Below, in pieces: positions 1-43,188 of a stretch of DNA of 43,188 nucleotides (the stretch's first letter is position 1; each line of letters starts with the position of its first letter). This DNA is from Pseudomonadota bacterium (lineage in GTDB: Bacteria; Pseudomonadota; Gammaproteobacteria; Burkholderiales; Burkholderiaceae_C), in NCBI GenBank assembly GCA_020161215.1, contig JAIUOM010000023.1:1-43188 (forward strand), read 5' to 3'. The translations under genes and the position numbers were made by a program. The notes beneath the pieces were generated by a model, which searched no databases, was not told where the DNA came from, and saw nothing but the letters and a program-made list of their open reading frames with translations.

Positions 1-551
1 AGATGCTGGAGCAGCCCGGCGCCGAGCGCATCACCACCGCCGCGCTGGCCGGGCGGCTGGAAGTAAGCGAGGCGGCGCTGTACCGCCATTTCGCCAGCAA
101 GGCGCAGATGTTCGAGGCGCTGATCGACTTCATCGAGGGCAGCGTGTTCGGCCTGATCAATCAGATCGGCGAGCACGAGGCGGCCGGCCGCCCGCGCGCC
201 GCGCGCATCGTCGCCATGGTGCTGCAGTTCGCCGAAAAGAACCCCGGCATGACGCGCGTGATGGTGGGCGATGCGCTGGTGTTCGAGCACGAGCGCCTGC
301 AGCAGCGCATGAACCAGTTGTTCGACAAGCTGGAGGCGGCGCTGCGCCAGTGCCTGCGCGAGGACACCCAGCCGCCGGCCAGCGCGCCGGCCGGCGCGCC
401 GCTGACGCCCGATGCCGATGCCCAGGTCGGCGCGGCGGTGCTCACCGCCTTCGTCCTGGGGCGCCTGCAGCGCTTCGCGCGCTCGGGGTTTCGCCGCGCG
501 CCCACCGAGCAGCTGGACTCTTGTGTGCGCAGAATGCTATCATTTGAATAG
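1..551 (+). CDS. slmA: Nucleoid occlusion factor SlmA (TetR family), 5' end outside window
   Basis: The visible 182 codons begin inside the N-terminal helix-turn-helix: ITTAALAGRLEVSEAALYRHF matches the SlmA recognition region, followed by SKAQMFEALIDFIE and, further on, NPGMTRVMVGDALVFEHERLQ and RINQLF-like segments typical of SlmA rather than a generic TetR protein. The Met at position 3 is probably internal, since family members carry some 15-20 more residues before this point; the true start lies upstream of the window. SlmA binds DNA sites over the chromosome and blocks FtsZ ring assembly over unsegregated nucleoids. The C-terminus (RRMLSFE) departs from the family and ends in a TAG lying inside a dispersed 28-nt repeat, so the end of the gene seems to have been set by that repeat. 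Confidence 0.85.
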   Translation, partial: MLEQPGAERITTAALAGRLEVSEAALYRHFASKAQMFEALIDFIEGSVFGLINQIGEHEAAGRPRAARIVAMVLQFAEKNPGMTRVMVGDALVFEHERLQQRMNQLFDKLEAALRQCLREDTQPPASAPAGAPLTPDADAQVGAAVLTAFVLGRLQRFARSGFRRAPTEQLDSCVRRMLSFE

Positions 552-575
552 CTGTCTAGGATTTGCCGGCGCCGG
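548..575 (-). repeat. 28-nt dispersed motif, copy A
   Basis: On the - strand this reads CCGGCG, 17 bases, then GCTAT, with the CC at positions 16-17 shared by all eight copies in the window. It is followed by an A/T-rich tail with a second GATAGC. The TAG of slmA (549-551) is the complement of the invariant CTA. Confidence 0.75.
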
Positions 576-626
576 CCTCACCGGGAAATCCCTTGCAAGT
601 TCGGTTTCCGAGGCCAGGGGAAGACC

Positions 627-1508
627 ATGAAACTGCTGCGCTACGGCCCACCCGGAAAAGAAAAGCCCGCCCTGCTGGACGCTGGTGGCGTGCTGCGCGA
701 TGTGTCGGCCCTGATCCCCGATATCGGCCCGGCCCAGCTGGGCGACGCGGCGCTGGCGCGCCTGGGCCGCCTGAAACCCGAGACCTTGCCCAAGGTGCGC
801 GGCCGCCCGCGCATCGGCTGCCCGGTGGCCGGCGTCGGCAAGTTCATCGCCATCGGCCTGAACTACGCCGACCACGCCGCCGAGGCTGGCCTGCCCGTGC
901 CCGGCGAGCCGGTGGTTTTCACCAAGGCGATTTCCTGCATCCAGGGTCCGGACGACCCGGTCATGCTGCCCAAGGGCTCCAAAAAAAGCGACTGGGAAGT
1001 GGAGCTGGGCGTGGTCATCGGCCGCACCGCGCGCCACGTGGCGCGCAAGGACGCGCTGACCCACGTCGCCGGCTACTGCGTGGTCAACGACGTCAGCGAG
1101 CGCGAATTCCAGATCGAGCGCGGTGGCACCTGGGACAAGGGCAAGGGCTGCGACACCTTCGGCCCCATTGGGCCCTGGCTGGTCACGCGCGATGAGGTGC
1201 CCAACCCCCAGCGGCTGGGGCTATGGCTCGATCTGAACGGCCAGCGCATGCAAGGCGGCAGCACCCGCACCATGGTGTTCGGCGTGGCCCAGCTCATCAG
1301 CTACGTCAGCCGCTTCATCACCTTGCAGCCCGGCGACGTGCTGACCACCGGCACGCCGCCCGGCGTCGGCATGGGCCGGCGCGATGCGGCCGGCCAGCCG
1401 GCCCCGCGCTACCTGAAAAAAGGTGACGTGATGACGCTGGGCATCGACGGCCTGGGCCAGCAACGGCAGCAGGTGGTGGCGTTTCGGGCGCCGACGGCCG
1501 CCCGATAG
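627..1508 (+). CDS. Fumarylacetoacetate hydrolase family protein
   Basis: 293 residues with a variable N-terminal part and the FAH catalytic fold from about residue 70 (GKFIAIGLNYADHAAEAG). The metal-binding signature WEVELGVVIG supplies the E-x-E pair and VVNDVSERE supplies the Asp, and TGTPPGVGMG closes the active site, so the enzyme should be a divalent-cation-dependent hydrolase or lyase of a 2-oxo or 1,3-diketo acid. The subfamily resembles ureidoglycolate lyase / 2,4-diketo-3-deoxy-L-fuconate hydrolase proteins, but the substrate cannot be read from sequence. The start is supported by AGGGGAAG seven to eight bases upstream. The gene stands between slmA and the TetR gene with no clear operon partner. 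Confidence 0.85.
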   Translation: MKLLRYGPPGKEKPALLDAGGVLRDVSALIPDIGPAQLGDAALARLGRLKPETLPKVRGRPRIGCPVAGVGKFIAIGLNYADHAAEAGLPVPGEPVVFTKAISCIQGPDDPVMLPKGSKKSDWEVELGVVIGRTARHVARKDALTHVAGYCVVNDVSEREFQIERGGTWDKGKGCDTFGPIGPWLVTRDEVPNPQRLGLWLDLNGQRMQGGSTRTMVFGVAQLISYVSRFITLQPGDVLTTGTPPGVGMGRRDAAGQPAPRYLKKGDVMTLGIDGLGQQRQQVVAFRAPTAAR

Positions 1509-1598
1509 GCGCCCGATCTGCGCTCAAATCTAGGGTAAATACCTAGCGATCCCTTCAGCCTGCGGCTTGGGTTGGGCCGAAAACTGGGTAAAAATAGC

Positions 1599-1618
1599 AC
1601 GACCGTTCGTTTTATTTT
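1599..1618 (+). promoter_or_regulatory. Candidate TetR operator and -10 element before the fatty-acid regulator gene
   Basis: ACGACCGTTCGT (1599-1610) is a near-perfect palindrome (10 of 12 positions symmetric) of the ACGAnCGnTCGT type used by several TetR repressors of fatty-acid degradation. It lies directly before TATTTT (1613-1618), a plausible -10 that is exactly seven bases from the ATG at 1626, so repressor binding would block transcription of its own gene. I see no convincing -35. Confidence 0.5.
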
Positions 1619-1625
1619 TACCGCC

Positions 1626-2282
1626 ATGGCCCGTGCATCCATCATTGCCTTGCGTCCCACCGCCGCCGCGGAGGGCGATAACCTGCCGCGCGCCCAAGCC
1701 AAGGGGCAGCAGACCAAGGCGGCCATCATCGACGCGGCGCTGCGCATGGCCGCGCAGGTCGGGCTGGAAGGCCTGTCCATCGGCGCGCTGGCCGAGGCCA
1801 TGTCGATGAGCAAGTCGGGCGTGTTCGCCCACTTCGGTTCGCGCGAGGAACTGCAGATCTCGGTGGTGCGCGAATACTACGCCCGCTTCGAGCAGGAGGT
1901 GTTCGCGCCCGCCATGGGCCTGTCGCGTGGCCTACCGCGTTTGCGCGCGCTGTTCGAGCACTGGATGCGCTACACCAGCGCCGAGCTGGATTCCGGCTGC
2001 ATCTTCATCAGCGGCGCGGTCGAGTTCGACGACCGCCCCGGCGCCGTGCGCGATGCCCTGGTGGCCGCCGTCGGCGCCTGGATGGACGCCATCACCCGCG
2101 CCATCGTGCAGGCCCGTGAAGAGGGCCATTTCCCACCCAAGGCCGACGAGCGTCAGATCGCCTTCGAGATTCACGCCCTGATCCTCGCGCTGCACTACGA
2201 GGCGCGCTTCCTGCAGCGCTCCGGCTCGACCGAGCGCGCGCTGCGCGGCTTCGACAACGTGCTCACCCGCCACGGCGCCTGA
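1626..2282 (+). CDS. TetR/AcrR family regulator of the adjacent fatty-acid degradation genes
   Basis: 218 residues from the ATG at 1626; an in-frame upstream ATG at 1572 would read through the candidate operator and add an unlikely N-terminus. The HTH is at roughly residues 32-75 (AALRMAAQVGLEGLSIGALAEAMSMSKSGVFAHFGSREEL, given here as its two halves AAQVGLEGLSIGALAEAM and SKSGVFAHFGSREEL). The rest is the helical ligand-binding domain ending LQRSGSTERALRGFDNVL. It lies 55 bp before an acyl-CoA dehydrogenase gene in the same direction, at the head of a beta-oxidation cluster, so a FadR/PsrA-like role as an acyl-CoA-responsive repressor is inferred from position. No ribosome binding site is evident; see the leaderless-start finding. 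Confidence 0.8.
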   Translation: MARASIIALRPTAAAEGDNLPRAQAKGQQTKAAIIDAALRMAAQVGLEGLSIGALAEAMSMSKSGVFAHFGSREELQISVVREYYARFEQEVFAPAMGLSRGLPRLRALFEHWMRYTSAELDSGCIFISGAVEFDDRPGAVRDALVAAVGAWMDAITRAIVQAREEGHFPPKADERQIAFEIHALILALHYEARFLQRSGSTERALRGFDNVLTRHGA

Positions 2283-2337
2283 GCCCGCTTTCTTCTTCCG
2301 TTTCCCACCCCGTTTCTTTCCGAGGAGCTCTCCCACC

Positions 2338-4134
2338 ATGCCCAGCTACACCCCCCCTCTGCGCGACATGCACTTCGTGCTCCACGAGGTGCTCCACACC
2401 GTCGACGAGCTCAAGCAGATCCCGCGCTACGCCGACCTGGACACCGACACGCTGAACGCCGTGCTGGAGGAAGGGGGCAAGTTCGCCGCCGAGGTCACCC
2501 AGCCCCTGAACCTGAGCGGCGACAGCGAGGGCTGCACGCTGGACAAGGCCACGCACGAGGTCACCACGCCCAAGGGCTTCAAGGCCGCCTACGCCCAGTA
2601 CGTCGAAGGCGGCTGGCCGGCGCTGTCGTGCGACCCCGAGTACGGCGGCCAGGGCCTGCCCCTGGTCACCAACCAGTGCTTCTACGAGATGCTGAACAGC
2701 GCCAACCAGGCCTGGACCATGTACCCGGGCCTGTCGCACGGCGCCTACGAAGCCCTGCACGCGCACGGCACCGAGGCGCAGAAGACCACCTACCTGCCCA
2801 AGCTGACCAGCGGTGTCTGGACCGGCACCATGTGCCTGACCGAGCCGCACTGCGGCACCGACCTGGGTCTGCTGCGCAGCAAGGCCGAGCCGCAGGCCGA
2901 CGGCAGCTACAAGATCACTGGCAACAAGATCTTCATCAGCGCCGGCGAGCACGACATGGCCGAGAACATCATCCACCTGGTGCTGGCCCGCCTGCCCGAC
3001 GCGCCGGCCGGCAGCAAGGGCATCAGCCTGTTCCTGGTGCCCAAGTTCCTGGTCAAGGCCGACGGTAGCCTGGGCGAGCGCAACCCGGTGTTCTGCACGG
3101 GGCTGGAGCACAAGATGGGCATCCACGGCAACGCCACCGCGCAGATCGCGCTGGACGGCGCCACCGGCACCCTGGTCGGCGAGCCCAACAAGGGCCTGGC
3201 CGCCATGTTCGTGATGATGAACGCCGCCCGCCTGGGCGTGGGCAACCAGTCGCTCGGCCTGACCGAGGTGGCCTACCAGAACGCGCTGGCCTACGCCAAG
3301 GACCGGCTGCAGATGCGCAGCCTCTCGGGCCCCAAGGCCAAGGACTTGCCGGCCGATCCGATCATCGTGCACCCCGACGTGCGCAAGATGCTGCTCACCG
3401 CCAAGGCCTACGCCGAAGGCGGCCGCGCGCTGTCGATCTACTCCACGCTCTTGCTCGACAAGGCCTTGCACCACCCCGACGAGAAGGTGCGCAAGGACAG
3501 CGACGACCTGGTGGCGCTGCTTACCCCCATCGTCAAGGCCTTCATCACCGACAACGGTTTTGCCGCCACCAACCACGCCATGCAGGTGTTTGGCGGCCAC
3601 GGCTACATCCATGAGACCGGCATGGAGCAGTACGTGCGCGATGCCCGCATCAACCTGATCTACGAAGGCACCAACACCGTGCAGTCGCTTGATCTGCTGG
3701 GCCGCAAGGTGCTGCACAACCAGGGCGCCACGCTGAAGAAATTTGGCAAGCAGATCGAGGCGCTGATCCGCGAGGAAGGCGTCAACGAGAAGATGAGCGA
3801 ATTCATCAACCCGCTGGCCGTCCTGGCCGACCAGATGACCAAGCTGACCACCGAAATCGGCTTCAAGTCCTTCGTCAACCCGGACGAGGTGGGCGGCGCC
3901 AGCGTCGACTACCTGCGCGTGGCCGGCCACCTGGTGTTCGGCTACTTCTTTGCCCGCATGGCCAGCGTGTCGCTGAAGAAAATCGCCGAGGGCAGCCAGG
4001 ACCCGTTCTACACCGCCAAGCTGCAGACCGCGCGCTTTTACTTCGCGCGCCTGTTCCCCGAGACCGCCTCGCTGATGCGCACCGCCCGCTCCGGCGTGGG
4101 CAACCTGCTGGCCACCGACGAGGCACTGGCATGA
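2338..4134 (+). CDS. Acyl-CoA dehydrogenase, large DmdC/FadE-like type
   Basis: 598 residues, the length of the acyl-CoA dehydrogenases with an extra C-terminal domain (the DmdC-like group), not the 380-residue short type. Seen in order: an N-terminal helical extension, the GWPALSCDPEYGGQGLP entry to the dehydrogenase fold, the flavin segment MCLTEPHCGTDLGLLRSKAEP (written as MCLTEPHCGTDLG plus LLRSKAEP), GNKIFISAGEHD, and the catalytic glutamate in YEGTNTVQSLD (E443). It should carry out FAD-dependent alpha,beta-dehydrogenation of acyl-CoA, the first beta-oxidation step, passing electrons to ETF. A good GAGGAG ribosome site precedes the ATG. The stop overlaps the next start by four bases (ATGA). 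The exact chain-length range is unknown. Confidence 0.9.
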   Translation: MPSYTPPLRDMHFVLHEVLHTVDELKQIPRYADLDTDTLNAVLEEGGKFAAEVTQPLNLSGDSEGCTLDKATHEVTTPKGFKAAYAQYVEGGWPALSCDPEYGGQGLPLVTNQCFYEMLNSANQAWTMYPGLSHGAYEALHAHGTEAQKTTYLPKLTSGVWTGTMCLTEPHCGTDLGLLRSKAEPQADGSYKITGNKIFISAGEHDMAENIIHLVLARLPDAPAGSKGISLFLVPKFLVKADGSLGERNPVFCTGLEHKMGIHGNATAQIALDGATGTLVGEPNKGLAAMFVMMNAARLGVGNQSLGLTEVAYQNALAYAKDRLQMRSLSGPKAKDLPADPIIVHPDVRKMLLTAKAYAEGGRALSIYSTLLLDKALHHPDEKVRKDSDDLVALLTPIVKAFITDNGFAATNHAMQVFGGHGYIHETGMEQYVRDARINLIYEGTNTVQSLDLLGRKVLHNQGATLKKFGKQIEALIREEGVNEKMSEFINPLAVLADQMTKLTTEIGFKSFVNPDEVGGASVDYLRVAGHLVFGYFFARMASVSLKKIAEGSQDPFYTAKLQTARFYFARLFPETASLMRTARSGVGNLLATDEALA

Positions 4135-4601
4135 GCACATTGGCATCAAAATCGGTGTTGACCGGCGCCCATAAATCCTGGGTAGCTATCGTTTTTGCAC
4201 TTGCCGCGACAACCGCGAGCGCTCAAATGAACCCCGTCGGCACCTGGCGCAGCATCGACGACGAGACCAAGCAACCCAAGGCGCAGATCGTCATCAGCGA
4301 GTCCGCCGGCGTGCTCACCGGGCGCATCGAGAAACTGCTGCGCCCCGGCGCCGACCAAAAGGCCGTGTGCGACCGCTGCACCGACGACCGCAAGGACAAG
4401 CCGGTGCTGGGCATGGAAATCATCCGAGGTGCCAAGAAAGCCGAGGGCAAGGAAGTCTGGGAGGGCGGCCGCATTCTCGACCCCGAGAAAGGCAGCACCT
4501 ACGGCCTGCGCCTGACCCCCATCGAGGGCGGCGCCAAGCTGGAAGTGCGCGGCTCCATCGGCCCCTTCGGCCGCACCCAGACCTGGGTGCGGGTGCCCTG
4601 A
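4131..4601 (+). CDS. Secreted DUF2147 domain protein
   Basis: 156 residues. The first ~32 form a Sec signal peptide (hydrophobic WVAIVFALAATTASAQ, cleavage after Ala-Gln or nearby). The mature part carries the DUF2147 hallmarks: GTWRSIDDETKQPKAQI at the start, a CDRC pair, KPVLGMEIIRGAKK, WEGGRILDPEKGSTYG, and the terminal RGSIGPFGRTQTWVRV. The family is a small beta-rich periplasmic protein of unknown function. The start codon overlaps the stop of the acyl-CoA dehydrogenase, implying translational coupling. Odd: bases 4162-4189, encoding part of the signal peptide, are a copy of the dispersed 28-nt motif found mostly between genes elsewhere in the window. Confidence 0.85.
   Translation: MSTLASKSVLTGAHKSWVAIVFALAATTASAQMNPVGTWRSIDDETKQPKAQIVISESAGVLTGRIEKLLRPGADQKAVCDRCTDDRKDKPVLGMEIIRGAKKAEGKEVWEGGRILDPEKGSTYGLRLTPIEGGAKLEVRGSIGPFGRTQTWVRVP
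4162..4189 (+). repeat. 28-nt dispersed motif, copy B (inside a signal peptide coding region)
   Basis: CCGGCG at 4162, CC at positions 16-17, GCTAT at 4185-4189. This copy is in frame inside the DUF2147 gene and encodes about TGAHKSWVAI, leading into the hydrophobic core of the signal peptide. Confidence 0.75.
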
Positions 4602-4655
4602 CGCCGGCCCGAAACCGGCCGCGCCACGCGCCCCAAGAACCACAGGAAACATGAC

Positions 4656-7055
4656 ATGTCCCGATTCAATGTGAAGAAAGTCGCCGTGCTCGGCGCCGGC
4701 GTGATGGGGGCGCAGATCGCCGCCCACCTCGTCAACGTGAAGGTGCCCGTGGTGCTGTTCGACCTTCCAGCTAAGGAGGGTCCCAAGAACGGTACCGTGC
4801 TGAGGGCCATCGAGAACCTCAAGAAGCTCAAGCCCGCGCCCCTGGCCGTGGCCGATGACGCGGTGCTGATCGAGCCGGCCAACTACGAGGACGATCTCAA
4901 GAAGCTCAAGGAATGCGACCTCATCATCGAGGCCATCGCCGAGCGCATGGACTGGAAGAGCGATCTGTACGCAAAGATCGCACCGCACGTCGCCAAGCAC
5001 ACCATCCTGGCCAGCAACACCTCGGGCCTGTCGATCACCCAACTCAGCGAAGCCCTGCCCGAGCAGCTGCGCCCCCGCTTTTGCGGCATCCACTTTTTCA
5101 ACCCACCGCGCTACATGTACCTGGTGGAGCTGATCGCCACGCCCAGCACCCAGCCGCAGGTGATGGACCAGCTGGAGAGTTTTGTCACCACCGCCCTGGG
5201 CAAGGGCGTGGTGCGCGCCAAGGACACGCCCAACTTCATCGCCAACCGCGTCGGCATTGCCGGCATGCTGGGCACCATGAAAGAGGTCGAGAACTACGGC
5301 CTGGGCTTCGACGTGGTCGACGACCTGACCGGCAAGCGCCTGGGCCGCGCCTCCAGCGGCACCTTCCGCACCATCGACGTGGTGGGCCTGGACACGGTGG
5401 GCCACGTCATCAAGACGCTGCAGGACAACCTCAACGCCGACACCGATTCCTTTTACGGCAGCTACGGCACGCCCGCCGTGCTGGCCAAGCTGCTGGAGCT
5501 GAAGAACCTGGGCCAGAAGACCGGCGCGGGTTTCTACAAAAAGGCCGGCCGCGACATCCTGCGCTTCGACCTGGAACAAGGCGACTACGTGCCCGCCGGC
5601 CAGAAGGCCGACGAGGTGTACGGCCGCATGCTCAAGCGCCCGGCCGGCGAGCGCCTGAAGCTGCTGCGCGATGCCGAGGGGCCGCAGGGCCAGTTCCTGT
5701 GGGCCATTTTGCGCAACGGTTTCCACTACGCCGCCGTGCACCTGAAGGACATTGCCGAGACCGCGCGCGACGTCGACCAGGCCATGCGCTGGGGCTTTGG
5801 CATGAAGCAGGGCCCGTTCGAGCTGTGGCAAGAGGCCGGGTGGCTGGATGTCGCCAAGATGGTGCAGGAAGACATCGACGCCGGCCGCGCGCTCAGCGCC
5901 GAGCCGCTGCCCGAGTGGGTTTTCAAGGGCCCGGTGGCCGAGGCCGGTGGTGTGCACACCGCGCAAGGCAGCTGGAACCCCGCCACTGGCCGCTTTGAGC
6001 CGCGCCGCCAACTGCCCGTGTACCAGCGCCAGCTGTTTCCCGAGCTGCTGCTGGGCGAGGGCGGCCCGCGCCCGGCCGACAGCGGCAAGACGCTGCTGGA
6101 GACCGACGCCGTGCGCGTCTGGACGCTGGACGACGAGGTGCTGATCGCCACCCTCAAGACCAAGATGCGCGCCATCAGCCCCGACGCCGGCGAAGGCCTG
6201 ATGCAGGCCGTGGATCTGGCCGAGCGCGACTACCAGGGCCTGGTGATCTGGCCGGGCGACGACCCGTTCAGCGTCGGCGCCGACCTGCAAGCCATGCTGC
6301 CCGGCTACGTGGCCGGCGGCGCGGGCCTGGTCGATTCGATGGAAAAAGAGCTGCAGGAGCTGATGCTGCGCCTGCGCTACGCCAACGTGCCCACCGTCGC
6401 CGCCATCCGCGGCATGGCGCTGGGCGGCGGCTGCGAGCTGGCCGTGCACTGCGCGCGCCGCGTGGCCATCATGGAGAGCTACATCGGCCTGGTGGAAGTC
6501 GGCGTGGGCCTGGTGCCGGGCGCCGGCGGCCTGGCCTACATCGCCCGCCGCGCGGCCGAGAACGCGCAGGCCAGCACCGGCAAGGACTTGCTGCCCTTCC
6601 TGACCGAAGGCTTTACCGGCGCGGCCATGGCCAAGGTCGGCACCAGCGCGCTCGAATCGCGCAAGCTGGGCTACCTGCTGTGGAGCGATGTCGTCGTGCC
6701 CAACAAGGACGAGCTGCTGTACGTGGCCGTCCAGGAAGCCAAGGCCATGGCCCAGAGCGGCTACCGTGCGCCCATGAAGCGCCGTTTCCCGGTCGCCGGC
6801 CGCGACGGCAAGGCCACCATCCTGGGCCAGTTGGTGAACATGCGCGACGGCGGCTTCATCAGCCAGCACGACTTTCACGTCGCCAGCCTGATCGCCGGCG
6901 TGCTGACCGGCGGCGACGTCGATGCCGGCACCTTGGTGGATGAGGAGTACCTGATGACGCTGGAGCGGCGCGCCTTCACTTCGCTCCTGGGTCACCCCAA
7001 GACCCACGAACGCATCATGGGCATGCTCTCGACGGGCAAACCGGTACGCAATTGA
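4656..7055 (+). CDS. 3-hydroxyacyl-CoA dehydrogenase / enoyl-CoA hydratase fusion (FadB/FadN-like)
   Basis: 799 residues. The N-terminus is the NAD-binding domain (VAVLGAGVMGAQIA, glycines 13, 15, 18) with the ASNTSGLSI and FCGIHFFNPPRYMYLVE dehydrogenase motifs, then C-terminal 3HCDH segments (NRVGIAGMLGTMKEV, KTGAGFYKK). From about residue 490 there is an enoyl-CoA hydratase/crotonase domain with its oxyanion-hole glycines in GMALGGGCELAVHC (about 588). This dehydrogenase-first order is that of FadN, the reverse of E. coli FadB. It should catalyse hydration and NAD-linked oxidation in beta-oxidation, feeding the thiolase encoded next. Start supported by an ACAGGAA ribosome site; 54 bp after the DUF2147 gene. 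Confidence 0.9.
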   Translation: MSRFNVKKVAVLGAGVMGAQIAAHLVNVKVPVVLFDLPAKEGPKNGTVLRAIENLKKLKPAPLAVADDAVLIEPANYEDDLKKLKECDLIIEAIAERMDWKSDLYAKIAPHVAKHTILASNTSGLSITQLSEALPEQLRPRFCGIHFFNPPRYMYLVELIATPSTQPQVMDQLESFVTTALGKGVVRAKDTPNFIANRVGIAGMLGTMKEVENYGLGFDVVDDLTGKRLGRASSGTFRTIDVVGLDTVGHVIKTLQDNLNADTDSFYGSYGTPAVLAKLLELKNLGQKTGAGFYKKAGRDILRFDLEQGDYVPAGQKADEVYGRMLKRPAGERLKLLRDAEGPQGQFLWAILRNGFHYAAVHLKDIAETARDVDQAMRWGFGMKQGPFELWQEAGWLDVAKMVQEDIDAGRALSAEPLPEWVFKGPVAEAGGVHTAQGSWNPATGRFEPRRQLPVYQRQLFPELLLGEGGPRPADSGKTLLETDAVRVWTLDDEVLIATLKTKMRAISPDAGEGLMQAVDLAERDYQGLVIWPGDDPFSVGADLQAMLPGYVAGGAGLVDSMEKELQELMLRLRYANVPTVAAIRGMALGGGCELAVHCARRVAIMESYIGLVEVGVGLVPGAGGLAYIARRAAENAQASTGKDLLPFLTEGFTGAAMAKVGTSALESRKLGYLLWSDVVVPNKDELLYVAVQEAKAMAQSGYRAPMKRRFPVAGRDGKATILGQLVNMRDGGFISQHDFHVASLIAGVLTGGDVDAGTLVDEEYLMTLERRAFTSLLGHPKTHERIMGMLSTGKPVRN

Positions 7056-7150
7056 CCACCCCCGACTCTCGCGCACTGCGTGTCGCTCGCATCCCCCCTC
7101 AGGGGGCGACACCCGCGGCCCGGCCAAGCCGGATCCGCGGTGTCCACTGA
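7056..7150 (+). repeat. Post-stop stem-loop element, copy 1
   Basis: About 95 bp starting right after the stop of the FadB-like gene. It begins CCACCCCCGACTC and contains the hairpin TCCCCCCTCAGGGGGCGA (about 7090-7107), then GCGGCCCGGCCAAGCC and a GTCCACTGA end. It aligns along its length with the reverse complement of 35008-35127, which also starts right after a stop codon. It could act as a 3' processing or attenuation structure between the dehydrogenase and thiolase genes. Confidence 0.6.
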
Positions 7151-7178
7151 ACCCAACAGCGCTCAACAGGAGCTATCG

Positions 7179-8384
7179 ATGAAACAAATTCAAGACGCCT
7201 ACATCGTTGCCGCCACGCGCACGCCGATCGGCCGGTCGCACAAGGGCTACTTCAAGAACACCCGGCCCGACGAGTTGCTGGCCACCACGTTGCGCGCCGC
7301 GCTGGCCCAGGCCCCAGGCCTGGACCCGGTGGCCATCGAGGACATCATCTGCGGCTGCGCCATTCCCGAGGCGCAGCAGGGCCTGAACGTGGCGCGCATC
7401 GGCGCCGTGCTGGCCGGCCTGCCCAAGAGCGTGGGCGGCATCACCGTCAACCGCTTCTGCGCCTCCGGCCTGTCGGCGGTGCAGATGGCGGCCGACCGCA
7501 TCCGCGTGGGCGAGGCCGAGGTGATGATCGCCGCCGGCGTGGAAAGCATGAGCATGGTGCCCATGATGGGCAACTCGCCCAGCCTGTCGCCGGCCATCTT
7601 TGCCGACACCCAGAACGTCGACGACTACGGCATCGCCTACGGCATGGGCCTGACGGCCGAGAAGGTGGCCCAGCAGTGGAAGGTCAGCCGCGAGGACCAG
7701 GACGCCTTCGCGCTCGAATCCAACCTGCGCGCCACCAAAGCGATTGCGGCCGGCGAGTTCAAGGACGAGATCACGCCCATCACCGTGACCGAGCGCCAGC
7801 TTGATCTGAAAAGCGCCGAGGTCACGCTGGCCGAGCGCGTGGTCGACATCGACGAAGGCCCGCGCCCCGACACCACGCTGGAAGGCCTGGCCAAGCTGCG
7901 CACGGTGTTTGCCGCGCGCGGCAGCGTCACCGCCGGCAACAGCTCGCAGACCAGCGACGGCGCCGGCGCGCTGATCCTGGCCAGCGAGTCGGCCGTCAAG
8001 CGCTTTGGCCTCACGCCCCTGGCGCGTTTTGTGTCCTTTGCCGCCAAGGGCGTGCCGCCGCAGATCATGGGCATCGGCCCGATCGAGGCGATTCCTGCGG
8101 CCTTGCGCTATGCGGGGTTGAAGCAGGACGACATGGACTGGATCGAGCTGAACGAAGCCTTTGCCGCGCAGGCCCTGGCGGTGGTGCGCACGCTGGGGCT
8201 CGACCCGGCCAAGGTCAACCCCATGGGCGGCGCCATCGCCCTGGGCCACCCGCTGGGCGCCACCGGCGCCATCCGTGCGGCCACCGTGGTGCACGCGCTG
8301 CGCCGCCACAACAAGAAGTACGGCATGGTCAGCATGTGCGTGGGCATGGGGCAGGGCGCGGCGGGCATTTTCGAGCGCGTTTGA
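7179..8384 (+). CDS. Acetyl-CoA acyltransferase (3-ketoacyl-CoA thiolase, FadA-like)
   Basis: 401 residues from the ATG at 7179, which follows AACAGGAGCT; an upstream in-frame start at 7080 would read through the post-stop repeat and is rejected. Thiolase motifs are all present: MKQIQDAYIVAATRTPIG at the N-terminus, nucleophilic Cys94 in NRFCASGLSAVQMAADRI, NEAFAAQ, the GHPLGATGA histidine box, and the second catalytic cysteine in MCVGMGQGAAGIFE. It releases acetyl-CoA from 3-ketoacyl-CoA and completes the beta-oxidation cycle with the two genes before it. It lies 123 bp after the FadB-like gene, the interval being occupied by a stem-loop repeat. Confidence 0.92.
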   Translation: MKQIQDAYIVAATRTPIGRSHKGYFKNTRPDELLATTLRAALAQAPGLDPVAIEDIICGCAIPEAQQGLNVARIGAVLAGLPKSVGGITVNRFCASGLSAVQMAADRIRVGEAEVMIAAGVESMSMVPMMGNSPSLSPAIFADTQNVDDYGIAYGMGLTAEKVAQQWKVSREDQDAFALESNLRATKAIAAGEFKDEITPITVTERQLDLKSAEVTLAERVVDIDEGPRPDTTLEGLAKLRTVFAARGSVTAGNSSQTSDGAGALILASESAVKRFGLTPLARFVSFAAKGVPPQIMGIGPIEAIPAALRYAGLKQDDMDWIELNEAFAAQALAVVRTLGLDPAKVNPMGGAIALGHPLGATGAIRAATVVHALRRHNKKYGMVSMCVGMGQGAAGIFERV

Positions 8385-8426
8385 GTCCGCACCGCCCTGA
8401 CCCAGCACCTCCGGAGGCACCTCGCC

Positions 8427-9314
8427 ATGCAGGCTGAAACCTTGACCGTCGACGGCGCCGTGCCGCTGGCCCTGCGCGTCTATGAGCCCGCCGAAGGCGC
8501 CGCCCACGCCAGCGTGGTGATCGGCGGCGCCATGGGCGTGCGCCAGCGCTTCTACCAGGGCTTTGCCCAGTGGCTGGCCGGGCGCGGCTACCGCGTGACC
8601 ACCTTCGACTACCGTGGCCACGGCGATTCGCTGCATGGTCCGATGCGCGCCGTGCGCGCCGACCTGTTCGACTGGGCGCGCGACTACGAGACGGTGATCG
8701 GCCACGCGGCGCAGGCGCTGCCTGGCGCGCCGCTGTACCTGCTGGGCCACAGCCTGGGCGCGCAACTGCCGGGGCTGCTGCGCCAGCCCGAACGCGTCAG
8801 CGGCCTGCTCAGCATCGCCTCGGGCAGCGGCTACTGGCGCGACGGCGCGCCGCGCTTGCGGCGCACGGTGCTGTACTTCTGGCAGCTGGCGGTGCCGTTG
8901 GCCACCCGCCTCTGCGGCTATTTCCCGGGGCGCCGGCTGCGCAAGGTGGGCGATTTGCCGGCCGGCGTGATCTGGCAGTGGCGGCGCTGGTGCCTGAACC
9001 CGCGCTACTGCGTCGGCGCCGAGGGGGCCGAGGTGGAGCGCAGCTACGCGGCCGTGCGTTTTCCGGTGCGGGCGCTGTCGATCAGCGACGACGAGCTGAT
9101 GACCTGGCGCGGCACCCAGCACCTGTTTGCGCTGTACGCCAACGCGCCGCGCCAGATCGAGCGCGTGACGCCCGCCGACGTGCAGGCGCGGCGCATTGGT
9201 CACTTTGGCTTTTTCCGCCCCGAGTTCGAACCCAGCCTGTGGCGCCGCGCCGCCGACACCTTGCAGCGCTGGCACGCCGCGCACGGCGCCGGCGTCTCGC
9301 AGACGACGGCGTGA
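8427..9314 (+). CDS. Alpha/beta hydrolase (serine aminopeptidase / monoacylglycerol-lipase-like)
   Basis: 295 residues. The nucleophile elbow GHSLG places the catalytic Ser at 109; the Asp is probably in ALSISDDELMTW and the His in RRIGHFGFFRPEF near the C-terminus. GAMGVRQRFYQGFAQWLAGRGY and FDYRGHGDS are typical of the hydrolase_4 group. No signal peptide, so cytoplasmic. It sits 42 bp after the thiolase gene in the same direction, with a CCGGAGG ribosome site, so it probably releases or processes an acyl ester feeding the beta-oxidation genes; the substrate is inferred only from position. Confidence 0.8.
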   Translation: MQAETLTVDGAVPLALRVYEPAEGAAHASVVIGGAMGVRQRFYQGFAQWLAGRGYRVTTFDYRGHGDSLHGPMRAVRADLFDWARDYETVIGHAAQALPGAPLYLLGHSLGAQLPGLLRQPERVSGLLSIASGSGYWRDGAPRLRRTVLYFWQLAVPLATRLCGYFPGRRLRKVGDLPAGVIWQWRRWCLNPRYCVGAEGAEVERSYAAVRFPVRALSISDDELMTWRGTQHLFALYANAPRQIERVTPADVQARRIGHFGFFRPEFEPSLWRRAADTLQRWHAAHGAGVSQTTA

Positions 9315-9329
9315 ACCCGGGTTCGCGGG

Positions 9330-9335
9330 CACACT
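9330..9335 (+). promoter_or_regulatory. Candidate -10 element of a leaderless start
   Basis: CACACT, seven bases before the ATG at 9343, with no ribosome binding site between. The -35 is weak. It is one of five such arrangements in this window. Confidence 0.35.
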
Positions 9336-9342
9336 GGGCGCC

Positions 9343-10176
9343 ATGAGCTTGACTTCTTCCCATCCCTTCGACGAAGCGCTGCGCCTGGTGCCAGGCGCCG
9401 ACCCCGGCACCTTCAGCGGCCAGCCACACCCAGCCTACGGCAACATGGTGGGCCCGTTCGGCGGCATCACGGCGGCGCAGCTGCTGCAGGCCGTGTGGCT
9501 GCACCCGGACCGCCTGGGCGAGCCGGTGGCCTTGACGGTGAACTTCGCCGCCGCCTTGCGCGACGCGCCGTTTCACATCCAGGCGCGGGCCGCGCGCACC
9601 AACCGCTCCACCCAGCACTGGGTGCTGGAGATGCGCCAGGTCGGCGAGGACGGCGCCGAGACCACGGTCATCACCGGCAGCGCCGTCACCGCCGTGCGGC
9701 GCGGCACCTGGAGCTCGGCCGACGCGCCCCGGCCCGATGTGCCGCGCCCCGACAGCATCGCCCGTCCCGAGGTGCCGCGCAGCGTGCGCTGGATCGAGCG
9801 CTACGACATGCGCCCCATCACCGGTCACATGCCGATGCGGTGGGACGGCAGCGAATCCAGCAGCCTGACCCAGCTGTGGGTGCGCGACGAGCCGCCGCGC
9901 CCGCTGGATTTCGCCAGCCTGACGGCGCTGGCCGACGTGTTTTTTCCGCGCGTGTGGCTGCGCCGCGCCGTGCGCACGCCGATCGGCACGGTGTCGATCA
10001 CCATCTACTTTCACGCTGGCGCCGACGAGCTGGCCGCCACCGGCACCGGCTACTTGCTGGGCCAGGCGCGCTCGCAAGCTTTTTTCAACGGCTTCTTCGA
10101 CCAGAGCGCCGAGCTGTGGAACGAGGCCGGCCATCTGGTCGCGACCACGCACCAGATCGTGTATTTCAAGGAATAA
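9343..10176 (+). CDS. Acyl-CoA thioesterase, double-hotdog (TesB-like / 4HBT_3) family
   Basis: 277 residues from the ATG at 9343; an in-frame upstream start at 9196 would overlap the previous gene by 119 bases. The N-terminal hotdog shows GNMVGPFGGITAAQLLQAVW and VALTVNFAAALRDAPFHI, and the second hotdog shows LDFASLTALADVFFPR and VSITIYFHA. This arrangement belongs to the thioesterase-like superfamily that hydrolyses medium or long acyl-CoA. Lying in a beta-oxidation cluster, it may relieve CoA sequestration. It starts 28 bp after the hydrolase gene and lacks a Shine-Dalgarno sequence; a -10-like CACACT sits seven bases upstream. Confidence 0.8.
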   Translation: MSLTSSHPFDEALRLVPGADPGTFSGQPHPAYGNMVGPFGGITAAQLLQAVWLHPDRLGEPVALTVNFAAALRDAPFHIQARAARTNRSTQHWVLEMRQVGEDGAETTVITGSAVTAVRRGTWSSADAPRPDVPRPDSIARPEVPRSVRWIERYDMRPITGHMPMRWDGSESSSLTQLWVRDEPPRPLDFASLTALADVFFPRVWLRRAVRTPIGTVSITIYFHAGADELAATGTGYLLGQARSQAFFNGFFDQSAELWNEAGHLVATTHQIVYFKE

Positions 10177-10186
10177 TGCCTTTCAG

Positions 10187-10214
10187 CCGGCGCGGGAATT
10201 GCCTGATATGCTAT
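10187..10214 (+). repeat. 28-nt dispersed motif, copy C
   Basis: CCGGCG at 10187 and GCTAT at 10210-10214, with CCT at positions 16-18 and a TGAAAC tail. It begins 10 bp after the stop of the thioesterase gene. Confidence 0.75.
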
Positions 10215-10270
10215 TGAAACAGTAGTGAACCGCGCCTTTCTTTCACCTCCTTCAACCTCCATCCCACCCC

Positions 10271-11032
10271 ATGTCCGACATTCTTTTGCACCGCGAAGCC
10301 GGCGTGTTGACGCTCACCTTCAACCGCGTCGAGCGCAAGAACTCCATCAACGTCGCCATGTACGACGCGCTGGCCACGGCCTTCGAGCAGGTCGCCCAGG
10401 ACGACACCCGCGCCGTGGTGTTGCAAGGCCACGAAACGGTGTTTTCGGCCGGCAACGACCTGGACGATTTCCTGCGCAACAAGCCGGCCGGCCAAGAATC
10501 GCCGGTGTTCCGTTTTCTGCGCGGCATCGCCACCTGCCCCAAACCCGTGGTGGCCGCCGTGTGTGGCCCCGCCGTGGGCGTCGGCACCACCCTGCTGCTG
10601 CATTGCGACCTGGTCTACGCCGGCGACAACGCGGCCTTTTCCATGCCCTTCGTCAACCTGGGTTTGTGCCCCGAGGCCGCGTCGAGCCTGCTGGTGCCGC
10701 GCATGTTCGGCATGCACCGCGCGGCCGAGGCGCTGCTGCTGGGCGAGCCCTTCTTCGCCGAGGCGGCGCTGGAAGTGGGCCTGGTCAACCGCGTCGTGGC
10801 GCCCGCCGAATGCAACGCGCTGGCCCTGTCCCAGGCGCGCAAGCTGGCGACCAAGCCCTTGTCCAGCCTGGTGACCACCAAGCGGCTCATGAAAGGCCAC
10901 CTGCAGCAAGCCGTGCTGCGCCAGATGGAGGAGGAGGGCGCGCAGTTCGGCCGCCTGCTCACCGAGCCGGCCGCCCGCGAGGCCATGACCGCCTTCATGG
11001 AAAAGCGCAAGCCCGACTTCAGCAAGTGCTGA
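10271..11032 (+). CDS. Enoyl-CoA hydratase/isomerase family protein (ECI-like)
   Basis: 253 residues of the crotonase fold: FNRVERKNSINVAMYDAL, the oxyanion-hole segment FSAGNDLDDF, and CGPAVGVGTTLLLHCDLVYA. The catalytic region reads VNLGLCPEAASSLLVPR with a single acidic residue, E135, placed as in delta3,delta2-enoyl-CoA isomerases rather than the paired Glu residues of classical hydratases. It therefore probably shifts double bonds during unsaturated fatty-acid oxidation, though many such proteins are annotated simply as enoyl-CoA hydratase. The leader is C-rich and has no obvious ribosome site. The last codons (KRKPDFSKC) are echoed twice in the non-coding DNA that follows. Confidence 0.85.
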   Translation: MSDILLHREAGVLTLTFNRVERKNSINVAMYDALATAFEQVAQDDTRAVVLQGHETVFSAGNDLDDFLRNKPAGQESPVFRFLRGIATCPKPVVAAVCGPAVGVGTTLLLHCDLVYAGDNAAFSMPFVNLGLCPEAASSLLVPRMFGMHRAAEALLLGEPFFAEAALEVGLVNRVVAPAECNALALSQARKLATKPLSSLVTTKRLMKGHLQQAVLRQMEEEGAQFGRLLTEPAAREAMTAFMEKRKPDFSKC

Positions 11033-11197
11033 AGGCGGCCACCGCGCCAGCGGTGGAGCCGCGGAGCGGCGCGCAGCGACTTTCGCTCAAAGCGCAAGCC
11101 GGATTTCAGTGAGTTTTGAAATCCGCCGCCACCTCAGTGGCGGGGCCGCGAGAGCGGCGTGCAGCAGCTTTCGCTCAAGGCGCAAGCCCGATTTCAG
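11003..11197 (+). repeat. Tandem echo of the 3' end of the enoyl-CoA hydratase gene
   Basis: The core GCGCAAGCC(C/G)GA(C/T)TTCAG, which in the gene encodes RKPDFS, recurs with its first base at 11005, 11092 and 11180, periods of 87 and 88 bp. Between cores the two units share CAGYGGNGG...GCCGCG, AGCGGCG and CAGC...TTTCGCTCAA. Only the first core lies in the coding frame; the next two are in the 218-bp intergenic space. Confidence 0.7.
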
Positions 11198-11237
11198 CGC
11201 CTTCTGGCCGCGCCGCCGGCTGCCGGCGGGCACGCGC

Positions 11238-11243
11238 GACAAT
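11238..11243 (+). promoter_or_regulatory. Candidate -10 element of a leaderless start
   Basis: GACAAT, seven bases before the ATG at 11251, no ribosome site between. A -35 is not evident in the GC-rich DNA upstream. Confidence 0.35.
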
Positions 11244-11250
11244 GGCACCC

Positions 11251-11736
11251 ATGAGCAAACACCCGTCACAGCCGCCGCAGCCCTTCGAGGCCGAGTTCAT
11301 CGAAGGCGTGCGGCACATCTTCGAGCAGCGCGTGGCCTTCAATCGATTGCTGGGCTTCAAGGTCATCGAGCTGGCGGCCGACCACGTGCTGGGGCGCGTG
11401 GACATGCGGCCCGAACTGGTGGGCCACTTCAGCTACAACCGCCTGCACGGCGGCGTCATCAGCGCCACGCTGGACGCCATGGCCGGCCTGGCCGTCACGG
11501 CCGCCATCGGCGCGCGCCACATGGACGAACCCCCCACCAAGCGGCTGGAACGCTTTCTGAAAGTGGGCACTATCGACCTGCGCATCGACTACCTGCGCGC
11601 CGGCCTGGGCGACTACTTCACCGCCCGCGCCGAGGTGATGCGCCTGGGTTCGCGCGTGGCCACCACGCGCATGGAGTTTCGCGACGCGCAGGACGCGCTG
11701 GTCTCGACCGGCACGGCGGCTTACATCGTGTCCTGA
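11251..11736 (+). CDS. PaaI/YiiD-like thioesterase, single hotdog domain
   Basis: 161 residues from the ATG at 11251; in-frame starts further upstream would translate the tandem echo of the preceding gene. NRLLGFKVIELAADHVLGRVD is followed by the hotdog active-site segment YNRLHGGVISATLDAMAGL, with the HGG motif characteristic of this acyl-CoA thioesterase group, and then LERFLKVGTIDLRIDYLRAG. Probably a cytoplasmic thioesterase on short or aromatic acyl-CoA. It is the second of three thioesterases encoded between 9.3 and 14.9 kb. A GACAAT element ends seven bases before the ATG and no Shine-Dalgarno is visible. Confidence 0.8.
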   Translation: MSKHPSQPPQPFEAEFIEGVRHIFEQRVAFNRLLGFKVIELAADHVLGRVDMRPELVGHFSYNRLHGGVISATLDAMAGLAVTAAIGARHMDEPPTKRLERFLKVGTIDLRIDYLRAGLGDYFTARAEVMRLGSRVATTRMEFRDAQDALVSTGTAAYIVS

Positions 11737-11753
11737 TGGTTGCTATCGTTGGT

Positions 11754-11781
11754 GTAGCGCTTCAGGGTGATTGCACGCCGG
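11754..11781 (-). repeat. 28-nt dispersed motif, copy D
   Basis: On the - strand CCGGCG, then 17 bases, then GCTAC (the only copy ending in C). It begins 17 bp after the stop of the thioesterase gene, between convergent genes. Confidence 0.65.
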
Positions 11782-11818
11782 CCAACGGCTGAAAAGCTCT
11801 GAAATTTGGGCGAAAGCC

Positions 11819-13054
11819 TCAGGCCACCGCCGTGGCCGGCTGGCGCACCGGCGCCTCGCGGATCGGCAGGTTCAGCACCGCGGCCAGCAAGGCCAGGGCG
11901 ATGTCGGCCCACCACATCCAGTCGTAGTTGCCGAACTCGGTGATCGCCAGGCCGCCCAGCCAGGCGCCCAGAAAGCCGCCGATCTGGTGCGACAACAAGG
12001 TCAGGCCGAACAGCGTGCCCAGGTAACGCACCCCGAACAGCTTGCCCACCAGCCCCGCCGTGGGCGGTACCGTGGCCAGCCAGGTCAAGCCCAGGCCCAC
12101 CGCAAAGACGTAAAACACCCAGGGCTCGCGCGGCATCATCAAATACCACAGCACCAGCACGGCGCGGCTGCCGTACATGATGGCCAGGATCATCTTGCTG
12201 CGGTACTCGCCCACCAGGTGGCCCACCACCAGACTGCCCACGATGTTGGCCAGCCCGATCAGCGCCAGCGACCAACTGGCCACCGAGGGCGGCAGGCCGC
12301 ACAGGTCCACCTCGGTCGGCAGGTGCGTGACTAAAAACGCGATGTGAAACCCGCAGGTGAAAAAGCCCGCGTGCAGCAGCAGGTAGCTGCGGTCGCCCAG
12401 GGCGTTTTTGATCGCGGCGCGCAGGCCGATGTCGGTCTGCGCGGGCGCCGCAGCCGCAGCACCCGCCGCCGGCGCCACCGTGCCCTTGACCAGCTTGCCC
12501 ACCAGCGGGAGCGCCAGCAGGGTGAGCACCGCCAGCGAGTACATCGCGCCCATCCAGCCCAGCGACTGGATCAGCTTTTGCACCACCGGCGCAAACACGA
12601 ACTGCCCCAGCGAGCCGCCCGCGTTGATCACGCCCGAGGCCGAGCCCCGCGCCGCCACCGGCAGCTTTTGCGCCGCCGCGCCGATCAGCACCGAGAAGCT
12701 GGCCGCGCCCGAGCCCATGGCGGTGAGCAGGCCGATGGTGAAGATCAGTCCCCAGGTGCCGGCCATCAGCGGTGTCAGCGCGCAGCCCACGGCCAGCAGC
12801 ACGATGCCCGCCAGCAGCACCGGCCGCGCGCCCCAGCGATCGGCCACCGCGCCCGCCACCGGCTGCACCGCGCCCCAGGCGAACTGCGCCACCGCCAGCG
12901 CAAAGCTGATGGTGGCGATGCCCAGCCCGGTGCTGGTGTTGAGCGGGCCGACGAACAGGCCCATCGACTGGCGCGAACCCATGGTCACCATCAGGATGCC
13001 GGCGGCGGCCAGCGTCACCGCCATGGCGCCCGGGGCTTTGAGACTTTTGAACAT
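11819..13054 (-). CDS. MFS transporter
   Basis: 411 residues from the ATG at 13054; a TTG start at 13075 is possible but less likely. Twelve predicted membrane helices in two halves joined by an Ala-rich loop around residues 195-215 (VAPAAGAAAAAPAQTD). The cytoplasmic motif between helices 2 and 3 is present as GAVADRWGARPV. The overall look is of the NarK/oxalate-formate (monocarboxylate) branch of the major facilitator superfamily, with GSRQSMGLFVGPLN in helix 1. The substrate is unknown. It is transcribed divergently from a LysR gene over a 143-bp gap, the classic layout of a regulator controlling its transporter. Confidence 0.85.
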   Translation of the reverse strand: MFKSLKAPGAMAVTLAAAGILMVTMGSRQSMGLFVGPLNTSTGLGIATISFALAVAQFAWGAVQPVAGAVADRWGARPVLLAGIVLLAVGCALTPLMAGTWGLIFTIGLLTAMGSGAASFSVLIGAAAQKLPVAARGSASGVINAGGSLGQFVFAPVVQKLIQSLGWMGAMYSLAVLTLLALPLVGKLVKGTVAPAAGAAAAAPAQTDIGLRAAIKNALGDRSYLLLHAGFFTCGFHIAFLVTHLPTEVDLCGLPPSVASWSLALIGLANIVGSLVVGHLVGEYRSKMILAIMYGSRAVLVLWYLMMPREPWVFYVFAVGLGLTWLATVPPTAGLVGKLFGVRYLGTLFGLTLLSHQIGGFLGAWLGGLAITEFGNYDWMWWADIALALLAAVLNLPIREAPVRQPATAVA

Positions 13055-13179
13055 GAAAGACAGCGGAGGGTGCAAAAAAATGAGGAGGCACCGTTCGGCC
13101 GGCAGGCGCGGCGCGACGGCAAGGGGCCGATGTTAGGGGTTTTTCCAGGGTCCAAAAAGCCGATAATTGCCGCCAATCT

Positions 13180-13196
13180 GTCAACGATTCATTGAC
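13180..13196 (+). promoter_or_regulatory. Candidate LysR binding site
   Basis: GTCAA-N7-TTGAC is a perfect inverted repeat one base before the ATG of the LysR gene and inside the divergent MFS/LysR spacer. It fits the interrupted dyad recognised by LysR proteins and would allow autoregulation. Confidence 0.4.
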
Positions 13197-13197
13197 G

Positions 13198-14184
13198 ATG
13201 CCCCGCACCCCATCCTCTTCAGGCCGTCTGGCCGCCTCCGGTGGCTGGACCACCTCGGCGGTCGAGCGGCAGTTGCCCTGGCTGCCCGCCTGGCAGGCGT
13301 TTGTGCGCACGGTGGAAGCCGGCAGCATGGCGGCGGCGGCACGCCAGCTGGACTGCACGCGCGCCCAGGTCAGCAAGCAGATCGCCGAGCTGGAATCGGC
13401 CTTTGGCACGCGCCTGTTGGAACGCAGCACGCGGCGGCTGGATCTGACCCCCGCTGGCCAGGTGTTTCATCAGCACGCCCTGGCGGCGCTGGAAAGCGTG
13501 GCCGCCGCCCAACTCGCGGTGGGCAACCTGGGCGACGAACCGCACGGCCTGCTGCGCATCAGCGCCACCATCACCTTCGGCCGTCTGCACGTCGCGCCCC
13601 TGCTGTCGCGCCTGGCCGAGCAGCACCCGCGGCTGAGCTGCGAGCTGCTGCTGACCGACCAACTGGTCGATCTGGCCGAGGAGCAGATCGACCTGGCCCT
13701 GCGCATGACGCGCAGCCCGCCGCAGGACGCCGTGGTGCGCAAGCTGGCCACGCTGGAGCGCGTGGTCTGCGCCGCGCCGGCCTACCTGGCCGCCCACGGC
13801 ACGCCGCACAGCGCCGCCGAGCTGGCCGGGCACCAGACGCTGAGCTTCCTGCTGACCGACGACAACCGCTGGCACCTGACCGATCCGCAGGGCCAGGACC
13901 ATGTCGTGCCGGTCACCAGCCGGGTGCGCACCAACAACACCGACTGCCTGCTCGATCTGACCCTGGCCGGCCATGGCTTGGCCATCCTGCCGCTGTACCT
14001 GGCCGCGCCCTACATCGCCCAGCAGCGCCTGCACGCCGTGCTGCCGGGCCACGACGTGCACACCCGCTTTGGCCGCCATTTGTACGCTTGCTACACCCCC
14101 AGCCGGGTGCGCGTGCCGAAGGTGCGCGTGGTGCTGGACGCCTTGATCGCGCAGTTCGCGGCCGGGGCGCCGTGGGGGCGGTGA
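13198..14184 (+). CDS. LysR family transcriptional regulator
   Basis: 328 residues from the ATG at 13198 (a TTG lies at 13192). The winged HTH covers about residues 28-85: AWQAFVRTVEAGSMAAAARQ, CTRAQVSKQIAELESAFGTR, LLERSTRRLDLTPAG. The substrate-binding domain follows (GLLRISATITFGRLHVAPLL), with LAILPLYLA near the end. It belongs to the LysR subgroup with compact effector domains often paired with transporters or detoxifying enzymes. Divergent from the MFS transporter gene, which it probably controls; the inducer is unknown. Confidence 0.85.
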   Translation: MPRTPSSSGRLAASGGWTTSAVERQLPWLPAWQAFVRTVEAGSMAAAARQLDCTRAQVSKQIAELESAFGTRLLERSTRRLDLTPAGQVFHQHALAALESVAAAQLAVGNLGDEPHGLLRISATITFGRLHVAPLLSRLAEQHPRLSCELLLTDQLVDLAEEQIDLALRMTRSPPQDAVVRKLATLERVVCAAPAYLAAHGTPHSAAELAGHQTLSFLLTDDNRWHLTDPQGQDHVVPVTSRVRTNNTDCLLDLTLAGHGLAILPLYLAAPYIAQQRLHAVLPGHDVHTRFGRHLYACYTPSRVRVPKVRVVLDALIAQFAAGAPWGR

Positions 14185-14241
14185 GGGGCGTGCGCCGGAA
14201 CCTGCGGTTCAGGCAGAAAAGTGGGTCTATTTGACCGGATG

Positions 14242-14269
14242 CCGGCGTGAATATTGCCTGGCATGCTAT
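14242..14269 (+). repeat. 28-nt dispersed motif, copy E
   Basis: CCGGCG at 14242, CCT at positions 16-18, GCTAT at 14265-14269, GGAATC tail. It lies 57 bp after the LysR stop in the 203-bp gap before the convergent YciA gene; nothing else is recognisable in that gap. Confidence 0.7.
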
Positions 14270-14387
14270 GGAATCAGGAATTATGAAGTTGTACCTGGGA
14301 TGGTGCGGGAGGCAGGACAACGCTCTCCCGGCGTCGACATTCCGGGGTTGCTCAACGGCCGGACCGTGACCGCCCGCGGTGCCGCGC

Positions 14388-14855
14388 TCAGGTGTCCAAC
14401 TGCGTCACCGGCACCGGCCGCGGGTGGCCGTCGTCGTCGATGGCGACGTAGGTGAGCTGGGCCTCGGTGACCTTGACGTAGCGGCCCTGTCGGTTGAAGC
14501 GTTCGGCGTAAACGCCGACGTTGACGGTCATGGAGGTGCGGCCGATGCGTTCCATCTTGGCGTAGAACGACAGGATGTCCCCCACCCGCACCGGCGCCTT
14601 GAAGACGAACTGGTTCACCGCCACGGTGGCCATGCGGCCCTGCGCGTAGCGCGCCGGCAGCACCGAGCCGGCCAAATCCACCTGCGCCATGACCCAGCCG
14701 CCGAAGATGTCGCCGTTGGCGTTGGCGTCGCCCGGCAGGGGAATGACCTTCAGCACCAGCTCGTGGTCGGTCGGGACGTTGGCCTCGGGTGCGTCCACGG
14801 GCTGGGTGTTGGGTGGGCGCAGATGCGAGGTGACGGAGCTGGACAGATGGGACAT
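14388..14855 (-). CDS. yciA: Acyl-CoA thioesterase YciA
   Basis: 155 residues from the ATG at 14855 (a GTG at 14861 is the alternative). The hotdog fold carries the diagnostic PLPGDANANGDIFGGWVMAQ, with the catalytic Asp in the GDIFGGW loop, then NQFVFKAPVRVGDILSFYA and TSMTVNVGVYAER. YciA proteins hydrolyse a wide range of acyl-CoA thioesters in the cytoplasm. Transcribed divergently from the Atm1-like exporter over 38 bp. A CACAAT on the + strand (14859-14864) could be the -10 of the exporter gene. Confidence 0.88.
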   Translation of the reverse strand: MSHLSSSVTSHLRPPNTQPVDAPEANVPTDHELVLKVIPLPGDANANGDIFGGWVMAQVDLAGSVLPARYAQGRMATVAVNQFVFKAPVRVGDILSFYAKMERIGRTSMTVNVGVYAERFNRQGRYVKVTEAQLTYVAIDDDGHPRPVPVTQLDT

Positions 14856-14893
14856 GGGCACAATCGGCAGAGAACTTAAAGGGATTTTCCATC

Positions 14894-16804
14894 ATGCGCG
14901 GCGGCGGCGAGCGTTCTCACCCTCTTCCGGCGCCCGAGCCCGCTGCCGGTCCGCGTTCGGACTGGCGCACGCTCGGGCGTCTGTTGCCTTATCTGTGGCA
15001 GTACAAATGGCGCGTGGGGGTGGCGCTGGCGCTGGTCATTGGCGCCAAGGTCGCCAACGTCGGTGTGCCGGTGTTGCTGAAGGACCTGGTCGACGCCATG
15101 AACGTCAAGCCCGGCGAGCCGGCGGCCCTGCTGGTGGTGCCGGTGGGCCTGCTGCTGGCCTATGGGCTGCTGCGCTTCATGACCACGGTGTTCACCGAGC
15201 TGCGCGAGCTGGTGTTCGCCAAGGCCACGCAGGGCGCCAGCCGCCAGATCGCGCTGCAGACCTTCGAGCACCTGCACGCGTTGAGCCTGCGCTTTCACCT
15301 GGAACGCCAGACCGGTGGCATGACGCGCGATATCGAGCGCGGCGTGCGCGGCATCGAATCACTGGTGTCGTTCTCGCTGTACTCCATCGTGCCGACGTTC
15401 GTCGAGGTGCTGATGGTGCTGACCATCCTGGCGGTGAAGTTCGACCCTGGCTTTGCCTGGATCACCGGGACGGCGCTGCTGGTCTACGTGGTGTTCACGG
15501 TGACGGTGACCGAGTGGCGCACCCAGTTCCGGCGCGAGGCCAACCAGTTTGATTCGGCGGCGCACGCCAAGGCGATCGATTCGCTGCTCAACTACGAAAC
15601 CGTCAAGTACTTCAACAACGAGGAATTCGAGGCGCGCCGTTACGACGAAAGCCTGGTCCAGCTGCGCCGCGCGCGGCTGAAAAGCCAGACCTCGCTGTCG
15701 CTGCTGAACACCGGGCAACAGCTGATCATCGGTGTCGGCCTGGTGGCCATGCTGTGGCGCGCCACCCAGGGCGTGGCCGATGGCAGCCTGACCCTGGGCG
15801 ATCTGGTGATGGTCAACGCCTTCATGATCCAGCTGTACATCCCGCTCAATTTCCTGGGCGTGATCTACCGCGAGATCAAGCAGAACCTGACCGACCTGGA
15901 CCGCATGTTCACGCTGATGGACCGCGAACGCGAGATCGCCGACGCGCCCGGTGCCCAGCCGCTGGCCACCGACCGGCCGGTGGACGTGCGCTTTGACGCC
16001 GTGCACTTCGGCTACGAGAGAGCGCGGCCCATCCTGCATGGCGTGAGCTTCGAGATACCCGCCGGCAAGACGGTGGCGGTGGTGGGTCCGTCGGGCTCGG
16101 GCAAGTCCACGCTGGCGCGGCTGTTGTACCGCTTCTACGACGTGGGCAACGGGCCTGCAGATTCGGCTGCCGGGCTGCCTCCCGAAGGGGCCGCCGCCGA
16201 GTTGGGGCGGCCTGGCGTGCGCGGGGGGCGCATCCTGATCGCCGGGCAGGACCTGCGGGCCGTCACCCAGTCCAGCGTGCGGCGCGCCATCGGCATCGTG
16301 CCGCAGGACACGGTGCTGTTCAACGACACGGTGGCCTACAACATCCGCTACGGGCGCCCCGAGGCCAGCGACGCCGAAGTAGAGGCCGCCGCGCGCGCCG
16401 CCCACATCCACGCCTTCATCGCCGGCACGCCCAAGGGCTACGCCACGGTGGTGGGGGAGCGCGGCCTGAAACTTTCCGGCGGCGAGAAGCAGCGCGTGGC
16501 GATTGCCCGCACCTTGCTCAAGGACCCACCGATCCTGATCTTCGACGAAGCCACCAGCGCGCTGGATTCGGCCAACGAACGCGCCATCCAGGCCGAGATC
16601 AAGAGCGCCGCGCGCGGCAAGACCGCACTGGTGATCGCGCACCGGCTGTCCACCGTGGTCGATGCGCATGAAATCCTGGTCATGGAGGCGGGCCACATCA
16701 TCGAACGCGGCACGCACGCCGCGCTGCTGGCCGCGCGCGGGCGCTACGCCGAGATGTGGGCGCTGCAGCAAAGCGCCGAACGCGGCGGCGCAACCGAGTT
16801 GTAA
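14894..16804 (+). CDS. Atm1/HMT-type ABC exporter (permease-ATPase half-transporter)
   Basis: 636 residues. Six membrane helices (residues ~40-320) with the Atm1 hallmark NYETVKYFNNEEFE, then the ATPase domain: Walker [10 protein letters not shown] (398-405), Q-loop IVPQDTVLF, signature LSGGEKQRVAIART, Walker B ILIFDEATSALD and the switch His in IAHRLSTV. The family exports glutathione-linked compounds and is tied to iron-sulfur and heavy-metal homeostasis; it should work as a homodimer in the inner membrane. Odd: between Walker A and the Q-loop, RFYDV is separated from GGRILIAG by about 26 extra residues (418-443) rich in Gly, Ala and Pro; see findings. Confidence 0.88.
   Translation: MRGGGERSHPLPAPEPAAGPRSDWRTLGRLLPYLWQYKWRVGVALALVIGAKVANVGVPVLLKDLVDAMNVKPGEPAALLVVPVGLLLAYGLLRFMTTVFTELRELVFAKATQGASRQIALQTFEHLHALSLRFHLERQTGGMTRDIERGVRGIESLVSFSLYSIVPTFVEVLMVLTILAVKFDPGFAWITGTALLVYVVFTVTVTEWRTQFRREANQFDSAAHAKAIDSLLNYETVKYFNNEEFEARRYDESLVQLRRARLKSQTSLSLLNTGQQLIIGVGLVAMLWRATQGVADGSLTLGDLVMVNAFMIQLYIPLNFLGVIYREIKQNLTDLDRMFTLMDREREIADAPGAQPLATDRPVDVRFDAVHFGYERARPILHGVSFEIPAGKTVAVVGPSGSGKSTLARLLYRFYDVGNGPADSAAGLPPEGAAAELGRPGVRGGRILIAGQDLRAVTQSSVRRAIGIVPQDTVLFNDTVAYNIRYGRPEASDAEVEAAARAAHIHAFIAGTPKGYATVVGERGLKLSGGEKQRVAIARTLLKDPPILIFDEATSALDSANERAIQAEIKSAARGKTALVIAHRLSTVVDAHEILVMEAGHIIERGTHAALLAARGRYAEMWALQQSAERGGATEL
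16145..16222 (+). repeat. In-frame repeat-like insertion within the ABC exporter gene
   Basis: Encodes about 26 residues absent from the usual Atm1 ATPase domain. It contains CTGCCTCCCGAAGGGGCC and an inverted repeat GGCCGCC (16189-16195) / GGCGGCC (16206-16212), the build of intergenic GC-rich hairpin repeats in these genomes. The length is a multiple of three and the downstream motifs stay in frame. Confidence 0.5.
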
Positions 16805-16839
16805 CCTAGGGTTAACCTGTAGCTCACAGTTCGTAGAAT
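16802..16839 (+). promoter_or_regulatory. Promoter of the gltIJKL operon with overlapping palindrome
   Basis: TTAACC (16812-16817) and TAGAAT (16834-16839) are spaced by 16 bp, a fair sigma-70 promoter. TAACCTAGGGTTA (16802-16814), nearly a perfect palindrome, overlaps the -35 and the exporter stop codon and may be an operator. A further dyad GCAAGG/CCTTGC lies at 16846-16864 in the leader. Confidence 0.45.
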
Positions 16840-16914
16840 GCCGTTGCAAGGGTTCTTGCCTTGCCTAACCCAAGGTAGCCCCTGAATCTGTTTGAACCGA
16901 AGGAGCCTATTTCC

Positions 16915-17820
16915 ATGAAGAAGCACGTTATCGCACTGGCCGCCATGTCCTTGTCCCTGGTGGCCGGCAGTGCCTTTGCGCAACTCAACGACACTCTGGC
17001 CAAGATCAAGTCCAGCGGCACCGTCAACCTGGGCGTGCGCGATTCGTCGGGCCTGGGCTTCACCATTGGCGGTGGCAAGTACGTGGGCTTTCACACCGAG
17101 ATGGCCGAGCGCATCGTCGACGACCTGAAGAAAGTCACCGGCAACCCCAACCTGAAGATCAACTACCAGGTCATCACCTCGCAGAACCGCATCCCGCTGC
17201 TGCAAAACGGCACCATCGACTTCGAGTGCGGCTCCACCACCAACAACGTGGCACGCCAGAAGGATGTGGCCTTCGCCGTGACGACCTACGTGGAAGAAGT
17301 GCGCATCGCCACCAAGAACAACTCCGGCATCAAGTCCGTCAAGGACCTGAACGGCAAGACGGTGGCCACCACCACCGGCACGACCTCGGTGCAGACGCTG
17401 CGCAAGAACGAGCGCGCCAGCGGCATCGAGTTCAAGGAAGTCATGGGCAAGGACCACGCCGACAGCTTCCTGCTGCTGGAGTCGGGCCGTGCCGACGCGT
17501 TCGTGATGGACGGCTCCATCCTGGCGGCCAACATCGCCAAGTCCAAGTCGCCCAAGGACTACGCCGTCGTCGGCGAGGTGCTGAACGTCGAGCCCATCGC
17601 CTGCATGCTGCGCAAGGACGACCCCAAGATGAAGGTCGCCGTGGACGACAGCATCAAGCGCCAGATCAAGGACGGTTCGCTGGCCAAGCTGTACGACAAG
17701 TGGTTCATGCAGCCGATCCCACCCAACAACGTGTCGCTGAACATGCCTCTGTCCGAGAGCAACAAGGCCGCCTGGGCGAACCCCAACGACAAGCCGATGG
17801 AAGACTACGCCAAGAAATGA
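16915..17820 (+). CDS. gltI: Glutamate/aspartate ABC transporter periplasmic binding protein
   Basis: 301 residues with a Sec signal peptide (MKKHVIALAAMSLSLVAGSAFA, cleaved before QLND). The mature protein has the SBP family 3 signatures LGVRDSSGLGFTI, GFHTEMAERIVDDL, NRIPLLQNGTIDFECGSTTN and TTTGTTSVQTLRKNE. The FECGSTTNN and EVRIATKN segments are typical of GltI/DEBP, which captures L-glutamate and L-aspartate in the periplasm. Preceded by GAAGGAG and followed, before the permease genes, by a strong hairpin terminator that would favour binding protein over membrane subunits. Confidence 0.9.
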   Translation: MKKHVIALAAMSLSLVAGSAFAQLNDTLAKIKSSGTVNLGVRDSSGLGFTIGGGKYVGFHTEMAERIVDDLKKVTGNPNLKINYQVITSQNRIPLLQNGTIDFECGSTTNNVARQKDVAFAVTTYVEEVRIATKNNSGIKSVKDLNGKTVATTTGTTSVQTLRKNERASGIEFKEVMGKDHADSFLLLESGRADAFVMDGSILAANIAKSKSPKDYAVVGEVLNVEPIACMLRKDDPKMKVAVDDSIKRQIKDGSLAKLYDKWFMQPIPPNNVSLNMPLSESNKAAWANPNDKPMEDYAKK

Positions 17821-17844
17821 TGGTCCGACGGGCTTGACCCCGTG

Positions 17845-17877
17845 AACGCCCGCCCCGATTTCTCGGCGGGCGTTTTT
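17845..17877 (+). terminator. Intrinsic terminator / attenuator after gltI
   Basis: AACGCCCGCC (17845-17854) pairs perfectly with GGCGGGCGTT (17865-17874), followed by a T-run to 17877. It lies between gltI and gltJ, so partial readthrough would set subunit ratios. Confidence 0.85.
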
Positions 17878-17918
17878 GGTTTTTGGGGCAAGATGCCCGG
17901 AGGGACGGAGGAAATGAC

Positions 17919-18680
17919 ATGCTGAACATGGACTGGGCGGTGTTCTGCAAGGACACCATCACCGGTGACGTGATGTCGGGCTGCCTGGGTCAGGGCCGCG
18001 ACATCACCTACCTGAACTGGATCTTCACCGCCTGGGGCTGGACGGTGAGCGTGTCGCTGACGGCGCTGGTCATCGCGCTGGTGGTCGGCTCGGTCATCGG
18101 CGTGATCCGCACCTTGCCCGACAGCCCGTGGCTGGTGCGCCTGGGCAACACCTGGGTCGAGATGTTCCGCAACATCCCGCTGCTGGTGCAGATCTTCCTG
18201 TGGTACCACGTGGTGCCGGCGCTGATTCCGCCCATGCGCGACATGCCGTCCTTCGCGCTGGTGGTGATCGCGCTGGGCCTGTTCACCTCGGCGCGCATCG
18301 CCGAGCAGGTGCGCGCCGGCGTCCAGGCGCTGCCCAAGGGCCAGCGCTACGCCGGCATGGCGCTGGGTTTCACCACGCCGCAGTACTACCGCTACGTCAT
18401 CTTGCCGATGGCCTACCGCATCATCATTCCGCCGCTGACCAGCGAGTCGATGAACATCTTCAAGAACTCGTCGGTGGCTTTCGCGGTGTCGATCCCCGAG
18501 CTGACGCAGTACGCCATGCAGGTCGGCGAGGAAACTTCCCGACCGGTCGAGGTGTACTTGGCGGTGACGGTGCTCTACATCATCTCGGCGCTGGTCATCA
18601 ACCGCATCATGGCCTTCATCGAGAAGCGTTCGCGCGTGCCAGGCTTCGTGGCTTCGGGCACCGGCGCGGGGGGGCATTGA
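17919..18680 (+). CDS. gltJ: Glutamate/aspartate ABC transporter permease GltJ
   Basis: 253 residues from the ATG at 17919, preceded by GGAGGAAATG. HisM-type amino-acid permease with about five membrane helices; WGWTVSVSLTALVIALVVGS opens the transmembrane domain, and the ATPase-contact EAA loop reads EQVRAGVQALPKGQRYAGMA (residues ~127-146). Longer N-terminus than GltK (WAVFCKDTITGDVMSGCLGQ), as usual for GltJ. Ends one base before gltK, so the two are translated together. Confidence 0.9.
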   Translation: MLNMDWAVFCKDTITGDVMSGCLGQGRDITYLNWIFTAWGWTVSVSLTALVIALVVGSVIGVIRTLPDSPWLVRLGNTWVEMFRNIPLLVQIFLWYHVVPALIPPMRDMPSFALVVIALGLFTSARIAEQVRAGVQALPKGQRYAGMALGFTTPQYYRYVILPMAYRIIIPPLTSESMNIFKNSSVAFAVSIPELTQYAMQVGEETSRPVEVYLAVTVLYIISALVINRIMAFIEKRSRVPGFVASGTGAGGH

Positions 18681-18681
18681 C

Positions 18682-19347
18682 ATGAACTTGGACTTTTCCA
18701 TTGTCAACTGGAACCTGATCCAGGGCTTCATTCTCAAGGGCCTGTGGTTCAGCATCATCCTCACCGTCATCGCCACGGCCGGCGGCGTGTTCTTTGGCAC
18801 CTTGCTGGCGCTGATGCGCCTGTCGGGCAAGAAGTGGCTGGACACGCCGGCCGCCATCTACGTCAACGGCATGCGCTCCATCCCGCTGGTGATGGTGATC
18901 CTGTGGTTCTTCCTGCTGGTGCCCTTCATCATCGGGCGGCCCCTCGGGGCCGAGTACTCGGCCGTCATCACCTTCATCGCGTTCGAGGCCGCGTACTTCT
19001 CCGAGATCATGCGCGCCGGCATCCAGTCGATCCCGCGCGGGCAGGTATTCGCCGGCCAGGCCATGGGCATGACCTACAAGCAGAACATGACCCTGGTCAT
19101 CCTGCCGCAGGCCTTCCGCAACATGCTGCCGGTGCTGCTGACGCAGACCATCATCCTGTTCCAGGACACCTCGCTGGTGTACGCCATCGGCGCCTACGAC
19201 CTGCTCAAGGGCTTCGAGACGGCGGGCAAGAACTTCGGCCGCCCGATCGAGATGTACCTGCTGGCCGCGCTGCTGTACTTCATCATCTGCTTCTCGCTGT
19301 CCTATATGGTCAAGCGGCTGCACCGCAAGATCGCCATCATTCGCTAG
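18682..19347 (+). CDS. gltK: Glutamate/aspartate ABC transporter permease GltK
   Basis: 221 residues. The transmembrane domain starts [19 protein letters not shown], and the EAA loop reads [39 protein letters not shown] is the usual third helix region. It should form the heterodimeric channel with GltJ in the inner membrane. It follows gltJ by one base and precedes gltL by 10 bp. Confidence 0.9.
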
Positions 19348-19357
19348 GAGTTGGGCC

Positions 19358-20107
19358 ATGTCCGAACACATGATTGAAATCAAGAACGTCTCCAAGTGGT
19401 ACGGGCCCGTGCAGGTGCTCAACAACTGCTCCGTCACCATCAGCAAGGGCGACGTGGTGGTGGTCGCCGGGCCGTCCGGCTCCGGCAAGTCCACCCTCAT
19501 CAAGACCGTCAACGGCCTGGAGCCGATCCAGAAGGGCGACATCGTCGTCAACGGCATCTCGCTGACCGACCCCAAGACCGATCTGCCCAAGCTGCGCAGC
19601 AAGGTCGGCATGGTGTTTCAGCATTTCGAGCTGTTCCCGCACCTGTCGGTGACCGAAAACCTGACCATCGCGCAGATCAAGGTGCTGGGCCGCAGCAAGG
19701 ACGAAGCCATGGCGCGCGGCCTGAAAATGCTCGACCGGGTGGGCCTGATGGCGCACAAGGACAAGTTTCCGGGTCAGCTTTCTGGCGGCCAGCAGCAGCG
19801 CGTGGCGATTGCCCGCGCGCTCAGCATGGACCCGATCGTGATGCTGTTCGACGAACCCACCTCGGCGCTCGACCCCGAGATGGTGGGCGAGGTGCTGGAC
19901 GTGATGGTCACCCTGGCCAAGGAAGGCATGACCATGATGGTGGTGACGCACGAAATGGGCTTTGCCCGCCAGGTGGCCAACCGCGTGATCTTCATCGACG
20001 TCGGCGGCAAGATTCTGGAAGACTGCCCCAAGGAAGAGTTCTTCGGCAACCCGGATGCCCGCCAGCCGCGCACCAAGGACTTCCTCAGCAAGATCTTGAA
20101 CCACTGA
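19358..20107 (+). CDS. gltL: Glutamate/aspartate ABC transporter ATPase GltL
   Basis: 249 residues of a polar amino-acid transporter ATPase: [17 protein letters not shown], Walker [11 protein letters not shown]-loop [16 protein letters not shown], signature [15 protein letters not shown], Walker [17 protein letters not shown], switch [14 protein letters not shown]. The C-terminus ([15 protein letters not shown]) is normal for the family. It drives the GltJK channel. A SD-like TAGGAG precedes the ATG. It closes the operon; the next gene, 9 bp later, has a different base composition. Confidence 0.92.
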
Positions 20108-20115
20108 AAATCAGA
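20108..20115 (+). repeat. Left 8-bp direct repeat flanking the HNH gene
   Basis: AAATCAGA, starting at the last base-adjacent position after the gltL stop; the same eight bases recur at 20893-20900 on the far side of the HNH gene. Could be a target duplication or chance. Confidence 0.3.
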
Positions 20116-20116
20116 C

Positions 20117-20872
20117 GTGGCTCTGCGACATATCCTGATAGCAGATGGAGATGATCTGGATGATCTCTATGAGCTCTGTTCAGTGGAGCCTCAGGATACG
20201 ACCGTTCCTTGGATTGTTCCCAAGGGTGCCGCTGTTGGCGATGAGTGTCTTATATCGCACGCAGGCTGCGGTTTGGTCGGGCGGTGTGAACTGAAAACAG
20301 CTCCGCAACGCCAAACCAAAGGTCATTGGAAAGGCCGTTACGCTGCAGAAATCGGCGAGGTGAAGGCATTGACTGAGGCTATCAGTTTTGAGTTCTTGAT
20401 ACTTGCATTTCCTGAGTGGAAATGGCCGACCTATCCTCGCATGTACGTCACACCCCCCGATAAAGTGTGTGATCGACTGTTCGAAATTGCACGCGATTTC
20501 ATGGTCGACAGAGCCCCAGACATAGATGGTCTGGTTGTGAGTGAAGGGGCACCACGTTTGCGCGAGCACCTCGAACGTGAGCGGAGACCTTCCATCGTGA
20601 AGGCAAAGCGCGATGCGGTTTTATCTAAGACTGGCTGCTTGGAGTGCGAAATTTGCGGATTTGATTTCGAGAAGGCTTATGGCGAGATCGGTCGTGGTTT
20701 CTGTGAGGTTCATCATCTTTTCCCACTGGGGAAGCGCGGTGATGATGGCAAATCGACTTCCCTCGAAGATCTGGCAATCGTCTGCTCCAATTGCCATCGA
20801 ATGCTGCATAAACAACAGCTGCGCAGCGTGGAATCGCTGCGCAGCGTTATCGCGAAACAGTTGTTGAACTGA
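20117..20872 (+). CDS. HNH endonuclease with PUA/EVE-like N-terminal domain
   Basis: 251 residues from a GTG at 20117; no in-frame ATG fits. The C-terminal HNH domain has CEIC (C177, C180), GFDFEKAYGEIGRGF, CEVHHLFPLG (H199, H200) and DLAIVCSNCHRMLH (C223, C226, H227, H231), matching the HNH nucleases found in modification-dependent (type IV-like) restriction enzymes. The N-terminal ~120 residues (VPWIVPKGAAVGDECLISHA, GLVGRCELKTAP) look like a PUA-superfamily base-reading domain of the EVE/ASCH kind; this part is tentative. Base and codon use are clearly lower in GC than all neighbours, pointing to recent transfer. It may restrict DNA with modified bases. Downstream is a perfect 10-bp hairpin. 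Confidence 0.7.
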   Translation: MALRHILIADGDDLDDLYELCSVEPQDTTVPWIVPKGAAVGDECLISHAGCGLVGRCELKTAPQRQTKGHWKGRYAAEIGEVKALTEAISFEFLILAFPEWKWPTYPRMYVTPPDKVCDRLFEIARDFMVDRAPDIDGLVVSEGAPRLREHLERERRPSIVKAKRDAVLSKTGCLECEICGFDFEKAYGEIGRGFCEVHHLFPLGKRGDDGKSTSLEDLAIVCSNCHRMLHKQQLRSVESLRSVIAKQLLN

Positions 20873-20873
20873 G

Positions 20874-20900
20874 TCTGATTTGGGGTCACGCCAAATCAGA
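20874..20900. terminator. Bidirectional hairpin between the convergent HNH and TRAP genes
   Basis: TCTGATTTGG (20874-20883) pairs perfectly with CCAAATCAGA (20891-20900) around a 7-base loop. There is no long T-run on either side, so termination strength is uncertain; it sits between stop codons of converging genes. The right arm contains the 8-bp repeat AAATCAGA also found at 20108. Confidence 0.6.
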
Positions 20901-20929
20901 AACTCGTCCCGCAGTTGTAATTCGGCGGC

Positions 20930-21970
20930 TTACTTCTTGCGCGCCTCGATCGATTTCTCCGCCTTGCTCACCAGCTCGTTGCCGATCTGGCCTTTCCACT
21001 TGGCGTAAATCGGGCGGGTGGCCTTGACGAAGGCTTCGCGTTCGGCGGGCGAGAGCTGCACCACGTTCACGCCCAGCGCGGCGATGTCCTTCAAGAGCGG
21101 CTGGCCGGGCTCGACCAGCCCCTTGCGGGCGATGGCGATCTCTTCCTTGCCGGCTTCGATGGCGGCCTGGCGCACGGCCTCGCGGTCGGCTGGGGTCCAG
21201 CTGGCCCACACCTCCTTGTTGACCACGAACACCAGCGGGTCGGCCACGTAGCCCCACAGCGTCAGGTTTTTCTGGCCCACGGTGTGCAGCTTGGCGGCGG
21301 TGAAGATGCTCATCGGGTTTTCTTGCCCGTCCACGGCGCCGCTGGCAAAGGCCGGCTGCGCGTCGGCCCAGCTCATCTGGGTGGGGTTGGCGCCCAGGGC
21401 GGAGAAGGTGTCGACGAACAGTGGCGAGCCGACCACGCGGATCTTCAAGCCCTTCAGATCGTCTGGCGTGCGCACCGGCCGCTTGGAGTTGGTCAGCTCG
21501 CGGTAACCGTTCTCGCCCCAGGCCAGGGGCACCACGCCGGCGTTTTCCAGGATCTTGAACATGTCCTTGCCGACTTCGCCCTGCGTCAGCGCGTCGATGG
21601 CGGCGTAGTCGGGCATCAGGAAGGGCAGCGAGAACAGGTTCAGCTGCTTGACCTGCGGCGACCAGTTGATGGTGGAGCCCACGGCCATGTCGATCACGCC
21701 CTGGCGCAATGCGCTGAACTCGCGCGTTTGGTCGCCCTGGATCAGCGACACGCCCGGGTACAACTTGATGTTGATGCGGCCCTGGGTTTTTTCCTTGACC
21801 TTGTTGGCCCAGATTTCGCCGCCCTTGCCCCAGGGGAAGGCGGTGCCCACCACCAAGGACATGCGGTATTCGGACTTGTAGTTCTGCGCCTGGGCGGGCA
21901 GGGCGGCGCCCAGTGTCAGCGCGGCGGTGGCCGTGACGGCCAGGCTCAGCAGGGTACGGCGAATTTTCAT
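20930..21970 (-). CDS. dctP: TRAP transporter solute-binding protein DctP
   Basis: 346 residues with a Sec signal peptide (IRRTLLSLAVTATAALTLGA, cleavage near AQAQ). The mature protein is a DctP-type binding protein: KSEYRMSLVVGTAFPWGKGG, KLYPGVSLIQGDQTREFSAL, the substrate-contact LKIRVVGSPLFVDTF and NPTQMSWADAQPAFASGAVD. It would hand a carboxylate to the DctQM permease. Its gene lies last in the dctQMP order, 77 bp after dctM, the gap holding copy F of the 28-nt motif. The substrate is unknown; a paralogue is encoded at 41881-42903. Confidence 0.9.
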   Translation of the reverse strand: MKIRRTLLSLAVTATAALTLGAALPAQAQNYKSEYRMSLVVGTAFPWGKGGEIWANKVKEKTQGRINIKLYPGVSLIQGDQTREFSALRQGVIDMAVGSTINWSPQVKQLNLFSLPFLMPDYAAIDALTQGEVGKDMFKILENAGVVPLAWGENGYRELTNSKRPVRTPDDLKGLKIRVVGSPLFVDTFSALGANPTQMSWADAQPAFASGAVDGQENPMSIFTAAKLHTVGQKNLTLWGYVADPLVFVVNKEVWASWTPADREAVRQAAIEAGKEEIAIARKGLVEPGQPLLKDIAALGVNVVQLSPAEREAFVKATRPIYAKWKGQIGNELVSKAEKSIEARKK

Positions 21971-22003
21971 ACGGACAGTCTCCTTGGTTTCACATCAAAA
22001 ATA

Positions 22004-22031
22004 ATAGCTGGTCAGGCTTTGTGGGCGCCGA
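22004..22031 (-). repeat. 28-nt dispersed motif, copy F
   Basis: On the - strand TCGGCG, CCT at positions 16-18, GCTAT, then ATTTTT. It lies between dctM and dctP, in the sense direction of the operon. Confidence 0.7.
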
Positions 22032-22047
22032 CCAACAGCAAAAAACA

Positions 22048-23346
22048 TCAGTATCCGAGCACGCGCGGCAGCCACAACGCCAGCTCGGGCCAGATGATCA
22101 CGGCCACCATCACCAGGCCCATGGCCAGCAGCATCGGGCCGACCCAGCGCACGGTTTCCTCCATGCGTACGTTGGCGATGCGGCACGACACCATCAGGTT
22201 GACGGCCAGCGGCGGGGTGAACTGGCCCAGCGCCACCTTCAGCGTCAGCAGCACGCCGAACCACACCGGGTCCCAGTTGTAGTGCTGCACGATGGGCCAG
22301 AGCAGTGGCACGAAGATCAGGAAGATGGACACGCCGTCGAGGAACATGCCGACGGTGATCAGCAGCAGGATGAGCAGGGACAGCACGCCGTACTCGCCCA
22401 GGCCCGAGTTGACGATGGCCTTGGTGACCGGATCGATCACCCCCAGGGTGGAGAGCGAGAACGCAAAAATGCCGGCCAGCGACACCACCAGCAAGATCAC
22501 CGCCGACAGCTCGCCCGATTCCTTCAGGATCGGGAACAGGTCGCGCACGCCCATGCTGCGGTGGATCACCATGCCGACGAACAGGCCGTAGAACACCGCC
22601 ACCACCGCCGCCTCGGTGGGCGTGAACCAGCCGGCGCGCATGCCGCCCAGGATCACCACCGGCGCGGCCAGGCCCCAGATCGCCTCGCGGAAACTCTTGC
22701 CCAGCGGCGGGCGCGGCAGGCCGGCTTCCAGGTGGCCCATGCCGTGCCGGCGCGCCATCCACACGGCCGGCACGATCAGCGCCAGGCCGGCCAGCACGCC
22801 GGGAATCATGCCGGCGGCAAACAACGCCGGCACCGACGCGCCCGGCACCAGCACCGAGTAGATGATGAAGGCCACCGAGGGCGGAATCAGGATGTCGGTG
22901 GCCGCCGCCGCGCCCACCACGCTGGCCGAATAGCTGGCCGGGTAGCCGGCGCGGTTCATGGCCGCGATCATCACGCCGCCCACCGCCGCCGCGTTGGCCG
23001 GGCCCGAGCCGGAGATGCCGCCCATGAACATGGCCACCGCAATCGCCACCAGCGGCAGCATGCCCGGGCCGCGACCGACCAGGGCCACGGCGAAGTTGAC
23101 CAACCGCAGCGCCACGCCCGAGCGGTCGAAGATCGAGCCCACCAGCACGAACATGGGCACCGCCAGCAGTGGGTATTTGCCCAGGCCGGCGTAGAAGTTT
23201 TGCGGCACCGCCAGCAGCCCGAACCAGGGCGATTCGGCATTCGCCAGCGCGATCGCCGCCGTGCCGGCCAGGCCCAGCGCGGCGCCGATGGGCACGCCCA
23301 GCAGCATGGTGATGATGAAAACGGCGAACAGCAGCGTGGCAATCAT
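22048..23346 (-). CDS. dctM: TRAP transporter large permease DctM
   Basis: 432 residues, about 12 membrane helices, the normal length. Signatures include LFAVFIITMLLGVPIGAALG at the N-terminus, GGISGSGPANAAAVGGVMI, ATDILIPPSVAFIIYSVLVP and the C-terminal ALGQFTPPLAVNLMVSCRIA. It forms the ion-coupled (usually Na+) transport core in the inner membrane. Its start overlaps the dctQ stop by four bases (ATGA). Confidence 0.92.
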   Translation of the reverse strand: MIATLLFAVFIITMLLGVPIGAALGLAGTAAIALANAESPWFGLLAVPQNFYAGLGKYPLLAVPMFVLVGSIFDRSGVALRLVNFAVALVGRGPGMLPLVAIAVAMFMGGISGSGPANAAAVGGVMIAAMNRAGYPASYSASVVGAAAATDILIPPSVAFIIYSVLVPGASVPALFAAGMIPGVLAGLALIVPAVWMARRHGMGHLEAGLPRPPLGKSFREAIWGLAAPVVILGGMRAGWFTPTEAAVVAVFYGLFVGMVIHRSMGVRDLFPILKESGELSAVILLVVSLAGIFAFSLSTLGVIDPVTKAIVNSGLGEYGVLSLLILLLITVGMFLDGVSIFLIFVPLLWPIVQHYNWDPVWFGVLLTLKVALGQFTPPLAVNLMVSCRIANVRMEETVRWVGPMLLAMGLVMVAVIIWPELALWLPRVLGY

Positions 23347-23918
23347 GGCGCGCGTTCCTCCGCGCGGATTTCGGGGGAAGAGGGCAGCTCGCCGCTTTCA
23401 GCCGCCGCCCGGCCACCACGGCGCAGCAGGCCGATGGCGCGCAGCATGATGGCGGCGCTGATGATGGGCAGCCACATCGTGTACCACCACTGCGGCACGC
23501 CGATGCCGGGCGAGGTTTCGCCGTAGCGCACGTCGTCCCACAGCACGCGGGCCGACAGCACCGTCATGAAGCCGAACAGCAAGGCCATCATGGCCGCGCC
23601 AAACTTGGCCAATGCGCGCTGTCGGCTCTCGGGGCCCGAGTCGGCGAAGTACTCGATGCGGATGTGCCGGTTGCGCGCCACGGCCGCCGACGCGGCGATC
23701 ATGGTCAGCACGATCATCAGGAACACCGAGACCTCTTCCGTCCAGGCGAACGAGGCGTCGGTGAAGTAGCGCACCAGCACGTTGGCGAAGGTGATCAGCG
23801 CCAGCAGCGCCATGATGACCACCGTCAGCCAGTCTTCGATGGCCAACGGCACGCGAGTTGGCGCACCTTCTGGGGGCGCGTCCTGGGCCGGGGAGTCGGG
23901 TGGGCGGGAATTGGGCAT
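23343..23918 (-). CDS. dctQ: TRAP transporter small permease DctQ
   Basis: 191 residues with four predicted membrane helices. The family signature is clear in LITFANVLVRYFTDASFAWTEEVSVFLMI and in RNRHIRIEYFAD (each shown in part: NVLVRYFTDASFAWTEEVSV). The N-terminal ~25 residues are Pro-rich and cytoplasmic. DctQ is the small membrane partner required by DctM. First gene of the dctQMP operon; the 129 bp upstream hold a hairpin ending the ugp-like operon. Confidence 0.9.
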   Translation of the reverse strand: MPNSRPPDSPAQDAPPEGAPTRVPLAIEDWLTVVIMALLALITFANVLVRYFTDASFAWTEEVSVFLMIVLTMIAASAAVARNRHIRIEYFADSGPESRQRALAKFGAAMMALLFGFMTVLSARVLWDDVRYGETSPGIGVPQWWYTMWLPIISAAIMLRAIGLLRRGGRAAAESGELPSSPEIRAEERAP

Positions 23919-23980
23919 GAAAGCTGGGCGGTGCCTGCGGCGCAGGGTGGCCCCGTGAAACTCAACGCGGTATCTTAAGA

Positions 23981-24018
23981 CCCGCCGAGGCCCCTTCCGG
24001 GGCGCGAGGGTGGGCGGG
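23981..24018 (-). terminator. Hairpin after the ugp-like operon
   Basis: GCCCC-TTCC-GGGGC (23990-24003) forms the tip, with CCCGCC (23981-23986) and GGCGGG (24013-24018) able to pair outside it. It lies downstream of the last gene of the - strand operon and upstream of dctQ. The T-run is poor. Confidence 0.4.
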
Positions 24019-24047
24019 CATCCATGTAAACCCTGATCTTCTCGGTG

Positions 24048-24917
24048 TCAGCCCAGCACCAGCATCATCGGCTGGTGGTCCGACACCTGGGTGTCCAGGT
24101 CGACGCGCAAGGCCTTGAGCTGGGTGGTCAGGCTCTGGCTGACGAAGAAGAAGTCGCAGGAAATGGGTTCCGGCCCGTAGGTGCGGTCGAACAGGCGGAA
24201 GGTGGGCGGGTGCGGCTTATCGCCGTGCACCAACGGCCAGGCATCGTGCAGCCCGGCGCGGGCAGGCGCGGCCTGAATGGCGCGGTACTCGGCCGAATCG
24301 GGCTCAAAGTTGAAATCTCCGCACAACACGGCATGGGGGGTGTGCGCTTTCAGCTGAAACGGCGAGCCGGTGTCGCCGGGCGCGCGGGTGGGCGGGGCGG
24401 CCACCAGGTCGTTGGCGGCGCCGTGCAGGGCCGCCAAGGCCTCGGCTTGGGCGTGGCGCTGGCGTGGTGCGTAGTACTCCAGGTGGGTCGTCATGATGCG
24501 CAGGGGGCCGAGCGTGGCGTGCCGCACGGTCACCACCGAGCACATGCGCGGCATGCTGGGCACGCCGGCCTCGGCCGGCCAGGGCAGCGGATGGTGCCGC
24601 ACCTGCAGCACGGGCAGGCGTGTGGCGATCAGATTGCCAAAGCGCTGACGTTGCAGCCGGCCGCCGGCGCCCGGAGTGAATTCATCCACGGCCGCGCCAA
24701 AGAACAACTGGTGGCCCGGCAGCAATTCGGCCAGCTCGGCGGGCTGGTCGCCCGGCGCGCCCGGCAGGCCGGGATAGCCTTGAGTGATTTCTTGCAGGCA
24801 CAGCACGTCGAAGCCACCTTCTCCGGCCAAGGCCTGCGCGCCCGCCACGATGCGCCGCGGGCTGACCAGGCCATCCAGGCCGCGACACCATTGGGTGTTC
24901 CAGGTGACGAGTTTCAT
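24048..24917 (-). CDS. Endonuclease/exonuclease/phosphatase (EEP) superfamily phosphodiesterase
   Basis: 289 residues from the ATG at 24917, which has AAGAGA six bases upstream; an ATG at 24923 is the alternative. EEP motifs: LVTWNTQW with the metal-binding Asn, LCLQEI with E43, CGDFNF, and the terminal SDHQPMML with the catalytic His. No signal peptide. The superfamily cleaves phosphodiesters ranging from DNA to lipids. It is the last gene of a ugpCBAE-like operon, 28 bp after the permease, the place where E. coli has ugpQ (glycerophosphodiester phosphodiesterase), so it may cleave the imported phosphodiester. That role is inferred from position. Confidence 0.75.
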   Translation of the reverse strand: MKLVTWNTQWCRGLDGLVSPRRIVAGAQALAGEGGFDVLCLQEITQGYPGLPGAPGDQPAELAELLPGHQLFFGAAVDEFTPGAGGRLQRQRFGNLIATRLPVLQVRHHPLPWPAEAGVPSMPRMCSVVTVRHATLGPLRIMTTHLEYYAPRQRHAQAEALAALHGAANDLVAAPPTRAPGDTGSPFQLKAHTPHAVLCGDFNFEPDSAEYRAIQAAPARAGLHDAWPLVHGDKPHPPTFRLFDRTYGPEPISCDFFFVSQSLTTQLKALRVDLDTQVSDHQPMMLVLG

Positions 24918-24944
24918 GGGCATCTCTTGCGGGTACGGCGGCGT

Positions 24945-25775
24945 CTACTTGATGCCGGCGCGCATGAAGCTCTGCACGAACTGGCGCTGGAACAGCAAGA
25001 ACGCGATGAGCAGCGGCGCCGAGGTCATCAAGGTGGCGGCGGTGATGATCGACCAGTCCGCCCCTTGATCGACCGACGAGAACACCTGCAGCCCCACGGT
25101 GAGCGGCCGCGCGTTCGGACTGTTGGTGATGATCAGCGGCCACAGGAAGTTGTTCCAGTGAAAGCTCACCGACACCAGCGCGAAGGCGGTGTACACCGGT
25201 TTGGCCAAGGGCACGTACACGCGCCACAGCGTCTGCAGTGGGCCAGCACCTTCGACACGGGCGGCTTCGTCCAGCTCCTTGGGGATGCCCATGAAGGTCT
25301 GGCGCAGCAAAAAGATGGCGAAGGCCGACGCAAAGTAGGGCAGGCCGATGGCCAGCAAGGTGTCGACCAGGCCCAGCCGGCTCATGGTGGTGTAGTTTTC
25401 GACCAGCAGGATGTCGGGCATGATCATCAGCTGCACCAGCACCAGCGCGAAGGCCACGTCGCGGCCGGGAAACTGAAAGCGCGCGAACGCGTACGCCGCC
25501 AGCGTGGCCAGCACCAGTTGCACGGCCAGGATCATGGCCACCAGCAGCATGGTGTTGAGAAAATAACGCGCGAAGGGCGCGGCGGCCCAGGCGCGGCGGA
25601 AGTTGTCCAGCGTGAGCGGCGCCCACACATCGAAGCGGGTGGCGTATTCGGTCGGGTGAAACGCTGTCCACACCGCATAGGCCAGCGGCAGAATCCACAG
25701 CAGCGCCAACACCCAGGCGGCCAGCGTGTCCAGCCAGGTCGGTTCGTTGAACGCCAGAACGCGCGTGCGACGCAT
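24945..25775 (-). CDS. ugpE: Carbohydrate/glycerol-3-phosphate-type ABC permease UgpE-like
   Basis: 276 residues from the ATG at 25775, which overlaps the stop of the upstream permease (ATGA); upstream in-frame starts lie inside that gene. MalG/UgpE-type permease with six helices: LLWILPLAYAVWTAFHP, NTMLLVAMILAVQLVLATLA, and the EAA loop IPKELDEAARVEGAGPLQTL (about residues 181-200). HWNNFLWPLIITNSPNARPLTVGLQVF (in part: NNFLWPLIITNS) is characteristic. Pairs with the UgpA-like protein in the inner membrane. Confidence 0.85.
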   Translation of the reverse strand: MRRTRVLAFNEPTWLDTLAAWVLALLWILPLAYAVWTAFHPTEYATRFDVWAPLTLDNFRRAWAAAPFARYFLNTMLLVAMILAVQLVLATLAAYAFARFQFPGRDVAFALVLVQLMIMPDILLVENYTTMSRLGLVDTLLAIGLPYFASAFAIFLLRQTFMGIPKELDEAARVEGAGPLQTLWRVYVPLAKPVYTAFALVSVSFHWNNFLWPLIITNSPNARPLTVGLQVFSSVDQGADWSIITAATLMTSAPLLIAFLLFQRQFVQSFMRAGIK

Positions 25776-26662
25776 CACTTGTAATGCACCCGCTTGTCCA
25801 GCACGAAGAACTGAAACAGGGCGATGCCCGCCAGCACCGCCACCAGCACCACCGTGATGGCCGAGGCGTAGGCCGTGTCCCAGAAGCTGAAGCCGACCTC
25901 GTACAGGTAGTACAACAGCAAGGTCGAGGCGTTGTTCGGCCCGCCGCGGGTCAGCACGAACAAATGGTCCACCATGCGAAAGGCGTTGATGAAGGCGTTG
26001 ACCAGCACGAACAGCGTGGTCGGCATCAGCAGCGGCCATTGCACCCGGCGAAAGAACTGCCAGCGCGAGGCGCCTTCAATCGAGGCCGCTTCGCGCAGGC
26101 TGGGGTTGAGTGTCTGCAGCGCGGCCAGGTAAAAGATCATGAAGAAGCCGGCTTCCTTCCAGATCGCCACCACCGTCACCGCGCCCAGCGCCGTGCCCGG
26201 ATCGCCCAACCAATTCTGCGAAGGCAGGCCGAGCAACTGGGTAAACCGCTCCAGCAAGCCGTATTGGGGCGTGTAGAAAAACAGCCAGATGTTGGCCACC
26301 GCGATCATCGGCAACACCGTGGGCGTGAAGTAGGCCATGCGCAGAAAGGCGCGGCCGGCCATCCGCTCGTTGACCCACAAGGCCATGAGCAGCGCCAGGC
26401 CGATCGAGCAGGGAATCGTGGCCGCGGCGAACCACAGGTTGTTGCGCACCGCGATCCAGAACACCGGGTCTTCCACCATCACCTGGTAGTTTTCCAGCCC
26501 CACCCAGACGCTTGCCCGCCCACCCTTGGGCGTGGAATAAAAGCTGTCGATCAGCGTCTGCACCGCCGGGTAGTGGGTGAAGGCGATCAGCAGCACCAAG
26601 GCCGGCAGCAACAGCAGCCAGGCGTGGATGGCGCGGGTGCCGGTGTGCTCGGCGCCGGTCAT
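25775..26662 (-). CDS. ugpA: Carbohydrate/glycerol-3-phosphate-type ABC permease UgpA-like
   Basis: 295 residues from the ATG at 26662; the longer frame would need a TTG at 26707. MalF/UgpA-type permease with six helices: WLLLLPALVLLIAFTHYPAV, WFAAATIPCSIGLALLMALW, the EAA loop NPSLREAASIEGASRWQFFR and MVDHLFVLTRGGPNNASTLL. The TRGGPNNAS segment is typical of UgpA-like sugar-phosphate permeases. Located 63 bp after the binding protein gene. Confidence 0.85.
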   Translation of the reverse strand: MTGAEHTGTRAIHAWLLLLPALVLLIAFTHYPAVQTLIDSFYSTPKGGRASVWVGLENYQVMVEDPVFWIAVRNNLWFAAATIPCSIGLALLMALWVNERMAGRAFLRMAYFTPTVLPMIAVANIWLFFYTPQYGLLERFTQLLGLPSQNWLGDPGTALGAVTVVAIWKEAGFFMIFYLAALQTLNPSLREAASIEGASRWQFFRRVQWPLLMPTTLFVLVNAFINAFRMVDHLFVLTRGGPNNASTLLLYYLYEVGFSFWDTAYASAITVVLVAVLAGIALFQFFVLDKRVHYK

Positions 26663-26725
26663 GTGGGGGATTTCAAGGCGTGGGTCAATAAGCCCGCGCC
26701 GCTGCAAGCAACCGGCCGTGCGGCA

Positions 26726-28030
26726 TCACTTGTAGCCACGCAGCAAGCGATTGGCTTCCGACTGAGCGTCCTTCATGGCTTGCGCGGGCGTCTTGGTGCC
26801 CGTCAGCGCGGCTTGCAGACCGTCGTTCAGCACCTTGGTGATGCGCTGGTTGTCGTGCGTCGAGAACTCGGCCACCGACACCGGTAGCTGGTCGCGCGCC
26901 ACCAGGGCGGGCGGGAAATCGGCCGCGTATTTTTTCAGCGCCGGCGTGTCGTAGGCAGCGGCCGAGGTGGCCACGTAGCCGGTGTCGATGCTCCACTGGG
27001 CGGCGCGCTCGGGCTGGGTGATCCATTGGATGAACTTGTAGGCCGCCTCCTGCTGCCCCGGGGTGGATTTCTTGAAGATGTAGAAGTTTCCGCCGCCGGT
27101 GGGAGAGCCCTTGCGCTTGTTGCCCGGGATCATGGCCACGCCAAAGTCAAACGGTGCGTTCTTGCGGATGTTGGTCAGGTTGCCGGTGGTGGTGTAGATG
27201 ATGGCGGCCTTCTTCTCGAAGAAGTCCTTGGGGGTGGTGCCCCACTCCACCACGCCGCTCGGGTGCACCCCGGCCTTGCCCAGGTCGACCCAGAACTGCA
27301 GCGCCTCGATGACTTTCGGGTTGTCGAAGGTGACCTTGCTGCCGGTGTCGTTGGCCAGGATCACGTCGTTGGTGGTCGACAGGGTCTGGAACAGCCAGTA
27401 CGGAAAGCCGCTGGACGGAATCTGCACGCCGTACTGCGTGACCTTGCCGCTGGCGTCCTTCTTGGTCAGCTTGGTCGCCATGGACTGGAGTTCGACCCAG
27501 CTGGTGGGGGGCTTGTTCGGGTCCAGGCCGGCCTCCTTGAAGGCCTCCTTGTTCCAGTACATCACCACGGTGGAACGCTGGAACGGCACGCCCCAGGTCT
27601 TGCCGCCGGTCTGGCTGTTCTGCATGAAGGCCTTGTAGAAGCCGCCCAGCCAGGCCTTGTCGTCCGCCGACTTGGCAAAGTTGTCGAACGGCACGATGGC
27701 GTCCTCGTCAATCAACGTGAACATGTCGGTCGACAACAGCACGGAGGTGACCGGCGGCGTGCCGGATTTGTGCGCCGTGAGCGCCTTGACAATGGTTTCC
27801 TGGTAGGTGCCCGCGTAGATCGGGGAGACCTTGATGCCGGGGTTTTCCTTCATGAAGCCCTCGGCGAAGCCATCAATCACCTTGGCGATTGGGCCGCCCA
27901 CGGCCACGGGGTAATAAAAGGGCACTTCGGTTGTGCCCTGGGCGTGCGCGCTGGAGCTGACCCCGAGCAGCGCGGTACTGGCGGCAAAGGCGGTGGTGGC
28001 CAGGTGGCGCAAAAAGGTGTATCGCAGCAT
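26726..28030 (-). CDS. ugpB: UgpB-like ABC transporter binding protein
   Basis: 434 residues from the ATG at 28030, preceded by AAGGAG. Sec signal peptide ending at SSAHAQG. Family 1 binding protein with UgpB-like features: TEVPFYYPVAVGGPIAKVID, YAGTYQETIVKALTAHKSG, FQRSTVVMYWNKEAFKEAGL, TTTGNLTNIRKNAPFDFGVA and a C-terminus KTPAQAMKDAQSEANRLLRG close to that of E. coli UgpB. A glycerol-3-phosphate or glycerophosphodiester ligand is therefore likely but not proved. Confidence 0.82.
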   Translation of the reverse strand: MLRYTFLRHLATTAFAASTALLGVSSSAHAQGTTEVPFYYPVAVGGPIAKVIDGFAEGFMKENPGIKVSPIYAGTYQETIVKALTAHKSGTPPVTSVLLSTDMFTLIDEDAIVPFDNFAKSADDKAWLGGFYKAFMQNSQTGGKTWGVPFQRSTVVMYWNKEAFKEAGLDPNKPPTSWVELQSMATKLTKKDASGKVTQYGVQIPSSGFPYWLFQTLSTTNDVILANDTGSKVTFDNPKVIEALQFWVDLGKAGVHPSGVVEWGTTPKDFFEKKAAIIYTTTGNLTNIRKNAPFDFGVAMIPGNKRKGSPTGGGNFYIFKKSTPGQQEAAYKFIQWITQPERAAQWSIDTGYVATSAAAYDTPALKKYAADFPPALVARDQLPVSVAEFSTHDNQRITKVLNDGLQAALTGTKTPAQAMKDAQSEANRLLRGYK

Positions 28031-28052
28031 GAGGGCTCCTTGTGGGTGAGGA

Positions 28053-29102
28053 TCAGGCGGGGGAGAGATGGGCAAGACGCCGGTCATCGGCGCCAAAGGC
28101 ATGGGTTTCCTCGGGCGACCAGGCCAGCCCCACGGCAGAGCCGGGTTCGACCAGCGCCCGGCCGCTGGTGCGCACCAGCAGGCTCTGGCTGCCTACGGCG
28201 CAGTCCAGCACGCTGTCGGCGCCCAGGTATTCGGTGCCGCGCACGGTGGCCGGCAAGGTGTTGGCGGTGCCGGGCTCGTACAGCGACACAGCCTCGGGCC
28301 GCACCGCCAGCCAGTTGGCCTGCTCGGGCAGACCGACGGCCACCTCGCTGCCGGCAATGCGACCACCCTCCAGTGCCAGCAAATTCATGGGCGGCGTGCC
28401 GATGAACCTGGCCGCAAAGGTGCTGGCCGGTCGCGCATACAGCTCGCGTGCGGTGGCGGCCTGTTCCACCCGCCCCTTGTTCAGCAGCACCACCTGATCG
28501 GCCATGCTCATGGCTTCGGCCTGATCGTGCGTGACGTAGACGACGGTCAGCTCCAGCTGGCGCTGTAATTCGCGCAGCTCGCGGCGCATGTCCTGGCGCA
28601 ACTGCGCGTCCAGGTTCGACAGCGGTTCGTCCATAAGGCACACGCGGGTGCCGGCCACCAGGGCGCGGCCCAGTGCCACCCGCTGCTGCTGGCCGCCCGA
28701 TAGCTGGCTGGGCCGGCGTTCCAGCAGGGCGGTCAGGCCAAGCAATTCGGCCGTCTCGCGCAACCGGCGGGCCCGATCATCGGCCGGCACCTTGCGCACC
28801 TGCAGCCCGAAGCTGATGTTGTCGGCCACGGAAAGATGAGGAAACAGCGCGTAGTTCTGGAACACCATCGCAATGCCGCGCTGCGCCGGCGGCAGATGGG
28901 TCACGTCGCGGTCTCCGATGCGCACGCTGCCGCTGGTGGGCTGCTCCAGCCCGGCCATGATGCGCAGCGTGGTGGACTTGCCGCAGCCGGAAGGGCCGAG
29001 CAGCACGCAGAAGCTGCCCTCCGCAATCTGCAGGCTCACGCCTTGCAGCGCGTGCGTTGCACCCCACTGCTTGCCAATGTTTTCGAGCACGATGGATGCC
29101 AC
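28053..29102 (-). CDS. ugpC: UgpC-like ABC transporter ATPase
   Basis: 349 residues from a GTG at 29102 (a TTG at 29132 is the alternative; there is no ATG). SIVLENIGKQWGATHALQGV, Walker A GPSGCGKST, Q-loop FQNYALFPHLSVADNISFGL, signature [15 protein letters not shown], Walker B CLMDEPLSNLDAQLR, switch VVYVTHDQAEAMSMA, then the OB-like regulatory domain of the MalK/UgpC group (FIGTPPMNLLALEGG, LAVRPEAVSLYEPG). It energises the UgpAE channel. First gene of the operon; a TATAGT on the - strand (29132-29137) is a possible -10. Confidence 0.85.
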   Translation of the reverse strand: MASIVLENIGKQWGATHALQGVSLQIAEGSFCVLLGPSGCGKSTTLRIMAGLEQPTSGSVRIGDRDVTHLPPAQRGIAMVFQNYALFPHLSVADNISFGLQVRKVPADDRARRLRETAELLGLTALLERRPSQLSGGQQQRVALGRALVAGTRVCLMDEPLSNLDAQLRQDMRRELRELQRQLELTVVYVTHDQAEAMSMADQVVLLNKGRVEQAATARELYARPASTFAARFIGTPPMNLLALEGGRIAGSEVAVGLPEQANWLAVRPEAVSLYEPGTANTLPATVRGTEYLGADSVLDCAVGSQSLLVRTSGRALVEPGSAVGLAWSPEETHAFGADDRRLAHLSPA

Positions 29103-29206
29103 GGCCGCCAATCTAATCCCTGATCGTGACAACTATATGACCGTTTCGTGGCCCCCCGGTGCGGGTAAATCCGGACCGGAGCGGTCTTTGGCGCCGGGAC
29201 GGATGC

Positions 29207-29212
29207 GAGAAT
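29207..29212 (+). promoter_or_regulatory. Candidate -10 element of a leaderless pyrC start
   Basis: GAGAAT, seven bases before the pyrC ATG at 29220, with no Shine-Dalgarno sequence. The -35 region (CTTTGG near 29186) is weak. Confidence 0.35.
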
Positions 29213-29219
29213 CCGCGCC

Positions 29220-30260
29220 ATGACCGCCCCCCAGACGCTGACCCTCACCCGCCCCGACGACTGGCACCTGCACGTGCGCGACGGCGCCGCGCTGGCCGCC
29301 GTGGTGCCGCACACCGCGGCGCAGTTTGCCCGCGCCATCATCATGCCCAACCTGCGGCCGCCGGTGACCACAACCGATCAAGCGCTGGCGTACAAAGCGC
29401 GCATCCAGCAAGCCGTGCCCGCCGGCGTGGCGTTCGAGCCGCTGATGACGCTGTACCTCACCGACAACACGCCGCCCGATGAAATCGCGCGCGCCAAAGT
29501 GGCCGGCGTGGTCGCCCTCAAGCTCTACCCGGCTGGCGCCACCACCAACAGCGATGCGGGCGTGACCGACGTGCGCAAGACCTACCAAACGCTGGAAGCC
29601 ATGCAGCGCGCCGGCCTCAAGCTGCTGGTGCACGGTGAGGTGACTGATGGTGAGATCGACCTGTTCGACCGCGAAGCCGTGTTCATCGACCGCGTGATGA
29701 CCCCGCTGCGCCGCGATTTCCCCGAACTGAAGGTGGTGTTCGAGCACATCACCACGCAGGAGGCCGCGCAGTATGTGGCGAGTGCCGATGCGCACACCGC
29801 CGCCACCATCACCGCCCACCACCTGCTGTACAACCGCAACGCCATCTTTCTGGGCGGCATCCGCCCGCACTACTACTGCCTGCCCGTGCTCAAGCGCGAA
29901 GTGCACCGCCAGGCCTTGGTAAAGGCCGCCACCAGCGGCAACCCCCAGTTCTTTCTGGGCACCGACAGTGCCCCCCACCCCGCGCAGCTGAAAGAACACG
30001 CCAGCGGCTGCGCCGGCTGCTACACCGCCCACGCCGCGCTAGAGCTGTACGCCAGCGCGTTTGAAGCGGCCGGCGCGCTGGACAAACTGGAAGGCTTTGC
30101 CAGCCACCACGGCCCCGACTTCTACTGCCTGCCACGCAACACGGGCACTGTTACCCTGCGCCAGGAAAGCTGGACGCCGCCTGAGAGTTATCCGTTTGGT
30201 GATGCGGAGGTCAAACCGCTGGCGGGCGGGGAGGTGTTGGGGTGGAGGCTGAGTCCCTGA
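29220..30260 (+). CDS. pyrC: Dihydroorotase
   Basis: 346 residues, the usual length for the class II (E. coli-type) enzyme. Zinc ligands H16 and H18 in [10 protein letters not shown], the carboxylated lysine K101 in [19 protein letters not shown], further His residues in LLVHGEVTD and [14 protein letters not shown], and the Asp in [16 protein letters not shown]. It converts carbamoyl-aspartate to dihydroorotate, step three of pyrimidine synthesis, in the cytoplasm. Divergent from the ugp-like operon; followed 16 bp later by the NYN gene. Confidence 0.95.
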
Positions 30261-30276
30261 ACATGGAGTAGTGAGC

Positions 30277-31092
30277 ATGAGTGACGCCGACCCACGACCC
30301 TGGCGCATTGCGCTGCTGATTGACGCCGACAACGCGCCGGCCGACCTGATCGACGAGATCCTGACCGAGCTGTCCACACTCGGCGTTATCAATGTGCGTC
30401 GGGCTTACGGCAACTGGACCAAGGTGGCGCTGAATGGCTGGCAGGACCGGCTGCTTGAGTTCGCCATCCGGCCCATGCAGCAGTTCGACTACTCCAAACG
30501 CAAGAACGCCAGCGACATGGCCATGACCGTGGACGCGATGGAGTTGCTTTACACCGAGCACCCGGATGCGTTCGGCATCGTCTCGTCCGACGCCGACTTC
30601 ACGCCCTTGGTGATGCATCTGCGCGCCAAGGGCGCTGCGGTGTATGGGTTTGGGGCCGCGCAAACGCCCCTGCCTTTTGTCAACGCCTGCTCGCGCTTTT
30701 TGTATCTGGAAGCGCTCAAGGAGGCCCACGTGGGCGACGAAATAGAGTTCGTCGGCAAGGCCGCGGCGCAGCCCGGGGATGACTCAACACCGGCAACCAA
30801 GGCCTCTGTCACCGCCGCCCGTGTGCGTGTACCGACCTCCAAATTGCGTCAGGACACCGCACTCATGAACCTGCTGCGCGATGCCGTAAACGCCACTGCA
30901 GACGAGTCGGGGTGGGCAAAAGTAGGGGCTATCGGCACTCAAATCAGCAATAAGGCCAGCTTCGACGCGCGGAACTATGGCTATGCGACGCTCAGCAAGT
31001 TGCTCGTAGCGATCGAGGCCTTTGATTTTCGCGATGAAGGCACGTCACGCGTGAGTGTGCGCGACAAGCGCAACAGCAGGCGGCCCGCTTGA
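30277..31092 (+). CDS. NYN-domain nuclease-like protein with C-terminal LOTUS (OST-HTH) domain
   Basis: 271 residues from the ATG at 30277 (GTG at 30271 possible). The NYN/PIN-like domain (residues 8-150) shows IALLIDADNAPADLIDEIL with D16 and D18, YGNWTKVALNGWQ, KRKNASDMAMTVDAMELL and VSSDADFTPLVMHL with D105 and D107, the acidic set expected for a metal-dependent RNase. Residues ~190-260 (ALMNLLRDAV, GWAKVGAIGTQI, RNYGYATLSKLLVAIEAFDF) fit a LOTUS/OST-HTH RNA-binding module. Such proteins are widespread but their bacterial RNA targets are unknown. It is 16 bp after pyrC and may be co-transcribed. Confidence 0.82.
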   Translation: MSDADPRPWRIALLIDADNAPADLIDEILTELSTLGVINVRRAYGNWTKVALNGWQDRLLEFAIRPMQQFDYSKRKNASDMAMTVDAMELLYTEHPDAFGIVSSDADFTPLVMHLRAKGAAVYGFGAAQTPLPFVNACSRFLYLEALKEAHVGDEIEFVGKAAAQPGDDSTPATKASVTAARVRVPTSKLRQDTALMNLLRDAVNATADESGWAKVGAIGTQISNKASFDARNYGYATLSKLLVAIEAFDFRDEGTSRVSVRDKRNSRRPA

Positions 31093-31250
31093 GTCGACGG
31101 ACAAACCTCTTCACCCCACCGCAAACGCATCCCCAAAATACCCTTTCCCAGGCTGGTGGTGCGCAATCGCGATGACCGGGCCCTCTCACAGCTGTCCCCT
31201 ATCCGCAATGTCGTCGTGCGCGGCAGACGCATCCTCCCGGTCCCGAACAC

Positions 31251-31282
31251 TTGTTATTCGTCGCCTTTTCAGCAACAATTGT
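31251..31282 (+). promoter_or_regulatory. Promoter and candidate operator of the nucleotidyltransferase/HEPN module
   Basis: TTGTTA (31251-31256) and AACAAT (31274-31279) are separated by exactly 17 bp. The perfect palindrome ACAATTGT (31275-31282) lies over the -10, suiting repression by the HTH-bearing first protein. The ATG is six bases further on, with no Shine-Dalgarno sequence. The rest of the 196-bp gap after the NYN gene shows nothing recognisable. Confidence 0.5.
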
Positions 31283-31288
31283 CGCCTA

Positions 31289-31915
31289 ATGAGCAACGAC
31301 TTGTTGATGGATCAGCTGTTTCCAGCGGCGCGGCAGCGTGTGCTGGCGTTGCTGTTGCTGCAGCCAGAGTCCGCGTTTCATCTGCGTGAGCTGGCGCGCT
31401 TGACTGGCAGCCACGCCGGTACGCTGGCGCGTGAGGTGGATAAGCTGGCGCGCACTGGCCTGCTGCGGCGCAGCGAGCTGGGCAATCAGGTGCGCTACCA
31501 GGCCAACATCGGGCACCCGCTGTTTGGCGAGCTGGCGGCACTGTTTCGCAAGACGCATGGTGTGGTGCCGGCGCTGCGCGAAGCCTTGGCGCCGCTGGGT
31601 GCGCAAATTCAACTGGCGCTGGTGTTCGGTTCGGTGGCGCGCGGCGCTGCCTCGACGGGCAGCGATGTGGATGTGCTGGTGCTGGGCAGCGTGGGCTTTG
31701 TGGAACTGGCGCAGGCGGTGTTTCCGCTGCATGCCACGTTGGGCCGCGAAGTCAACCCGGTGCTTTACACCCCCGAGGAATTCGCCGCACGCGTGCGCAG
31801 CGGCGATGCCTTTGCGCGTGATGTGCTGCGCAAACCCCAGTTGTTCGTGAAAGGAGACGCCGATGAGCTTGCAGAACTTGCTGGCGATTGGGCGGCTGCA
31901 AGCCCACCAACCTGA
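31289..31915 (+). CDS. HTH-nucleotidyltransferase protein, probable MNT-type antitoxin
   Basis: 208 residues from the ATG at 31289; the longer frame reaching 31055 would overlap the NYN gene. Residues ~12-75 are a winged HTH (RQRVLALLLLQPESAFHLRE, GSHAGTLAREVDKLARTGLL, QVRYQANIGHPLF). Residues ~105-190 are a minimal nucleotidyltransferase with a textbook GS-x10-DxD motif: G114, S115, D126, D128. In MntA/HepT (type VII) systems the nucleotidyltransferase adenylylates and silences a HEPN toxin. The next gene overlaps this one by 53 bases and encodes a HEPN-like protein, so an antitoxin role with autorepression through the HTH is inferred. Confidence 0.75.
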   Translation: MSNDLLMDQLFPAARQRVLALLLLQPESAFHLRELARLTGSHAGTLAREVDKLARTGLLRRSELGNQVRYQANIGHPLFGELAALFRKTHGVVPALREALAPLGAQIQLALVFGSVARGAASTGSDVDVLVLGSVGFVELAQAVFPLHATLGREVNPVLYTPEEFAARVRSGDAFARDVLRKPQLFVKGDADELAELAGDWAAASPPT

Positions 31916-32312
31916 TGCGGCGGGCATCGCCAAGTTGTTGCAGGCGGCGCGGCGCAACCTGGCCGATGCTGGCATCGCACAGCTCAGTGCGGACAATCGC
32001 TTTGACGCCGCCTACAAATGCATCATGCAGTGCGCGATGATGGGCTTATGGGCCAATGGTTTTCGCACTTCGACCAGCCAGCCTGGGCATCACCAGACGG
32101 CCATCCAAAGCCTGAAACTGACGATGGGTGTGGCGCAGCCAGACGTGATTGTGCTGGACGCACTGCGCCGCCAGCGCAACCTGAGCGATTACGAGGGCGA
32201 CCCCGTGTCCACGCCAACGCTGCAGGCTTGCATCGAGCAGTCCGCCAAGCTGCTGGCGCACACCGAAGGCTGGCTGCGTGCCCATCGCCCCGATTTGTTG
32301 ACCGCGGCATGA
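31863..32312 (+). CDS. HEPN-like protein, probable toxin partner
   Basis: 149 residues, all alpha by composition. LQAARRNLADAGIAQLSADN, RFDAAYKCIMQCAMMGLWAN and the motif LRRQRNLSDYEGD align with HEPN domains. In HEPN ribonucleases the motif is R-x4-6-H; here R105 is followed after four residues by Tyr110 instead of His. It overlaps the preceding nucleotidyltransferase gene by 53 bases in another frame, and an in-gene GGAGACGCCG sits just before its ATG, so the two are translationally linked. Whether it is an active RNase, a Tyr-based target of adenylylation, or an inactive regulator is open. Confidence 0.7.
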   Translation: MSLQNLLAIGRLQAHQPDAAGIAKLLQAARRNLADAGIAQLSADNRFDAAYKCIMQCAMMGLWANGFRTSTSQPGHHQTAIQSLKLTMGVAQPDVIVLDALRRQRNLSDYEGDPVSTPTLQACIEQSAKLLAHTEGWLRAHRPDLLTAA

Positions 32313-32404
32313 GTGCGGGCCAGGGAAACCTGTTCCAGTAGGAAAAGCGCGTTCATTGGTGGACGCGTGGCGGTCGGTATGCTGAGGGCGATGCTGGTCA
32401 CCCT

Positions 32405-33697
32405 TCACCGCACCGCGAACTCCTCCGTGCAATGCCTGCGCCCATGCTCGTGGTACGCAATCGCCAGGATCGGGCCGACGGACAGCAGCAGCAGCCCCCA
32501 GGGCAGCGGCACGCCCAGCGACACCGCCACCGGCGCCAGGGCGATGCAGGCGATGCAGACGAGGGGCAGGTACCAGTCCGACTGCCGCACGCGCGAGATG
32601 AAGCGGTACAGCACCCACAGCGAGATCACGTAGATGCTTTCGGCCACCGCCACGGTGGCAATGGCGTAGGTGGCCGAGACGCCGTGCGCGGCGGCTTCGC
32701 CCGCGGCCGCCGGGGCGTGGGCGGAGGCTTCCTTGGCGGCCTTCAGCACGTCGGCCACCACCTCCAGCCCGCTGCCCACGGCGGCCAGCGCCGCGAACAG
32801 CACCACGTGGCCATAGCCCCACGGAAAGGCGCGATCACGGTGCTGGTGCAGCGCCTCGGCCGAAGGCACCAGAAAGTACATCCACCACAGGCAGAACACC
32901 AGCAGCATGCAGCCAAAGCCGACCAGGCTCACGTCCCAGGACCAGGCCCAGTCCATCGCGGCCCAGATGCTGGCCACGGAATTGCTGGCGCCCAGAATGC
33001 CCTCGCCCAGCACGATGATGACCAGCAGGCTGTAGCGCTCGGCGATGTGGTGCGCATGCCAGGGTGTGGGTGCGGCGCGCTCGGCCCACACCGGCACGCT
33101 GAATTCGCCCAGCCACAGCAGGCCAAACCCCATCCACATCGCGCCGCCCGCCAGCGCGCCGGTCTGCGTGCCCAGCAGAAACAGCAGCCAGCCGACCTGC
33201 ACCAAGGCGATGCCCGTGGCGTAGCGCAGGCAGGTGCGCTGGCACTCCGGGTGGCCGCGGGCGGCACGCACCCATTGCAGACACAGCGCCACGCGCATCA
33301 CCAGGTAGCCGGCGACACCGGCGTTGAATTTCCCCTCGAAAAAGCCCGGCACGCCCGCCGCCAGCGCCAGCACGCCCACCATCTGCGCCATGGTCAGCAC
33401 GCGGAACGTGGGCGTGTCGTCGTCGTAGGCCGAGGCGAACCAGGTGTAGTTCATCCACGCCCACCAGATGGCGCTGAAGGCAATGGCAAACCCGACCAGC
33501 GCGCTGCCGGTGTGGTGCGCCACGATGCCGTGGTGCAGCTGCGCGGCGGCCTGCGCGATGGCGACCACGAACACCAGGTCGAACAGCAGCTCCAGCGGCG
33601 TGGCCGCGCGGTGCGGCTCATGGATGTCGCGGCCCTGGGTGCGGCGCGGTCGGCCGTGGGGCGGGGCAGGGGGCGTGGACAAGGCGGTGGAGGCCAT
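32405..33697 (-). CDS. Low temperature requirement A (LtrA) family membrane protein
   Basis: 430 residues from the ATG at 33697; the frame stays open to 34456 but that part lies antisense to the DUF3025 gene and the 28-nt motif. About 11-12 membrane helices. LtrA signatures: TPLELLFDLVFVVAIAQAAA near the N-terminus, WWAWMNYTWFASAYDDDT, and HIAERYSLLVIIVLGEGILG in the middle. The family's biochemical role is unknown; it was named for growth of Listeria at low temperature. TATACT on the - strand (33732-33737) is a good -10 upstream. Convergent with the HEPN gene across 92 bp that show nothing recognisable. Confidence 0.85.
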   Translation of the reverse strand: MASTALSTPPAPPHGRPRRTQGRDIHEPHRAATPLELLFDLVFVVAIAQAAAQLHHGIVAHHTGSALVGFAIAFSAIWWAWMNYTWFASAYDDDTPTFRVLTMAQMVGVLALAAGVPGFFEGKFNAGVAGYLVMRVALCLQWVRAARGHPECQRTCLRYATGIALVQVGWLLFLLGTQTGALAGGAMWMGFGLLWLGEFSVPVWAERAAPTPWHAHHIAERYSLLVIIVLGEGILGASNSVASIWAAMDWAWSWDVSLVGFGCMLLVFCLWWMYFLVPSAEALHQHRDRAFPWGYGHVVLFAALAAVGSGLEVVADVLKAAKEASAHAPAAAGEAAAHGVSATYAIATVAVAESIYVISLWVLYRFISRVRQSDWYLPLVCIACIALAPVAVSLGVPLPWGLLLLSVGPILAIAYHEHGRRHCTEEFAVR

Positions 33698-33782
33698 GGC
33701 GAGCGAAGGACTGGGGCAGGAGCGGGGCGCCAGTATAGGGCAGCCCCCGGGCCACTGGTTGCATGGTGAAATAAGCCACAGG

Positions 33783-33810
33783 CCGGCGCGGGCATTGCCA
33801 AATAAGCTAT
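33783..33810 (+). repeat. 28-nt dispersed motif, copy G
   Basis: CCGGCG at 33783, CC at positions 16-17, GCTAT at 33806-33810, CAAATG tail. It lies in the 177-bp divergent gap between the LtrA and DUF3025 genes. Confidence 0.75.
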
Positions 33811-33861
33811 CAAATGAAGAGCGTTGAGGAGGCGTGGTGAGGCGACCGTCACGTGCTGTGG

Positions 33862-33867
33862 CAGCAT
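33862..33867 (+). promoter_or_regulatory. Candidate -10 element of a leaderless start
   Basis: CAGCAT, exactly seven bases before the ATG at 33875, with no ribosome site. The match to TATAAT is weak on its own; its value is in sharing the spacing of four others. Confidence 0.25.
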
Positions 33868-33874
33868 CGGCGGC

Positions 33875-34684
33875 ATGACCCGTGCATCGGCTTCCTCTCG
33901 CGCTGCCCCGGCCCAGGCCGCGGCGCCAAGCCTCGATTGGGCGCGGCCCTGGTGGCAGGCGCTGCGGCCCTGGGGCGGGCCGGCGTTGGCCGCCTGGCAG
34001 GCTGGCGCCGAGGTGGGGCAGGCGCTGAACCGCGTGGCCACGGCGGCGCCGCGCTTCGTGCCGCAGTCGGCCCTGCCGGCCGGCGTGGCGTATGAAGACT
34101 TCGTGCACACGCAGGGCGCGGTGCCCACGCGCGACAACCCGCACGATTTCTTCAACGGCCTGATCTGGCTGGCCTGTCCGCGCACCAAGCGGCGCCTGAA
34201 CCAGCTGCAGGCCGCCGAAATCGCCCGCGATGGCGTGCGCGCCACGCGCGGCCCGGTGCGCGACGCCATTACCCTGCTGGACGAGAACGGCGCCCTGCTG
34301 TCCGCCCCCGAGCCGCTGTGGCAGGCCCTGGCCGGGCGGCGCTGGGCCGAACTGTTCGGGCCCATGCGGCCGCTGTGGCGCCAGGCGCACCTGTGGCTGC
34401 TGGGCCACGCCACGCTGGAAAAGCTGCTCGCGCCCTACCCCTCGATCACCGCCCACGTGCTGCCCGCCCCGCCCGGGCTGGACAGCCTGGCCCAGGCCGA
34501 CGCCTGGCTGGCCGAATGGCTCAGCGCCGAGCGGCTGGCCGCCAAACCCTTCGCGCCGCTGCCCGTGCTGGGCGTGCCCGGCTGGTGGCCCCCCAACGAG
34601 GCGCCCGGTTTCTACCAGGACGTGCGCGTGTTCAGACCCCTGCCGGTGCGCATCCCGGGAGCCGGCGGCACGGCCGACACCTGA
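33875..34684 (+). CDS. DUF3025 domain protein
   Basis: 269 residues from the ATG at 33875 (an in-frame upstream ATG at 33824 adds 17 residues unlike the family). The DUF3025 core is clear: FVPQSALPAGVAYEDFVHTQ, GAVPTRDNPHDFFNGLIWLA, CPRTKRRLNQLQAAEIAR, RGPVRDAITLLDENGALL and a C-terminal WWPPNEAPGFYQDVRVFRP. No signal peptide or membrane helix. The function of the family is unknown. The conserved acidic/histidine cluster in TRDNPHDFFN suggests an active site, but that is inference. Confidence 0.82.
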   Translation: MTRASASSRAAPAQAAAPSLDWARPWWQALRPWGGPALAAWQAGAEVGQALNRVATAAPRFVPQSALPAGVAYEDFVHTQGAVPTRDNPHDFFNGLIWLACPRTKRRLNQLQAAEIARDGVRATRGPVRDAITLLDENGALLSAPEPLWQALAGRRWAELFGPMRPLWRQAHLWLLGHATLEKLLAPYPSITAHVLPAPPGLDSLAQADAWLAEWLSAERLAAKPFAPLPVLGVPGWWPPNEAPGFYQDVRVFRPLPVRIPGAGGTADT

Positions 34685-34758
34685 CCAGGCTGCTCATCGA
34701 CAAGCGGGGGCGGATGCCTGGAAGCGCAAGACCCCACGCATGCTGTCCCCGACCTACC

Positions 34759-34944
34759 AAAACGCCTTCAAAAATGCCCAACCGTTCGCGTTGAGCCCTT
34801 CGACAAGCCTGATACCGATTGGCGTTCAAACTACAAGAGCCGTTCAGGCTGAGCCTGTCGAAGCCCGGCGCGGCGTTTCGACAAGCCTGTCCTGAGCCCG
34901 TCGAAGGGCTCAACGCGAACGGTTTGATGCTTTTGAACGCCTTT
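34759..34944. repeat. Large imperfect inverted repeat (REP-like) after the DUF3025 gene
   Basis: ACCGTTCGCGTTGAGCCCTT and the next four bases (34781-34804) are perfectly inverted at 34900-34923, and similarity continues outwards on both sides to about 34759 and 34944. Inside are two further copies of the GAGCCTGTCGAA / TTCGACAAGCCTG theme facing each other. No transposase is nearby. This is the class of GACAGGCTCAG-type REP sequence seen in many proteobacteria. Confidence 0.65.
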
Positions 34945-35007
34945 TAGTATGAGTGGTCGAAAACGACGCTGCCATCAAGAACGAATGGCCGCGGAGCAGG
35001 CCAGCTC

Positions 35008-35127
35008 AGCAGACGCCGTGGAGAGGGCTTCGCCCGGCCACTGGCGTCGCCCCCTTGAGGGGGGAGGCGCAACATCGCGCAGCGAGTGGAGCCTGGGGGT
35101 GGGCTCACTTCCTGCCTGGGGGTGGGC
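35008..35127 (-). repeat. Post-stop stem-loop element, copy 2
   Basis: Read on the - strand it starts right after the TAA of the TOPRIM gene with GCCCACCCCCAGGC (the 15-base unit occurs twice, 35092-35106 and 35115-35129), then the hairpin TCCCCCCTCAAGGGGGCGA and GTGGCCGGGCGAAGCC, ending GTCTGCTGA. It aligns with 7056-7150, which likewise follows a stop codon in the sense direction. With the REP-like repeat it fills the whole 34685-35127 gap; no gene is seen there. Confidence 0.6.
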
Positions 35128-35805
35128 TTATTCGCCTCCAAAAACCTCCAGCACCGCCTGCATTTGCGCCGCCGTCACCGCATCCGCGCGGCGCGTGGCC
35201 GCCTCCACGCAGCTGGCGCGCAGCACGGCCGGCGGCAGGCTGCCCAGGCCGCGGAACATGCCGTCGGACATCGACACATCTCCGCGCGCCAGGGTGTGCT
35301 GGCGCAGTGCGCGCATCTGCTCTGGCGTGTAGGCCAAGTGCTCGCTCACTTCTCCGCTGCCTGAGTCGGCCACGCGCAGTAGGCCCATGGGCGCGCGCAC
35401 CATCCACACGTGGCCCTGGGTCAGCAGGTCGGGCGCGAAGCGCCGCAGGTACAGCAGCACCAGCGCGCCAATGTGAATGCCGTCGGCGTCCGGGTCGAAC
35501 AACAGGCACAGGCGCTCGAAGCGGCGCGCGGCGAGCCGCTCGGCGCCAGTGTCCAGCGCCGACGGCCAGCCCATGGCCTGCGCCAGCTGCGGGTACAGCG
35601 GGTAGCCCAGCACCCGCGTGGGGCTGGCGCGCCAGGCGTTCAGTGGCTTGCCCTGCAGCGGCAGCACGGCTTGGCGGCGCGCGTCGCGCACGGCGGCCAC
35701 CGAGTGGGCGGCCGAATCGCCCTCGACCAGAAACAGCTCGCAGCCCGCGCCATGTTCGATGCTGTCGATCAACTTGACGCGGGCCTGGCTGGGGAAGGGG
35801 GGCAT
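35128..35805 (-). CDS. Stand-alone TOPRIM protein resembling the C-terminal part of GyrB/ParE
   Basis: 225 residues from the ATG at 35805. The TOPRIM domain has all metal ligands in GyrB/ParE style: CELFLVEGDSA (E28), VLPLQGKPLNAW (compare the LRGKILN of ParE) and FDPDADGIHIGALVLLYLRR (D104, D106, D108), then GHVWMVRAPMGLLRV. The C-terminal FRGLGSLPPAVL corresponds to the YKGLGEM segment. The GHKL ATPase and transducer domains, about 400 residues in a full GyrB, are missing: only 106 bp separate this start from argE. The frame is intact and ligands conserved, which argues against a decaying fragment. Function unknown; it might bind a GyrA/ParC partner or act as a nuclease-like TOPRIM enzyme. 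Confidence 0.75.
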   Translation of the reverse strand: MPPFPSQARVKLIDSIEHGAGCELFLVEGDSAAHSVAAVRDARRQAVLPLQGKPLNAWRASPTRVLGYPLYPQLAQAMGWPSALDTGAERLAARRFERLCLLFDPDADGIHIGALVLLYLRRFAPDLLTQGHVWMVRAPMGLLRVADSGSGEVSEHLAYTPEQMRALRQHTLARGDVSMSDGMFRGLGSLPPAVLRASCVEAATRRADAVTAAQMQAVLEVFGGE

Positions 35806-35840
35806 GCGTGGGAGAAAAAAAGAACAAAAACAGCCGTCAG

Positions 35841-35868
35841 CCGGCGTGGATCAATCCAAGATAACTAT
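35841..35868 (+). repeat. 28-nt dispersed motif, copy H
   Basis: CCGGCG at 35841, CC at positions 16-17, ACTAT at 35864-35868, CAAAAG tail. It lies between the TOPRIM and argE genes, antisense to both. Confidence 0.65.
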
Positions 35869-35911
35869 CAAAAGAGAAGTAAAAAGAAGCGCAAAGACGC
35901 CCTGACCAAGC

Positions 35912-37066
35912 TCACAAGGACTGCGCCAGCCGCCGTAGAAAACGCTCGCACTGCTCCAGTTGCGCCACCTCCACGTACTCGTCCACCTTGTGCGCCTGCT
36001 CGATCGAGCCCGGCCCGCACAGCACGGTGGGGATGCCAATGCCCTGGAACAGCCCCGCCTCGGTGCCGTAGGCCACCTTGCGCACGGCGCGGTCGGCCGT
36101 GAGGGCGCGCACCAGCTCGGTCACGGCGGCCTGCTCGCTGGCGTCCAGCGCCGGGGCGGCGCCGCCGCGTTCCAGCTCGATGCGGGCGCCGGCAAATTCG
36201 CGTTGCATGCGCGGCAGCAGCTCGTCCTGCACGTAGCGCTCGATGCGGATGTGCACGTCGGCCGGCGCCAGGCCCGGCAGGTTGCGGAACTCGAAGCTGA
36301 ACTCGCACAGCTCGGGCAAGGTGTTGGGCGCGATGCCGCCCGAGATCTGGTTGGTGGTGATGGTGGTGTAGGGCACGTCGAACGCGTCGTCGAACGGCCC
36401 CTCGGCGCGCCAGGCGTCGGCCAGGTCGCGGATGTGGCAGATCAGCCGCGCCGCGTACTCGATGGCGTTGCACCCCTGCGGCGTGAGCGACGAATGCGCC
36501 GCCTTGCCGTGCACCCGGCAGCGGTAGAAGTTGAGGCCCTTGTGCGCCACCACCGGCTTCATCGAGGTCGGCTCGCCCACCACACAGCCATCGGCGCGGA
36601 TGCCGCGCGCCTGCAGCTCGGCCAGCATGAAGGGTGCGCCCACGCAGGCGATCTCCTCGTCGTACGAAAACGCCAGGTGCAGCGGCTTCGCGCGCGGCTG
36701 GGCCAAAAATTCAGGCACCAGCGCCAGGGCGCAGGCGATGAAGCCCTTCATGTCGCAGCTGCCGCGGGCGTACAGGCGGCCGTCGCCCTTGTCGGTCAGC
36801 TTGAAGGGGTCGCTGGACCAGTCCTGCCCGTCGACCGGCACCACGTCGGTGTGGCCCGACAGGATGATGCCGCCCTGGGTGCCGCCGTCCTGCGCCGGCA
36901 GGGTGCAGAACAGGTTGGCCTTGCTGCCCTCGGCGTTGGGGTTGAGCCAGGGCGTCAGCCCCTGGGCGCGCAAGGCGTCGCGCACCTCCTCGATCAGGCC
37001 GAGGTTGGAGTGGCGGCTGACGGTGTCGAAGGCGATCAGGCGGTCGAGCCAGGCCAGGGTGTTCAT
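35912..37066 (-). CDS. argE: Acetylornithine deacetylase
   Basis: 384 residues, M20 metallopeptidase family. Metal ligands H72 and D105 (SGHTDVVPVDG, GSCDMKGFIACAL), catalytic E137 with E138 (FSYDEEIACVGAPF), and a dimerisation domain holding KAAHSSLTPQGCNAIEYAA. LIAFDTVSRHSNLGLI at the N-terminus and the FRNLPG segment match ArgE rather than DapE. It hydrolyses N-acetylornithine to ornithine in arginine synthesis. A - strand TATGAT (37102-37107) is a possible -10. Start codon unambiguous; no operon partner is evident downstream. Confidence 0.9.
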   Translation of the reverse strand: MNTLAWLDRLIAFDTVSRHSNLGLIEEVRDALRAQGLTPWLNPNAEGSKANLFCTLPAQDGGTQGGIILSGHTDVVPVDGQDWSSDPFKLTDKGDGRLYARGSCDMKGFIACALALVPEFLAQPRAKPLHLAFSYDEEIACVGAPFMLAELQARGIRADGCVVGEPTSMKPVVAHKGLNFYRCRVHGKAAHSSLTPQGCNAIEYAARLICHIRDLADAWRAEGPFDDAFDVPYTTITTNQISGGIAPNTLPELCEFSFEFRNLPGLAPADVHIRIERYVQDELLPRMQREFAGARIELERGGAAPALDASEQAAVTELVRALTADRAVRKVAYGTEAGLFQGIGIPTVLCGPGSIEQAHKVDEYVEVAQLEQCERFLRRLAQSL

Positions 37067-37240
37067 GGGCGTGTCCGGGGGTGTGTGGCGGGTTCCAGGC
37101 CATCATAGTCACAGGCCGCCCACCGCCTGCGTGGCGGCAAGCCCCTCGCCGCCACGGGGCGCGCCGCGCCACCGTATGATGCGGGCGGCGCCGCGCGCTC
37201 GCACCCGCGCGCGCGAACGCGCGAGAAGAAAAGGGTCTGT

Positions 37241-37268
37241 CTTGAATCCGCCCGTCCAGCCCCTATCT
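37241..37268 (+). promoter_or_regulatory. Heat-shock (sigma-32) promoter of htpX
   Basis: CTTGAA (37241-37246), 13 bp, CCCCTATCT (37260-37268) fits the sigma-32 consensus CTTGAAA / CCCCATnT closely. It lies 64 bp before the htpX ATG, and HtpX is a known heat-shock protease. Confidence 0.75.
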
Positions 37269-37289
37269 TGATTGACCATTGCCACGCCG

Positions 37290-37308
37290 GCCCGGAACCG
37301 TTCCGGGC
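37290..37308 (+). promoter_or_regulatory. Hairpin in the htpX leader
   Basis: GCCCGGAA (37290-37297) pairs perfectly with TTCCGGGC (37301-37308) around a 3-base loop, 25 bases before the start codon and downstream of the sigma-32 promoter. It does not cover the AAGGAA ribosome site, so a stability role is likelier than a thermosensor. Confidence 0.45.
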
Positions 37309-37332
37309 GCCGCGCGGGCACCAAGGAACACC

Positions 37333-38202
37333 ATGACACGCATTCTTCTGTTTGTTTTGACCAACGTCGCCGTGATGGTGGTGGTGGGCATCGTCACCAG
37401 TCTGCTGGGCGTGGGCCGCGCCACCGGCGCCAACACCGCCCAGCTGATGATCTTCTCGCTGGTGGTCGGCTTCACCGGCGCCATCATCTCGCTGCTGATG
37501 AGCAAGTCCATGGCCAAGATGAGCATGGGCCTGCAGATCATCAGCCAGCCGGGCAACGCCGACGAGGCCTGGATCGTCGACACCGTGCGCAAGTTCGCCG
37601 AAAAAGCCGGTATCGGCATGCCCGATGTCGCCATCTACGAGGGCGAACCCAACGCCTTCGCCACCGGCGCGTTCAAGAATTCGGCCCTGGTGGCCGTCTC
37701 CACGGGCCTGCTGCGCGGCATGACGCGCGAGGAGGTCGAGGCCGTCATCGGCCACGAGGTGGCGCACATCGCCAACGGCGACATGGTCACCATGGCGCTG
37801 ATTCAGGGCGTGATGAACACCTTCGTGGTGTTCGCCAGCCGCGTCATCGGCTCCATCGTGGACGGTTTTCTGCGCCGTGGCGACGACAACAGCGGCCCCG
37901 GCATCGGTTACTACGTCACCACCATCGTGCTCGACATCCTGTTCGGCTTCCTGGCCGGCATCGTCGTGGCCTGGTTCTCGCGCCAGCGCGAATTCCGCGC
38001 CGACCGCGGCGCGGCCCAGCTGATGGGCCAGCCCAACTCCATGATCAACGCCCTGGCGCGCCTGGGCGGCCTGCATGCCGAAGGCCAGCAGATGCCGCAG
38101 AACCTGCAGACCATGGCCATCGCCGGCAGCATCGGCAAGCTGTTCGCCAGCCACCCGCCGATGGAAGAGCGCATCGCCGCGCTGAAGGCGCAGCGGGGCT
38201 GA
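37333..38202 (+). CDS. htpX: Membrane protease HtpX
   Basis: 289 residues from the ATG at 37333, preceded by AAGGAACACC. Two N-terminal membrane helices ([40 protein letters not shown]), the zinc site HEVAH at 141-145 with third ligand E220 in [12 protein letters not shown], and two further helices around 155-215. [19 protein letters not shown] is conserved in the family. HtpX is an inner-membrane M48 metalloprotease that degrades misfolded membrane proteins. A sigma-32 promoter and a leader hairpin lie upstream. Confidence 0.95.
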
Positions 38203-38224
38203 AGAAGGTAGCCGCCTCGCACCG

Positions 38225-38250
38225 TCCCCAGCGCGTCGGCGGGGGCTTTC
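38225..38250 (+). terminator. Weak candidate terminator after htpX
   Basis: CCCC and GGGGG flank AGCGCGTCGGC, followed by CTTTC. The stem is short and the T-run poor. It lies between convergent htpX and SDR genes. Confidence 0.25.
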
Positions 38251-38266
38251 AGGGGCGGTGGCCGTT

Positions 38267-39076
38267 TCAGACCTGGGGAACCGGGGAGCTCGATTGCTGG
38301 GACAGTCCGCCGTCCACCACGAGTTCGATGCCGTTGATGTACTTCGCCTCGTCGCTGGCCAAGTAGAGCACGGCGTGCGCCACATCCCAGGCTTCGCCCA
38401 TCTTGCCGGTCGGAGACATCGCGTCGCGCAGTGCGATCATGCGGTCGGCATCGCCGCCATAGAACCGGGTGAGTGGCTCCACGATCATGGGCGTGTGAAT
38501 CAAGCCCGGCAGTACGCTGTTGACGCGGATGCCTTTGGCGGCGTACTGCATCGCGACATAGCGCGACAGGCCGTTCACCGCCGCCTTGCTGGCACCGTAG
38601 GAGACGTAGGGCACGCCGCCCCAGCGTGTGCTGGCCAGGGACGAAATGTTGACGATGGCGCCGCTGCCCTGTTTTTCCATCAACGGTAGAACGTGCTTGC
38701 AGGCCAGGAACATGCTCTTGACGTTGACATTGAACACTCGGTCCCAGGCCTCCTCGGACAATTCCACCGGGCCACCCACTTCAGCGATACCGACGTTGTT
38801 GACCAGGATGTCGCAACCCCCGAAGTGGGTGAGGCAGGCCTGGACCATGCCCGTGACGTCGGCGCTCACGGCGACATCGGCTTGGTGTGCCTCGCAGATG
38901 CCGCCCGCCTCCCGCACCAGACGCTGTGTTTCCTTGGCCGCGTCCAGGTTGCGGTCCACCGCCAGCACCTTGGCCCCTTCACGGGCCAGCAGCACCGAGA
39001 TGGCCTTGCCATTGCCGATGCCTGCACCAATCGAACCGGCGCCGACAACCAGGGCCGTCTTGTCTTTCACTCTCAT
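38267..39076 (-). CDS. Short-chain dehydrogenase/reductase (SDR)
   Basis: 269 residues from the ATG at 39076, chosen because CAGGAGATT lies just upstream; an in-frame ATG at 39097 overlaps the thiolase stop. Classical SDR: cofactor glycines in VVGAGSIGAGIGNGKAIS, VDRN after strand 2 (favouring NAD), NNVG, catalytic Ser in NISSLAST and YGASK for Tyr/Lys, and GGLS at the end. It probably oxidises a 3-hydroxyacyl-CoA or a ring hydroxyl in the pathway encoded by this operon. Last gene of the run that enters the window at its right edge. Confidence 0.88.
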   Translation of the reverse strand: MRVKDKTALVVGAGSIGAGIGNGKAISVLLAREGAKVLAVDRNLDAAKETQRLVREAGGICEAHQADVAVSADVTGMVQACLTHFGGCDILVNNVGIAEVGGPVELSEEAWDRVFNVNVKSMFLACKHVLPLMEKQGSGAIVNISSLASTRWGGVPYVSYGASKAAVNGLSRYVAMQYAAKGIRVNSVLPGLIHTPMIVEPLTRFYGGDADRMIALRDAMSPTGKMGEAWDVAHAVLYLASDEAKYINGIELVVDGGLSQQSSSPVPQV

Positions 39077-39089
39077 GTGAATCTCCTGT

Positions 39090-40280
39090 TCATCCATGGG
39101 TCTGGCCGTACAGCGTCACCACCGTGGCACCGCCCAGGCCACCGTTGTGCTGCAGCCCAAGGCGGGCACCTTTCACCTGGCGGTCCTGTGCCGTTCCGCG
39201 CAACTGATGGGTGAGCTCGTGGCATTGCGCCAGACCCGTCGCGCCCAGGGGATGCCCCTTGGACAGTAGGCCTCCAGAGGGGTTGACGACCACGGCACCG
39301 CCGTAGGTGTTGTCACCCGCCCGCACGAACTTCTCGGCCTCGCCCTCGCCGCACAAACCCAGCGTTTCGTAGCTCAGCACCTCGTTCTGCGCGAAGCAGT
39401 CGTGCAACTCGCACACATCCACGTCCGTCGGGTCGACCCCGGCGGCTTCGTAGACCTGGCGCGCCGCGTCGCGCGACATGTCGTATCCCACCACCGAGAT
39501 GGCGCTGCGGCTCTCGAAAACGTCCGGCTTGTCGGTCGCCAGCGCCTGCGCCAGGATGCGTACCCGTGGGTCCAGCCCGTGTCTTCGCGCGAAGTCCCGG
39601 CTGACCAGGAGGGCGGCGGCGGCCCCGCAGGTCGGGGGGCAGGCCATCAGGCGGGTCAGCACGCCGGGCACGATGGCGGAGGACGCCAGGACCTGCTCGG
39701 GTGTGACCTCGTCGCGGAACACGGCCAATGGGTTGCGCGCCGCATGGCGGCTGGCCTTGGCTCGGACTTTGGCAAAGGTCTCCAGCGAGGTGCCGTAGCG
39801 TTGCATGTACTCCTGCCCCGCCGCGGCAAAGTAACGCACCGCGCTGCTCAGCTCAGGGTAGGTGAACAGATCGTCGATCACCGCATCGAAACGTTCGAGT
39901 GGGTTGGGGCGATCGTTCCATGTGCTGCGCAATGCGCCGCGTCCCATCTGCTCGAAACCCACCGCCAGCACGCAATCGGCGGAGCCGCTAGCAATGGCTT
40001 TGCGCGCCAGGTACAGGGCGGTGGAGCCCGAGGCGCAGTTGTTGTTGACGTTGACGATCGGCACGCCGGTCATGCCCACGTCGTAGACGGCGCGTTGGCC
40101 GCAGGTAGAGTCGCCGTAGACATAGCCGGCATAGACTTCCTGTACGTCGGCATAGGTGCATCCCGCATCCTGTAGTGCCTGGCGCACGGCCAGGGACGCC
40201 ATGTCAGGGTACGGCAGGTTGTCGCCAGGTTTCTTGAAGGGCGTCATGCCGACGCCAGCGACCAGGACTTCGTTTTGCAT
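39090..40280 (-). CDS. Thiolase of the SCP-x / lipid-transfer protein type
   Basis: 396 residues. Thiolase fold with the nucleophile in NNNCASGSTALYLARKAI and histidines in CELHDCFAQNE and LLSKGHPLGATGLAQ. It lacks the second-cysteine CxG box of FadA-type enzymes: the C-terminus reads LGLQHNGGLGGATVV, as in SCP-x-like thiolases that cleave branched or steroid side chains. No DUF35 partner is encoded next to it here. It lies between the acyl-CoA synthetase and the SDR with small gaps, so it probably performs the C-C cleavage of the pathway. Some homologues are labelled acetyl-CoA acetyltransferase. Confidence 0.85.
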   Translation of the reverse strand: MQNEVLVAGVGMTPFKKPGDNLPYPDMASLAVRQALQDAGCTYADVQEVYAGYVYGDSTCGQRAVYDVGMTGVPIVNVNNNCASGSTALYLARKAIASGSADCVLAVGFEQMGRGALRSTWNDRPNPLERFDAVIDDLFTYPELSSAVRYFAAAGQEYMQRYGTSLETFAKVRAKASRHAARNPLAVFRDEVTPEQVLASSAIVPGVLTRLMACPPTCGAAAALLVSRDFARRHGLDPRVRILAQALATDKPDVFESRSAISVVGYDMSRDAARQVYEAAGVDPTDVDVCELHDCFAQNEVLSYETLGLCGEGEAEKFVRAGDNTYGGAVVVNPSGGLLSKGHPLGATGLAQCHELTHQLRGTAQDRQVKGARLGLQHNGGLGGATVVTLYGQTHG

Positions 40281-40302
40281 GGGTGTGATTCCGTAGTTGG
40301 GG

Positions 40303-41865
40303 TTAAACCATCCGCTCCTGGCCTTGCCAGTAGCGCTTTCGGACTTCTTTCTTGAGCACCTTGCCCACCGCGCTGCGAGGCAGTTCCGCCACGATCTCCA
40401 CGGTTTTCGGCGCCTTGACGCTGCCTAGCCGGCTCTTGACGAACTCGATCAGCTCGTCGGTTTTCATCAACTGGTCCGGTCGCAGCTCAACCACCGCTTT
40501 GACCGCCTCACCCCATTTTTCGTCGGGCACGCCAATGACCGCGCAGTCCTTGACGGCGGCGTGCGCCATCACCGCGGCCTCCACTTCCGACGAGAACACG
40601 TTGAAGCCGCCTGTGACGATCATGTCCTTCTTGCGGTCCACGATGTAGAGAAAGCCCTGTTCGTCGAAGTAGCCCACGTCGCCCGTGCAGTGCCAGCCGT
40701 TGCGCCGCGCTTCTGCGGTGGCTTCGGGGTTCTTGTAGTACCCCTGCATCACGATGTCGCCCTGGGCCACGATTTCGCCGACCGCGCCGGGCTGATGAAG
40801 CAGGCACCCCGCGTCGTCCATGATGGCCACCCGAGTGAAGGGAAAGCGCCGGCCGGCGCTCAGCAGCCGCTGACGGGGTGCCGGTGTGCCGTTCTCCAGG
40901 TGGTCTTCCAGTGTCAGCACACTGATGGCGCCGGGGACTTCGGCCTGACCGTAGATTTGAACCATGACGGGCCCAAACACCGCCATGGCCTCGGCCAGCT
41001 TGTCCGGCGACATGGGCGCGGCGCCATAGATCAAGTAGCGCAGCGCCGAGAAATCAAACTCGCGCACGTTCTGCTGCGCCAGCAGCGCGTAGATCACCGT
41101 GGGGGGCAGAAAGAGCGCGTTGATGCGCTCGCGCGCCATGGCGCGCAGCAACTCTTGCGGCTCAATGCCATCCATCAGGATGATCCGTCCGCCACGTGAC
41201 ATGAACGGCAGGCACAAGGTACCCGCCGAATGCGTGATCGGCGCCGCCGCCAGCATCGCCATGCCATTGGTCACGTGAAAGGCCGACATCTGATTGGCCA
41301 GGGTCATCGTGATGTTGCGGTTGGACAGGGCAACGCCCTTGGAGCGGCCGGTGGTGCCGCCGGTGCCCATGATCAGCGCCAACGCTTCCGGGGCGACCGC
41401 CGGTGCAAACATGTCCGCGGGCTGCCCCGCGATCCACTCGGTCATGCTCACATCGTCCGCGTGGGGCGCATCCAGACAGACGTACCGGCGGATGCGCGGC
41501 ACGCTGGCGCGGATCTCGGCGACCTGATCGGCGTAGCGCGCCTGGTAGAACAGCACGTCGCAGTCCATGTCCTGCAGAAACTCGATGTTGCTGAGCGGGT
41601 TGTTGCGTGCGTTGACGGGCAGCCACACGCCCTGGGCACGCAGAATGCCCAGCAACGCGAGAAAGGCCGCTGCCGTGTTGCCGCTGAGCACGGCGCCATG
41701 GAACCCGGGTGAGAAACCGTCCGCGTGCAACGCGCGGGCGATCTGACAGGTCTTGCCGCCTGCCTCGGCGTAGTTCAAGGCCGGGGCCTGGCCGCTCCAG
41801 TCCGCCAGGCAGGGGGATTGCGGATAGCCCGCCACTCCCGCATCGAAGTAGTGAATCAGGTTCAT
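40303..41865 (-). CDS. AMP-forming acyl-CoA synthetase
   Basis: 520 residues of the ANL superfamily. The P-loop is LIMGTGGTTGRSKGVALSN (about 165-183), followed by IYGQAEVPG (Ala in place of the usual Thr), TGDVGYFDEQGFLYIVDRKKD with the hinge Asp, MIVTGGFNVFSSEVE, and the catalytic lysine K502 in RSAVGKVLKKEV. It should activate a carboxylic acid taken up by the TRAP system to its CoA thioester. The gene starts 15 bp after the binding-protein stop and ends 22 bp before the thiolase gene. Substrate class (fatty, aromatic or terpenoid acid) cannot be told. Confidence 0.9.
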   Translation of the reverse strand: MNLIHYFDAGVAGYPQSPCLADWSGQAPALNYAEAGGKTCQIARALHADGFSPGFHGAVLSGNTAAAFLALLGILRAQGVWLPVNARNNPLSNIEFLQDMDCDVLFYQARYADQVAEIRASVPRIRRYVCLDAPHADDVSMTEWIAGQPADMFAPAVAPEALALIMGTGGTTGRSKGVALSNRNITMTLANQMSAFHVTNGMAMLAAAPITHSAGTLCLPFMSRGGRIILMDGIEPQELLRAMARERINALFLPPTVIYALLAQQNVREFDFSALRYLIYGAAPMSPDKLAEAMAVFGPVMVQIYGQAEVPGAISVLTLEDHLENGTPAPRQRLLSAGRRFPFTRVAIMDDAGCLLHQPGAVGEIVAQGDIVMQGYYKNPEATAEARRNGWHCTGDVGYFDEQGFLYIVDRKKDMIVTGGFNVFSSEVEAAVMAHAAVKDCAVIGVPDEKWGEAVKAVVELRPDQLMKTDELIEFVKSRLGSVKAPKTVEIVAELPRSAVGKVLKKEVRKRYWQGQERMV

Positions 41866-41880
41866 GCTGCTGCTCCGCGC

Positions 41881-42903
41881 TCAGCTTTTCGTCGCCTGGC
41901 TGATGGCCTGTTCGATCTTGGTCACCAGGGCGGCGTTGATGTTCAGCTTCCATTTCTCGTAAGGTTGCCGCAGCGCCGCCTTCCATTCCGCCATTTCGGA
42001 GGCGGTGGGCGTGTAGACGTCCACGCCGTGTTGTTTCAGCGCTGTCTCGTCGTTGGCGTGCTTGCGCACCTGCTGGGTCAGTTCGCTCGCTGCGGCCTGG
42101 CCAGCAGCGCGCACGATCTGCTGATCTTCCGGGGACCACGACTTGAACACCGGGTTGGCCACTGTGAAGTGGATCAGCTCATTGGTCATGTTCCAGCGGG
42201 TCACGTACTTCAGGCCCAGGCTGTAGGCCTTGACCGCCAGGATCTGCTCCAGCGTCAGCCACAGACCGTCCACGGCGCCAGACGCCAGGGCCGACTGCGC
42301 GTCCGCCCAGGACATGCTGGTCGGGTTGGCCTTCAGAGCGTTCATGATGTCTTGCTGCATGGGCGAGGCTGTGACGCGAATCTTCATGCCGGCCACGTCG
42401 GCCGGCTTGGCCAGGCGCTTCCTGGAGTTCAGTAGCTGGACCGGGCCGTACTCGCCCGAGGCCAGTGGCTCCATCCCCGCGCGGCGCATGATGTCGTAGA
42501 AGTCCTTGCGCAGAGCGTCGGAGGCCAGTACCGCGTCCACCTCGCGATCCGTCGTCATCAGGCCTGGTAGACCGAAGGCGGCGAAGTCCTTCACTGTCCC
42601 CGACCAGTTGATAGTGGTGCCGACCAACACGTCGACGATGCCCTGGCGCAGCGCCACGAGCTCGCGGTCCTGCGCCCCCTGCACCAGACTGGAGCCTGGG
42701 TAGAGCTTCAGGTTGATGCGCCCCTTGGTGCGCTCACGCGTCAGGTTCGCGAAGTTCTCCGCCGCGGCGTACCAGGCGGTGCCCGGGCCCACCACGAGCG
42801 ACAGGCGGTACTCGCTCTTGTAGGCGCTCTGCGCGCGCAAGAGGCTGGGCGCGCCCAGCGTGGCGATGCCAGCGGTGGCAAGGAAGTGACGGCGTTGAAT
42901 CAT
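41881..42903 (-). CDS. TRAP transporter solute-binding protein, Tat-type signal peptide
   Basis: 340 residues from the ATG at 42903, preceded by CAGGAGATTT. The N-terminus QRRHFLATAGIATLGAPSLL has the twin-arginine RRxFL motif, unlike the Sec signal of the paralogue at 20930-21970. The mature part matches DctP proteins: AYKSEYRLSLVVGPGTAWYA, KLYPGSSLVQGAQDRELVAL, MKIRVTASPMQQDIMNA and NPTSMSWADAQSALASGAVD. It probably captures the carboxylate activated by the synthetase encoded next. Confidence 0.9.
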   Translation of the reverse strand: MIQRRHFLATAGIATLGAPSLLRAQSAYKSEYRLSLVVGPGTAWYAAAENFANLTRERTKGRINLKLYPGSSLVQGAQDRELVALRQGIVDVLVGTTINWSGTVKDFAAFGLPGLMTTDREVDAVLASDALRKDFYDIMRRAGMEPLASGEYGPVQLLNSRKRLAKPADVAGMKIRVTASPMQQDIMNALKANPTSMSWADAQSALASGAVDGLWLTLEQILAVKAYSLGLKYVTRWNMTNELIHFTVANPVFKSWSPEDQQIVRAAGQAAASELTQQVRKHANDETALKQHGVDVYTPTASEMAEWKAALRQPYEKWKLNINAALVTKIEQAISQATKS

Positions 42904-42938
42904 GGGAAATCTCCTGCTGAAAAAGTGAAGGAATGAAG

Positions 42939-43188
42939 TCAGAACCCAGCGGCCCGAGGCAGCCACAACGCGATGCCTGGCGCAAACAGCACTGCCGTGA
43001 TAGCCAGCGCGAAACTCAGCATGAACCAGCCGACCCAGCGCAGCGTGCTCTCGATCGGCACGCCGGCCAGGCGGCACGACACCAGCAAGGTGCCGGCCAG
43101 CGGCGGGGTGAACTGACCCAGCGCCATGACCATGGTCATCAGCACGCCAAACCACACCGGGTTCCAGGCGTAGAGCTTGATGAGCGGC
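42939..43188 (-). CDS. TRAP transporter large permease DctM, C-terminal part only
   Basis: The frame is open to the right edge; the visible residues run from about PLIKLYAWNPVWFGVLMTMV through ALGQFTPPLAGTLLVSCRLA to LWLPRAAGF. They match position for position the C-terminus of the complete DctM at 22048-23346 (DPVWFGVLLTL, ALGQFTPPLAVNLMVSCRIA). The rest of the gene and probably the small permease lie beyond the window. Confidence 0.88.
   Translation of the reverse strand, partial: PLIKLYAWNPVWFGVLMTMVMALGQFTPPLAGTLLVSCRLAGVPIESTLRWVGWFMLSFALAITAVLFAPGIALWLPRAAGF

Follow-up and report, generated by a model that had tools for sequence, protein, structure and literature searches.

The 28-nt motif repeated within the 43,188-nt stretch of DNA analysed here (the window) is the core of an element of about 65 bp, of which many members of the Comamonadaceae group carry hundreds of copies in each genome. 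An A/T tract forms the left part of the element, a variable stretch of about 30 bp its middle, and the near-palindrome GCTAY-N9-AGY its right part; copies lie in both orientations across the chromosome, mainly between genes. Its CGGCG-N9-CC middle is a lineage 'dialect', nearly uniform inside this genome (G000) and, among the genomes searched, abundant solely here and in one Polaromonas MAG. Two relatives of the same genus, G010 and G013, carry 548 and 604 strict copies of a GCGC-type middle (controls 0). With places and orientations shared between these genomes and the conserved modules keeping their spacing, the element is very probably a bound double-stranded DNA recognition element.

All eight copies described in the initial annotation were recovered at their coordinates and strands, each fitting the pattern YCGGCG-N9-CCW-N5-RCTAY, which gave 0 matches in 100 dinucleotide shuffles of the window. 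Simple gene calls agreed that six copies are intergenic and that two, those of elements 1 and 2, touch coding sequence (Table 1).

Table 1. Copies of the element in the window, with the extent of the element and of its 28-nt core.
Element	Extent	28-mer	Strand	Context	Remarks
1	536..598	548-575	-	overlaps 3' end of slmA-like gene 3-551	gene-end site occupied in 6/15 same-genus regions (by eye); in G013 with a different middle
2	4139..4201	4162-4189	+	within N-terminal, signal-peptide-like part of DUF2147 ORF 4131-4601	site occupied in 10/15 same-genus regions; with a looser pattern, in 22/77 named loci
3	10164..10226	10187-10214	+	acyl-CoA thioesterase / enoyl-CoA hydratase gene gap	orthologous element in G010
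4	11742..11804	11754-11781	-	convergent-gene gap	
5	14219..14281	14242-14269	+	convergent-gene gap	imperfect right module
6	21992..22054	22004-22031	-	DctM / DctP transporter gene gap	orthologous elements in both G013 and G010
7	33760..33822	33783-33810	+	divergent-gene gap	no element found at the corresponding place in G013
8	35818..35880	35841-35868	+		ACTAT replaces GCTAT

Since the pattern was derived from the eight copies in the window, the remainder of the genome provides the independent test. The initial annotation had made its proposal depend on an excess in such a scan, and the excess is large, with 293 exact copies in the 4.52-Mb genome (285 outside the window) against 5 genome-wide matches for the reversed pattern. 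The invariant internal spacing was likewise borne out: in 706 kb of distinct sequence retrieved from this genome, the spacing a=9, b=6 accounts for 76 occurrences of CGGCG-N(a)-CC-N(b)-GCTAY, and none of 80 other spacings for more than 5. The length of 28 nt was an underestimate, the conserved columns running from about -22 to +40, and the 28-mer stands as the core of the longer element. Similarly, CGGCG and CC are invariant in the eight selected copies but not among 138 copies found with a profile, of which 79 have both, 23 CGGCG only, 17 CC only and 19 neither; roughly 8-10 of the 138 carry, by eye, a GCGC-type middle. The 706 kb contain 134 elements. As regions were often picked around known elements, simple extrapolation from this figure overestimates the copy number; 20 contigs chosen independently of matches (37 elements in 284 kb) give about 590 per genome. 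Overall, the density is roughly one site per 3-8 kb.

Comparison with G013 and G010, whose median protein identity to this genome is 79-81%, shows that the sites are shared. Where a gap carries an element here, the orthologous gap is occupied in 21/24 cases (G013) and 18/19 cases (G010), against 2/29 and 5/33 for gaps without an element here (Fisher p 2e-9 and 1e-8, respectively), and orientation agrees in 37 of 39 orthologous pairs. The right modules of orthologues are more similar than those of shuffled pairs (z 4.3 and 3.3), as are the left outer parts (z 2.1 and 2.6). In contrast, the two halves of the middle show no excess likeness (z 1.3 and 1.0; 0.6 and -0.9). Since places are shared and the outer parts are alike while the middles are not, the middle appears to have been rewritten in place and in concert. 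Selection on a bound site, one of two possibilities raised in the initial annotation, is thus favoured by the retention of place, orientation and module spacing. Counting against this view, the five elements compared between the closely related G009 and G023, a small sample for a test of selection over a short time, had changed no less than the flanking sequence (9 changes over 275 bases of element), though 8 of the 9 changes fall in low-conservation columns.

Each element holds 45-53 bits of information, in profiles where the set from this genome counts three elements twice and the matches of G013 and G010 are mostly double owing to their palindromic middle, whereas about 13-14 bits would be enough to mark the sites. 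This excess would be better explained by a drive, or by several bound parts, than by one ordinary regulator. Some columns tolerate A/T alone or G/C alone, and correlations between columns are mostly between neighbours, a combination which suggests minor-groove reading rather than base pairing. Within the wider family, the right-hand module is patchily distributed, also within genera: 88 of 299 genomes contain at least 40 matches and 198 contain 10 or fewer (hand count).

Elements avoid divergent gaps in each of the three genomes (this genome, p 0.0003; G013/G010, 0.002 and 0.008), and convergent gaps are preferred in this genome (p 0.02, three elements being counted twice) and in G010 (p 0.005), with p 0.10 in G013. 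A promoter function was set aside because of the avoidance of divergent gaps. In tandem gaps, the orientation of the element follows gene direction in this genome (49:24, p 0.005); no such bias was present in G013 and G010 together (39:45, duplicate profile matches merged). A replication-polarised signal was also set aside, because the strands of the GCGC-type copies in G010 and G013 are nearly equal and, among the matches listed for G010, forward ones lie at genome-average density (100 of 275 take up the first 1.45 Mb of a 3.9-Mb genome, the extent to be expected if the strands had no polarity).

Related motif pairs have been in print since 2017. The initial annotation was right that GCTATCAAA sequences occur in Comamonadaceae genomes with no function described: GCTTAT(N)5AAGCG in Acidovorax ebreus and ATAGCT(N)22CAAAAG in Polaromonas naphthalenivorans were listed as 'potential novel motifs', one per genome and separately, with 114 and 125 copies and, in the part of the paper available, no function given (Tong, Schliekelman and Mrazek 2017; PMC5217627). 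The A. ebreus pair corresponds to the GCGC-type middle on the opposite strand, and its gene context (44 convergent, 4 divergent and 59 co-oriented; PMC5217627) is similar to that of the element; as CGCTT-N5-ATAAGC, it has 8 matches in loci L103-L231, compared with 0 and 1 for the spacings on either side. The P. naphthalenivorans pair contains ATAGCT, the right end of the element, and may correspond to it, although CTTTTG-N22-AGCTAT was no commoner in the relatives' loci (1 match) than its two control spacings (1 match each). The joint element, its dialects and its orthologous places, absent from that account as far as it was available, are added here, and a literature search found no published description of the dialect behaviour.

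We infer that a sequence-specific protein or complex binds the element. A shift in the specificity of this binder would then cause the middle of every site to be rewritten, through selection or a recombination drive, with the outer modules left as they were. One candidate for such a drive is natural transformation, in which preferential import of matching DNA would produce concerted change, by analogy with the uptake sequences of Neisseriaceae and Pasteurellaceae, and the likeliest role of the element, though an uncertain one, may be that of a self-recognition tag for DNA uptake. Uptake sequences have a core of about 9-12 bp and are known up to about 30 bp; the DNA uptake sequences (DUS) of Neisseriaceae, 10-12 bases long, have a demonstrated role in transformation, and the uptake signal sequences (USS) of Pasteurellaceae have a lineage-specific core with A/T-rich flanks. 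We know of no uptake sequence longer than about half the present element, a difference that weighs against this reading. DUS dialects differ by few bases, whereas the present element, about 65 bp long and known from its sequence, differs over the whole middle. It resembles DUS in its very many copies per genome and in its dialects, which in DUS are conserved within species and different between species (PMC3630211). USS likewise form divergent dialects (PMC12616744), with about 1300 copies of a short, simple core, AAGTGCGGT, in H. influenzae (PMC5217627), compared with the long middle and right near-palindrome seen here. Two features of uptake sequences, genome-wide over-representation (293 against 5; 548 and 604 against 0) and lineage dialects that are near-uniform within a genome, are thus found in the element; a third, the short core, is replaced by conservation over the full length.

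ComEC (PF03772), the component of the uptake machinery that was searched for, was matched in 287 of the 299 family genomes, with no match in 3/88 carriers and 9/211 others (hand counts); being almost universal, it says little about which carriers are competent. Its presence does not follow that of the element, an observation which may count somewhat against the uptake reading; G081, listed as 100% complete, has 73 element matches and no ComEC match. The gene-direction bias in the tandem gaps of this genome is a further observation against it.

A rather unlikely alternative is that the element is bound by a protein that organises the chromosome (nucleoid-associated or condensin-loading) and occupies hundreds of neutral intergenic places; the DNA-reading part of this protein would have evolved, and the sites would have followed. 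The double-stranded DNA character, the site density, the nearly equal strands, the lack of strand polarity among the listed G010 forward matches, the A/T tracts at fixed spacing within the element and the site-by-site retention are all consistent with this possibility. However, selection working site by site would seem to struggle to change so many bases at hundreds of sites, the information far exceeds what location needs, and the element is missing from most sampled species of the family (the 198 genomes with few matches), even within one genus.

It is less probable still that the element belongs to a REP- or MITE-like repeat family, mobilised by a transposase in trans, mostly kept by descent and doing little or nothing for the host. 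REP elements with RAYT transposases are hundreds of short, mostly intergenic repeats, and high copy number, excess information, patchy distribution and the preference for convergent over divergent gaps would all fit such a family. Insertion of new copies, however, leaves unexplained why place and orientation are kept across species while the middle alone differs. Moreover, the occurrence of Y1 transposases (PF01797) does not follow that of the element: no match was found in the carriers G015 (86% complete), G020 (76%), G016 and G021 (99%), and the non-carriers G004 and G011 have one each. REP/RAYT was set aside for want of a palindromic stem in this genome (mean z -0.57 for the middle) and of a Y1 transposase in those four carriers, and differs from the element, which has no hairpin conserved between species and a middle changed in place. 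BRE is a dispersed, mostly intergenic betaproteobacterial repeat of about 90 bp, described from Bordetella and from some of the Comamonadaceae; the Bordetella copies measure 75-91 bp, have 69% G+C and can also form tandem arrays, and a genome contains 1-29 copies (PMC3110155). BRE is set apart by this published description of size, G+C content, arrays and copy number rather than by sequence.

RNA structure, the other possibility raised in the initial annotation, was not supported as the selected feature: correlated columns are mostly adjacent, a series of complementary pairs is absent, and the covariation check that had been suggested gave no pairing covariation among element columns. The middle folds better than shuffles in the two relatives (z -1.85 and -2.00) and hardly so in this genome (60 copies, the mean z given above), so that no stem is conserved. 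The right module is weakly self-complementary (mean z -2.2, MFE -2.5 kcal/mol in this genome); an intrinsic terminator was rejected on its weak, A/T-rich hairpin (MFE about -2 to -2.5) and on the tandem orientations in G013 and G010. At gathering score, Rfam 15 gave 0 matches in the window and, in 8 relatives' loci, RNase P and one tRNA only. A transcript-level terminator, mRNA-stability hairpin or translation element, to which the tandem bias of this genome, the right module and a GGAG ending some copies directly ahead of a start codon could point, is very improbable given the absence of that bias in both relatives, of a conserved stem, of covariation and of an Rfam match.

Returning to DNA uptake, we tentatively suggest, by analogy, that the Comamonadaceae might possess a third, independent uptake-signal system, built on a three-part element much longer than the known ones. 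Its middle, which would confer the specificity, would have changed jointly at the hundreds of fixed sites of a genome, and on more than one occasion, giving the GCGC and CGGCG types. If so, the CGGCG type of this genome and the Polaromonas MAG would mean that one receptor specificity is shared or has evolved repeatedly. If the role is not uptake, the element would represent a novel kind of recognition element, spread over the whole chromosome and showing the dialect behaviour described. With 88 carriers set against 198 genomes with at most 10 modules, a comparison of gene presence and co-variation should allow the reader protein to be identified. Fixed sites that change their central spelling jointly offer a clean natural experiment in the co-evolution of a DNA-reading protein and its sites. 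Sites that organise the chromosome would point to an undescribed protein, and sites that steer uptake would account for limits on the exchange of genes within a large family of environmental bacteria.

All eight copies of the 28-mer that the initial annotation described are matched by the pattern YCGGCG-N9-CCW-N5-RCTAY, which occurs nowhere else in the window and not once in 100 dinucleotide shuffles of it. Across the whole genome the pattern has 293 matches versus 5 when reversed. The invariant spacing was likewise borne out: a scan of 81 spacing combinations, run on the fetched part of this genome, gave 76 matches for 9+6, whereas no other combination exceeded 5.

An alignment of 70 copies and a profile search placed the conserved columns between about −22 and +40 relative to the 28-mer, giving an element of about 65 bp with a left A/T tract, a middle of about 30 bp and a right module (GCTAY-N9-AGY). 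Several columns take mainly A or T, others mainly G or C. The profile found 137 copies in this genome versus 1 in the reversed control; with a doubled 10 kb taken out, 134 lie in 705,933 bases, half of the fetched stretches having been picked around known copies. From 37 copies in 283,749 bases (20 contigs taken irrespective of matches), about 590 elements per genome were estimated. CGGCG and CC are both present in 79 of 138 copies, CGGCG alone in 23, CC alone in 17 and neither in 19. By eye, roughly 8–10 of the 138 have a GCGC-type middle, some of them close to the middle of a relative, G019. A lone element of this genome (L061, around 2112) has a different middle (GACGTTAAAACCCCCCAGCGCTTTAAGCTAT).

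Conserved element columns (numbered from the 28-mer) and sites in the window
Feature	Position	Content
Left part	columns −22/−21	T-rich
Left part	columns −13 to −10	mostly AAAA or TTTT
Left part	columns −7 to −5	rich in G and C
Right of middle	columns 24–28	GCTAY
Right module	columns 31–33	A/T
Right module	columns 38–40	AGY
DUF2147 ORF (PF09917)	window 4131–4601	N-terminal, signal-peptide-like part encoded by element
DUF2147 site, occupied same-genus genomes		G013, G009, G018, G015, G010, G019, G021, G014, G023, G003
Gene above cut-off for NCBIfam model of nucleoid occlusion factor SlmA	window 3–551	3′ end overlapped by element

The spelling of the middle is lineage-specific. The exact spelling of this genome is at background in 24 same-genus genomes (0–4 matches each, controls 0–7), and a stricter version gave 160 matches here and a single one among the 298 further family genomes sampled. 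The outer parts of the element are nevertheless present in two same-genus relatives, G010 and G013, where GCGC-N4-AGCTAY-NNWWWNNNN-AGY has 548 and 604 copies, respectively (control 0 in both). G013 matches the Y1 transposase family 20 times, in several cases with identical scores, which suggests a multi-copy element of IS200/IS605 type.

Elements occupy the same places in these relatives. Orthologous adjacent gene pairs (93 with G013 and 88 with G010, 15 fetched regions each) were compared where gaps were at least 40 bp in both genomes. Gaps with an element here were also occupied in 21/24 cases in G013 and 18/19 in G010, against 2/29 and 5/33 of gaps without one (Fisher p 2e-9 and 1e-8); the regions, which also supplied the negative gaps, were mostly centred on this genome's elements. 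Orientation was the same in 19/21 and 18/18 scored pairs, and in 8/19 and 10/18 the spacing from the neighbouring gene matched within 5 nt on one side or both. In this small set (19 and 18 pairs), right-module identity exceeded that of shuffled pairs (72% vs 62%, z 4.3, G013; 69% vs 61%, z 3.3, G010), as did the left outer part (44% vs 37%, z 2.1; 45% vs 38%, z 2.6); the flank past the right module was higher in G013 (z 3.3) but not in G010 (z 0.1). Neither half of the middle showed a clear excess (z 1.3 and 1.0; 0.6 and −0.9). Common descent thus still shows outside the middle and no longer inside it.

The right module alone (AGCTAYNNWWWNNNNAGY), counted by hand in 299 family genomes with controls mostly below 25, has at least 40 matches in 88, 11–39 in 13 and at most 10 in 198; one genome (G316) is indistinct from its control (40 vs 33). 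Counts differ inside genera (628, 98 and 673 in g55; 174, 2 and 1 in g68). Of 80 named loci from Comamonadaceae and related groups, 40 match a right-module regex at least once, some perhaps by chance; the six Hydrogenophaga and four Ramlibacter loci give no match. Inspection of 29 of the 40 matching loci showed a readable left tract and middle for Acidovorax, Polaromonas, Rhodoferax and Xylophilus; Comamonas and Curvibacter are less clear, and Variovorax has one doubtful place per locus. One Xylophilus element (L199, 14212) has a CCGGC...GCCGGC inverted repeat as its middle, possibly a further dialect. CGGCG-N9-CC-N6-GCTAY has 268 matches in one Polaromonas MAG (control 2), while six other genomes have no more than 3 apiece, below their controls of 10–23. 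Tong, Schliekelman and Mrazek (2017; PMC5217627) list a motif pair of Acidovorax ebreus that agrees with the GCGC-type middle and one of Polaromonas naphthalenivorans that has ATAGCT; both occur in similar context, with no function given in the accessible part of that paper. Searches among open PubMed Central papers brought up no description of the element in full, of its dialects or of a change of its middle in place.

With genes called by our own codon-usage script, divergent gaps are avoided in this genome (8/110 intergenic elements vs 72/323 gaps of at least 60 bp), G013 (2/56 vs 29/135) and G010 (4/75 vs 29/159); 20 of 134 elements here sit within called genes. In tandem gaps, 49 elements follow the gene direction and 24 oppose it here, the corresponding counts being 19:20 (G013) and 20:25 (G010). 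The DUF2147 site, an example of a place shared between genomes, is occupied in 10 of 15 same-genus regions (regex, coordinates checked), with no regex match in G022, G011, G004, G007 and G016. A looser pattern puts an element there in 22 of the 77 named loci of sufficient length, the Polaromonas MAG with this genome's dialect not being among them; in Acidovorax and Polaromonas loci GGAG and ATG lie inside the element's middle there. By eye, six relatives carry elements at the end of the same SlmA-model gene.

The fixed spacing, the A/T-tract columns and the lack of pairing covariation point to an element that would act as double-stranded DNA read by a protein, as does the finding that two relatives show no strand preference and have a stem in the middle that is absent here (mean folding z −1.85 and −2.00, against −0.57 here; 60 copies each, mononucleotide shuffles). 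The strongest listed column correlations are mostly between near neighbours, and the few at longer range (e.g. 3–15, 3–12, 0–12, 4–12, 4–15, −3–20) form no helix; we take them to reflect minority middles. The element carries 45–53 bits, versus the 13–14 sufficient to mark that many sites, an excess that fits several bound parts, or copying or recombination drive.

Dialects exist among DNA uptake sequences, according to the accessible parts of PMC3630211 and PMC12616744. Counted against an uptake role here are the element's length, the lack of any link with ComEC, which nearly all sampled family genomes have, carriers and others alike, and one genome rich in right modules, listed as 100% complete, with no ComEC match; since it lacks the short core, the element was not filed as a DUS or USS. 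The main rival is that a chromosome-organising protein acts on the element. To our knowledge, uptake-sequence dialects are the sole precedent for a joint change of the middle at hundreds of sites, and for this reason an uptake-signal-like role, argued by analogy and put at somewhat under an even chance, would be the single most likely job of the element.
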